Shown: positions 1 through 64,000 of the stretch, piece after piece
How the letters are laid out: each line of letters opens with the position of its first letter
How positions within the stretch are numbered: the stretch's first letter is position 1
DNA from: Polytrichum commune
Lineage: Eukaryota > Streptophyta > Polytrichopsida > Polytrichales > Polytrichaceae
Reading direction: 5' to 3'
Assembly: GCA_950295325.1 (NCBI GenBank)
Contig: OX485808.1
Coordinates: forward strand, 13,954,501-14,018,500
Length of the DNA: 64,000 bases
Position numbers and translations under genes: made by a program
Notes under the pieces: generated by a model
Told to the model about the DNA's origin: nothing
Databases searched by the model: none
What the model saw: the letters and a program-made list of their open reading frames with translations, nothing else

Positions 1-374
1 ACTCCTTTGTGAGTTCAAATTTCCTATGGCTTAGTTTCCAAATAAGATATTTTTTAGGATCTGGTTTAGGATTCTATGCCTTGCTTACAAATATTCTCTT
101 ACTACTATTATGATATGTCTCATTCTGTATTATTAGATGTTATAGTATCACATGTTTTCATTTACATCCAATATTATATTGTACATCATTGAATACAAAA
201 ACGACATTGATCCAAAATTATTGTGATATATTGTTCAACTATTCCTTGTTCTCAATGGCTACCATTAGAGCTCATGGATCTTTTGTTCCCTTCATTTTGC
301 TACTTCAAGATGATGGTCATGTGGATGTCTGAAAGAATTTGCTTAGTTTGAGATTCAACCTCCAGATATGAACC
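1..374. other. Left edge, no gene seen
   Basis: AT-rich sequence with many stops in all frames and no motif I recognise. It lies just upstream of the first decayed transposase copy and may be its leader, but nothing shows that. Confidence 0.4.
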
Positions 375-1940
375 ATGTATTTAGAGCAGGAGATATACTC
401 TGCAAATGGAGAGGTGCATGAAACGATTTTGGTTCAAAAAAATAGAACCGATGTTGGTTTTATGTGGATCTTAGGACCAAGTTCATTTAAGGTGATAGGT
501 CTTTCTAAGTCTCAAATGCAAGCTTCAACTGTCATATTGACAAACGAATCCGGTACATCCACAGTTCAAAATTCCTCTGTCACACCTGTTAAATTAGAAC
601 CCAATGATGACAGTTTGTTTGTGCTATCAGATTCAGAAGATGACATTTAAACAACTATTGATCTTTCAAACACATCACCGTTTTCATTTAAAAGTCTTCA
701 TTCCACTCTTCCACAACTTCCTATACATGTAGCCAAATCCCCATGCGGTCTTATGTACAGGAGGCTGGTTACCCAAATTTCACCTTCTCAACGTCCTCCA
801 CTACACCCTTCACCTTCATATATAGGGTTGACTATAGTTGATGTCTTGAAGCTTACAAAGTCAAGAAAAAGATCAAAGTCAGATCCCGCATCCATTGATT
901 TTGACAATAAAGATGTTCGTGATGTCAAGTACTTACCATCTTCTTTTAATGGCAACGTTTTGTTTCTCTTGTCCCCTGTGGCACTTAGAGTTCCAAATAC
1001 GTATGGCCGCTCAATGAACGGCATGAACAAGATGTGCGATGGTCACCCTTGGTGCATCACCAAACCGTAGATATCCAAAATAATTTTGGATTATCCATCC
1101 GACGGTTTATTTGTGTAGGTCATCTCCAATGTTCTAATGACTATTGTGATCAGGTGCATCACAATGGAGGTCTCCGGAACAACACTAAATGGGCTGGTTC
1201 AACTGCTCTCCCATTTGTTGTAGGTAATGTTCCCCCTACTAGGTCCAGTATTGAATGTTAGGTATGTCGTTCATTACATGTATACAATGTTTTGTATCAT
1301 GCTCGAATAATATACATCCACTCCACATCTGTTGGAATGTCTAGGGCTTGCATTCATCTTGGTGTACATGATTATCCTGTAGCTAATGGCACATGCCTTG
1401 AATCATTGGACATGACATACTAGTGCGTTGCAAATGAAGTATTGAAACCACCCACAACAAAAAATTCAGCCATAGTTATGGCAACGAGCAAACAATTTAT
1501 GGTTGATTACCTTCTCAAATCTCCCGCTAGTGGCGAAAACCATCATTTGGTTGGTTCATCTTTAGAGGCGGTTATGGATAAATTCAGCACTCTTGCGTCC
1601 CCAAATTATTGTAACTTTATATATGGATCAAAGCGTTTTTTTTTGTAGTGGAATAGAAACTATGGATAGTATTATGGTACTTAAATACCACTCTGCTTTT
1701 AAGTTCGTCCATAGTAGTCGGTTCCCAGGGCAATCAAAAGATAAAGTGTTTGTTTTCAAGATGTCCATAGACCTTCCAGGTAATGGTGTCGAACTTATGA
1801 AGAAGATGCAAGTCGGGAGGGATATGGAGAATTCATGGATTATATTTGACCATGTCAAACGTTTGAAAAACTGAACGACAATAACTTGCCATATGTACGA
1901 CAGTCGATATTGTAAAGTGTTAATCATTGCGTGTTGTAAC
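375..1940 (+). pseudogene. MULE-like SWIM transposase, copy A, N-terminal half
   Basis: Decayed coding sequence in several frames. An acidic stretch ending in a DSEDD motif lies near 620-650. Around 1100-1260 a Cys/His-rich segment (C-V-G-H-L-Q-C followed by further Cys) is clearly related to 12100-12300 in copy B, as is the later SRACIHLGVHDYPVANG segment (about 1338-1390). From 1420 to 1870 the frame reads an ATSKQFM helix, a KVFVFKMS strand and WIIFDHVKRLKN, which I remember as a conserved block of a transposase-like family of non-seed plants. Frameshifts and stops (for example at 1259-1261 and 1646-1648) break it. At 1940 the reading is interrupted by the hAT-like element and resumes at 2865. 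The MULE label rests on the C-terminal SWIM finger and the overall pattern; the DDE triad was not fully traced. Confidence 0.6.
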
Positions 1941-2864
1941 CAATGTTGAACGGGTATGTTGTAAAGTGCATACAGGGGAGGCCTGGTTTTTGAAAATTTC
2001 TTGGAAATGTAGAACATCGAGGTATTGATATTACAAAGGTTTTGTATTTTCAAGGTAGGGTATGTATATGTGGTCTTGTAAAATTTCTTGATTTTTAGGG
2101 TACGTGTTATGGTGTGATTTTTTTTCATATACCAGGGTGCCCAGTGCAAGGGTATGGTATGTCATTTTAAGGTTTTTAAGAGAGAATTTAATTAATTAAT
2201 AATTTAATAAAATAAAAAATAAAAAATCCAAAACAGATGAAGCATGAACTTGAGCAAACTGATCAAATTGAATCATGATTTGAATTTATCAAATTGTCAT
2301 GCTTGACTAAGTATTGAATCGGATCAACATGGACTACTTCGACCAAGATCAGTTTAATCAAACAAAGTTGAATTGATAAAAAACAATCAAACAATGCCCT
2401 CAAGCTAAATCTCACTCTAGCTCACCCGCTGCAATCAACTCCTCTTCACTAAACTTGTTTAGCAAACACAAACCCTAGTTATTATATGAAGTTGGTGCTT
2501 CAAGCAAAGACAAAACGGAATTACCTCTTCTTGAAGGTGCAACACCCTCTCTCCCACATTAATCAACATAGCTAGCTTAACCCCAGCAACAAAGCTCCAC
2601 TACTTGTAGTACGCTATGCACACAACAAACCCGTACATCGCCGGAAGCAGGCACAATGAACAAAGACGTGCATGTTTAAGGGTTTCCAAGCTCATCGTTG
2701 AGCAAGGTACGGGTTGGTGACCAGGTTTAGGGTTGGCAGTGAGTCCAGGGCCCGGGTATAAACCTGGTATTTGCGCACTGCTTGGTAGTTTAAGCTAGTA
2801 TCACAAACCAGTGTACATACCCTTTTACAGACACGTGTGCGGGACAGATACCCGTTCAACACTG
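1941..2864. mobile_element. Non-autonomous hAT-like transposon
   Basis: A 924-bp element with terminal inverted repeats that begin CAATGTTGAACGGGTAT at the left and CAGTGTTGAACGGGTAT when the right end is read inward: 17 bp with one mismatch. It is flanked by a perfect 8-bp direct repeat GTTGTAAC at 1933-1940 and 2865-2872. An 8-bp target duplication and a CA(A/G)TGTTG-type terminus are hallmarks of the hAT superfamily. Subterminal GGGTAT and CCAGG/CCTGG motifs recur near both ends, as expected for transposase-binding repeats. The interior is AT-rich and encodes no transposase, so it would have depended on another element. It sits inside the coding region of the SWIM transposase remnant. Confidence 0.82.
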
Positions 2865-4794
2865 GTTGTAACATGCAATCTTAAGATGGTGCAGTACAAA
2901 TTCTCTTTTGGGAAAATTTGAATTCTATAATGGCAGATTATGGTGTACCAAACGTAAATTTCAAAGGGTTTATGGCTGATAGTGCTCAAGCTGATTGGAA
3001 TGCAGTTTGGACGATTTACGGGAATGGTGATCCAAGTCTATCTATGATTGCACGTGAGCGTACATATCTTTTCCATTGGTCTACGAGCTTGGATAAGGTG
3101 ACCCAAAAATATATCAAACCATCTTTGCAGTTTCAACACAAGCAAATATATAAGTATTACAAAGATGCGAAAACGATGGACAACACCGAGACTAAGTATC
3201 ATGTGATTCGTTCTTGGTGGTTGTCATCCGGAGCTGCCTCGGAAGAAGGCATCATTGGCCTTTCAGAGTGGTTGGGTTTTTGGCACTTTCGTTACAGATA
3301 ATGGGGTGGTCATATGCTATTTGTAAATACATATCAAAATTCATTATTCAATGTCATTCATTTTTCTTCCACTATTATATATATCTTATATTTTTCTTAT
3401 CCTCATATTTTTATGTTGTTCATAGGATATGACAATAGAAGAACGTGCGGAAATGCCAACATGCAACCTTGCAGAGATTGTACACAAAAAACAGCTTCAA
3501 TTATCTGGCAACAAGATGATTTGTTTATATGAAGCTACAGTGGACGACATGGTCCATGCTTTCATGCAAATTGCAAATCACCGGACATGATTGAAAGGGG
3601 GGGTCTGATGGTAAAGATCTTGATTCGACATCCTTGAAACTCAAAGCGACTGCCAAATGCGGAGATCCAAAAATGTTGGCTTATGCCATGAAGTCTTACC
3701 CAGGGGTAGAAGACATCAACACTAGAGATTGTGCATTGGAAGGGTCAGAGTTTTTTGGTTTCACCAAACGCAAACTCAACCTACCACCGGGTGTTAATAT
3801 TGACTCTCATCGACCCGACAAAGTGAGTTATTCCATTCCTCGTCCCAACACCCGAGCAACTCGTCAACGCATAGAAGAATCATTGAATTTTGCAATTCAT
3901 GGTGTGGCTCATACTACATCTGTGTTAGAGACTGATTGTCTTGCTTTTAAGTGGCACATTGCAAGATTGCCACCCAACTTAGCCAAACGATGTTGGACAC
4001 TGCAGGCCATTACAAGGACTATGTGCAATGCCAAAGTCGAGACTGGGAAACACGACACACCTGCTCCAACATACAAAGGGTTCAGGAAGGAATTTCACTC
4101 TCCCAACAATGTGGAGTATGAATTTTGGTTTTGCCTTGATGACATTAAGCGTTATGTAAGTGGCACTAAAAAGAAATATGTGTTGGATTGGCCTATAATA
4201 CCCAACACGTGGCCGGTGAAGATAGGTACCAATCTATCGGGAGAGGAGGTTTTGGTACTTGAAGATGTTGGATTTCAACTACAGCAGAGGGAGGCTTTGT
4301 CCCCTTGTCGTAGGCTTTCAACAATCGCAACTCTTCCCAACCCTTGCTCGCATTTTTATATGCCACCAAATCCGGACGCCCACCCTACATTCAGGTTTGG
4401 GAAGACAGTGCGTCGTAATCCAACAACACCGATGGTGGATCACAAAAACAAATGGGAAAGCGCCGGACTCATGGACGGTTACTATGTGGTTGGGGTCACT
4501 GTCATTCCATATCCGGCCTTTGGAATGATAATCAACATTGTCTCCAAGCAAGATATCACCTACCATGTCACAATTGGCAACATCCCGCATTGCACATGCC
4601 CGGATTTCACGAAAATGTCCTCTCATGCATTGGGAAAGAAAAGAAAATGAATGTATTGTAAACATCTTTATTATGTCTTTAGATTTTTGTGCAAGGTGGA
4701 TTATGAGACTGTTAAGTTCATTCATGCACCTACATATACGTACAATGAGGTTATGCGCTTACTTGAACTAGTTGGTGTTGTGGAATGTGAGTAG
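2865..4794 (+). pseudogene. MULE-like SWIM transposase, copy A, C-terminal half
   Basis: Continues copy A after the hAT insertion. At 2872-3301 the frame holds LFWENLNSIMADYG, then FKGFMADSAQADWNAV, whose Asp residues are candidates for a DDE catalytic site, and FHW further on. A break near 3300-3425 looks like an intron or insertion; coding resumes at about 3427 (MTIEERAEMPTCNLAEIV). The longest open stretch is 3634-4650 (338 aa). It ends with a SWIM-type zinc finger: Cys-x-Cys at 4591-4599 and Cys-x-His at 4657-4665. The finger is cut by one in-frame TGA at 4648-4650, where a Trp codon (TGG) would fit; after it the same frame runs to a TAG at 4792-4794. Earlier breaks include a stop at 2877-2879. 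SWIM fingers are typical of MULE and FAR1-type transposases. Confidence 0.65.
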
Positions 4795-5070
4795 TTGTGC
4801 AAGTGTTGGTTGTAACTACATGTATAGGGATATCAATAAATGACATGTATTGGTTTGGATTATTATAATAAAACTAAGCAATTTATTGAAAGTGTTTTAA
4901 ATGATCCATGGCAATAGGGCCCTTTCACTTGTACATCATTTAAAATACTCGCAATTTATAATTGAAAATATGCAATTAATTTGTCAAAATTTTGGTTGTG
5001 TATCCTAAACCTGTGTGTATTTACTAAAATTGGATTCATTGCTCATATGTTACTGCTCATTGCTCATAGC

Positions 5071-5864
5071 TCATAAGATAGCTTTCCTCTCGTTATTTAT
5101 ATTCTCATTTATACTTTTGAACATATCTCCCAATGTGACTTCATTCCTATAAGGCATGAAGATAGCATGTGTAGGTAACATTTGAAAAGCAAACGGTTTG
5201 ATAACAATATCATGAAACATCCAAGCCACTGAACAAAACTTCTTTACGCTTGCCATATAAAAATTTCCATTATGATCTAAAAAATATTTGATGGCACAAG
5301 TTGTGGATGGATCAATATCGGAGTTGTCCTTAATGAAATATTTCCAAACCACTTCAAATGAACCACGGCCCAATCTTTCATACTTATCAATCACAACATC
5401 CTTCCAAGGAAAAAGAAAAACACCACTACGTGTTGATCGATTCAGTTAAAAAATTTCACATGTGTTTTGTGCCTTCTTTAAAGTTGCAAAATTTCCGTTC
5501 GCCATCGATCGGAGTTGAACTTTTGCATTTCTAACTTTTCCAACGTCCAACCATGAGTACCCTTTTGATGCACCTTCGAAACTACATCGTGCATTTGTCC
5601 AATAGAATTGGAACATACATTCATTTTTCAAGTATTGTAATTTGATATTTCTTTGCATGCTACAAAACATCTAAAAATATAATTATCAATCATGCTCTTA
5701 ACACACTCACGTAAAAAAACAGTTTCGGACATACCCATCGAGATATAATTTTGATGCATTGATTCCCGTAACATATCTCTCAACCATTCTAAAAAAACAA
5801 TTTGGACATTCAAGGTAATTATTTGATTAGGCTTATCAAGAAAATGTTCCTTAGTTTGAAACAA
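5071..5864 (-). pseudogene. Decayed protein-kinase-like fragment
   Basis: Three overlapping reverse-strand reading frames (5628-5864, 5446-5670, 5071-5394) appear to be pieces of one coding region. The last reads YERLGRGSFEVVWK, which resembles a kinase glycine-rich loop with the third Gly replaced by Glu, then CAIKYF about 17 residues later, like the VAIK lysine, and later AIFMPYRNEVTLGDMF, like a kinase hinge region. No HRD or DFG motif follows, so only an N-lobe would be present. The upstream pieces are not recognisable. Similarity is by eye and weak; a chance resemblance is possible. Confidence 0.4.
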
Positions 5865-6770
5865 TAATTACCTATAATATTTTCTTGAAGATAACATGAA
5901 CAAACAATGAAAACCTACAAATGAGTCAATAAATTATTACATGTTATGGGTTACATAATTAATATTGATAAAATTAACCATAGGATATTGACACATATTC
6001 TAGAAGTCAATGATAAATCAATTTAAAAAATTATGATGCAGACATGTATAAGGTTTTCATTTATGTGTACTAAAGTTATTTGAAATTTTAATGTTTGCCT
6101 TATATAATGGATATTGCATAAGTTACATAAAAAATATCCATATAAATATTAAAATATAATGTATCAAATATAATGTAAACAATTGAATCTAGGATATGCA
6201 CATGAAAATGTCAATCATGTGGACCATATCAACTAGAAATAAATGGTACGATATTAAAAACGAATCACAAGAGCTAGAATGTGAGAAGGCATGAAGCATT
6301 CATCCACGTCTTCTAGGTTCATGAGAAGTTAAAATTGCATTGCAAAAATTATAATGTAAGAAATGAAAAATAAAATATGCACATATAAATGCATTTTATA
6401 ATACCCAGGACGTGAGAATACATGAAGCATTCATCCACGGTTATTAGAAATCAAAGTTGGAATGCAAATAAAGAAAGTTAAGAAAGAGAAGTGTGCATAT
6501 ACCCAAGAAAATGTAGTTTAGAAAGTCTCTTTGCTTAACGGAATTCTGCCAAAAAAAGACAAACAAATGCACTAGTCTTTGTATGCGATGACATATGTAA
6601 GCACGACAAGGAAAACCCTGATGCATACAAATAAAAAGAAATTGAATCAACGCAAATAAATAAGAAGTAAAACTAGCTAATGCACAAAAATGTACAATAT
6701 AAAAATCAAAACATGAATATTTGTAGTATTACTTGGAATGTATGAGTTGCTTGAAGAACTAATGTAGTCC
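5865..6770. other. AT-rich intergenic, no gene seen
   Basis: Very AT-rich, all frames closed within about 70 codons. A short phrase (CATGAAGCATTCATCCACG) occurs at about 6290-6309 and 6421-6439, suggesting an old local duplication of roughly 130 bp. Nothing else is seen. Confidence 0.4.
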
Positions 6771-7400
6771 ACCTATGTGCGTTGGCGCACAAGCAATCAA
6801 TAGCAGTTCCAAACAACAATATCCTACAATCTCTAGCAATACCAACATTCTCTAGCGGTCTTCAACAGTCCCCAACAGATTCCAACAGTGTCTAGTAGTC
6901 TCCAACAATTTCTAGTTGTCTGCAGCAACTTCTAGGAGTCTATAGCAGTCTCCAACAGTGTGTTGCAGTCTCTAGCAAACCAATAGTTTGTAGCAATTAC
7001 TAGCAATCGTTAGCAAACCAACAGTCTTCAAGAGTCTTCAACAACAGTGTCCAATAATAGATTAAACAAAAATCCTTCTAAATGCACTCTTAGCGCTTAT
7101 GCGTTGGCGCACAAACAATTATAAACAATAAACCTCAGGATTTTTTTTAGAAATGTAATGTCCAAGAGCAGTTTACAACAACAATCCTTAATAACATATT
7201 GAAATAAACTCTTTCTAACATCAATCCAAACGCATGTGCCTTGGCGCACAAGCAATTCTAAACAACAGAACTTGGCAAAAATTTCACAAATGTAATATCT
7301 AAGAGCAGTTTATAGCAACAATCCTCAATACCCGTTTGAAATAAGTGCCTTCTAATATCAACCTTGGTGCTTGTGCACTGACGCACAAACAATGCTAAAC
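6771..7400. repeat. Tandem repeat block with TGCG-TTGG-CGCA hairpin motif
   Basis: A near-palindromic motif, TGCGTTGGCGCACAAGCAAT or a variant, occurs at 6776, 7100, 7235 and 7371. The last three copies are about 135 bp apart and sit in a larger unit that also repeats AAGAGCAGTTTA(C/T)A and a CTTTCTAA/CCTTCTAA phrase. Between the first two copies, 6840-7060 is a degenerate minisatellite of CAACAGTCTCTAGCAG-like units of about 10-13 bp. No open frame crosses the block. Confidence 0.65.
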
Positions 7401-7934
7401 ATGGAGCCTAACTACCCAACTCACCTACCACCTCCAAGCTCATAAAATGATTTGTCTTAGAATCCCACAACACCTATTATTTATATGGTTGTAAGAAACT
7501 ATTATATTTATTATTATATATATATCCGTTCATCCTATTTAACATTTTGTTAGGGTTTAGTTAAGGATTACGGCCGCCGCTGATCCTAAACCGTAAACTT
7601 TTACTATTACAAAGGGTTGAGAGAGAGCTGACTAATCTTGTCTTGATCAATGTCATGTCCTAATAAGATATGTTATCACTATATAGGTAGAGTAATGTTA
7701 TGACAACATACATCCCTTGGTAGGGTCTTGTTAATCAAGTTTATCAATCATTATTCATTCCTTGCTTGTTATTCCATCCCTCCACAAAAACTTGTATAGA
7801 TGTCATTCACCATATTCATATTCATATTTTCAAGAGATCATGGCTAGTTTTAGATATATATCCATATGACTATTTATAGATCTCTCTTAACTCTTTTTGT
7901 AGAATATCAAGAATCTTAGACTTTATTCAATATA
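7401..7934. other. Intergenic, no gene seen
   Basis: AT-rich sequence with a short TA-rich run near 7500-7530 and a single TTAGGGTTTAG telomere-like motif at about 7550. No coding sequence or other structure recognised. Confidence 0.4.
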
Positions 7935-7942
7935 CCTTGTAT

Positions 7943-10333
7943 CCCGGGGAGATCACTGGGCGAAAATCGTAGAACCACGTGCGATAAAAAATAGGGTCCA
8001 ATATATTCATTGTAGGTAAATTTTGTAAAAAGCTTACATATAATATAGGGGGTTTGAAAATAATGAAAAAGGATTACATGTAAAATACCATCACATATAA
8101 TGGCGTCTTTTATCTAGTCAGTACATGTAAAATAGCATGGAAACAATTATTAGGGTAGCGGGTTTAGGATAGGGTATGTGCTAGTGGATGAAAAGAGGTA
8201 ATTTTCGTTGGAAAAGCTTGGATGGATGACTTCGCATGCTAATTGGCTTCACCATTACTGAACCAAGGTATCCAAAACTAGGAGGGAAAATTTCAACACG
8301 TTGGGTGATGGACGTTAGGATTTCTTAGGGTTTAGCGTTTTTGTGAAGTTCCTTCTTTGTTGCCGATGGTCTCTGGGTGTTGAGGAGGTACGTTTACGCT
8401 GCTGGAATGAGTTTACGCTGCCATGAATGAGGTCTGGAGGTCAAGATTCCCCTAAAACGATGGGTAAATCTCCTAAGTCTTGAATCTCAACTGGTTATTT
8501 CTGAAACTCAACCACTTCATCTGTAACCAGCGGCCGGTTTCCAGGGTTTTCTGTATCGCTTCTAATGTTTGTAATGAATGGATGTTTTGTTATTTGACGA
8601 TGAATTAGAGCACTGTGCTTGGAAAGAGGGCACTGAGAGGTGGAGTCTATTCATACCATTCGTGTCTACATTAGGAAAAGGTTTGCATTTTCAAATGTAG
8701 TTCCTAGAAGAATTTTTTTGCTCCTAAATGAGCGAGGGTTTGATTATGAACATCTGCATTGGTGACACACATGCATCTCGATATTAGAGTTTCAGAAATA
8801 CACGAGACTCAGGAATATTTGTAGCAGTAATCTTCGACATCCATACACTACTTACACATGTGGACTTTCCTGGGTTTGTGCAGATCGAATCTAAGGTTTA
8901 GGTTTCGAAGCAACTGCCGATAAAAGGAGAGGTAGTGAGCGATGTTCAAGGGAGGCAGATGATCCAGGGAGTTTATGTACCCGGTTGGTGAATGGACATT
9001 CTGAGGTATGAAATTCTTCAGAAGGAATAACTTCTATCTTGTTACAATTCTCAAATGACGCTTGGAAACATGCTTTTAGACACATTTTAGACACATTTTA
9101 GACACATCAGCTAGGTTGGCCATGGTCTTCAGACCTTGTTTTATAGAAATTATGCACTGTTTGGGAACTCGTGGGAGCTGCATCTCGGCTCCTTGACACT
9201 AAGCTTCACGTGCAGTCGTTGAAGAACTTGTCAACTGCGGAGTTAGGGAGTTGTGCTACATTTAGGAGGCTTTGGGACTATTTGCGTGGACATCATAGAG
9301 TGTGGCTATAGTGTGTACGCACATGATCAAATTCGAATGTTCCTCCTACACCAAGTGCATCATTGGTAAGTCTTTTCTTTGCTTATTTTGCATTGTTGTG
9401 GAGTTATGTGGTGCTTATGGAGTCCATGTGTTCCAACCCTAAACTGTACACGCCTTTATTTGTTACTAAATTCTAATTTCAAATGTGCAAGTCCAAATTG
9501 CCTTGTGCTTTAGGTTTTCCTTTGTTGCTTGGAGTGCTTGTGAAATTATGGGATGTGCTTCGTTTATTTTAAGTTCTCATCCTAGTTTCAATTTTGCATT
9601 GGCTGCAGATTTCAAGACTGAAGTTTGGCTACAAGATCTGTGGACATGGCATGTAGTTGTTGTAGAGTTTTGTATGATATTTTCACATTAACACTATTTT
9701 TCTGTGATTAGCTTCAGTTTTTGTGGTTACCCTTGTAAATTGCATTCTCAATTTTCTGGGATGTCAGCAAGCTGCATGTATATATTTGAGATTATACACT
9801 TTCCGGAAGTATAGGACTTATAGACCTTGTGAAATTGTAAATTCTGCAAACATAAACTACATTGTGTTGAGAAACACAAACTGACTTCTATATCATACTT
9901 GAATTTCATTTCAGAGTTTACAACAATGTTTAAATTCCATACCTTTGCCTTAGGTTTATTGTTTTGATTCATTTCATGTAAGTTTAGCATTGTAGTTGAG
10001 CTTCACAATTTATGGTTGTAAGAAGAGAAATGTCCTTTATGAAAAAGAATGTTGTGTATAGAACCCAAAAAAATGAAGTGTATTGGAGTATAGTCAAAAG
10101 AATTGGATACTTGGAGTATAAGAAAGAAAATTTAGTATAAGTAAATTAGGGTGTTTTTTAATGATTCCTCAAAAAATTATAAGTACTGATAGGGTGTACT
10201 AAAATACAAGCATTTACCTTTATTTTGAAAAATACCATACCTTATAATCTTTTTTGCAAGGTAAATAGCCCCCCAAAAAATAGGTCCCGAACGCACGTAT
10301 ATGCAAAATATAAGAGGGAGTGATCTCCCCGGG
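7943..10333. mobile_element. 2.39-kb TIR transposon with 8-bp target duplication
   Basis: Both ends carry the perfect 15-bp inverted repeat CCCGGGGAGATCACT (7943-7957, and its complement at 10319-10333). The element is flanked by the 8-bp direct repeat CCTTGTAT at 7935-7942 and 10334-10341. Just inside each end are an A-rich run followed by TAGG(G)TCC and a CACGT(G/A) motif. An 8-bp duplication fits hAT-like elements, although the terminus is not the usual CAG start, so the superfamily is open. The longest interior frames are 67-80 codons and show no transposase. The interior from about 8290 to 9700 is less AT-rich than the edges and reads like host untranslated or exon sequence, possibly captured. 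A triple 11-bp repeat (TTTTAGACACA) lies at 9074-9106. Confidence 0.72.
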
Positions 10334-10341
10334 CCTTGTAT

Positions 10342-11947
10342 AGTAAAATGGCTATACTGGTAGTCTTTTTCTTGATTTGTTTATTATAATCCCAATTGCT
10401 TCAGGACCACACGGTGCATATTGCTTAAGTTGAGGATCTAAAAGAGAATGTAGGTAAAAAGAGTGGTGCAAAAACAAGAAGTATTCAAAATCAATTCCAA
10501 GAAATAAAACAAATAGTCTTTAGGAATTTGAAATGAGCGGACGGATCTTCGAAAGGCGTATAGCACTCGTAGAAGAGGTCCTCACCTGTGCCCATGCTCC
10601 CCCAAGAATACCACAAGATATGTTAGTGGAGCGTACAACAAGTGTTCTTAGACCTCTTACTTGTTATCGATGTCAACAAGGCTATTACCCCTTCCTCAAA
10701 GGTAGGTAATGGACACCATTACTACATTCTCTTCATAATCCATAGTCATAAGCATATTAATAGATAAACATGAGACTTAAGCACAATTTGTGTTAACTTA
10801 AGTCATGTGCCCAATGTAAGCAATTCGCATACAAGTTAATATCTCCACCTTAAAGTCATCAGCAGCGGCAACCCCTGCTTTGCTCATCTTAGTAATTATG
10901 TAACTCAAATCCGGAGAAATTTACTTAGGCCAGGTAGAGTGCCGCAGAAAATCAGTGTATTCGGGCTAACTCGTAGACTAGTACCCCTACCATGAATCAG
11001 TACCAGGAATCAGTGCTAGCAAAGTGAGGCTGCCAGACTTACAGGTGTGTTTAAATAATACTCTCCCTGTTTTTTTTTCCTTTGGGCAGCCCATGAAGGA
11101 ATATAAAATCCCAAGAAATCAAGAAAACAAGATAATGAGAGAGAGAGAAAGAGAGTATTAGAAGTGGTTAAAAAAAAATTAAAAATATATTATCCATACC
11201 TTATGTATTTTAGAATTGAATTGCTTGAAATTTGTTTTGCATACAAACACCCACCAACTGTGCTCTTAGAAAGAAAATTAGGTTGTTTTTATTTCATGTT
11301 TATTTCTTAAGAATTTCTTAAACTCCTAAAATTGATGACATCGTAGATTTTTCCAAAATCCTCCTATACATTAGATTTCGGAAAATTTCAAAGTGGTTTC
11401 TTTCCACATGGTTTAGTTACATTCTAAAATGCTTCTAGACCTCAAATCCTTAACTTTTAGAACATCACATGGATAGCAAAAAAATCACAAAATTACCATT
11501 GTCATTATATATATATATATATATATATTAGATACCAAGATCCTATATCACATTATTTTTTAATATTATATTGTAACGCCATTTTTATATATATTATATT
11601 TTCTATCACGTGTCACGATCATATTTTTCGTCCACAAAAATATAACATAATATTATTAATATCTTGTCAGATTTTACTCCTTCAGTAGTCATCACTAATG
11701 GTGTCTCCACTTTCCATTCTTTATACTGAAATTATTAAATTCATATGCTTTTTTCTAAAGCCATAATTGTATCAAATATTTGCAGATAGCATGCATGAAT
11801 GCCTACTATAATTCTTAAATGATTTGACGGCGCTCTGTACTCACAACAAAGGTCTTTTGTGAGTTTTCTTCTATTTGATGTTCATCTATCAAATCTTGAA
11901 GAGTTTAATGGTGGGAATGTTTGTTGTTATTGTACACTCTCATTGGC
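10342..11947. other. Intergenic with a (TA)n microsatellite
   Basis: No coding sequence recognised. A (TA)n run covers 11506-11528. A purine-rich GAGAGAGAGAAAGAGAG stretch lies at about 11137-11155. The rest is AT-rich filler. Confidence 0.5.
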
Positions 11948-14230
11948 ATGGCTTCGATTCGTGCAAAAGGCCGTCATGCCCTTATGAGAGTTCTTCCTTA
12001 GAGTGATAGTCGAATATTTGTTAGCGAACATATGTTGTCTTTGAAATTTGGTTTTAAACAAACTAAATATCAGTTTGAATTCAATCTCAATTTTCGTGTC
12101 GCTCGTTGTGTTGGCCATCTACGTTGCGATAATTCCAATTGCGATTACCTTACTCAAAAGGGATGTCACGATTCAATGAATGAAAAGCTCTGGGATGATC
12201 ACACTAAGAATTTTTTTTTTGGACATGTCCCTTTTTTTGATTCTACTATTGTTTGCAAGATCTGCAAAATTCCTCCTACTTGTCTTGTAATTTGTTTTGC
12301 GATGATGTATTGGGTGACATGTGATGCTTCCACGTCGCAAGCTTGTATACATATTGGGACTTACAATTACCATGTGGCCCAAGGTGATTGTAGAGAGTCA
12401 CGCGTGTTGCAAGATCAACTTTTACAGGATGTTGTTGGGAGGATACCCAAAGAAGTCGTCATCAATTTCTATGTCAGCAAGCATTGAGTTATTAATAGGG
12501 GACCAACTCATTGGCAACAATGGACAGAAACCATTGCTTATTTCTAACAATGAGATGCAAGAAGTGATGTACAAGTTTGAGAGTTTCACAAGTCCTATAC
12601 TACGCCATAATGTTCAAGCAAATGGTCAAGACTGGTATCATTGACGGGGTATGCGAATTGCGGGGAACAACTCGTTGGCTATTTGTGTAGGATAACATAT
12701 TTCTAGGCCAAGGAAAGAAGAGAGACATAGTGTTTGTTTTCAAAATGTCGGAGGTTGGCCCTGGCTCAGGGGTTGACTTGGTTCGAGGAATGTAGCCGCG
12801 TGGTGATTTACAGGATGCCTAGGTCATGTTCGACCACGTAAAATGTGTCAAGCGTTACCCGACCTTTGCATGACATGTACATGACTCCCGTTATTGCAAA
12901 GTGATGACTATTGTTCTTTGTCATATGATGTTGGAAACTCATGATGTTCAAGCCTATTTATGGCATGGACTTAACGGTGCCATGGCAGAGTATTCAAAGT
13001 CTTGGAATGAATCCTTTGAAGTTCATCAAGCCTGAGCTTAGAGATGAATACAAACGAGTCTGCACTCAGTACAAAGATGCTAAAACAATGCACAATGCAA
13101 AGACCCGATACTTGGCAATCTGCTCATGGTGGTTTCTAGTAGAGCAGCCTCTAACGTTGATGTTCCAGCTTTGGTGGCATTTTTGCTATCATCAATGGGG
13201 AGGCTATATGTATCTTGTAAGTATTTATGTTCTCATTGCACGTTGTCTTGTTGGTGTCCATGCTCACGGTATTCTTGCAATATGAATATTGCCTAATTGT
13301 ACACCTATTTTTTAACATGATCTTTTAGATGAAGAAAAGACAGAGATGCCGTCATGTAATTTGTCCAAAGCAATTTACGCCTCTTGGACCAGACAATCAT
13401 GAAAACAAGGGGACAATATTTATGAAGCAATTGTTGATGATTTTGCTCGCGCATTCATTCAATGTACCAGATATAACGCAATTCTCACTAGTAGAGCATC
13501 TGACACTGGTCCCACAAAGGAAAAGCTTTGTCTACGAACCACCAGAAATCTATCTTTTATTTTCAAGGCTATGGAAAAACTTTTGGGTTCAAATGACTTT
13601 ATGGTTAACATTCCACAATATACTAGTGAAGAAGTATTTGGCTCGGCCAAGTGACAACTCCATGTAGAACTAGGCGCGGATGATGATTCGCATCATTTCA
13701 AAAAGATTAACTTTTCTCACCCAAAAACTCCTACAAAGGCTTTGAAAACAAAGTTGCATGACTCTCTTTTTGCATCTGCAAAGCACAATCTTGAAGTTGA
13801 TGTTCTTCCATTTTTTTCTTGGAACCAAACATCCAATGTTGTAGACCGGTCCATCATGTCATTGTAGTTCAAGAAAATGATTGCGAAGTTCAACAATGGC
13901 ATATTCATCGAGTGTCATCTGTGAGAAAAACAATTATGCTAGAACTGGGCGAAAATTCACTCAGAAGATACTATTGTCAATTCCTACCCCTACATACTTT
14001 GCAATCTTACATGTGCGGCGCAAGAACCAAGATTTCGAGCAATTCTTTTGATTATGCCTTGACGATATTGCAAGGTGCGTCAAAGATACTCGACGCAAGT
14101 GGATCAAATCTCATCCTGATGTTTCTCATGTCTGGCCAATTCAAAGAAGAACCAACCTTACTCCTCAAGAGTTGATAAGAAAATGGAAGATTAGTAGAGA
14201 CATTACCACACATGTGAAGAGGAAATCTCC
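11948..14230 (+). pseudogene. MULE-like SWIM transposase, copy B (decayed)
   Basis: A second, diverged copy of the gene at 375-4794. A frame opens at 11948, hits a stop at 11999-12001, and continues through 12032-12487 with a Cys-rich finger-like block (CVGHLRCDNSNCDYL, then VCKICKIPPTC) and ACIHIGTYNYHVAQG, matching copy A. 12941-13285 includes the KDAKTM segment and ends near WGGYMY; 13329-13670 matches the MPSCNL block. Near 14040-14200 a frame reads LCLDDIARCVKDTRRKW, matching FCLDDIKRYVSGTKKKY of copy A. Numerous frameshifts and stops are present, and the SWIM finger itself is not found, so this copy is more decayed and probably truncated at its 3' end. Confidence 0.6.
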
Positions 14231-14619
14231 TTTACATGGGAAGAAAGTATCTAACAACCACTTCATTATTGTTAAAATACTATCCACACATATTTCAACG
14301 GATAGAAGTTCCAGTAATGGAAACTAACATTTAGGAAACAAAAGATAAGAGTTGAGAGAGAAAAAAGTTTTGGAACGAAAGGTAATTTGGCTTCATTGGA
14401 GACAGTTACTTGACTACTTATCAAATGTAAAAAAAAGGACAACCGCGAGACAATAATAACGCACGATGAGGAAATTAGGTAGTTTGGTCATCATAATCCG
14501 GACGATGCTCTAAGTCACTACGATACGGTCAACCCTAAGAACAAGTGGAGGTAGTTGAGCTCTACAACGATCAACTAAATAATGAACTTCCATGGATGGA
14601 GTCCACATCTATCCATTGA

Positions 14620-14830
14620 CTACCTACTAAGGGAAGAGTCCCGAATGCATGTGTCCCGAATCCATGTACTTGGTTGGTTACCAAGCCATGAGCTTGGAAG
14701 TCCACCGTATTAGGAGCTCACCATGCACGTGTGTGAGATGTGCAAGTTAATGTTGGTGACACTTGCTAGAGTTGCAAAGCGGTCAAGATATTTTAAGGGG
14801 TGCCAGCAAGGGTTGCGACAAGGTATGTTC
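14620..14830 (+). repeat. Dispersed repeat, copy 1
   Basis: About 200 bp matched at 42318-42520 in the same orientation. The best-kept part runs from ATGAGCTTGGA through GTGTG(A/T)G(A/G)GATGTGCAAG to GTGACACTTGCTAGAGTTGC, a perfect 20-bp phrase in both copies. It lies downstream of transposase copy B, so it may be the tail of that element, but no terminal repeats were found. Confidence 0.6.
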
Positions 14831-14865
14831 GTGTGTTATTTCTATGTTACATTTGGGTGCCATCT

Positions 14866-14870
<5 letters not shown>

Positions 14871-14918
<48 letters not shown>
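14871..14918. repeat. (CT)24 microsatellite
   Basis: An uninterrupted run of 24 CT dinucleotides. The Ser-Leu-rich open frames crossing it are by-products of the repeat. Confidence 0.95.
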
Positions 14919-14920
<2 letters not shown>

Positions 14921-16431
14921 CATTGGCCACCTCCTTTATGCGTCCCCGGTGCTTCTTTCATGTTTTCTCATGGCCATTCCCCTTGGGCCGCCTTTAGTAC
15001 TCAACCTTTTCTTTTTTTCCAGTTGCCACTAGATTTAGGCCCCCTTAGTGGGTTGTTGTTGTTGAAGCCTCTGAATTAAGTCAACGTTATTCTTATGAAG
15101 CCAACATTTGAATTGCATTTGAAGCTTTGAATGCGTTTGGGGTCATGTATGATTCCAAGTCATATACAAAATATTGGTTTGTATTGGTATATTTTTGCAC
15201 AATGACTCAATCTTTGGGTGACTATTAAACATGATAATGAATCACCTTAAGCCAAAAATAAAAATAAAAATTCAATGAACAACCTTGACAAGAAAATTAG
15301 GTGCGAAAGGGGTTGCAACATCTACTCATGCCATGGTTTTTGACGGATCCACGTTAAAACGTTAGCAAATTGCACGGTGACACCTCCTCTAACTAGTGGC
15401 AATGTGAACAAGGAAGCCCATGATTTCAAAACATGTCACTATCTAAATTCACAAAGTAGAACTCGATCAATTAGCATGGTTTGTTTATGGCAATAATGAT
15501 TGCCAATTTATCAAAGGGATTTTGTGAATTTCACATTCAAGAGTCCAACCATCTTGCTGTGCAAAATTTGAGAGCACAAAATTTGTAAGCTTAATCCCCG
15601 TGATAGGTGAGTGTACAAAGAGGAAGACAAATTTATCACTAAACAGAACCTAGAATTTAAATGCATCCTCAAGATTTTGCATGCACTTAGGTATACAACT
15701 CTATAGTATTTGTCTGTTGCTAGCAGTGATAGAAACTATTTTTTGGGGAATTAACCAAGAAAGTAGAAGTCCATAAGCAAGGATAAGGGTTAGAAGCAAA
15801 GAAAGGACCAGATAAGGATAATGGAGAAAATATAAGCGAAGAAGACCCATTGTTAGAGGTGTGGTCATGATTAAGAGTAAAAAAATTATTTAAAAGTAGG
15901 AAGCACAACTTTGAGAAACTCATAGTGAGCATCACTCGTGATCATGAAGCAAACAACCCATCCGAACTTCATATTAGCACAACATTACTCATCAACAATC
16001 GCCTCCAAAACGAATATCAAGTTACCATCGTGAAGACCCTGAAAAAGCTCTTCGCTGACAATATCATTGCCATAGTGAACTTTGGGCACGCATCACACAA
16101 CAAAGATGAGAGACAATACGGTTGGTGCCATATCCAATGCATGAATGCCGCAGTCTACAGCGAAGTCCGATGGTGTCCTCGGGAGGCAAATCAACTTCAT
16201 GGCTCATAAGGGAAGCATTGACAGGACAAAATCGAATAGCACCACCATACGACTTGTCCACTCTCCCACTCGCAAAGCAATCGCCCAAATAATCTAAGCA
16301 ACAAACAATGTGACATGCACCAACCCACCGATTACCGATAATTTTTTCAACCACTCCATGCAAGATTGGGAGGAGAAACTCGAAGGAAACTTTGCCACAA
16401 TGGTCTCCGCAATCAATCTTAACACCGATGG
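14919..16431. other. Gene-poor stretch with one unexplained reverse frame
   Basis: Mostly closed in all frames. The only notable frame is 125 codons on the reverse strand at 16064-16441, whose beginning overlaps the repeat copy at 16432. It has no motif I recognise and may be part of a decayed mobile element. Nothing else is supported. Confidence 0.35.
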
Positions 16432-16611
16432 TGTCAGCCATAAACCCCCACCCTTATGCGTCGTAGTCCGGGTGAGAGTCCAGGGCCCACATGTATTCGT
16501 ATGACCTCCCTTAGCCCTTGGAATCTAGCTCCCAATGCTCCAACAATATAAATATAAAACACTCACGACTTTTATTTAAAGAACACAAGGCCCAAAGTAT
16601 TCAAAAATACT
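16432..16611 (+). repeat. TGTCAGCC-family terminus, copy 1
   Basis: Starts TGTCAGCCATAAACCCCCAC and continues CCTTATGCGTCGTAGTCCGG. The same roughly 45-bp terminus occurs at 28875 (same strand) and 31714 (opposite strand), plus the mirrored pair in the right arm. Between 156 and 164 bp inside the terminus each copy has a short perfect hairpin; here AGTATT-CAAA-AATACT at 16596-16611. The far end of this copy was not found. It could be a solo LTR or the end of a TIR element. Confidence 0.65.
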
Positions 16612-17368
16612 CTACTCCCTTGTGGCCGTTGTCACACAATCATTCATTTTATCAACTGTTCACACTCCACACTTGAGCCTCCTAACTCACTATTCTAGTC
16701 TACCCTTAAATTCAAATCATTAATTTAGCCACAACAAACAACTAGCTTGCCACTTGTGAACTCAAATTGGCTAATAAATTAACACAAGCCCTACGGTCCT
16801 AAGTGCTACTCTGTTCTAGTATGCTTTGTGACACCTTGAAGCCCCTTGTGTCGAAGCGGCCTCCGCTCCTGATCTCCTTCCCAATCCACGGAATCAACCT
16901 TAGCAAATTGCCAGCCCTTTATTCGGCCACTGAAACTCTGTAGTAAGACCATACTCACTCTTCGGACCTGGTTGCATACTTCAGCTCGCCTGAGGCTCCC
17001 AATTCACCGTGGCGTTCTCCTTGACCCTACCCACACTTCAGCTGGCAATGTCGGAGGCCAGCAGCTTGTTGTCTTCCGCTTCCAATTTTCCCAACCACAA
17101 ACCTGCACTCTGTTGGCAGCAACTATGTCGACACCGACCTCCTCTTTTCCCGAATTCTCAAGTGGTTGCAACTGAATTGCCAACGTCGACCTTCAAGGCC
17201 TGTTGCCTCAGATTCTGTAGTTCCTCTCCATGATTCCAAGTGCGATAAATTTCCCTCCCATGTAGTGCCCCTCCAGCTGCAATGTTGTGTTCATACCTGG
17301 ACGAGGAAGAGAGTTGCCTCCGTCATTGTTGCCCTTGCCGTTAGCATTCGTCTGTGCTCGGAGGAAAA
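16612..17368. other. Probable interior of the TGTCAGCC-family repeat; no gene seen
   Basis: Short overlapping forward frames of 60-105 codons, Ser/Pro-rich, without recognisable domains. Composition is more C-rich than the flanks and resembles the interior of the related copy at 28875-30290. Confidence 0.35.
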
Positions 17369-19125
17369 TGGTTGGAGAGAATTCCTATCTGAATGCGACA
17401 CTTGTTAAACCACCCTCCTCGCCTTCTTCTGTTGCCCTCTTCGCCCTGAACGATTTCATATTCGTGTCAAATATTCTAGCATTTGAGGAAGCAGATCTCC
17501 CGTCCAACACACATGTGAACTCGCTTCTTAAACCCTCGCAAGCTAGCCACCTGCATTCCTCCCCTCTCGCAACCTACTGGCTGGCTTCTTGGAATCCTCG
17601 CTAGCTCACTCCCTAGCAGCACAAATAGCATGTTAGAATATTAAGCCACCTCTACCCCTGTAGCACCAACCGTCCTGGTGTAGCCACCTTTTTGTGCAGC
17701 CACGTCTCACCAGCAAGAGAATTCTCCAGCTGCTTCCGGCAGCTCATTGCTGACCTCCTCCAGGGCTTAGTTGCTCTCCATCGCCTTACTCATCCCACCC
17801 TCTTTGTGCTCTTGATGCCACTTCAGATCGAACCTCCTTGAAAATCTGGCAGGGCTTCGCCCCCTCCGGACTGCATGTTCGGCGAATGTGAGAGAGAGCA
17901 AAACTGTGGCCGACCCCCCGAGTTCCAGGGACCCCCCTCTCCCTAATCTGGAAATCAAGCTTCCTAATCTACACTTTGGAGGCACCCCCCATCCTAAAAC
18001 AAACCATGATCAAGCCTTAAACGAACAATGCTTGTGCCTCAAGCCACTATCCTAAAACAAACACTAAGCTAAGTCATAACCCAACTAACCTTAAGCTTTA
18101 CCTAACAATTAATTAATCCCCAAATCAATTCTTCTAGCCTCAAGCCCAAAGTAACTCCTACACTAGTCTTTAAGCTCAACTCCAACCTAAACTTGAAAGC
18201 CTCACTCTTTTTATCCTTTTGAATATCCAATGTAAATCTAAAGCCTAAGGTTTTAATGATTTTAAGATTAAGAACACATGTGGGCACAATATTGGGCTCA
18301 CAGATGGCCGCATGGAATCGGCCACCCACAAGATCATGACCCAAGCATCCAACCTCCATGCGATTGTCGGCACTTTGGCATACGAGAAACAAATGTCGAA
18401 CCAACGCATGCAAGGTATTGTTCAAAACATGACTGACTCAATGCCTCAAAAGTCTCCAATGCCCACCACCACCACAAGTTCCAAGGACATCGACGCACAC
18501 TACCACAACGCCACTCCAACTCCAACCTCCACCGGGCTTCCACCGCACACCTCCCACAATCAGCACCAAGACTACAACACATACAACGGATAGCTTCCCA
18601 ACCTATAGCCATCAATGGACCTCTACACTTGTACTCTTCTTTCTCTGCATATATATCAATAAAGGGTACAAGCTTATTCCTTGGACTCTTCTCATAATCC
18701 CACAATGCTCTCAACTAGATCAACAACTCAACCAAAGCAACACCATAATGGATAGTTTCATCCCAAATAGCCACCAATGGTGCTACATACTTGCCCTTTG
18801 CCTTCTCTACCAATGTACAAAGAAAAAATACAAGCTCAACCATTGGACTTTCACAATATCTCCGCAACACACCATCTCAAGAAGGTGCTCCAATCACTCA
18901 ATCAAAATGCTACTCCTCACCACAATCTTGCTCTCTAACATACCGCTTTACACACAAATAACCAACCCCCTCCCCCCCAACAAGTCCAACACACATCAAC
19001 AATCCACTCGACACACATAAACTTCCCACTACATGCACACACAACCTCAACTCACCCTATCAACGCACCATAATAGCCCCCCACTACCTAGAAACTCTTC
19101 CACATATCCACATAGCCTATAAAAC
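17369..19125. other. Outer part of left arm, no intact gene seen
   Basis: Short frames only (up to 126 codons), none with recognisable domains. Near 18270-18310 a CACATGTG(T)GGC...GGGCTCAC phrase is the reverse complement of a phrase at about 29980-30020, which hints that more of the TGTCAGCC repeat family lies here in opposite orientation. Confidence 0.4.
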
Positions 19126-19458
19126 CTAGCAAGGGGCAAAGCCCCCACACCCGACAACATCCCAAACGGATCCTAAAAGCACTGCCAACATCCTTCCACA
19201 ATGTGCTCTTTCTTTTCTTCAAACAATGTTACCTCCAAAAAAACAAAAACATACTAGTTTATTGGAAACACGTCAATATCGTATTACTCCACAAAATAGA
19301 GGACCCCCTCCTCATCACCAACTACAAACCCATCGCCTTAGCCAATATTATTTACAAACTTCTATACCAACACATTAACATCACTCCTTACTAGCTTTGG
19401 TGAAAAACACAAAATACTTCACTAGAGTCAAGAAGGCTTTAGGCCACAACAAAAGGGC
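19126..19458 (+). pseudogene. LINE reverse transcriptase fragment, left-arm copy
   Basis: Broken frames spell the start of a non-LTR retrotransposon reverse transcriptase in order: LARGKAPTPDNIPNG, a helix ending FFKQCYLQKN, WKHVNIVLLHKIEDP, NYKPIALANIIYKLL, and SQEGFRPQQ near 19426-19452. These match the conserved KAPGPDxIPxE, NYRPIxL and QxGFR blocks of L1-type LINEs. A frameshift/stop near 19174 and stops near 19394 and 19423 break the reading. The YADD active-site block is absent, so only the first palm/finger blocks remain. Confidence 0.8.
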
Positions 19459-21278
19459 ATATCCAGACTCGGTTTGTTGACACCACCTCTAGAAGTTGGC
19501 CGATCTTACCAAAAACATCAACTGGTTGGAAATATGTAGGTGGTCAAAATCACCTGAAAACTCTACCATAGGTTGGTATAAGTTAGAGATGCTAGATCCA
19601 AGCTTATTTTGTGGAAACGACCTCCAAAAGTTGGCCGATCAAGCCAAAAATATTAGTTGGTAGGGAGTGTTCATAGCATATTTTCAAGCCTTACACGAAA
19701 TTTTTGGGGTATTATACATTGAAGGAGCAGTCTAGGCATGAAGGACTAGCTTTGGAGGTGTCTTTGCAAGGCTTGGACGCGACTAGCAGCGAACTAGTTA
19801 ATGGAGCAAAGAAGGAGTGGGAAAACCCATTAATAAGTTCACATCCACCATGTGATTCTACTTCCACAAAAACATTGGACATGAATGCTTACTGGGTGAT
19901 CCCTGTCTACATGAGGAGATTGAGGGGGTCTATTTGATTTTGTAATTTTGGATTATACATGTGCTAAGTCTAGGTAGGTTGCATCACTACTGCTAAAATG
20001 TATGGTATACCATTTTTATCATTTGCAAGACAGTGAGCCATGGAATATTACAACTCTTGTTCCTATGGTAATTTCCCGTGTCCAATTGCCCATGTACATT
20101 ATCCATCGTGAGTAGTGATGGAGGTCCTTGGTAGGTTTTCACTTTTATCATTGTGAGGTGTTATGTCCAAATACATTTCATCCTCCAACTTTATTGTTTG
20201 ATGTCATAGCTCATAAAGGATCATATTTCTTACAAATGCCACTTTGTCATGGTTGTTACTATACATCACAAGTTAGGAGTTTTTTTACCACTTTCAAATT
20301 TTCCCAAATTACTTATTAATGTTGGCCAACATTGGGTATGTTTCCTTTTGCATTTCCATTTCTATATTTCCTTACTTGATCCTATGCACCTCTAAAGCTC
20401 ACAGTAATAATGATGCCTTTATTTGCAATTAAATACGCTCTTTATCAGCCCTACAATAATACATAATCCATAAAATCATGGGATTGCAATGGTTATCTAA
20501 ATGTTTATAAACCAAACACTAATGCTTTATTATGTGAGGTAACCTAGACTTTTCAATTTCGTTACACTCTGCAAATATGTGATTAATAATGTGTTGGAAA
20601 ACATTGTTTATGGTTTCTTTATTACATTGGCATTGTAAAATCTTTTATTAATTATCATAAAGTATAATAATAACACATACCATAAAAAAATCAACCACTC
20701 AAAAAAACATCTAAATTACACACCATACACCATTCATGTATTGTTTCTCCATGTATTGAAATCAATGGGCCAATGTTACTCATTGTTGTTAAAATCCTCC
20801 CGTTCAATGGATTCTTTGTCACTCTATCTAACACATCACTAATCTCTATTTCCAAATCCTTCGCAGATTGGGCCGAATTCTCCTCCATAAATTCTTCGTT
20901 CACAGTGCCTGCCATCATTGCTTCATCAACCAATGTCTCACCAGGATGAGCACTCATTGCTAACTCAACAGATCTTGACCTCAACCTTTTCGTCAACATC
21001 CTTGATTTGGCTTTCAACCACTAGCTCGTTTGGACCCAAACCAGATTGTGTTACTGCCTCCAGGTACCCACAACCCTCGACATCTACAACATAGAACCAA
21101 TCCTCATGTTCACTATCTTGGTGGTAAAACACATGACCAATGGAATATGCGCTCCCCAAGGCTCCCTATACCCTAAATTTGATGTTATTTTGATTTTGGT
21201 GAAACCACATTCATCCTCTATTACTATAACACAGTGGTGTGTTCCAACTACACTTTTGTACCATTTCCCCCGGAAAAT
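19459..21278. other. Left arm, no intact gene seen
   Basis: Contains an internal repeat: a phrase around GAAGTTGGCCGATC(T/A)(T/A) with flanking similarity occurs near 19490 and 19629. Reverse-strand frames at 20691-21017 (108 aa) and 20965-21159 (64 aa) overlap and may be a decayed gene, but no motif is recognised. Confidence 0.4.
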
Positions 21279-21738
21279 TCATATACATAGACAAATCGGT
21301 CTCTAATGAACCCTAAACCCTAAAAATACCCAAAGTCAAATAAAAAATACTCATGAAACTCAAAACCTCAATCCACGTGTTGGAATCATGGGCAATGACA
21401 TTGCGGACCAACTTACAAATGAAGGAACCACCCACAACAAACCCAACACTGCACCCCAAACACATTTTGCACACACCACACCCTACTGGGTCAATGGAGT
21501 CGCGACCAGCGAGCACAAAGGTGAGACACCCAACCTTCAAATTGACATAAACAAGTCCCACCAAGACAAAACTTCAGAATCGCCTAATAATACAAATTAC
21601 AATCTTCTTCTTTTTTTAAAGTCAAAAATATATATAAAAACAACAACAACAACAACTTCATATGCGTAGACAAATGGGTCTCTAATGAACCCTAAACCCT
21701 AAAAGTCCCCAAAAGTGGAATCAAAAACCTCATGAAAG
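21279..21738. repeat. Direct duplication carrying CCCTAAA motifs, left arm
   Basis: Two direct copies of an approximately 80-bp block, at 21279-21358 and 21658-21738 (379 bp apart). Each reads GACAAATCGGTCTC or GACAAATGGGTCTC, then TAATGAACCCTAAACCCTAA, then a diverging tail. The two tandem CCCTAAA units per copy equal the plant telomere repeat, but with only two units this is an interstitial motif rather than a telomere. A CAACAACAACAACAACTTC stretch lies at about 21641-21659. Confidence 0.75.
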
Positions 21739-23421
21739 ACATGCATCAGAGGGCCATCCAATACCTCACGTACCTCGTACTCAACAAAAGAAAACTAGAC
21801 TACACCCGACCACCGGGTAGATCAGCTCCCCCCAAAGAAACCAAGAACAGCAGTCACCAAGATAAACAAGACACATGTTACATAAGTGTCGCAGTGTAGC
21901 CCACCTCCCGAAACAAAGGGAGTGGCCCTACCTCGAAGGTTGGTAAAACGTGATCAAGGTCGGGAAGAACGGGCTACTACTCACTTCATCTCAGAAACAA
22001 AGGTACCGGTGTCATGTTTATCTTATTTATGCCAGTTGGATTGGATTGGAAATGCTCTCATCCACTTAGCAAACGCTAGTCACCAATATTTCAAGTTGGA
22101 GGACCAAATTTAGAACGCAATATTTCACATTCGCAAGAATCAAGAAACAATTTCACCAAAGCTTTATTGGTAATCCACCCAACTCTCTCGGATGGCGGAC
22201 TTCTGAAAGAAAAAAAAGACATGCTTCAGAGTGCAAAATTTTACAGTGTTACTGCAAGGTGGTTTTAGCATGCTTTACCTTGCCTAGTAGAATGTTCTCC
22301 CATAAAGTGTGTAGATAACAGCAACAAACTCAACATAACATATGCGTGCATTCAACGCACATCGTATAAAGTTGGCAAACACCATCTCCACACATACATC
22401 CAAATCCGAAACATCCATAGCCATAAGAATCCCTATTGAACTTCCATTATCACCACAGAGAACAGCTTTCCCGCAAATTAAGAATACTCTGAATGCCATC
22501 TTTCTTAATTTAATTGCGTTCGATTCTCAGGAGAACTCCCTTGCTTTTCATTTACATGTGAAATTATTCCTACATACTCCGCTTACCCTCTCGAGGACGC
22601 TGTACCACTTACTCACGAGGATTGCATATTAATAATTATCGCAAACCAATCCCCTTGCATTACGACATCCATTGACCTAATTCGTGTATCCCTTGACCTA
22701 ACCTCTCCACATTCTTTTGCATGGATAGATCGAACCCCTTTTCATAATGCCATTTTCCACACCAAATCCAATTAACCAACACCGATATCTCATCCACAGC
22801 GTCCAAAACACGCTGCTTCAACGACATCACAATCAACCATCCACGTATCACAATAGGCAAAACCCAACAATATACGCTTATAAAACAAGTGCGCTATAGT
22901 CTGACGACCAGCACAATCGTATATCAAGACCAAAACTCCATTATGATGCAAACATTTTCACAATCCAAACACGACATCCCACCACCCTCCATTACAAAAC
23001 AATGCACCTAAATTTGCAACTTATTAACCTGCCCCTCTACGATCACACATAATATCATCCACATAACCACCCAACAATACCTACCCCAACATGCGTCACA
23101 TGGACAATGCAACCCACACCCTATCTCATAACACCGGACCATAATTCATCACAAAAATCCATTCATGAACGCACTCTCTTGCTGCAGCAACCCTCCTCAC
23201 ATAAAAATTAAAATGAATGTCGTAATCATCAAAATTTTATATATGTTTTATCAAAAACCACATCGGCCCTGCCATCGTCTGTCAAGCACCCAAGTCTGCC
23301 TCTGCCGGGCGAGCAACAAATGTATCGAACAAGCATGAACCAGACGAGATTGAACGGGACCCGCAACCAACGCCGCGGGCCATCCGCCGCATCCACCCTG
23401 CTGCGGCTCCGTCGACGCTAT
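21739..23421. other. Left arm, downstream of EF-1alpha; no other gene seen
   Basis: The last few hundred bases next to the EF-1alpha stop codon (about 23230-23421) are the probable 3' untranslated region, with a TATATAAAA/AATAAA-like AT-rich stretch (on the gene strand) about 180 bp after the stop. The rest has only short frames with no motif recognised. Confidence 0.45.
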
Positions 23422-24998
23422 TCACTTCTTCTTCAGCGCCGCCTTCGTCACCTTCGCGCCCGACGGATCCTTCTTCTCCACAGCCTTGATCACTCCCACC
23501 GCCACCGTCTGCCTCATGTCGCGCACCGCGAACCGTCCCAATGGCGGGTACTCGGCGAAAGTCTCCACCGTCATCGGCTTCGTCGGAATCATCTTCACGA
23601 ACCCGGCGTCTCCGTTCTTCAAAAACTTCGGCTCCTTCTCAAGCTCCTTTCCGGACCGCCTGTCCACCTTCGTCAAAATCTCCGCGAACTTCACCGCGAT
23701 GTGCGACGTGTGGCAATCCAGCACCGGCGCGTACCCGTTCCCGATCTGTCCGGGGTGGTTCATGATGATCACCTGCGCCGTGAAGTTGGCCGCCTCGCGC
23801 GCCGGGTCGTTCTTCGAGTCCGACGCCACGTACCCTCTCTTCAGGTCCTTCACCGCCACGTTCTTCACGTTGAATCCCACGTTGTCTCCCGGGTGCGCCT
23901 CCAACATCGACTCGTGGTGCATTTCCACCGACTTCACCTCAGTCGTCAGTCCCGTCGGCGCGAAGCACACCAACATACCGGGCTTGATCACTCCCGTCTC
24001 CACTCGTCCCACCGGCACCGTTCCGATGCCTCCGATCTTGTACACGTCCTGCAGGGGCAACCTCAACGGCTTGTCCGACGGCCTCTTCGGCTCGAAAATG
24101 CCGTCCAAAGCCTCCAGCAGCGTCGGCCCCTTGTACCAGTCCAAGTTCGACGACCTCTCGATCATGTTGTCTCCCTCGAATCCCGAGATGGGCACGAACG
24201 GAATCTTGTCGGGGTTGTAACCCACCTTCTTCAAGTACGACGACACCTCCTTCGTGATCTCGTCGAAACGGGCCTTGCTGTACTTCGGGGTCGTCGCGTC
24301 CATCTGCAATCCACCATTTCCCAACAATTAACCCCTATACCTCCCTTTCCCAATTTACTTCAAACCTCATGTTCACCTCCCGACACATGACCCACCGTCC
24401 CTCGTGCACACGTCTCGTTTTGCATTTCTGCCCATCCCAGCTACACGAAACATAAATTCCAAACCCACATTCCACATTAACCCCCCTCCCAACCACCCAC
24501 TTTCCGCAACCCTCCAACATAACTCCCACCACATACCTTGTTGCAGCAACAGATCATCTGCTTCACTCCCAATGTGAATGCCAACAACGCGTGCTCACGC
24601 GTCTGCCCGTCCTTCGAAATACCGGCTTCGAATCCTCCCGTCGTCGAGTCGATGATCAACACGGCGCAATCAGCCTGTGACGTTCCTGTGATCATGTTCT
24701 TGATGAAATCGCGATGTCCGGGTGCGTCGATCACGGTGCAGTAGTACTTCGTCGTCTCGAACTTCCACAGAGCGATATCGATCGTGATACCGCGCTCGCG
24801 CTCTGCCTTCAACTTGTCCAACACCCACGCGTACTTGAACGAACGCTTGTTCATCTCCGCCGCTTCCTTCTCGAAACGCTCGATCACACGCTTGTCGATA
24901 CCTCCCAACTTGTAGATAAGGTGACCGGTCGTCGTCGACTTCCCGGAGTCCACATGGCCGATGACCACGATGTTGATATGGGCTTTCTCCTTACCCAT
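23422..24998 (-). CDS. EF1A: Elongation factor 1-alpha, left-arm copy
   Basis: GTPase that delivers aminoacyl-tRNA to the cytosolic ribosome. Two coding exons on the reverse strand: 24998-24537 (154 codons) and 24303-23422 (293 codons plus stop), separated by a 233-bp GT-AG intron at 24536-24304. The spliced protein is 447 aa, close to the 447-449 aa typical of plants. Seen directly: G1 GHVDSGKST at residues 14-22, G3 DAPGH near 91-95, and NKMD at 153-156, split by the intron between K154 and M155 as in other plant genes. The C-terminus ends in three Lys. No frame break is present and third codon positions are strongly G/C-rich against an AT-rich neighbourhood, so it looks functional. The start is the ATG of MGKEKAHIN. 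The right-arm copy is identical and points the opposite way. Confidence 0.97.
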
Positions 24999-25008
24999 CT
25001 TGAATGCT

Positions 25009-25417
25009 CTGCACCCCGCGCACGCAATTCACCAAACCCCTCAGTAACACAAACTAGCCCACAAAACAAATTAACGCCGCACCTCTCCAACAACCCCGCC
25101 CACTCCCATCCAACATCCAAGCACCCTCTCCCATAAACTCTCCGTGCACCCTACAAAACCCCACCTTCTCCACGCCGCCAAACACCTCCCACCACCACAA
25201 ATGCCCTCTTCTTCTCACCGCCCTTGCTCAATTCCAATGCCCGTGCAAACGCCCCAGCCCTCGCCGCACCTCTTCCCACGCCCCCTCCCAAACCGAACCC
25301 TATCCCACCAAACTATACAACCTGCACGAAACCTCGTCTAGCGTCCACTCCGCAAAGCAAAAACAAAAAAACACATACATGCACACCGGAACCACACAAA
25401 TGCAGCTGCACACCAAC
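25009..25417 (-). other. Probable 5' UTR intron of EF-1alpha, left copy
   Basis: On the gene strand a donor ACGTTCAG|GTTGGT and an acceptor GGGGTGCAG|AGCATTCAAG bound 409 bp, ending 10 bp before the ATG. A long leader intron just before the start codon is usual for plant EF-1alpha genes. Inferred from splice signals only. Confidence 0.6.
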
Positions 25418-25739
25418 CTGAACGTCTGCGACGCAAAAACGATGTCACCGAGATGGACGCGTCCGGAGCTGCTCTCGCAGAGAGAGAGCCGAAGAGTGAA
25501 GGGGAGAGTTCAGCAGCGCCGCGGACTCTTAACCCTAGCTCCCTGCCTTCCTCCCCGTCCTCCCTGCCCCCGATCTCCCGCGGCCCACCGTCCGATCCAG
25601 ACCATCTGACGGCGCCGGGCTGCACCGCTGTCTGCTCCTAATCAAAGCGCAAACACGTCGGCTCGGTTCCTAATTCACTTCACAATCGAAAACCTCACTC
25701 GCCGCCGCTGTGTTTCAAGATTGTGCCTCTGCTAATTCA
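25418..25739 (-). promoter_or_regulatory. EF-1alpha promoter and leader, left copy
   Basis: On the gene strand it contains a TGGGCC motif (site II/TCP type), a telo-box-like CTAGGGTTAA about 45 bp further on, and a pyrimidine-rich CTCTCCCCTTCACTCTTCGG stretch that may hold the transcription start. Telo-box and site II combinations are typical of plant translation-machinery genes. No clear TATA box was seen. Confidence 0.5.
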
Positions 25740-28623
25740 CATCAATTAAGTTATTGCACATAGGTATCAAGAAAGAAAAAATATTTTTAGTCTCAATTGA
25801 ATATTTGATGAATATTCAAAGTCAAAACTACTAGTTTCCTTATACCAATCCATAGGCAACCTCGCATATGATGAGGACCCCCACCTTCATTGCCTAGAAC
25901 CAACACAACATAGCTGGGTACTAGACCCAAACTACATCAAAGCCCAAGTAGTAATGGTATGCAAAGCCACACGGCTACCTCCATGATCCCTCCCGGTTCG
26001 CTTGCAAAACCATCACCTTGCATCCCGGGAACCGACCCCCTTTGCATCCCTGGAAATGACCCTTTTGTGCTTTGTGGGCCTACCTCCTTGGTGTTGTGAA
26101 TAGAATGACTAGAATAGGCATTGACAAGCCACCCTAATCCCACCTTGAACCAACCCGAGATAGAGTGGAGCCCGTTACATACCCTACATGAAGGTCATGG
26201 AGGCCGCTCTGAGGTGGCACCACTAATGGCACCTAAAACCGTCACTTCGTGGGCCCATACACTCCTACACCGCCGGGTACGGTTCAAGGTTGCAGAGTGT
26301 TGGCAATTGGGAGGCGTTTATAGGTGTTGGTTTTGGATGGGGTGTTGGTTTTAGCACCCTCTACCTTATCACATGTCACATGTACAAATCACGCGTGCTA
26401 TGAACTACGCCGGATAACATGCCTTTTATCTCACCCTCCTCACTTTTCCCATGACGCTTCTTACGAATAAGTGAACAAATATCGTCCTGGATGCTATGCT
26501 GGATGACTTCATCCATGTCACCAACTTCCCATGAAATATCATCACCGATGATTGCAATCTGGATGAAAAATCACTCCGTAAGCCACAACAATCGCTACGT
26601 CTCCAAAAAACTTTACCACTTAATGCCGGGGACACTACAATTCCTATCTAACAAGACCATTACCGTCGGTGACACTAAATGTCATATTCAATGTAGTAAC
26701 TCAGCATGGTAATGGTAATGGTGAGGTCGGCCCATATGCTTTGCCACCATCGGGGATTGTAGCCGCCACGATGGAGATGCCCTCATGCTTAGGTATCTAT
26801 CTAAGTGAGACCCATGATCCTTAGGACACCAAACAACCTTGAACCTCGCAAACGATAATGATGTGCATCAACCAAGAACGCCTACTGCGAGCTTTGCACC
26901 ACCCCATCACACGATCCACCCACGAATCCCGAACGACTCTCACCTCCCATCCCCCCCGTCCCCCAACAAATGACGCCACTCTCAATGGTATGAACTCTTC
27001 CTTTCCACCAAAATGGAAGGCTTTCCACAAGGTCCATGCCAACCAACTCCATGACTCATAATCAACCATAAGAGATCAACGGATGAACGTAATATGACAC
27101 GATGGATGATATTTTCACTACACATTTGTGGATATTTTGTGTCGAGTTTTGGTAACCCTATTGCTCTTGGATGAGCAATCAACTACGAATGAGTACCTTC
27201 ACTTAGATCTATCAACTTAAAATATAAACGACCACTAAATCATCCATATAGATATTATATTTCAAATAGTATGTTCATCCTCAAACTTGTTAGCATTCTC
27301 AAAATTAGTGTGTGCTAGAATAATCGAGTCCACGTCAAATTTCTATGGGATAATCAATTTTTTTTTAGATTTTGCCCACATCAATTTCATTTCCAACCAA
27401 AACTTTGTGGTGTCTCACATGTAGAACATTGTTCCAGTCTTGTTGAGTTTGAATACCTAGTCAAGATTGATAAAACTGTGGCTGCAATGAAAATGTGAAC
27501 AAAATCGAACTATGTTTCAAGCATATTAGCCACGTAGATCTAGTTCGAAGGTGGCATATAATGCAAGGTCTTTGATGGCTTGTGAATTCACATAGCCTCC
27601 ATGTCACAGTAAAGGAAGCACTGGGTGTCAAAATTTGTCTAGGATATGGTATGCATGTAGGGCGGCGTGCATATGACCCTTGGACCGCTACTGGCATCTA
27701 TGGCACACAATCTTCAAAGTTATCGGCAAATATATGATGCGAGGCATTGAATTTGTGGTCGGGTTGCAAGTGGTCAGTTGAGTTGGCGATATAGGTGCTT
27801 GGAAATTTGCAATCTAGTGGCTCGCATCAGGTAGATGGGTCTTAAGTGGCTCATGTCCTTCATTGGAACCCTATATTTGATTGGTACATGGTTCGATGAG
27901 GATCAAAGAGCAAACATCATAGCAGAGCCCAACATTTTCCTTTAAATTGCACCCATACCCAGACCATGCCCATTAGCAGCGACCTATGCCCACCCATGCC
28001 CACTCATAGCATGACATGTGCGCACCCATGCCCACACATAGCATGACATGTCCCCACCCATGTCCACCCATGCTATTCAAATTGCGCCCATGTATTCAAA
28101 GATTGTGTAATGTGTATCACCCGCCTACACCAAGTCTTGGTTGGATCGGACAAATAAAAGATCGTTCACTATCGTTGGCTTCAGGGGAAAGTTAGTATAC
28201 GAGCGGAGAGCGGAGAACTCAATTTGAGACATGAATTGAGAGGAAAAATGCACGTATAACCGCGGGATTTACTGAAAATATATAACTATTTTTAGAAAAG
28301 TTTAAGGTTTAGGTACTCTATTACCGTGGAAATAGGGCAACATTTCTTGATTCATAACATTTATAGAATTTTGAAGCATAGAAATATTTTAATAAATTAC
28401 AAAATTAGGGCTTACATCAGCATGACGTCACCAAGACAATATCCAAACACGTGTACTATAGCAAATATTACTGTAAATTAAAAACATTTACTATTTGAAG
28501 TAAACACGAAGCAGGTCTGTTAAAATAAATTTTCCACATGATTTGAGAGAATTATTATGTATACTTGTAGGAAGATTTGTTTACTATTCTATTTTCTGAT
28601 GTCATAATATTATCCTCAAAATT
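25740..28623. other. Left arm between EF-1alpha and the GNHR gene
   Basis: No intact gene recognised; frames are under about 85 codons. A phrase near 26615-26720 holds GGGGACACTACAATT and ATTACCGTCGGTGACACTAAA, sharing the TTTAGTGTCACC core with 44670-44690 in the spacer. The 32-bp minisatellite at 27991-28074 lies here. Confidence 0.4.
27991..28074. repeat. 32-bp minisatellite, left arm
   Basis: Two full units starting CACCCATGCCCAC at 27991 and 28023, each containing CATAGCATGACATGT, and a partial third from 28055. CCATGCCCA-like phrases continue for some 40 bp on the left side. Confidence 0.75.
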
Positions 28624-31600
28624 TCATTTATAAGGATACTCTGCAATAATGAGGTCCACTACACCTTTCTGCAACACCTTGCATGACAAGAAGAATTCCT
28701 TGGATGCTCCAACCTTTTTTTCAGAAAAACCAGAGCGTTTAGTAGATAATGAATTGGTCAATAGGGGCAGGCTAGCTTAATTGAATGGGAATTAAGCTGG
28801 ATATGTACCTCACTTAGAAAAACAACCATGTCATCGTACGTTGAAGGGAATTTGTTGTGCTTCGCCTTATAATCTGTCAGCCAAAACACTCACCCTTAAG
28901 CGTCGTGGTCCGGGGGATTGCCTGAAGCTCACATATATTTTAGTTGCCCTTATATCCATGGAATTGGCACCCTCAATAATTCTTTAATTGAACTATGAAA
29001 ACCAAAACTCTTTATTCAACCACAAAGGGTGAGTGTTCAAGAACACTCCTTCTATCCTAACTATTGCCACCACAAGTTAAGTGGTTGATTCTCAATAACC
29101 TCCACACACCAAATCAAGCTTAGCATTAGGTTGCTTGGCTTGCCTAGCCAGCCTAAGCCTAATCCCCCTGTTCTTATGCTAACCCTCCCTCTTAATCTAT
29201 TTAATCAACCCGGTAGTTCAGTCACCCAGTCAACCATTCCAGCATCGTTCGGCCCAGGAGCCCTCCAGGATGGTACCCTCCCACAGTCGGCCGAGCCTCC
29301 GAGCTCTGAGGTCAGAGTTGGGCCTTGCGTGTTCGATCCAATAGCCTGCCCTTCCGACTCCTCTGAACCGCTAGCCGAAGCACATTGCCGCTTGGACTTG
29401 ATTCCAGGGTCGCCACCCAATCCTCTCTTGGTCACCAACATTGCAATGTTGAATTTAGCCTCCACCTGTAGCACGCCAGTAGACTTTTGTTTTGGTCGCA
29501 TCTCCCACTGCTTTCACAATTCGGAATCCACCCAGGATCAGTTGCCTTCGAGTTCCCAAGATTCTCCCTCTGACTTACTGCCCCTCGTTGAGGGACCTGT
29601 AGCCTTTCTGCCAGTGGGACTGGATGCTCGCGCATGCCATGCTTGCCGCCCTCTCTGTGTTGGTTGCCTTCACACTTCTGTGCCATTTTTCTCTCACCAT
29701 TCACGGCATTGAGTTTTCAAGCCTGAGAGCTCATCTCCCTGGCCCTTGCTGGTTTCCCCCTTCGCTAGCCTTGAATCCTCAAATCCTTGGTATCTCAGTG
29801 CTGCTTCACCCATCCGCCAGCAACCTCCTCCGCCGCTTGGTACTAACTCCTGTGTGTGTAGAGAGAGCGAACAACCGAGAGGCCCAGCGCCTTCCAACCG
29901 CCGCTGGTCTCCTGATCCTATTTTTTCTAGGTTGCACCGAAAGAAGAATGGTTGCTTTTCCGGGGGGTTGTTCTTGTGAGCGTGTGAGCCCAAATTAAAG
30001 GCCCACATGTGTTTTTAAGCCTAGAAGTGATACCCACGGGGTATGAACCTCCTATCAAGTGTTCAACACATAAAAATAGTGTTAAGTTGAGGTTTTAGGT
30101 GGGATTGGGTGTAAACGGGATTGTTAGTATTCTAGTATTAAAGTGTGAGGTTGAGATTTTGGGAGTCGGTTAGTCGGGTTAGTAAGGTTTAAAACCTTGG
30201 GGATTAATGAGTCGAGTATTGTGGGTTGTAATGGGCATAGTTAGTGTTCACTTTAGGAGGGGGTCCACTGGACCCTAACAATTTCCGGATCTAGGGACTC
30301 TGGATCGGTTGAGGAGAGCCCCCGAGCTCCTAGAGTACTCTCTCTCTCAAATTAAATTGGGCCGTCGGCTGCTGGCCTACGAGGGCGCGGTCTGGGGGAT
30401 GAAAATGCCTGGCCGCAGAGGTGGGTATGGTGGAGAGGTGAAGGAGGACGCAAAAGAAAAAAAATAAAAATAAAAATCGTTGGTGGTAGCAATCAACGGT
30501 GAGTTGAACCCAGCTGGAGAAACGAATGAGAGGCAAGGTCGGGTCGAAGGAGCAGTCCAGGGTTCTGCGGGGGATTCAACTCTTGGAACGGATTTAGCTT
30601 CGGTGAGTTGCTACCCCAGCAATGCGGCCGAATTCCAGAGAGCCACACTCAATGTGAGTGGGTGGTTGTAAGGTATGGGTGCAGCTTGGAATCCAGCATA
30701 GACTAAGGCTCGGTTGAGCACAATCGAAGAAGCTTCATTCAGAGTAGAGTACTGGTTGAATTTTGAGCGTTCAGGGAGGACATCATCGACGCCCAGGGGG
30801 ATTCGGGAGTAGTAAAGGACATGAATTGGGTTGGCTTAGTTTCCACATCGCCTGGCAACGGAATTGAGAATAAGAGGGGTATACAGAGGTTGGGGAATGT
30901 CTTGCAGTAGCATTCGGAAAGAGTTACAAGGTCAGGTGGTCGAGATTAATGGCTGGGTCGGCTGGAGGTTAGAGGGTCGTCCTGGCCGTGAAGGAAGAGG
31001 TTGAGCCTGGTTCAGCAGGAAGGATGGCCAGGGTAACAGGGTAGTCAACGCCAAATGGGATCCAGTAAGGTAAGGTAGGGAGTCTCGAGGCCGAGGCTAA
31101 CCGGAGCAGGCCAACTGAATAAATGGAGACCACCTGCTGGACTGGGCTAAGGGGACTGAAGCTGGCCGAGACCAAGGGAGAGGAAACTGAGACGAGGCAT
31201 CCAGGCTCTTCGGCCAGCAGGCCAACCGAACCAGGGGAGACATGCTGCTGGACTGGGCTAATGGGACTGAAGCTGGCCGAGACCAGGGGAGAGGAGACTG
31301 AGACGAGGCATTCAGGTTTTAAGGCCAGCAGGCCAACCGAACAGAACAGTAGCTAAGTGAACATATTTGTTAGGGTAGACTTAAGGATTGATTAAGTCAT
31401 ACACATGTGGCTTAGCAGTGAGCAAAGGCCAAGTATTGACTTGCTTTTGAATTAATGCAAGGTTTATATAATTAATGGGTAGTTACCAATAATGTACTAG
31501 GACTAGGGAATTGAATGTGGTGTGATGATTTTGGGCAAGGAGTATTCGTGAATACTCCGAACCTAGTGGTTTATAAAGGCAAATATTGAGGTTCCAATTG

Positions 31601-33322
31601 TCATTAGCCGAATTGTGGGGCTGGCTAATGCACAGGAGAAAACTAGTGAATGGGTGTGAGCCATGAACCCCCACCTGGACTAGGACGCATAAGGGTGGGG
31701 GTTTCTGGCTGACAGAGCGCCGTTTTCTCCACCCAACTCTATGAAGATGGCAATCTCCCAGAGCCGACACCTCATGGCCTCCACGTAATCGAAGATAGTC
31801 AAGATAGGATCTTCGCCATCGGGATTGTAGTTAATATTCTCCCCCAGGTGTGTGAGAACACCCGAGAATAGCTCGTCAGCCTCCACTACGGAACTCTTCT
31901 GAACTCAGAAGAGACGTCAGAACTCGTCTGTTGAGGCCATGCACACCACACAATGTTAAAAAATTAGATTATGTCTTATAGTTTGCCATCCTTTCCACAA
32001 CTCCCTCTCTCATCAGCACCCTCGATGCACTGCCTTAGTGGTGTTTTGCTCTTCTCTTCCACGTCTCGATCTATCCTCTCACCTTACCATTTTTGGCCCA
32101 TAAACCCTCTATACCCAACCCCACCCTTAACAGTCTCGTTAACGGCAGTGTCCTAGAGCACAATCAAATGACATCATAAATTTTAAGATCAACACTAACC
32201 TGAGCCCACCGTGTTGCCCGATTTAGCCATTCTCGAAACTTGGTCTCAACGAAGTTAGCCTTGGGAAAGCGATGCGCATCCCGAATTGCTGCAGACGAGT
32301 TCCACCTCTGGAGCCACTTCACCATCATCATTGGAGGCATCGCAGAAGTGGCTAGCATATACAATTTCTCCTGTAGCATCTCAGGTTCATCAAACTTCTC
32401 ATAGTGATCCTTTACTTCCTCTAGAAAACCAGCAGTTAGCCTGGGATCCGCAACAAGCTTATCCTCGACCTTTTTCACAGCCTTCCTAACCCATTCCTCT
32501 GCATTACGTTCCGTCCAATTTATCAAATATGGGTTCTTCATCATGTACTTGTCTTCAGCAGCATGTGCAACTTCTGCAATCTCTTGCTATAATTCCAACA
32601 ATTAATTCAATCAGCTCCAAGAATTCTTTATCTAAAAATTTAATGACACGACAACATTTGAAATTTACATTACATGGTAAAGAACCGCATTCAGACCCTC
32701 AACGGTGAAGGTGAACCATGTCCGATTTTTTCCAGACTGCTTCTTCCTTGCAGCCTCCAAAACAGTTGGAGATACCAAATCCTGAAAGTAGGCCAGTGAC
32801 TGTGGGGCAATATTCTCGATGCGAAATAACATGTGTCTTAGGTTCGTGGTGTCGTGAGATTTCTGATCCTTCCTGCAAAACCATAATGGTCATTAGAAAT
32901 ATGCATAAGTAATTCAAACACTCATGTTAATGATGAGGATCTTACCAATTCACTTCATGCAGAGCGGCTATCATAGATGGTACGTCTCTCCTTGGGTCAA
33001 GGATTGCACCCTCAACATATAAATGCCAATTGATATCATGAATATGAAACTGCTCAATGATTGGCAACCATGCCTGCAAACGATGGTTCCCATCCCAAAC
33101 CATGAACATCTTATTCGAAAAAACCTTCAAGTCATTATCTGCAAGAAGTGCCTTCTCGAATTTTTCATTCACCACCTTCTACTCTGTACACCACTTCGCC
33201 ACCACACTCGGGGTCACGTTATTGGTGTGCCCATGGTTGTCCTCCAGTGCCACATAAAAGAAACCATTCTCCTCCATGTAGCCATTAGTCATAAAATGAG
33301 TAGCGAGTTGGGACACGTTGTT
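28624..33322 (-). pseudogene. 'GNHR' (ParB-like) multi-exon gene, broken, left copy
   Basis: Mirror of 48047-52745, where the reading is described in full. Exons on the reverse strand: 33322-32946, 32872-32674, 32586-32200, 31898-31715 plus 28874-28809 (one exon cut by the insertion at 28875-31714), and 28713-28624 ending in TGA. The first exon has an in-frame TAG at 33181-33179. The phrase WDGNHRLQAW resembles the GxHR signature of ParB/sulfiredoxin-like domains. The N-terminus is missing: the first exon abuts the palindromic satellite. Both arms carry the same stop and insertion, so these lesions predate the duplication or have been homogenised. Confidence 0.65.
28875..31714. mobile_element. 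2.84-kb insertion bounded by inverted TGTCAGCC termini, left arm
   Basis: The left end starts TGTCAGCCAAAACACTCACC and the right end, read inward, starts TGTCAGCCAGAAACCCCCAC; similarity extends for about 45 bp. Each end has a perfect hairpin 156 bp inside: GAGTGTTC-AA-GAACACTC at 29031-29048 and GGAGTATTC-GT-GAATACTCC at 31539-31558, with paired base changes preserving the stem. It interrupts an exon of the GNHR gene. No target-site duplication is visible, so it may be a TIR element that lost bases on insertion, or two inverted LTR-like units. No transposase or pol domain is recognised. A 111-bp tandem duplication lies at about 31134-31355. Confidence 0.65.
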
Positions 33323-34892
33323 CTTGAGTATATGATATAGGAGAGTATATGTATGTGTATATGATATATCACATAGACACCCTCTCGGATCCGAGCGGGT
33401 GGTGGAGGGGTGGGATCCCCACATCATATTTTGCTTTGGGATGTAGGTTTGAAGGATGTGTGAGGTATTTCTTTGGATATATGATATGTGAGAGTATATG
33501 TTTGTGTATATGATATGTTACATACACACCCTCTCGGATCAGAGAGGGTGGTGGAGGGGTAGGATTCTCACATTTGATTTTGCTTTGGGACCTACGTTTG
33601 CTGTATGTGCGAGGTATTTATGTGGGTATATGATATGGGAGAGTATATGTTTGTATACATAATATGTCACATACATACCCTCTCGGATCAAAGAGGGTGG
33701 TGGAGGTGTAGGATCCTCACATCAGATTTTGCTTTGGGACCTACGTTTGTTGTATGTGCGAGGTATTTATGTGGGTATATGATATGGGAGAGTATATGTT
33801 TGTATACATGATATGTCACATACACATCCTCTCGAATCCGAGAGGGTGGTGGAGGGGTGGGATCCCCACATCATATTTTGCTTTGGGATCTAGGTTTGAA
33901 GGATGTGTAAGGTATTTCTTTGGGTATATGATATGTGAGAGTATATATTTGTGTATATGATATGTCACATACACACCCTCCCGGATCCGAGAGGGTGGTG
34001 GAGGGGTAGGATCCCTACATCAGATTTTGCTTTGGGACCTACGTTTGTTGTATGTGCGAGGTATTTATGTGGGTATATGATATGAGAGAGTATATGTTTG
34101 TGTACATGATATGTTACATATACACCCTCTCGGATCCTAGAGGGTGGTGGAGGTGTAGGATCCCCACATCAGATTTTGTTTTGGGACATAGCTTTGAATA
34201 GCCATAACTTCCTCAATACTTACCTAAATGTGGCAAGTGAGTAGTCCATTAGCATCTACAAGAAGCGTAAATGAAGATGGATTGGTCATTTGTTAAAATC
34301 CAAGAATGTATGAAAAAGTTATGATGGTCTGAAGTTTGTAGGGGCTTCTTGGTAGGGACCCTCTCGGATCCGAGAGGGTGGTGGAGGTGATTGTGAAATA
34401 GTTGGGAAAGGACTAGAGAAGGACCCTCTCGGATCCGAGAGGGTCTTTACTTGGAGGGCATTAGGACCAGATTTTGACTTCAAGGCTAGGTACTTAGTAT
34501 GTGTAGTTGGGTCAACTTGTTTGGATTGGGTCGGTTTTGATGGTGAATAAGTTGGGTATGGACTAGAGAAGGACCCTCTCGGATCCGAGAGGGTCTTCAC
34601 TTGAGGGCTTGAGGACCACATTTTGATTTCAAGACTAGGCACTTTGTATGTGTAGTTGGATCAACTTGTTTGGACTTGTTTGGTTTTGCTGGTGAATAAG
34701 TTGGGTATGGACTAGAGAAGGATCCTCTCGGATCCGAGAGAGTCTTCGCTGGAGGGCTTGAGGACCACATTTTGATATCAAGGCTAGGCACTTTGTATGT
34801 GTAGTTGGGTTGAACTTGTTTGGACTGGTTCAATTTTGATAGTGAATAAGTTGGATATGGACTAGAGAAGGACACTCTGTGATCCGAGAAGG
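33323..34892. repeat. 149/150-bp satellite with palindromic core, left arm
   Basis: Eleven copies of a palindromic core, consensus CCCTCTCGGATCCGAGAGGG (a perfect 20-bp palindrome, 24 bp with the outer GA/TC in two copies, centred on a BamHI site). Core starts: 33380, 33529, 33678, 33827, 33976, 34125, spaced exactly 149 bp; then 34359, 34424, 34574, 34723 and 34873, mostly spaced 149-150 bp. The first six share a unit rich in ATATGATATG(T) and GTGGTGGAGGGGT(A/G)GGATCC; the last four share a different unit with AATAAGTTGGGTATGGACTAGAGAAGG-like sequence (split here at 20: AATAAGTTGGGTATGGACTA). The last core, at the arm's inner edge, is decayed. Confidence 0.93.
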
Positions 34893-35631
34893 TCTTTAGA
34901 GATAGACTTGACGTTTCAAGACAGAAATAGAACGAATGACAAAGACCCAATTGGGCATTAAATATAGGACTGTCCCTCGTGCGAACACTTGTATAAGATC
35001 TCGTGATATTCATCTCCTTTGTTTTAGAATCATAAGTTATGGACTCTCGAGTGCCATAAGATGTGTTCGGTTCAAGGGAGGATTTTTGGAGTGTTGGACT
35101 AGACATGCTCTACAAGGGTGATACCTGACATGCAGAACCATATCAAGAGAAGGAAAAAAAGATGAAAGTTGTATTTCAGTAGCACTAAGGCATTCAAGAC
35201 GAGTAGAATGGGGAGGAAGAACACAACACGAAAGATACGAGACAAATGGAATTAACAAACTTTTAGATTTTGAAAACACAGGGGAAAACGCAACATTGTC
35301 GACGGTAGATGAATCTGAAGGTTCGTCAACGTCCCAGGGCCGAGGATGTCAGTCTGGAGGAGCATCGAAAGATGTGGGGACGCAGTCCAATCCCGCATCC
35401 AATCCCGCATCGGAGGACGACCTTGAAGAGACGAGCTTGATGGAACCGGAAGGTGGGTTTCTAAAACCTATATTTGATTCTTGTGTTCACCTCAGACTAG
35501 GGGCCGCAGTGATTCAAAAGCTTTGTGAGAATGAACATTCAAGTAGGGCAGACAAGATTTATGGACTGGCACGGAGGAGGAGCAAGCAACTTATATCGGG
35601 TTTTGGGTTTTAGTCTTTTAGGGTTTTTTTT
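34893..35631. other. Spacer edge, no recognised gene
   Basis: A forward frame of 105 codons at 35296-35613 is Ser/Glu-rich at its start and has no motif I recognise. The first bases after the arm (GGTCTTTAGAGATAGACTTG) still resemble the satellite phrase GGTCTTCACTTGAGGGCTTG, so decayed satellite may continue past the junction. Confidence 0.4.
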
Positions 35632-35862
35632 TCATTGGAGCACATGTGCCCAAAAAGAAGCTTTGTGAAGCATGTCATCGAGGGCTTTCTCCCGAAGAGG
35701 AAGAGAAGAGGGGAACTTGTTTTTAGTTTTGACCTCGGCGGGGGAATTCCACCACCGAAGCCATCTAGCCTTAAAACAAGCATCCACATGTGTAGTTGCC
35801 ACCTTTTGCAGTTTTTCAATAGTCATATCCGAGACGAGGAAGGTGGAGAAATGACGGTCAAT
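35632..35862 (-). pseudogene. Diverged exon of a GNHR-gene paralogue
   Basis: A reverse-strand frame begins after a good acceptor (TTTTGCAG|ATTGACC at 35863) and ends in a stop at 35632-35634. Its ARWLRWWNSPAEVKTKNKFP and KALDDMLHKASFWAHV segments align with VKWLQRWNSSAAIRDAHRFP and KFREWLNRATRWAQV at the end of exon C of the GNHR gene, with the same spacing. The rest of the gene is not found nearby. This shows the family has at least two lineages here. Confidence 0.6.
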
Positions 35863-36188
35863 CTGCAAAAATGAATAGTCAACGTAAACAAACCCGTTAA
35901 AAGAATTTGTTTCAATTCACCAATATTACTGGAAAGTGAGAGCACAATAATAGGAAAAAAATAGGAATTTCTCAATCTTTAAATCCCTTGGGTCCACGGT
36001 TAAAGGTCTCAAAAAATGGCCCAAAAATAATATTCTTAGAATATTCCTGAAATATATACCCAAATTGCTAAATTTATCAAAACTTTCTATATTTGCATTC
36101 TGGTCTCCATTTTATGCTCTCTGCTCTCCAATTCTCCGCTCTCCTCTCTCCTTCCATTGCTCGCATACAAGTCTCGTCCGTTGATCAT
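35863..36188. other. Short AT-rich gap before the Ty3 remnant
   Basis: No gene. A CTCCGCTCTCC phrase near 36132-36143 also occurs on the mirrored strand of the arms (right arm, about 53155), too short to interpret. Confidence 0.35.
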
Positions 36189-38706
36189 GATGGGAGTTTC
36201 TTCCATTTGGCCTCAAGAATGCACCTGCCAAGTTTCAGAGAGTGATAGACGAAGTTCTCTCTGGCTTATCCTTTGCTTGGTGTTACATTGATAACGTTTT
36301 CATTTTCATCAAAACACCACAGGAGCATGTAAGGCATCTTCAAGCCATTTTTTAGAGGTTTCGGCGGTGGGGATTGCACTTTCACCATGGCAAGTGCAAG
36401 TTTTCCATGACATATTAGCATATCTAGGTCATATGATTGTTCCAGGACGTCTTGGAGTGCAACAAGCTAAGGTGGACGCCTTGCAGAAGATTGCGGCACC
36501 GGTCGATGTACCGAGACTTCATGCTTTCTCGGGCTTGGCAAATTACTATCGTCGGTTCGTCAAGAACTTTAGCTTGATCGCCAAGCCTCTCACCATTCTC
36601 ACGAGCAAGGACCAACCATAGACTTGGGGTCGTGAGCAGCAACATGCATTTTAGATATTGAAGCAGCGACTGGGTACAGCTCCAGTGCTTCGACGTCTAG
36701 ATGTCTCCAAATCCTTCCAGTTGTATACGGATTAGAGCTCATTGGGTTTGGGAGCAGTTCTCATTAAGAATGATGATTTTGGCCATGAGTATGTTGTTGC
36801 TTACGCTTCGTGAAACAATAACACGACGGAGGCTAATTATTCGTCCTACGAGGGAGAAACATTGGCGGCGGTATAGGCTATTGCCCATTTTCGGCCGTAC
36901 CTTTATGGTCAGCGCTTTACTTTGGTGACTGACCATCAGCCATTACGGTGCCTCATGGAGTCGGATAAGCTTGTTGGCAAGCTTGCCATGTGGGCCTTGT
37001 TGCTCCAAAAATATGATTTTGAGGTGGTGCACCGCACTGGGATTATCAACCTAGATGCAGATGGACTCTCACGCAATCCAAGTCCTTCGGATGAGGACTT
37101 GACTGGGGCCAAGTGGCATGGAGATTGTGATCGAGAGGCGGTTCCAGGTTGGCACGCGGCTGCTTACTTCACTTTATTTTCTAGTGCATCTGTTGAGGTT
37201 CCGATACCAGGCTCGGATGATGAGACTGATCGGCCTCAAGCTATTGCAGATATATGGGAGGATCTTCCTGTATTGCATAAGCTCCAACACATAACCTTTC
37301 CTTCGTCTACCTCAGCAATGGAAACGAATAGGATTGGACATCGAATAACAAGGTTCCGTTGGGAGAACGGTTTGTTATTTTGATTGTGGTCGGATGGGAC
37401 AAGGTGTATTGTCCCTAGACCGGATCAGAGGTCTTTCTTGGTGCGACAAGTGCACAAGGAACTTGACCATTTTGACATACGTAGGACACATTTGATGTTG
37501 CGTGGCCACTATTGGTGGACTGGCATGTATCGACAGCTGGCTGCTTATGTCGAGAGGTGTGAAGTTTGTGACTGGGTCAGGTGTAGCTTTAACACCTTGT
37601 CACCTCAGTTACAGCCCTTACCTATCATGGGATTGGGCTACCGTTGGTCGCTGGACTTTGCGGGGCCGTTGGTTGTCACGCCACGTGGAGCAAAGTACGT
37701 GTTGGTGATGGTGGAGCATTTTAGCAAGTGGATTGAGCTTGTTGCTGTACCCCAAAACTCTGCAGAGTTGGCCGCGGCCGCCTTTTTGGATCGTATGTTA
37801 GCACGTTTTGGAGCACCGGCTAAGGTATTGACGGACCAAGGGAGGGAGTTCCTCAGTGCTTTCGATGAGTTGTGCACTAAGGCGCTCATAGATCACCGCA
37901 CCACCTCTCGGGATCATCTAGAGGTGGATGGCTTGGTTGAACGGGTTGTTCAGACAACCAAGCGTGGTTTGAGGAAGTATGGATTACTTTGGGGGAGCCA
38001 CCGGGATTGGGACCTTATGTTGCTTTGGATTGCTATGGGCTATCGATTTAGTAGGCAGGCCTCTTTGGCATCCTACAGCTCGTATCAGTTGTTGTATGGA
38101 CGTGAGCCTATACTCCCGAATTCTATTCGGGAAAAGCTAGCTCATGTTGTGGACTTGGATGATCCAAACATTTGGGCAGAGTGTTTGCAGAGAGCCATGC
38201 CTATGGCCAAGGGAAATCTGTCCATTGCTCAGCACCATGACACATTGCCTTATGCACGCATTCGCAGTGGTGCTTACCAACATCAATTGCGGAGATTCCG
38301 ACAGGGCGATTATGTTTATCTCCAACGTGAGGCGCCTACGACATTGGATGTCAGGGCGGGCCGCACTATCCATCAGATGAAGGACGTGTTGCCGAGTGGT
38401 TTGTTGTTGTTGGAAAGCAATGATGGCATGGAATGTCGCGAGCATTCCAAAAAATGTACCCCATGTCATGTACCTATTGAGGGTACAATTCATCCGGAAC
38501 TAGCCGTCGTGCAAGAGGGTCTTCCGTGTTTTATATGTGGAAAGAAGAAAGGAGCGGCTACTATGTTCTTGTATGATCAGTATCAACGCGGTTGGCACAT
38601 AGCATGCTTGAGGCCACCCTTGACTTTTCTACCATCCGGACAGTGTAGTTGTCCTCGTTGTCGAGGATCTTCGGTACTTGGTGCTTCCACCAATCGTACT
38701 CAATGA
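36189..38706 (+). pseudogene. Ty3/gypsy pol remnant (RT, RNase H, integrase, PHD-like tail)
   Basis: Begins abruptly inside reverse transcriptase (EFLPFGLKNAPAKFQR), with the catalytic box as YIDN instead of YIDD. RNase H follows (LVTDHQPLRCLM, DGLSRNPSPSDED) to about 37380. Integrase spans about 37384-38340: a HHCC zinc finger (VHKELDHF, ERCEVC), catalytic Asp in WSLDFAGP, Asp in VLTDQGREF and Glu in DGLVERVVQ. After the GDYVYLQR segment, 38517-38664 encodes a PHD-like finger: CFIC, then GWHIACLRPPLTFLP and CPRC. Gag, protease and the start of RT are missing. At least six in-frame stops occur, including 36353-36355, 36619-36621 and 37381-37383, so it is dead. From 37384 on it is open for 440 codons. 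Confidence 0.88.
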
Positions 38707-38974
38707 TCCTATGTGGTTTTCATCATCTTGTGTTTGCCCAAGTAGAAAATGAGGAGTCATGGCTTAGAAACGCAATCAACATGAGGCGGTGGGTATATTT
38801 CTTTGCAATCTGATGTCCAAACATCAGGGGCAAGTAAGGATTGGGCTCACATTGCACCCAGCCTACGGTTCCTTGGAATGATGTTCACCACACTAATTAG
38901 TTGCAGAACAATGTTTCATTATCCATGCCCTTTGGATTGGCAATGGTCCTAGCTGCTTGGCGGGACTCCATAGT

Positions 38975-39130
38975 CAGCTGAGGGGGGGCATGTCGAGGTG
39001 TGTTGTTTATGTGTGACTTTGCTATGTTTTAGTATTGTTTGTTAGTGGTGGTTGGTACTCGAGCTGCAGTGAGACACGATCGCTATTTACACGACATATC
39101 GTAAAAATTTGAAATTTAGGTAAATAGCGT
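38975..39130 (+). other. Polypurine tract and probable start of the Ty3 3' LTR
   Basis: A GCTGAGGGGGGGCA tract ends just before TGTCGAGGTGTG at 38991, the usual arrangement of a polypurine tract followed by the TG of a 3' LTR, 285 bp after the pol stop. An imperfect hairpin follows at 39071-39133, with arms CGCTATTTAC and GTAAATAGCG and outer GAGAC/GTCTC. The LTR's far end and a matching 5' LTR were not found. Confidence 0.55.
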
Positions 39131-41377
39131 CTCAAATGAACCATGAAATTCCCAACATTAAAGTGAGAAATGTAGTATTCTTGAGATATTAGAAAGTGAG
39201 CATTAGGTAGAACAATAGTCTAATACCAACCACTGTGATTATTGATATCTGATAGACTTTCAAATAGGTAGATATATAAGCCAAGAAACGAAAAAAGGTT
39301 GTGAGAGTCAAAAAATACATGTCTTGTTTTTTAAATCAATACCATAACATTATGAAGTTAAAGATGTTTAATTTTTGAGCAACGGTGATTGTTGGAATTG
39401 TGAAGTAATTGGGATAACTCGAGGGTGAATGTACTTGAGTATATTACAATTTGAGATAATTTGTGGATTATTTTTTGAGAATCGATGTGTTAAGCAAAAT
39501 AAGCAGGCGTTGGAGACTATGATGATGAGATGATAAATAATGATCTTTTTGTTAAATCTATAGCCTTGTGGTTGTAAGTTGATATAGAATTCATAATCTA
39601 AATTTTACTTGAGCCGTGAGAGAGTTGCGATGTCATTTAGTAAATTTGGGTGACTATTGTTAGAATGATTGATGTTTATTGGAGAAATAAATGAGTTAAT
39701 GCAAGGGACTTGTGTTTGTTTTGAGACTATGATATTGAATCTAGACTCCCAAGTGTAATTTGGTTTATATTCCAGAGAGGAAATGAGTAAAAAAATTTGA
39801 TGATTAAAGTTGCACTATATTGAATGTCTAAAAGAATGTTGTTGCATATTATAACATGGGTAAATTGTTAAACTATCTTGTCAGGTTGATGTGAATGATT
39901 TTCAAACCATTGTTTGTGGGAGATTTTGTACGTGAAGAAATGTTTGGATTATTGTGATTATTATCGAGAATTAAACCAAAGCGATAGGGTTGGTAAGTCT
40001 ATTGTCTTGCAAGTACCGTGAGTGATTCACATGTACGGATAGCACGTTTGGAAAGTCGAAAGACTCAGTGACGGAGTTAGAAGTTGAGTTGCCTAAAACA
40101 AATTTGAGATAATAGATGCAAATGAATTTACAAAAACCCGACTCAATTGCAAAAATAGGAAATGTGATTAATCGTAATGATCCATGTGATAATATGCTTT
40201 TGAGTGTATGATCTAGGCAAATTATGAATGCAATTTGTGTAGTGACTTATATTGTTGAGATGTTAACAAGGCCATGGCCTTCCTTTGTGTTATACTATTT
40301 GTATACCATTATCCTAACCCTTGGTAGGAGAGGAAAGGGTTCATTTACCAAGACCATGGACTAAGAAGAGGTAAGAGAAGATCAACAATTTTACTAGTGG
40401 GAATCTTGGTAATTGTATTGAAATTATGTAATGAACTTATGCGATTCCATTCCAAATTACTTAGATGGTAATCTCAAAATACAAAATGGTTGACTAGTTA
40501 ATACATTTATCAATAGTCTTGAGCCATAATAAAGGTGTTGAATCTTGAAAGGATTACTTGTCATGGATGTACATTGAACATTAAATTCTTCATGACAATG
40601 TAAGTTAACTATGCCATAATTTCTTAACCAATACACGTGGTTTTGTTTACTATTGCAGTATTATGATTTTCTTGGCCAAGACCAAGTGAAAGTCAATAGT
40701 CAAAGAATGTAATTAAAATCATAATTATATCCAAGAAGATTGCAAATCCTGAAAGCATGACCGCACTGCAATTTCAAATTCCAATTATACATAAAATTAC
40801 AGTACAACATCTTTTGCATTGAAAGCCTTTGTACACGTCTAAGCTTTGTTTTGTGATTGTTTTGTGTATATCATGGTGTTGGTGCACATACATAGTGGAC
40901 TGTCATATGGACGATTGTTAATTAGCAAAACTACGTTAATTGTGCTCTAAATGTAGGCGTGCAAAATTTACGACCTCTTTTAGAGAATAAGGTAATGAAA
41001 TCTCTTTTCATAATTTCATTCTTGTAACAACATTCCATGTAGTCATATAAATCCGTCTCCAAGTAATTTATGACTCGTATAACCATGATCCCTTTATGCA
41101 TGAACGTGTGCAAATAACCATATATATATATATATCATGTGATCTTTTGAATCCATATGTAAGTAAGTAGTTAAACCACGCGCAATTTTGTAAGTTTGAC
41201 TCCCGGCACGTGGAGCTCACTGATTGGATTATATGTTTTTAAGAATTGCTAGGCATGTCGGTTGGGTTACTCTTCACATGTATCCTCCCCATTATAGAAG
41301 TCAATAACAAGCTCACAAAATAATTGGTTAGATTTCAGGATAGTCAAAATGTGGCTAATATACCCACAAGTTAGGTA
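39131..41377. other. AT-rich spacer, no gene seen
   Basis: All frames closed within about 60 codons. A short (TA)n run lies at about 41122-41136. Part of it may be LTR or decayed element sequence. Nothing else supported. Confidence 0.4.
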
Positions 41378-41653
41378 GTGCTATGGTGTGGTTACAACGA
41401 AGTTTTTGGGGCCTTAAGTGCATACATCATAGGGGGTAATGCTAGGAAGGAAGCACTAGGAATTTCTATAAAGGCAATATTTGAAAATTTTCCCAATAAT
41501 TGTAAATCAATGTTTATCCCTTGTTGGGAGTGTGGGCATTGGTCTTTGTACATGTTTGAGGAGGGTGCTACAAAACTTTGTGACTATGTGGAGGGTTTCC
41601 ACATGAAAATCGATAGAGAGAAGAAATTATGTTGTGAGGGCCTCCGGCGTTGA
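41378..41653 (+). pseudogene. Ulp1-like (C48) peptidase fragment
   Basis: A 91-codon frame contains SMFIPCWECGHWSLYMFEEG, which resembles the FIPxxxxxHWxL block holding the catalytic His of Ulp1-type SUMO proteases, followed about 13 residues later by DYVEGFH, a plausible site for the Asp-Ser block. The catalytic Cys region is not found downstream. C48-like domains are often carried by plant MULE elements, so a transposon origin is likely. Identification rests on one short block. Confidence 0.45.
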
Positions 41654-42317
41654 GAGCATTTCCCACCAACAAAGACCAGGAGTCACAAGATTAAGGCCAT
41701 GAGCATTAGTTATACTATAAAGTCGGAATTCTAGAATGCTCAAGAACTTGTCAAATGAAGTTGTGAGCTAGGAAATATGGCATAGTCAGTAGGGCACTGC
41801 CTATGATAGCGTCCAACACTCATACAACACTCTATGGGGCGTTGTGGTGGGACAACAATATATTGGGAGTGGCGCCCAAGACTGCAGAGGTTAGAACAAC
41901 CATTCATTCCGCACTATTTGCTTGAATAAAAGAAGTGAAGAGTCTAGCGACATTTGCATAAAGAGTAATTGTCAATGGATTATTTGCTTGGTAGAATCAA
42001 AGATCAAACGTTGAAATTCTGAAGGTTTGAAGCTCCCCAACAACTAAATAAAAATATATGCTTGGCCTCAACTCTTAGGATAAAGATAAAATGATACTTG
42101 ACAGTGGAGTGTGTCCTGCCCAAAGTCCTAGAAGTTTATATGGAGAGGTGGCTTTGCCAACTAGCCCCGTCCGATGCCAAACAATACAACTTCTACAAGC
42201 CCAAAATGGGAGCAAAGTTGCCAGATATGCTTGGAGCTCTTGTAGTGTTGCTCCAAGAACACAATGATCAACTTAATATTGGACTTCGATGAATGGAAAT
42301 CTGCACGTAACCATTGG
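41654..42317. other. Spacer stretch with one small unexplained frame
   Basis: A 64-codon forward frame at 42098-42292 has no recognised motif. It precedes the dispersed repeat and may belong to the same decayed element as the Ulp1-like fragment. Confidence 0.3.
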
Positions 42318-42520
42318 TTGCTTACTATGGAAAACTCTCAAATGCATATGCAGGAGGGTTTGATAATCAACTTATGAGCTTGGAGGTTGGTATGGGGAGC
42401 TAATCATGCGTGTGTATGGGATGTGCAAGGAATGTGCTCGTGACACTTGCTAGAGTTGCAAAATGGTGAAAATAAGTTTAAAATAGCTCGGAAGGGTCGC
42501 GACACGTTGTATGAGGCTTA
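42318..42520 (+). repeat. Dispersed repeat, copy 2
   Basis: Partner of 14620-14830 in the same orientation; see there. Shares GTGACACTTGCTAGAGTTGC exactly at about 42448-42467. Confidence 0.6.
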
Positions 42521-43131
42521 AAGGCGTGCAGTAGAAATAAAGTTAGTAGTTAGAGATAGAGTTAGTAATTACTGATAAATTTAATGATAAAATTGGAGAC
42601 TAAAGCTATAGCTAAAGCTCTAGTTTGAGTCTTGATTGGAGTGTTGGCTTGAAGGGTGGCAAAAGGTCACCCATCTAAATACTATTCCTCATAAAGGTGG
42701 CTTAAGCCTCAGTCCTCTTACTATTCCCACAATAGGGCCACCTTGTCTAGAAGGCCAGAAAAGGCAAGAATTTTGAATCAATCTCGCTTTTTAAAGCACA
42801 TTTATTACACATTGTTCTTCTTCTTTGGTTGGTTACAAAACCATCTACATACAACATATGTAGGGGATTTGAAAACCCTATCTTACTTATCAGAAGGGAT
42901 CACCTCCAACTAGAGCTAATAGTACTTGTCCCATAATCCCACTCAATAAACCTGCCCAGGTTCCTACACGAGGTCGCGTATAATCAACACGAAGCATGCC
43001 TCGTTCACACCAACCCCTGAGGTAGCATCGTCTCTCTCCCTACAATATTAGATCTCAACAATATCAATGCGAAAGCATTTTCATGACCTTTGGGCAAAAA
43101 CCATGGTGTTGTATTGACTGTTAAATGTTTG
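42521..43131. other. Intergenic, no gene seen
   Basis: Contains TTAGTAGTTAGAGATAGAG and TATAGCTAAAGCTCTAG low-complexity phrases around 42543-42635. No coding sequence recognised. Confidence 0.4.
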
Positions 43132-43371
43132 TTGGCTCTGTTTGTAGGAGAGAGATTATGCATCAACTTCTTCGTTTCAAGAGCAAATTTCCTAACCACT
43201 TTGCGTTCACACTTGGACGTTACTTGTTCTTGTTATTTTTGGTCCACTTTATTGGCTCTGTTTGTAGGACAGAGACTATGCATCAACTTCTTCGTTTTAA
43301 GAGCAATTTTCCTAACCACTTTGTGTTCACACTTGGACGTTACTTGTTCTTGTTATTTTTGGTCTAGTTTA
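43132..43371. repeat. Tandem duplication, 2 x 120 bp
   Basis: Two head-to-tail copies of 120 bp (43132-43251 and 43252-43371), each starting TTGGCTCTGTTTGTAGGA and differing at only a handful of bases. Since 120 is a multiple of three, two overlapping forward frames stay open across both copies, giving a twice-repeated 40-residue peptide. Whether it is translated is unknown. Confidence 0.9.
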
Positions 43372-44083
43372 TTTAATGTGGATGTTAATTATAGTTTATA
43401 TATAAGTGCTCCCTAAAATACATTGAAAGAAATCTAGTTAACTATAGTTATTTCAATAGTTCTTGATTATTTATTTTAAAAATTTCGGGTGATAAATGAG
43501 TAGCTTCAATCCTTGACCCGTATTTGAGAAGAATGTGCACAAAATCCAAGAAAGGTTTGGTATAGTGAATAGCCATGAATTGGCATGAGCAAAGTGGACA
43601 ACTACAATTGTTGTCTTTCATAATAAAGAACATAGCCTCACGGTTCTACTGTTTTCTTGTTTGTATTGAGTTTATTGGGATTCTTATTCATTGAGTTTAT
43701 GTTTTTGAATAACTATCAGAATCTCACACCATTTCCAAATCACTTGACATTCCATTCGATTGCCTAGAAATACAAACAGAATAAGATGGCAAGAAGCACG
43801 GTTAGCAAGACTTTTGCATGTCACAGTTTCTTGAAACTTGGAAGATATGTCTTCTTACGTGGATGACATGCTGGGGTGAGAGACAACTCCAAAACAACTG
43901 CAACCAGCCACTAGAGAAAATACAGGAAACACACAAAAAGATCTTAATGAAAATAGAGCGACTGTACATACTACGAAGAAGCTAGGGCCTTTTCAGGATC
44001 CCTGCCAAATATAGACCCAACATGCGTGCATGCAATACAACTCACTTCCACTTGGTTGGTTTGTGATTTGCCTCCATGGTGGA
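43372..44083. other. Intergenic, no gene seen
   Basis: No frame above about 60 codons and no motif recognised. Confidence 0.4.
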
Positions 44084-44094
44084 TGGGTCCAACA

Positions 44095-44469
44095 GATAGA
44101 TAGATAGATAGAAACTCCGGTCCCTTTTTAGCAAGGGGCCGGCGTGAATAAAGTGTCCGTTCGTAATGTCAAATGACCCGATGCCCACTGGACAAGGGGA
44201 AATTGGGACAATACTACTCTCCCCTTTCGAGGATGGACACTATAGTGACACACTATACTAGTTCCTAGCTAGTCACTAGTGCCTTGAAGATACCAGACAT
44301 GGTATCCCCCCAAAGGGCTTTGAGGTACCCATACAACAAGGTCCAAGGACCCCCCACCATAGTTGGGTGGACTAAGGTGGTGAGCACCACGTCGGCATGG
44401 GGAATAGAACCGACAACCTCCTCATTGGGGGCCATGAGCCCTAACCACCAAGCCAAGGCCCGTGGTGCC
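44095..44469 (-). mobile_element. tRNA-derived SINE with 11-bp target duplication
   Basis: Read on the reverse strand it starts GGCACCACGGGCC at 44469, then has an RNA polymerase III A box TGGCTTGGTGG (44455-44445) and B box GGTTCTATTCC (44411-44401) at tRNA-like spacing. A non-tRNA body follows, and it ends in a (TATC)n tail at about 44095-44111. An exact 11-bp direct repeat TGGGTCCAACA flanks it at 44084-44094 and 44470-44480. The head layout resembles Au-type plant SINEs as I remember them. The short open frames across it are by-products. It appears complete. Confidence 0.87.
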
Positions 44470-44480
44470 TGGGTCCAACA

Positions 44481-46395
44481 CTTATAGAAATGACTTCATT
44501 TACCGTTCAAGGTCAGGGGCTTATGGTGACATTTGATAACAAGGAAGGTCGCATGAATGTGCATGGAAGATAATTGTTACAAATCGCTTGAAGGTTGGTT
44601 ATAATGCAATGTTGTCATGAGTGCAATGTTAAGAATCTAGTCATAGTTGTTTAAGTACACTAAATATTGTATTTAGTGTCACCAACTGTAATTGGCTTGC
44701 TCAATACTAATTGTAAACCCCAGTGTGTCTCACCAACATTAAATGATAACCGAAAATGATTTGTCAATTATGGTAAAAAATAAATAAATAATTGGGGGGA
44801 TTATATATTTACGTTGTTGCAATCACTATCACTTACTAAGATATTTAATATCTAAAATTCAATCTACCGTGACACTATTTCATCACATAAATAGTAGGAT
44901 GCAGTTTATACCAAACTTTGTTTCAATAATTTGAAGAACTGAAAGTAAGCAGTCGTATACCATATGACACTAAATACAATATTTAGTGTCGTATCCTTTA
45001 TGAGTTTGAGTTTAAACTCATTGATTCTCACCGCTTGTCACTCGTAGGCAAGTCATCTACAAGATATAGCAGACGGCTTCATATTCCATCATTACATGTG
45101 CCGGAATGTAGTTTCCACGTGGATACAAGTGAGTATTCACGAATGTGAGCATGACGGGTCACAAAAATTGAGGGGAAAATAATTTGATTGTGCTAGATTG
45201 CAAAGCCTTCTATGGTACATCAACACACACATTATAATATATTTGTTGTTTTATTCAAACACCAAATGTATGATATTGCAATATAGTTTGGTGTAGTAAG
45301 AGCAAGGCCACCCCAAATATTGGATGCTTAACGTAGGTGTGTCTTAAATGGTTATTGTTTTATGACTAGCCCACTTCTCTTAGAATGTAAAAGGCACGTT
45401 AAGTATGAGATCAATAGCAAATCCAAATCGAGACAATAGCCAAATTCCTTATAATTTTTAGAGCTCGTATCAAATGTCCATAAGCTCCCTAACACACATT
45501 ATGCTCATCAAATGAAACTCGAAAAGAAACACTCCCCAATCTCACTAGAGTAATTCCCCCACCCTCCCCCCCCCTACACACACACACACAACACCCATTG
45601 ATTAACCTATAGTTTTGAAAGATATAGGGAGGCCTTGGACCCATGTTATTTCCTCCTTGACTAGAAAACTACAGTAGTTTGGGCTTACATTAAGTAATTC
45701 TATGCTAATTTTCCACCCACACTAATCAGACTATTATGTACTGTAGTGTGGAGGCTAGAAACGTAATAGGTGGAGGCTAGAAATCTAGGGTTCCGAGTTC
45801 TGTTAGGTAACGCTGTCTGCCACTTACACTGACAGCACACAAGTTCTCTTGGACATCGTCCAACTGTCCCATGTTTGTGGAAAATGGGTAATTTAATTAT
45901 CTGCACAAGATGGAGGCTGCTTGTCCGTATTTCAAAGACTTCGTCCTCTCTGAATCTTTACCTAGAGTTTGTGAATCTCTTAACTTATTTAGTTAGTTGT
46001 TGGTGGTCTGGAGCCTTGGTGACTCATCTTCCCGTCTTTCCCATTCCCATCAGAATATTTAGGGATTCGCCACCCTACCACTAACTTATGAGCCCTGAAC
46101 GGCCGCACGGCAAATGATGAGAGTCTCCAACTTCTAGTAGCATGGAAGTATCATTCATGCCTTGGGATTCCTTGCGTTCTCAAAAACCACCACTTGGTTA
46201 CGGTCAAGCCAGACATGAATCCAAGTCACCCAAATATATTAGTGGACACACCTTCTTGAAGGATTGTCAACATCCATAGCGAAAATCAACACATGCAACC
46301 CGTAGAGGAATCCTTAGGGCTGGTTTACACAAGGTCCCAAGTCGTAAGTCTCATTTTGGGAGGTGAGGCTAGACGTGACTAGCAAAATAGATCCC
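44481..46395. other. Spacer stretch with a small hairpin; no gene
   Basis: An 11-bp-arm hairpin, GACACTAAATA-CAA-TATTTAGTGTC, lies at 44966-44990. The same TATTTAGTGTC core occurs at about 44669-44680, about 300 bp upstream, suggesting a decayed miniature element between them. Poly-C and (CA)n low complexity lies at about 45556-45591. No coding sequence recognised. Confidence 0.45.
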
Positions 46396-46459
46396 GATTA
46401 TTTTGCATAAAATAATCAAAATATGAGTTTAATGGATATAAACCATACTAGTATGGTTT
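46396..46459. repeat. Two palindromes beside the right-arm junction
   Basis: GATTATTTT-GCAT-AAAATAATC (9-bp arms, 46396-46417) and the perfect 20-bp palindrome AAACCATACTAGTATGGTTT (46440-46459). The second ends 17 bp before the start of the inverted-repeat arm at 46477. No equivalent is present at the left junction. Confidence 0.9.
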
Positions 46460-46476
46460 GATGTGGCTCAAAAGTG

Positions 46477-48046
46477 CCTTCTCGGATCACAGAGTGTCCT
46501 TCTCTAGTCCATATCCAACTTATTCACTATCAAAATTGAACCAGTCCAAACAAGTTCAACCCAACTACACATACAAAGTGCCTAGCCTTGATATCAAAAT
46601 GTGGTCCTCAAGCCCTCCAGCGAAGACTCTCTCGGATCCGAGAGGATCCTTCTCTAGTCCATACCCAACTTATTCACCAGCAAAACCAAACAAGTCCAAA
46701 CAAGTTGATCCAACTACACATACAAAGTGCCTAGTCTTGAAATCAAAATGTGGTCCTCAAGCCCTCAAGTGAAGACCCTCTCGGATCCGAGAGGGTCCTT
46801 CTCTAGTCCATACCCAACTTATTCACCATCAAAACCGACCCAATCCAAACAAGTTGACCCAACTACACATACTAAGTACCTAGCCTTGAAGTCAAAATCT
46901 GGTCCTAATGCCCTCCAAGTAAAGACCCTCTCGGATCCGAGAGGGTCCTTCTCTAGTCCTTTCCCAACTATTTCACAATCACCTCCACCACCCTCTCGGA
47001 TCCGAGAGGGTCCCTACCAAGAAGCCCCTACAAACTTCAGACCATCATAACTTTTTCATACATTCTTGGATTTTAACAAATGACCAATCCATCTTCATTT
47101 ACGCTTCTTGTAGATGCTAATGGACTACTCACTTGCCACATTTAGGTAAGTATTGAGGAAGTTATGGCTATTCAAAGCTATGTCCCAAAACAAAATCTGA
47201 TGTGGGGATCCTACACCTCCACCACCCTCTAGGATCCGAGAGGGTGTATATGTAACATATCATGTACACAAACATATACTCTCTCATATCATATACCCAC
47301 ATAAATACCTCGCACATACAACAAACGTAGGTCCCAAAGCAAAATCTGATGTAGGGATCCTACCCCTCCACCACCCTCTCGGATCCGGGAGGGTGTGTAT
47401 GTGACATATCATATACACAAATATATACTCTCACATATCATATACCCAAAGAAATACCTTACACATCCTTCAAACCTAGATCCCAAAGCAAAATATGATG
47501 TGGGGATCCCACCCCTCCACCACCCTCTCGGATTCGAGAGGATGTGTATGTGACATATCATGTATACAAACATATACTCTCCCATATCATATACCCACAT
47601 AAATACCTCGCACATACAACAAACGTAGGTCCCAAAGCAAAATCTGATGTGAGGATCCTACACCTCCACCACCCTCTTTGATCCGAGAGGGTATGTATGT
47701 GACATATTATGTATACAAACATATACTCTCCCATATCATATACCCACATAAATACCTCGCACATACAGCAAACGTAGGTCCCAAAGCAAAATCAAATGTG
47801 AGAATCCTACCCCTCCACCACCCTCTCTGATCCGAGAGGGTGTGTATGTAACATATCATATACACAAACATATACTCTCACATATCATATATCCAAAGAA
47901 ATACCTCACACATCCTTCAAACCTACATCCCAAAGCAAAATATGATGTGGGGATCCCACCCCTCCACCACCCGCTCGGATCCGAGAGGGTGTCTATGTGA
48001 TATATCATATACACATACATATACTCTCCTATATCATATACTCAAG
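46477..48046. repeat. 149/150-bp satellite with palindromic core, right arm
   Basis: Mirror image of 33323-34892, with the same eleven palindromic cores. The decayed core CCTTCTCGGATCACAGAGTG sits at the very start of the arm. The array ends directly at the first recognised exon of the GNHR gene. Confidence 0.93.
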
Positions 48047-51000
48047 AACAACGTGTCCCAACTCGCTACTCATTTTATGACTAATGGCTACATGGAGGAG
48101 AATGGTTTCTTTTATGTGGCACTGGAGGACAACCATGGGCACACCAATAACGTGACCCCGAGTGTGGTGGCGAAGTGGTGTACAGAGTAGAAGGTGGTGA
48201 ATGAAAAATTCGAGAAGGCACTTCTTGCAGATAATGACTTGAAGGTTTTTTCGAATAAGATGTTCATGGTTTGGGATGGGAACCATCGTTTGCAGGCATG
48301 GTTGCCAATCATTGAGCAGTTTCATATTCATGATATCAATTGGCATTTATATGTTGAGGGTGCAATCCTTGACCCAAGGAGAGACGTACCATCTATGATA
48401 GCCGCTCTGCATGAAGTGAATTGGTAAGATCCTCATCATTAACATGAGTGTTTGAATTACTTATGCATATTTCTAATGACCATTATGGTTTTGCAGGAAG
48501 GATCAGAAATCTCACGACACCACGAACCTAAGACACATGTTATTTCGCATCGAGAATATTGCCCCACAGTCACTGGCCTACTTTCAGGATTTGGTATCTC
48601 CAACTGTTTTGGAGGCTGCAAGGAAGAAGCAGTCTGGAAAAAATCGGACATGGTTCACCTTCACCGTTGAGGGTCTGAATGCGGTTCTTTACCATGTAAT
48701 GTAAATTTCAAATGTTGTCGTGTCATTAAATTTTTAGATAAAGAATTCTTGGAGCTGATTGAATTAATTGTTGGAATTATAGCAAGAGATTGCAGAAGTT
48801 GCACATGCTGCTGAAGACAAGTACATGATGAAGAACCCATATTTGATAAATTGGACGGAACGTAATGCAGAGGAATGGGTTAGGAAGGCTGTGAAAAAGG
48901 TCGAGGATAAGCTTGTTGCGGATCCCAGGCTAACTGCTGGTTTTCTAGAGGAAGTAAAGGATCACTATGAGAAGTTTGATGAACCTGAGATGCTACAGGA
49001 GAAATTGTATATGCTAGCCACTTCTGCGATGCCTCCAATGATGATGGTGAAGTGGCTCCAGAGGTGGAACTCGTCTGCAGCAATTCGGGATGCGCATCGC
49101 TTTCCCAAGGCTAACTTCGTTGAGACCAAGTTTCGAGAATGGCTAAATCGGGCAACACGGTGGGCTCAGGTTAGTGTTGATCTTAAAATTTATGATGTCA
49201 TTTGATTGTGCTCTAGGACACTGCCGTTAACGAGACTGTTAAGGGTGGGGTTGGGTATAGAGGGTTTATGGGCCAAAAATGGTAAGGTGAGAGGATAGAT
49301 CGAGACGTGGAAGAGAAGAGCAAAACACCACTAAGGCAGTGCATCGAGGGTGCTGATGAGAGAGGGAGTTGTGGAAAGGATGGCAAACTATAAGACATAA
49401 TCTAATTTTTTAACATTGTGTGGTGTGCATGGCCTCAACAGACGAGTTCTGACGTCTCTTCTGAGTTCAGAAGAGTTCCGTAGTGGAGGCTGACGAGCTA
49501 TTCTCGGGTGTTCTCACACACCTGGGGGAGAATATTAACTACAATCCCGATGGCGAAGATCCTATCTTGACTATCTTCGATTACGTGGAGGCCATGAGGT
49601 GTCGGCTCTGGGAGATTGCCATCTTCATAGAGTTGGGTGGAGAAAACGGCGCTCTGTCAGCCAGAAACCCCCACCCTTATGCGTCCTAGTCCAGGTGGGG
49701 GTTCATGGCTCACACCCATTCACTAGTTTTCTCCTGTGCATTAGCCAGCCCCACAATTCGGCTAATGACAATTGGAACCTCAATATTTGCCTTTATAAAC
49801 CACTAGGTTCGGAGTATTCACGAATACTCCTTGCCCAAAATCATCACACCACATTCAATTCCCTAGTCCTAGTACATTATTGGTAACTACCCATTAATTA
49901 TATAAACCTTGCATTAATTCAAAAGCAAGTCAATACTTGGCCTTTGCTCACTGCTAAGCCACATGTGTATGACTTAATCAATCCTTAAGTCTACCCTAAC
50001 AAATATGTTCACTTAGCTACTGTTCTGTTCGGTTGGCCTGCTGGCCTTAAAACCTGAATGCCTCGTCTCAGTCTCCTCTCCCCTGGTCTCGGCCAGCTTC
50101 AGTCCCATTAGCCCAGTCCAGCAGCATGTCTCCCCTGGTTCGGTTGGCCTGCTGGCCGAAGAGCCTGGATGCCTCGTCTCAGTTTCCTCTCCCTTGGTCT
50201 CGGCCAGCTTCAGTCCCCTTAGCCCAGTCCAGCAGGTGGTCTCCATTTATTCAGTTGGCCTGCTCCGGTTAGCCTCGGCCTCGAGACTCCCTACCTTACC
50301 TTACTGGATCCCATTTGGCGTTGACTACCCTGTTACCCTGGCCATCCTTCCTGCTGAACCAGGCTCAACCTCTTCCTTCACGGCCAGGACGACCCTCTAA
50401 CCTCCAGCCGACCCAGCCATTAATCTCGACCACCTGACCTTGTAACTCTTTCCGAATGCTACTGCAAGACATTCCCCAACCTCTGTATACCCCTCTTATT
50501 CTCAATTCCGTTGCCAGGCGATGTGGAAACTAAGCCAACCCAATTCATGTCCTTTACTACTCCCGAATCCCCCTGGGCGTCGATGATGTCCTCCCTGAAC
50601 GCTCAAAATTCAACCAGTACTCTACTCTGAATGAAGCTTCTTCGATTGTGCTCAACCGAGCCTTAGTCTATGCTGGATTCCAAGCTGCACCCATACCTTA
50701 CAACCACCCACTCACATTGAGTGTGGCTCTCTGGAATTCGGCCGCATTGCTGGGGTAGCAACTCACCGAAGCTAAATCCGTTCCAAGAGTTGAATCCCCC
50801 GCAGAACCCTGGACTGCTCCTTCGACCCGACCTTGCCTCTCATTCGTTTCTCCAGCTGGGTTCAACTCACCGTTGATTGCTACCACCAACGATTTTTTTT
50901 TTTTTTTTTTTTCTTTTGCGTCCTCCTTCACCTCTCCACCATACCCACCTCTGCGGCCAGGCATTTTCATCCCCCAGACCGCGCCCTCGTAGGCCAGCAG

Positions 51001-52745
51001 CCGACGGCCCAATTTAATTTGAGAGAGAGAGTACTCTAGGAGCTCGGGGGCTCTCCTCAACCGATCCAGAGTCCCTAGATCCGGAAATTGTTAGGGTCCA
51101 GTGGACCCCCTCCTAAAGTGAACACTAACTATGCCCATTACAACCCACAATACTCGACTCATTAATCCCCAAGGTTTTAAACCTTACTAACCCGACTAAC
51201 CGACTCCCAAAATCTCAACCTCACACTTTAATACTAGAATACTAACAATCCCGTTTACACCCAATCCCACCTAAAACCTCAACTTAACACTATTTTTATG
51301 TGTTGAACACTTGATAGGAGGTTCATACCCCGTGGGTATCACTTCTAGGCTTAAAAACACATGTGGGCCTTTAATTTGGGCTCACACGCTCACAAGAACA
51401 ACCCCCCGGAAAAGCAACCATTCTTCTTTCGGTGCAACCTAGAAAAAATAGGATCAGGAGACCAGCGGCGGTTGGAAGGCGCTGGGCCTCTCGGTTGTTC
51501 GCTCTCTCTACACACACAGGAGTTAGTACCAAGCGGCGGAGGAGGTTGCTGGCGGATGGGTGAAGCAGCACTGAGATACCAAGGATTTGAGGATTCAAGG
51601 CTAGCGAAGGGGGAAACCAGCAAGGGCCAGGGAGATGAGCTCTCAGGCTTGAAAACTCAATGCCGTGAATGGTGAGAGAAAAATGGCACAGAAGTGTGAA
51701 GGCAACCAACACAGAGAGGGCGGCAAGCATGGCATGCGCGAGCATCCAGTCCCACTGGCAGAAAGGCTACAGGTCCCTCAACGAGGGGCAGTAAGTCAGA
51801 GGGAGAATCTTGGGAACTCGAAGGCAACTGATCCTGGGTGGATTCCGAATTGTGAAAGCAGTGGGAGATGCGACCAAAACAAAAGTCTACTGGCGTGCTA
51901 CAGGTGGAGGCTAAATTCAACATTGCAATGTTGGTGACCAAGAGAGGATTGGGTGGCGACCCTGGAATCAAGTCCAAGCGGCAATGTGCTTCGGCTAGCG
52001 GTTCAGAGGAGTCGGAAGGGCAGGCTATTGGATCGAACACGCAAGGCCCAACTCTGACCTCAGAGCTCGGAGGCTCGGCCGACTGTGGGAGGGTACCATC
52101 CTGGAGGGCTCCTGGGCCGAACGATGCTGGAATGGTTGACTGGGTGACTGAACTACCGGGTTGATTAAATAGATTAAGAGGGAGGGTTAGCATAAGAACA
52201 GGGGGATTAGGCTTAGGCTGGCTAGGCAAGCCAAGCAACCTAATGCTAAGCTTGATTTGGTGTGTGGAGGTTATTGAGAATCAACCACTTAACTTGTGGT
52301 GGCAATAGTTAGGATAGAAGGAGTGTTCTTGAACACTCACCCTTTGTGGTTGAATAAAGAGTTTTGGTTTTCATAGTTCAATTAAAGAATTATTGAGGGT
52401 GCCAATTCCATGGATATAAGGGCAACTAAAATATATGTGAGCTTCAGGCAATCCCCCGGACCACGACGCTTAAGGGTGAGTGTTTTGGCTGACAGATTAT
52501 AAGGCGAAGCACAACAAATTCCCTTCAACGTACGATGACATGGTTGTTTTTCTAAGTGAGGTACATATCCAGCTTAATTCCCATTCAATTAAGCTAGCCT
52601 GCCCCTATTGACCAATTCATTATCTACTAAACGCTCTGGTTTTTCTGAAAAAAAGGTTGGAGCATCCAAGGAATTCTTCTTGTCATGCAAGGTGTTGCAG
52701 AAAGGTGTAGTGGACCTCATTATTGCAGAGTATCCTTATAAATGA
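48047..52745 (+). pseudogene. 'GNHR' (ParB-like) multi-exon gene, broken, right copy
   Basis: Reconstructed from reading-frame continuity and GT-AG signals. Exons: 48047-48423, 48497-48695, 48783-49169, 49471-49654 continuing at 52495-52560 after the insertion, and 52656-52745 (TGA stop). Introns are 73, 87, 301 and 95 bp and all keep phase; the last has a poor acceptor (AAAAAG). Without the insertion about 433 residues would remain. The protein has a VWDGNHRLQAWLPIIEQFHI block, reminiscent of the ParB/sulfiredoxin GxHR signature, then ILDPRRDVP, a helical middle, and VKWLQRWNSSAAIRDAHRFP. Function is not known; I remember similar proteins only from mosses. An in-frame TAG at 48188-48190 and the insertion break it. 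No start codon or upstream exon is found before the satellite. Confidence 0.65.
49655..52494. mobile_element. 2.84-kb insertion bounded by inverted TGTCAGCC termini, right arm
   Basis: Mirror of 28875-31714. Before it the exon frame ends ...GGENGA, and after it the frame continues DYKAKHNKFPSTYDDMVVFL. Removing 49654-52494 rejoins the two halves in frame, which supports a single insertion event. The only base differences between the arms (50898 and 50904, in a T20 run) lie inside it. Confidence 0.65.
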
Positions 52746-55629
52746 AATTTTGAGGATAATATTATGACATCAGAAAATAGAATAGTAAACAAATCTTCCT
52801 ACAAGTATACATAATAATTCTCTCAAATCATGTGGAAAATTTATTTTAACAGACCTGCTTCGTGTTTACTTCAAATAGTAAATGTTTTTAATTTACAGTA
52901 ATATTTGCTATAGTACACGTGTTTGGATATTGTCTTGGTGACGTCATGCTGATGTAAGCCCTAATTTTGTAATTTATTAAAATATTTCTATGCTTCAAAA
53001 TTCTATAAATGTTATGAATCAAGAAATGTTGCCCTATTTCCACGGTAATAGAGTACCTAAACCTTAAACTTTTCTAAAAATAGTTATATATTTTCAGTAA
53101 ATCCCGCGGTTATACGTGCATTTTTCCTCTCAATTCATGTCTCAAATTGAGTTCTCCGCTCTCCGCTCGTATACTAACTTTCCCCTGAAGCCAACGATAG
53201 TGAACGATCTTTTATTTGTCCGATCCAACCAAGACTTGGTGTAGGCGGGTGATACACATTACACAATCTTTGAATACATGGGCGCAATTTGAATAGCATG
53301 GGTGGACATGGGTGGGGACATGTCATGCTATGTGTGGGCATGGGTGCGCACATGTCATGCTATGAGTGGGCATGGGTGGGCATAGGTCGCTGCTAATGGG
53401 CATGGTCTGGGTATGGGTGCAATTTAAAGGAAAATGTTGGGCTCTGCTATGATGTTTGCTCTTTGATCCTCATCGAACCATGTACCAATCAAATATAGGG
53501 TTCCAATGAAGGACATGAGCCACTTAAGACCCATCTACCTGATGCGAGCCACTAGATTGCAAATTTCCAAGCACCTATATCGCCAACTCAACTGACCACT
53601 TGCAACCCGACCACAAATTCAATGCCTCGCATCATATATTTGCCGATAACTTTGAAGATTGTGTGCCATAGATGCCAGTAGCGGTCCAAGGGTCATATGC
53701 ACGCCGCCCTACATGCATACCATATCCTAGACAAATTTTGACACCCAGTGCTTCCTTTACTGTGACATGGAGGCTATGTGAATTCACAAGCCATCAAAGA
53801 CCTTGCATTATATGCCACCTTCGAACTAGATCTACGTGGCTAATATGCTTGAAACATAGTTCGATTTTGTTCACATTTTCATTGCAGCCACAGTTTTATC
53901 AATCTTGACTAGGTATTCAAACTCAACAAGACTGGAACAATGTTCTACATGTGAGACACCACAAAGTTTTGGTTGGAAATGAAATTGATGTGGGCAAAAT
54001 CTAAAAAAAAATTGATTATCCCATAGAAATTTGACGTGGACTCGATTATTCTAGCACACACTAATTTTGAGAATGCTAACAAGTTTGAGGATGAACATAC
54101 TATTTGAAATATAATATCTATATGGATGATTTAGTGGTCGTTTATATTTTAAGTTGATAGATCTAAGTGAAGGTACTCATTCGTAGTTGATTGCTCATCC
54201 AAGAGCAATAGGGTTACCAAAACTCGACACAAAATATCCACAAATGTGTAGTGAAAATATCATCCATCGTGTCATATTACGTTCATCCGTTGATCTCTTA
54301 TGGTTGATTATGAGTCATGGAGTTGGTTGGCATGGACCTTGTGGAAAGCCTTCCATTTTGGTGGAAAGGAAGAGTTCATACCATTGAGAGTGGCGTCATT
54401 TGTTGGGGGACGGGGGGGATGGGAGGTGAGAGTCGTTCGGGATTCGTGGGTGGATCGTGTGATGGGGTGGTGCAAAGCTCGCAGTAGGCGTTCTTGGTTG
54501 ATGCACATCATTATCGTTTGCGAGGTTCAAGGTTGTTTGGTGTCCTAAGGATCATGGGTCTCACTTAGATAGATACCTAAGCATGAGGGCATCTCCATCG
54601 TGGCGGCTACAATCCCCGATGGTGGCAAAGCATATGGGCCGACCTCACCATTACCATTACCATGCTGAGTTACTACATTGAATATGACATTTAGTGTCAC
54701 CGACGGTAATGGTCTTGTTAGATAGGAATTGTAGTGTCCCCGGCATTAAGTGGTAAAGTTTTTTGGAGACGTAGCGATTGTTGTGGCTTACGGAGTGATT
54801 TTTCATCCAGATTGCAATCATCGGTGATGATATTTCATGGGAAGTTGGTGACATGGATGAAGTCATCCAGCATAGCATCCAGGACGATATTTGTTCACTT
54901 ATTCGTAAGAAGCGTCATGGGAAAAGTGAGGAGGGTGAGATAAAAGGCATGTTATCCGGCGTAGTTCATAGCACGCGTGATTTGTACATGTGACATGTGA
55001 TAAGGTAGAGGGTGCTAAAACCAACACCCCATCCAAAACCAACACCTATAAACGCCTCCCAATTGCCAACACTCTGCAACCTTGAACCGTACCCGGCGGT
55101 GTAGGAGTGTATGGGCCCACGAAGTGACGGTTTTAGGTGCCATTAGTGGTGCCACCTCAGAGCGGCCTCCATGACCTTCATGTAGGGTATGTAACGGGCT
55201 CCACTCTATCTCGGGTTGGTTCAAGGTGGGATTAGGGTGGCTTGTCAATGCCTATTCTAGTCATTCTATTCACAACACCAAGGAGGTAGGCCCACAAAGC
55301 ACAAAAGGGTCATTTCCAGGGATGCAAAGGGGGTCGGTTCCCGGGATGCAAGGTGATGGTTTTGCAAGCGAACCGGGAGGGATCATGGAGGTAGCCGTGT
55401 GGCTTTGCATACCATTACTACTTGGGCTTTGATGTAGTTTGGGTCTAGTACCCAGCTATGTTGTGTTGGTTCTAGGCAATGAAGGTGGGGGTCCTCATCA
55501 TATGCGAGGTTGCCTATGGATTGGTATAAGGAAACTAGTAGTTTTGACTTTGAATATTCATCAAATATTCAATTGAGACTAAAAATATTTTTTCTTTCTT
55601 GATACCTATGTGCAATAACTTAATTGATG
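52746..55629. other. Right arm between the GNHR gene and EF-1alpha
   Basis: Mirror of 25740-28623; no intact gene recognised. The 32-bp minisatellite is at 53295-53378. Confidence 0.4.
53295..53378. repeat. 32-bp minisatellite, right arm
   Basis: Mirror of 27991-28074, two full units and one partial. Confidence 0.75.
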
Positions 55630-55951
55630 TGAATTAGCAGAGGCACAATCTTGAAACACAGCGGCGGCGAGTGAGGTTTTCGATTGTGAAGTGAATTAGG
55701 AACCGAGCCGACGTGTTTGCGCTTTGATTAGGAGCAGACAGCGGTGCAGCCCGGCGCCGTCAGATGGTCTGGATCGGACGGTGGGCCGCGGGAGATCGGG
55801 GGCAGGGAGGACGGGGAGGAAGGCAGGGAGCTAGGGTTAAGAGTCCGCGGCGCTGCTGAACTCTCCCCTTCACTCTTCGGCTCTCTCTCTGCGAGAGCAG
55901 CTCCGGACGCGTCCATCTCGGTGACATCGTTTTTGCGTCGCAGACGTTCAG
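55630..55951 (+). promoter_or_regulatory. EF-1alpha promoter and leader, right copy
   Basis: TGGGCC (site II type) at 55782-55787, telo-box-like CTAGGGTTAA at 55831-55840, pyrimidine-rich CTCTCCCCTTCACTCTTCGG at 55861-55880. No clear TATA box. Identical to the left copy, so both copies keep the same local control sequence. Confidence 0.5.
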
Positions 55952-56360
55952 GTTGGTGTGCAGCTGCATTTGTGTGGTTCCGGTGTGCATGTATGTGTTT
56001 TTTTGTTTTTGCTTTGCGGAGTGGACGCTAGACGAGGTTTCGTGCAGGTTGTATAGTTTGGTGGGATAGGGTTCGGTTTGGGAGGGGGCGTGGGAAGAGG
56101 TGCGGCGAGGGCTGGGGCGTTTGCACGGGCATTGGAATTGAGCAAGGGCGGTGAGAAGAAGAGGGCATTTGTGGTGGTGGGAGGTGTTTGGCGGCGTGGA
56201 GAAGGTGGGGTTTTGTAGGGTGCACGGAGAGTTTATGGGAGAGGGTGCTTGGATGTTGGATGGGAGTGGGCGGGGTTGTTGGAGAGGTGCGGCGTTAATT
56301 TGTTTTGTGGGCTAGTTTGTGTTACTGAGGGGTTTGGTGAATTGCGTGCGCGGGGTGCAG
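55952..56360 (+). other. Probable 5' UTR intron of EF-1alpha, right copy
   Basis: Donor ACGTTCAG|GTTGGT at 55951/55952, acceptor GGGGTGCAG|AGCATTCAAG at 56360/56361, 10 bp before the ATG. Confidence 0.6.
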
Positions 56361-56370
56361 AGCATTCAAG

Positions 56371-57947
56371 ATGGGTAAGGAGAAAGCCCATATCAACATC
56401 GTGGTCATCGGCCATGTGGACTCCGGGAAGTCGACGACGACCGGTCACCTTATCTACAAGTTGGGAGGTATCGACAAGCGTGTGATCGAGCGTTTCGAGA
56501 AGGAAGCGGCGGAGATGAACAAGCGTTCGTTCAAGTACGCGTGGGTGTTGGACAAGTTGAAGGCAGAGCGCGAGCGCGGTATCACGATCGATATCGCTCT
56601 GTGGAAGTTCGAGACGACGAAGTACTACTGCACCGTGATCGACGCACCCGGACATCGCGATTTCATCAAGAACATGATCACAGGAACGTCACAGGCTGAT
56701 TGCGCCGTGTTGATCATCGACTCGACGACGGGAGGATTCGAAGCCGGTATTTCGAAGGACGGGCAGACGCGTGAGCACGCGTTGTTGGCATTCACATTGG
56801 GAGTGAAGCAGATGATCTGTTGCTGCAACAAGGTATGTGGTGGGAGTTATGTTGGAGGGTTGCGGAAAGTGGGTGGTTGGGAGGGGGGTTAATGTGGAAT
56901 GTGGGTTTGGAATTTATGTTTCGTGTAGCTGGGATGGGCAGAAATGCAAAACGAGACGTGTGCACGAGGGACGGTGGGTCATGTGTCGGGAGGTGAACAT
57001 GAGGTTTGAAGTAAATTGGGAAAGGGAGGTATAGGGGTTAATTGTTGGGAAATGGTGGATTGCAGATGGACGCGACGACCCCGAAGTACAGCAAGGCCCG
57101 TTTCGACGAGATCACGAAGGAGGTGTCGTCGTACTTGAAGAAGGTGGGTTACAACCCCGACAAGATTCCGTTCGTGCCCATCTCGGGATTCGAGGGAGAC
57201 AACATGATCGAGAGGTCGTCGAACTTGGACTGGTACAAGGGGCCGACGCTGCTGGAGGCTTTGGACGGCATTTTCGAGCCGAAGAGGCCGTCGGACAAGC
57301 CGTTGAGGTTGCCCCTGCAGGACGTGTACAAGATCGGAGGCATCGGAACGGTGCCGGTGGGACGAGTGGAGACGGGAGTGATCAAGCCCGGTATGTTGGT
57401 GTGCTTCGCGCCGACGGGACTGACGACTGAGGTGAAGTCGGTGGAAATGCACCACGAGTCGATGTTGGAGGCGCACCCGGGAGACAACGTGGGATTCAAC
57501 GTGAAGAACGTGGCGGTGAAGGACCTGAAGAGAGGGTACGTGGCGTCGGACTCGAAGAACGACCCGGCGCGCGAGGCGGCCAACTTCACGGCGCAGGTGA
57601 TCATCATGAACCACCCCGGACAGATCGGGAACGGGTACGCGCCGGTGCTGGATTGCCACACGTCGCACATCGCGGTGAAGTTCGCGGAGATTTTGACGAA
57701 GGTGGACAGGCGGTCCGGAAAGGAGCTTGAGAAGGAGCCGAAGTTTTTGAAGAACGGAGACGCCGGGTTCGTGAAGATGATTCCGACGAAGCCGATGACG
57801 GTGGAGACTTTCGCCGAGTACCCGCCATTGGGACGGTTCGCGGTGCGCGACATGAGGCAGACGGTGGCGGTGGGAGTGATCAAGGCTGTGGAGAAGAAGG
57901 ATCCGTCGGGCGCGAAGGTGACGAAGGCGGCGCTGAAGAAGAAGTGA
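56371..57947 (+). CDS. EF1A: Elongation factor 1-alpha, right-arm copy
   Basis: Cytosolic translation elongation GTPase, identical in protein sequence to the left-arm copy. Exon 1 is 56371-56832 (154 codons), intron 56833-57065 (GTATGT...GCAG), exon 2 57066-57947 including TGA. Together 447 aa with all GTPase motifs ([18 protein letters not shown] across the splice, SGFEGDN). The conserved GTG-rich second half matches plant EF-1alpha throughout domains II and III. It has its own promoter, leader intron and 3' sequence, so both copies should be expressible. Transcription runs away from the centre of the inverted repeat, as in the left copy. Confidence 0.97.
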
Positions 57948-59630
57948 ATAGCGTCGACGGAGCCGCAGCAGGGTGGATGCGGCGGATGGCCCGCGGCGTT
58001 GGTTGCGGGTCCCGTTCAATCTCGTCTGGTTCATGCTTGTTCGATACATTTGTTGCTCGCCCGGCAGAGGCAGACTTGGGTGCTTGACAGACGATGGCAG
58101 GGCCGATGTGGTTTTTGATAAAACATATATAAAATTTTGATGATTACGACATTCATTTTAATTTTTATGTGAGGAGGGTTGCTGCAGCAAGAGAGTGCGT
58201 TCATGAATGGATTTTTGTGATGAATTATGGTCCGGTGTTATGAGATAGGGTGTGGGTTGCATTGTCCATGTGACGCATGTTGGGGTAGGTATTGTTGGGT
58301 GGTTATGTGGATGATATTATGTGTGATCGTAGAGGGGCAGGTTAATAAGTTGCAAATTTAGGTGCATTGTTTTGTAATGGAGGGTGGTGGGATGTCGTGT
58401 TTGGATTGTGAAAATGTTTGCATCATAATGGAGTTTTGGTCTTGATATACGATTGTGCTGGTCGTCAGACTATAGCGCACTTGTTTTATAAGCGTATATT
58501 GTTGGGTTTTGCCTATTGTGATACGTGGATGGTTGATTGTGATGTCGTTGAAGCAGCGTGTTTTGGACGCTGTGGATGAGATATCGGTGTTGGTTAATTG
58601 GATTTGGTGTGGAAAATGGCATTATGAAAAGGGGTTCGATCTATCCATGCAAAAGAATGTGGAGAGGTTAGGTCAAGGGATACACGAATTAGGTCAATGG
58701 ATGTCGTAATGCAAGGGGATTGGTTTGCGATAATTATTAATATGCAATCCTCGTGAGTAAGTGGTACAGCGTCCTCGAGAGGGTAAGCGGAGTATGTAGG
58801 AATAATTTCACATGTAAATGAAAAGCAAGGGAGTTCTCCTGAGAATCGAACGCAATTAAATTAAGAAAGATGGCATTCAGAGTATTCTTAATTTGCGGGA
58901 AAGCTGTTCTCTGTGGTGATAATGGAAGTTCAATAGGGATTCTTATGGCTATGGATGTTTCGGATTTGGATGTATGTGTGGAGATGGTGTTTGCCAACTT
59001 TATACGATGTGCGTTGAATGCACGCATATGTTATGTTGAGTTTGTTGCTGTTATCTACACACTTTATGGGAGAACATTCTACTAGGCAAGGTAAAGCATG
59101 CTAAAACCACCTTGCAGTAACACTGTAAAATTTTGCACTCTGAAGCATGTCTTTTTTTTCTTTCAGAAGTCCGCCATCCGAGAGAGTTGGGTGGATTACC
59201 AATAAAGCTTTGGTGAAATTGTTTCTTGATTCTTGCGAATGTGAAATATTGCGTTCTAAATTTGGTCCTCCAACTTGAAATATTGGTGACTAGCGTTTGC
59301 TAAGTGGATGAGAGCATTTCCAATCCAATCCAACTGGCATAAATAAGATAAACATGACACCGGTACCTTTGTTTCTGAGATGAAGTGAGTAGTAGCCCGT
59401 TCTTCCCGACCTTGATCACGTTTTACCAACCTTCGAGGTAGGGCCACTCCCTTTGTTTCGGGAGGTGGGCTACACTGCGACACTTATGTAACATGTGTCT
59501 TGTTTATCTTGGTGACTGCTGTTCTTGGTTTCTTTGGGGGGAGCTGATCTACCCGGTGGTCGGGTGTAGTCTAGTTTTCTTTTGTTGAGTACGAGGTACG
59601 TGAGGTATTGGATGGCCCTCTGATGCATGT
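57948..59630. other. Right arm, downstream of EF-1alpha; no other gene seen
   Basis: Begins with the probable 3' untranslated region; a GATAAAACATATATAAAA stretch at about 58117-58134 could serve as poly(A) signal region. Mirror of 21739-23421. Confidence 0.45.
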
Positions 59631-60090
59631 CTTTCATGAGGTTTTTGATTCCACTTTTGGGGACTTTTAGGGTTTAGGGTTCATTAGAGACCCATTTGTC
59701 TACGCATATGAAGTTGTTGTTGTTGTTGTTTTTATATATATTTTTGACTTTAAAAAAAGAAGAAGATTGTAATTTGTATTATTAGGCGATTCTGAAGTTT
59801 TGTCTTGGTGGGACTTGTTTATGTCAATTTGAAGGTTGGGTGTCTCACCTTTGTGCTCGCTGGTCGCGACTCCATTGACCCAGTAGGGTGTGGTGTGTGC
59901 AAAATGTGTTTGGGGTGCAGTGTTGGGTTTGTTGTGGGTGGTTCCTTCATTTGTAAGTTGGTCCGCAATGTCATTGCCCATGATTCCAACACGTGGATTG
60001 AGGTTTTGAGTTTCATGAGTATTTTTTATTTGACTTTGGGTATTTTTAGGGTTTAGGGTTCATTAGAGACCGATTTGTCTATGTATATGA
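59631..60090. repeat. Direct duplication carrying CCCTAAA motifs, right arm
   Basis: Mirror of 21279-21738: the approximately 80-bp blocks are at 59631-59711 and 60011-60090, here reading TTAGGGTTTAGGGTTCATTA. Confidence 0.75.
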
Positions 60091-61910
60091 ATTTTCCGGG
60101 GGAAATGGTACAAAAGTGTAGTTGGAACACACCACTGTGTTATAGTAATAGAGGATGAATGTGGTTTCACCAAAATCAAAATAACATCAAATTTAGGGTA
60201 TAGGGAGCCTTGGGGAGCGCATATTCCATTGGTCATGTGTTTTACCACCAAGATAGTGAACATGAGGATTGGTTCTATGTTGTAGATGTCGAGGGTTGTG
60301 GGTACCTGGAGGCAGTAACACAATCTGGTTTGGGTCCAAACGAGCTAGTGGTTGAAAGCCAAATCAAGGATGTTGACGAAAAGGTTGAGGTCAAGATCTG
60401 TTGAGTTAGCAATGAGTGCTCATCCTGGTGAGACATTGGTTGATGAAGCAATGATGGCAGGCACTGTGAACGAAGAATTTATGGAGGAGAATTCGGCCCA
60501 ATCTGCGAAGGATTTGGAAATAGAGATTAGTGATGTGTTAGATAGAGTGACAAAGAATCCATTGAACGGGAGGATTTTAACAACAATGAGTAACATTGGC
60601 CCATTGATTTCAATACATGGAGAAACAATACATGAATGGTGTATGGTGTGTAATTTAGATGTTTTTTTGAGTGGTTGATTTTTTTATGGTATGTGTTATT
60701 ATTATACTTTATGATAATTAATAAAAGATTTTACAATGCCAATGTAATAAAGAAACCATAAACAATGTTTTCCAACACATTATTAATCACATATTTGCAG
60801 AGTGTAACGAAATTGAAAAGTCTAGGTTACCTCACATAATAAAGCATTAGTGTTTGGTTTATAAACATTTAGATAACCATTGCAATCCCATGATTTTATG
60901 GATTATGTATTATTGTAGGGCTGATAAAGAGCGTATTTAATTGCAAATAAAGGCATCATTATTACTGTGAGCTTTAGAGGTGCATAGGATCAAGTAAGGA
61001 AATATAGAAATGGAAATGCAAAAGGAAACATACCCAATGTTGGCCAACATTAATAAGTAATTTGGGAAAATTTGAAAGTGGTAAAAAAACTCCTAACTTG
61101 TGATGTATAGTAACAACCATGACAAAGTGGCATTTGTAAGAAATATGATCCTTTATGAGCTATGACATCAAACAATAAAGTTGGAGGATGAAATGTATTT
61201 GGACATAACACCTCACAATGATAAAAGTGAAAACCTACCAAGGACCTCCATCACTACTCACGATGGATAATGTACATGGGCAATTGGACACGGGAAATTA
61301 CCATAGGAACAAGAGTTGTAATATTCCATGGCTCACTGTCTTGCAAATGATAAAAATGGTATACCATACATTTTAGCAGTAGTGATGCAACCTACCTAGA
61401 CTTAGCACATGTATAATCCAAAATTACAAAATCAAATAGACCCCCTCAATCTCCTCATGTAGACAGGGATCACCCAGTAAGCATTCATGTCCAATGTTTT
61501 TGTGGAAGTAGAATCACATGGTGGATGTGAACTTATTAATGGGTTTTCCCACTCCTTCTTTGCTCCATTAACTAGTTCGCTGCTAGTCGCGTCCAAGCCT
61601 TGCAAAGACACCTCCAAAGCTAGTCCTTCATGCCTAGACTGCTCCTTCAATGTATAATACCCCAAAAATTTCGTGTAAGGCTTGAAAATATGCTATGAAC
61701 ACTCCCTACCAACTAATATTTTTGGCTTGATCGGCCAACTTTTGGAGGTCGTTTCCACAAAATAAGCTTGGATCTAGCATCTCTAACTTATACCAACCTA
61801 TGGTAGAGTTTTCAGGTGATTTTGACCACCTACATATTTCCAACCAGTTGATGTTTTTGGTAAGATCGGCCAACTTCTAGAGGTGGTGTCAACAAACCGA
61901 GTCTGGATAT
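60091..61910. other. Right arm, no intact gene seen
   Basis: Mirror of 19459-21278. Overlapping forward frames at 60210-60404 and 60352-60678 may be a decayed gene; no motif recognised. Confidence 0.4.
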
Positions 61911-62243
61911 GCCCTTTTGTTGTGGCCTAAAGCCTTCTTGACTCTAGTGAAGTATTTTGTGTTTTTCACCAAAGCTAGTAAGGAGTGATGTTAATGTGTT
62001 GGTATAGAAGTTTGTAAATAATATTGGCTAAGGCGATGGGTTTGTAGTTGGTGATGAGGAGGGGGTCCTCTATTTTGTGGAGTAATACGATATTGACGTG
62101 TTTCCAATAAACTAGTATGTTTTTGTTTTTTTGGAGGTAACATTGTTTGAAGAAAAGAAAGAGCACATTGTGGAAGGATGTTGGCAGTGCTTTTAGGATC
62201 CGTTTGGGATGTTGTCGGGTGTGGGGGCTTTGCCCCTTGCTAG
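61911..62243 (-). pseudogene. LINE reverse transcriptase fragment, right-arm copy
   Basis: Mirror of 19126-19458, with the same KAPTPDNIP, NYKPIAL and QEGFR blocks and the same stops. Confidence 0.8.
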
Positions 62244-64000
62244 GTTTTATAGGCTATGTGGATATGTGGAAGAGTTTCTAGGTAGTGGGGGGCTATTATG
62301 GTGCGTTGATAGGGTGAGTTGAGGTTGTGTGTGCATGTAGTGGGAAGTTTATGTGTGTCGAGTGGATTGTTGATGTGTGTTGGACTTGTTGGGGGGGAGG
62401 GGGTTGGTTATTTGTGTGTAAAGCGGTATGTTAGAGAGCAAGATTGTGGTGAGGAGTAGCATTTTGATTGAGTGATTGGAGCACCTTCTTGAGATGGTGT
62501 GTTGCGGAGATATTGTGAAAGTCCAATGGTTGAGCTTGTATTTTTTCTTTGTACATTGGTAGAGAAGGCAAAGGGCAAGTATGTAGCACCATTGGTGGCT
62601 ATTTGGGATGAAACTATCCATTATGGTGTTGCTTTGGTTGAGTTGTTGATCTAGTTGAGAGCATTGTGGGATTATGAGAAGAGTCCAAGGAATAAGCTTG
62701 TACCCTTTATTGATATATATGCAGAGAAAGAAGAGTACAAGTGTAGAGGTCCATTGATGGCTATAGGTTGGGAAGCTATCCGTTGTATGTGTTGTAGTCT
62801 TGGTGCTGATTGTGGGAGGTGTGCGGTGGAAGCCCGGTGGAGGTTGGAGTTGGAGTGGCGTTGTGGTAGTGTGCGTCGATGTCCTTGGAACTTGTGGTGG
62901 TGGTGGGCATTGGAGACTTTTGAGGCATTGAGTCAGTCATGTTTTGAACAATACCTTGCATGCGTTGGTTCGACATTTGTTTCTCGTATGCCAAAGTGCC
63001 GACAATCGCATGGAGGTTGGATGCTTGGGTCATGATCTTGTGGGTGGCCGATTCCATGCGGCCATCTGTGAGCCCAATATTGTGCCCACATGTGTTCTTA
63101 ATCTTAAAATCATTAAAACCTTAGGCTTTAGATTTACATTGGATATTCAAAAGGATAAAAAGAGTGAGGCTTTCAAGTTTAGGTTGGAGTTGAGCTTAAA
63201 GACTAGTGTAGGAGTTACTTTGGGCTTGAGGCTAGAAGAATTGATTTGGGGATTAATTAATTGTTAGGTAAAGCTTAAGGTTAGTTGGGTTATGACTTAG
63301 CTTAGTGTTTGTTTTAGGATAGTGGCTTGAGGCACAAGCATTGTTCGTTTAAGGCTTGATCATGGTTTGTTTTAGGATGGGGGGTGCCTCCAAAGTGTAG
63401 ATTAGGAAGCTTGATTTCCAGATTAGGGAGAGGGGGGTCCCTGGAACTCGGGGGGTCGGCCACAGTTTTGCTCTCTCTCACATTCGCCGAACATGCAGTC
63501 CGGAGGGGGCGAAGCCCTGCCAGATTTTCAAGGAGGTTCGATCTGAAGTGGCATCAAGAGCACAAAGAGGGTGGGATGAGTAAGGCGATGGAGAGCAACT
63601 AAGCCCTGGAGGAGGTCAGCAATGAGCTGCCGGAAGCAGCTGGAGAATTCTCTTGCTGGTGAGACGTGGCTGCACAAAAAGGTGGCTACACCAGGACGGT
63701 TGGTGCTACAGGGGTAGAGGTGGCTTAATATTCTAACATGCTATTTGTGCTGCTAGGGAGTGAGCTAGCGAGGATTCCAAGAAGCCAGCCAGTAGGTTGC
63801 GAGAGGGGAGGAATGCAGGTGGCTAGCTTGCGAGGGTTTAAGAAGCGAGTTCACATGTGTGTTGGACGGGAGATCTGCTTCCTCAAATGCTAGAATATTT
63901 GACACGAATATGAAATCGTTCAGGGCGAAGAGGGCAACAGAAGAAGGCGAGGAGGGTGGTTTAACAAGTGTCGCATTCAGATAGGAATTCTCTCCAACCA
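62244..64000. other. Outer part of right arm to window end, no intact gene seen
   Basis: Mirror of 17369-19125; short frames only. Confidence 0.4.

Follow-up and report, generated by a model that had tools for sequence, protein, structure and literature searches.

A nearly perfect 18.8-kb inverted duplication with an intact EF1A gene in a contig of Polytrichum commune and its possible origin at a satellite edge

The window analyzed here is a stretch of 64,000 nt from Polytrichum commune (C6:13954501-14018500), located in a contig of 44,651,608 bases within an assembly of 407,808,757 bases in 64 contigs. A sequence-only reading of this stretch had described a giant inverted repeat with arms of at least 17.5 kb, with no net indel and two base differences between them. 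Direct comparison of positions 17369-34892 and 46477-64000 confirmed that each of these 17,524-nt parts is the reverse complement of the other apart from two mismatches, without any indel. The mismatches are located at 30465/50904 and 30471/50898 (T versus A) and divide the 17,524-nt part into exact runs of 13,096, 5 and 4,421 nt; the longest reverse-complement match in 10 first-order Markov resamplings of the window was 15-19 nt. Both differences are 6 nt apart within one A-rich tract. If differences fell randomly, the chance of finding the second in the same 21-nt tract as the first would be about 0.001, which suggests a single event or an error in the consensus.

The sequence-only reading had also advised extending the contig past position 64000. 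After addition of genome sequence on both sides (40 kb on the left, 39.5 kb on the right), the outer end proved to lie at 65284, which is 1,284 nt past the window. The real length of the arms is 18,808 nt each: the left arm extends from 16085 to 34892 on the forward strand, and its reverse complement from 46477 to the end of the window and on to 65284 (window coordinates), still with only these two differences and an identity of 99.99%. The outer ends 16085 and 65284 correspond to C6:13970585 and C6:14019784. Between the arms lies a spacer of 11,584 nt (34893-46476) with a GC content of 0.407, compared with 0.457 in the arm, and the whole unit of arm, spacer and arm comprises 49.2 kb bounded by mirror ends. 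The mirror stops at 16085 and 65284, and the flanks beyond are unrelated to each other at the junctions. No N occurs in the whole 143.5-kb stretch including both flanks. Within the 44.65-Mb contig the structure is interstitial, with the right outer flank at 14.02 Mb and further sequence beyond it. The layout is that of two inverted copies of one segment between unrelated flanks, an arrangement expected of inverted duplications made by break repair.

Each arm carries an intact coding region for EF1A, a core factor of protein synthesis, split into two exons by a GT-AG intron of 233 nt. The left copy is on the reverse strand (23422-24998), with exon 1 at 24998-24537, the intron at 24536-24304 and exon 2 at 24303-23422, and comprises 447 codons. 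The right copy is on the forward strand (56371-57947), with exon 1 at 56371-56832, the intron at 56833-57065 and exon 2 at 57066-57947, and encodes the identical protein. Identity of the EF1A protein is 97% with a JGI cluster and 96% with the protein of the liverwort Riccia sorocarpa. A tree was built from the window and 21 rows picked from the best 120 of 7,404 matches, 22 in all, with moss, hornwort and lycophyte rows apparently absent. It grouped these three with a support of 95/93, and Riccia sorocarpa was the nearest named row by tree distance. A further open reading frame of the arm (32167-32586) belongs to a family with 76 proteins found, none of them named beyond 'hypothetical'. The spacer contains the remains of a retroelement on the forward strand (36877-38706) with RNase H and integrase domains, which are probably of the Ty3 type as judged from the domains and their order. 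A Pfam scan of 62 of the 129 open reading frames revealed transposon and retroelement domains only, and scans for tRNAs and Rfam families gave no match. From the arm contents named in the sequence-only reading we recovered the intact housekeeping gene, which is EF1A, and the satellite and repeat debris; a broken gene was not identified.

Toward the spacer the left arm contains two arrays of 149-nt satellites on the forward strand. Family A is located at 33328-34198 (mirrored at 47182-48045) and family B at 34388-34896 (mirrored at 46480-46981), and it is within the final family B monomer that the arm ends toward the spacer. The family B monomer contains a perfect 24-nt palindrome (34572-34595, second copy at 34422-34445), and further palindrome forms, also on the forward strand, are present in the satellite region at 34358-34379 (22 nt) and, degenerate, at the arm end (34872-34893). 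The inner ends of both arms adjoin the edge of the last family B palindrome. As single-stranded DNA the palindromic unit folded better than 200 of 200 shuffled sequences. The arrays A and B have a 22-nt palindrome in common; a relationship beyond this palindrome is unsupported, as 134 of 500 shuffles attained the score. Searches of genome_contigs and viral_contigs yielded no match to the palindrome core. Contig C4 carries most of the satellite matches among those listed. One satellite-block relative on this contig (L017, 90%) loses its likeness at the phase of the arm end, with 10 of the last 12 nt alike. Of the next 30 nt past this phase, 12 match the left side of the window and 7 the right side, without clear likeness. 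Two other relatives (L018 and L019) run on into another array. From these comparisons the arm end may be a natural end of the satellite block, or a site where the block tends to break.

The spacer opens with an interior piece of a dispersed repeat (34890-35263, forward strand), which we take to be of the LTR type from a primer-site-like motif. Thus the spacer described previously as unique and 11.6 kb long has this length, but its first 374 nt are dispersed repeat. Five of six fetched copies (L003 and L005-L008) are 99.5-99.9% alike mutually and 94% identical to the window over 34890-35263; the sixth (L004) is about 92% identical to the other five and 89% to the window over 34890-35598. All six have other sequence upstream where the window has satellite, so the left inner junction is a non-homologous join. 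Beside the right inner junction two hairpins are located at 46396-46417 and 46440-46459, both at most 81 nt from the junction; they are two of the eight non-satellite, non-AT hairpins with stems of at least 9 in 46.5 kb. The 131 nt spanning this junction folded better than 200 of 200 shuffles, and at the left inner junction 139 of 200 shuffles folded as well as the sequence itself. The fold strength of the right junction was equalled in 125 of 1,856 segments of the same length, and at similar or lower GC in 5 of 631, one of which overlaps the junction.

Copy number was analyzed by searching pieces of the arms, the spacer and the right flank against the assembly. The outermost 300 nt of the arm gave full matches of 100% at the two arms only, and all other matches were partial with at most 84% (18 of 18 candidates scored). 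A second query, a piece of 1,201 nt in the middle of the arm, likewise showed full 100% matches at the two arms only, among the matches listed (40 of 1,585 candidates scored); the large number of candidates arises because the first ~370 nt of this piece are a dispersed repeat. With these two pieces as queries, neither a third near-identical arm copy nor a spare haplotig was found among the matches listed. The first 209 nt of the right flank have no other match in the assembly. The last 377 nt of the spacer have no other place among the matches listed (40 of 422 candidates scored, mostly satellite), and satellite matches reach up to 25 nt into this piece. As there is no second copy of the start of the right flank or, among the matches listed, of the spacer end, no site predating the duplication could be pointed to, which counts against the break-repair explanation given below.

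The dispersed repeat in the arm (26000-26369, forward strand) provides a measure of age. It is 95-98% identical to 38 other places among the matches listed, a difference of 2-5%, and shows no difference between the arms. Since the arms differ at 2 of 18,808 positions, the copying must be far younger than the spread of this repeat. At the Arabidopsis substitution rate of 7e-9 per site and generation, which may not fit this plant, two differences correspond to ~7,600 generations and no difference to an upper limit near 11,400. The sequence-only reading had concluded that the arms are either very recent or still converting each other. This pair of options follows from the identity of the arms, which by itself does not separate the two. 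We infer from the sequence that a young event accounts for the likeness of the arms, and that gene conversion would be unnecessary to explain it.

As assembled, the structure is a segmental duplication, known here from the assembled sequence alone. This agrees with the earlier proposal of a segmental duplication rather than a transposon's own termini, since the arms contain an ordinary two-exon gene and no flanking direct repeat of at least 6 nt was present. With moderate confidence we favor the explanation that the EF1A segment of 18.8 kb was doubled and inverted around the 11.6-kb spacer by a recent faulty repair of a break at the edge of the hairpin-forming satellite. The satellite edge would be the site of this break. 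Two identical broken ends would have been available, either as sister copies or as one end and its template-switched copy, and both would have been joined to the two ends of the 11.6-kb piece by microhomology or end joining. A further join would then have linked the new copy, at its outer end, to the right flank. The inverted copy itself could derive from fusion of sister ends, fold-back priming or template switching.

Different N-free flanks within a 44.65-Mb contig and two near-identical arm copies among the matches listed argue for a duplication by break repair. The palindromic satellite at both inner ends, together with a spacer that begins within a dispersed repeat, points to a break at the satellite edge, and the two hairpins and the strong folding at the right junction are also consistent with break repair. 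The weight of this folding is reduced by the other segments of equal strength, and the similarity of L017, which ends at the phase of the arm end, argues against the arm end as the break. In addition, the human and yeast cases are terminal, translocated or in rings whereas the structure here is interstitial, so that a second join must be assumed. A more general version, in which the satellite with the palindromic core is a recurrent break element and replication or repair beside a gene makes a giant perfect palindrome, appears quite unlikely to us. If it were true, a plant that is presumably mostly haploid would gain paired housekeeping genes able to convert each other.

A more specific version of break repair, which we regard as rather unlikely, is fold-back priming. 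Here the 3' end of a resected break at the end of the spacer would have paired with an inverted near-match located where the spacer starts; synthesis of the inverted arm from this primer would have given a dicentric chromosome, later broken and rejoined. This is a sub-model of the break-repair class, and it treats the left arm-spacer junction as ancestral. The ends of the spacer adjoining the junctions do show an inverted near-match of 7 of 8 nt, a score attained by 159 of 20,000 random pairs with block length and offsets chosen post hoc. Moreover, the satellite seemingly runs 6 nt further at the left than at the right junction, and a 6-nt prefix of this kind is reached at 83 of 88,900 positions. 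These 6 nt can alternatively be read as dispersed-repeat sequence with a 2-nt gap, in an alignment with two gaps, so the extension weighs little. The priming site would also have to lie at the boundary of satellite and repeat by chance, and the contig continues at the outer end with no terminal loss observed. The spacer of 11,584 nt is within the range given in a passage of the human study (PMC3907307), and for yeast, part of PMC10164571 describes that inverted repeats up to 30 kb apart are able to fold back once long single strands form.

An artefact, in which the assembler duplicated a single segment of 18.8 kb or amplification turned it into a chimera, is in our estimation unlikely. The identity of the arms outside one A-rich tract would be expected from such an error. 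Inverted chimeras from whole-genome amplification get into assemblies according to a section of PMC6218980, and nanopore foldback reads are described in PMC12870357. However, foldback reads come back to within 200 bp of the same place in the part of this source that deals with them, and the arms here are separated by 11,584 nt; the sequence-only reading had likewise taken the spacer as an argument against a simple hairpin-read error. The different N-free sequences beyond 16085 and 65284 would require two independent false junctions, and a third near-identical copy is absent among the matches listed. An assembler walk through a heterozygous inversion was rejected as well: it should mirror to the end of the contig and leave a missing flank elsewhere, and an outer end was found instead. 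At the level of sequence, simple artefact readings are weakened, and the worry about an artefact is reduced but not removed.

Long inverted arms of more than 99% identity with a short spacer, as found here, are also the mark of sex-chromosome palindromes. We nevertheless consider it very improbable that the structure is an older palindrome kept identical by gene conversion from arm to arm. The sizes of arms and spacer are near those of a palindrome on the willow W chromosome, for which a passage of PMC7023750 gives 20-kb arms and a 3.6-kb spacer. Against such an origin, no sign of age is visible, the one gene identified is a housekeeping gene, and satellite and repeat debris are identical right to both arm ends. 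That the 49.2-kb unit flanked by mirror ends is a giant transposon with terminal inverted repeats of 18.8 kb can practically be dismissed, because no shared direct repeat of at least 6 nt that could be a target-site duplication was found at the outer ends (searched from 50 nt outside to 10 nt inside each of them), an ordinary gene with two coding exons lies in the arms, and beyond the two arms the outer 300 nt have partial matches of at most 84% only.

If reads confirm the duplication, the locus would preserve a natural inverted duplication of a plant almost free of later mutations, with all four junctions in one contig. Models of formation derived from yeast mutants and human patients could then be tested in a natural case with a hairpin satellite at the inner ends, and an intact EF1A gene would be doubled. 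If the structure is an assembly error, the junction coordinates mark the exact place for correction.

For human inverted duplications with a single-copy (disomic) spacer, sections of Hermetz et al. 2014 (PMC3907307) give a spacer length of 766-70,466 bp. Like the structure in Polytrichum they consist of two inverted copies around a spacer, which in the human cases is of normal copy number and here is probably so, and 11.6 kb is within this range. The human cases lie beside terminal deletions, translocations or in rings, with tabulated duplications megabases long, whereas the duplication here is interstitial, 18.8 kb long, located in a plant and provided with a palindromic satellite at the inner ends. 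Inverted duplications driven by foldbacks or hairpins in yeast, as presented in parts of PMC10622511 and PMC10164571, share an inverted sequence at the break and an inverted copy, and sizes of ~24 and 100 kb are given in PMC10164571. They arose in mutant cells and were resolved through broken dicentric chromosomes; the present case is natural and known from its sequence alone.

Among plants, the W palindromes of willow resemble the locus in their ~20-kb arms and kb-sized spacer, but in the passages of PMC7023750 concerned an age of millions of years is inferred for their arms, where converted stretches are limited and genes are sex-linked, in contrast to the 99.99% identity found here. In a springtail, 11 gene palindromes, one with a synonymous substitution rate of 0.2, are mentioned in a part of PMC5490193. 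Among the papers listed on liverwort or plant sex-chromosome palindromes (including PMC12885004 and PMC8000587), no title or opening of an abstract reported such a palindrome from a bryophyte. Origin-dependent inverted-repeat amplification starts from a triplication, from which the authors derive inverted duplications by later rearrangement in a section of PMC10766186; here two copies are present among the matches listed. Template switching of the DUP-NML-INV/DUP type (PMC7702065) is similar in that the inverted copy is interstitial and follows a segment that here is probably of normal copy number; it is known, as far as the relevant part of that source goes, from human inversions, whereas here the junction template is unproven. 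Taken together, the class of structure is already known, and the example in Polytrichum is unusually clean.

Among the matches listed, one chromosome (contig C4 of the assembly) is the main site of the palindromic satellite, which occupies positions 34388-34896 of the window and has its C4 matches at about 41.97-58.3 Mb. With 40 of 422 candidates scored, 118 of the 140 listed matches of window 46100-46900 were located on C4; the others were found on C5 (12), on C6, the contig that holds the window (4), and on C1, C2 and C3 (2 each). The two 149-nt satellite families at 33328-34198 and 34388-34896 have a 22-nt palindrome in common, and beyond this palindrome their similarity was not above chance. 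In two genome relatives of the satellite block at the inner arm end (L018 and L019) the array runs over into a further array with a different palindromic core.

The sole differences between the two arms were found at 30460-30480 (left arm) and 50889-50909 (right arm). The left arm contains two T residues where the right arm shows a continuous A run of equal total length, a difference that is unusual under ordinary mutation. Within the spacer, a 120-nt tandem duplicate (43128-43373) is 93% alike. The dispersed repeat that opens the spacer (34890-35263) was recently active, because five of the six fetched genome copies (L003 and L005-L008) are mutually 99.5-99.9% alike.

A 140-aa ORF at 32167-32586 belongs to a much repeated family without a name (76 proteins found), and Pfam gave no confident match. 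The ORFs at 2885-4650 also lack a Pfam match; the second of them has 245 related proteins with a top identity of 87%. Presumably, these ORFs resemble a transposase family.
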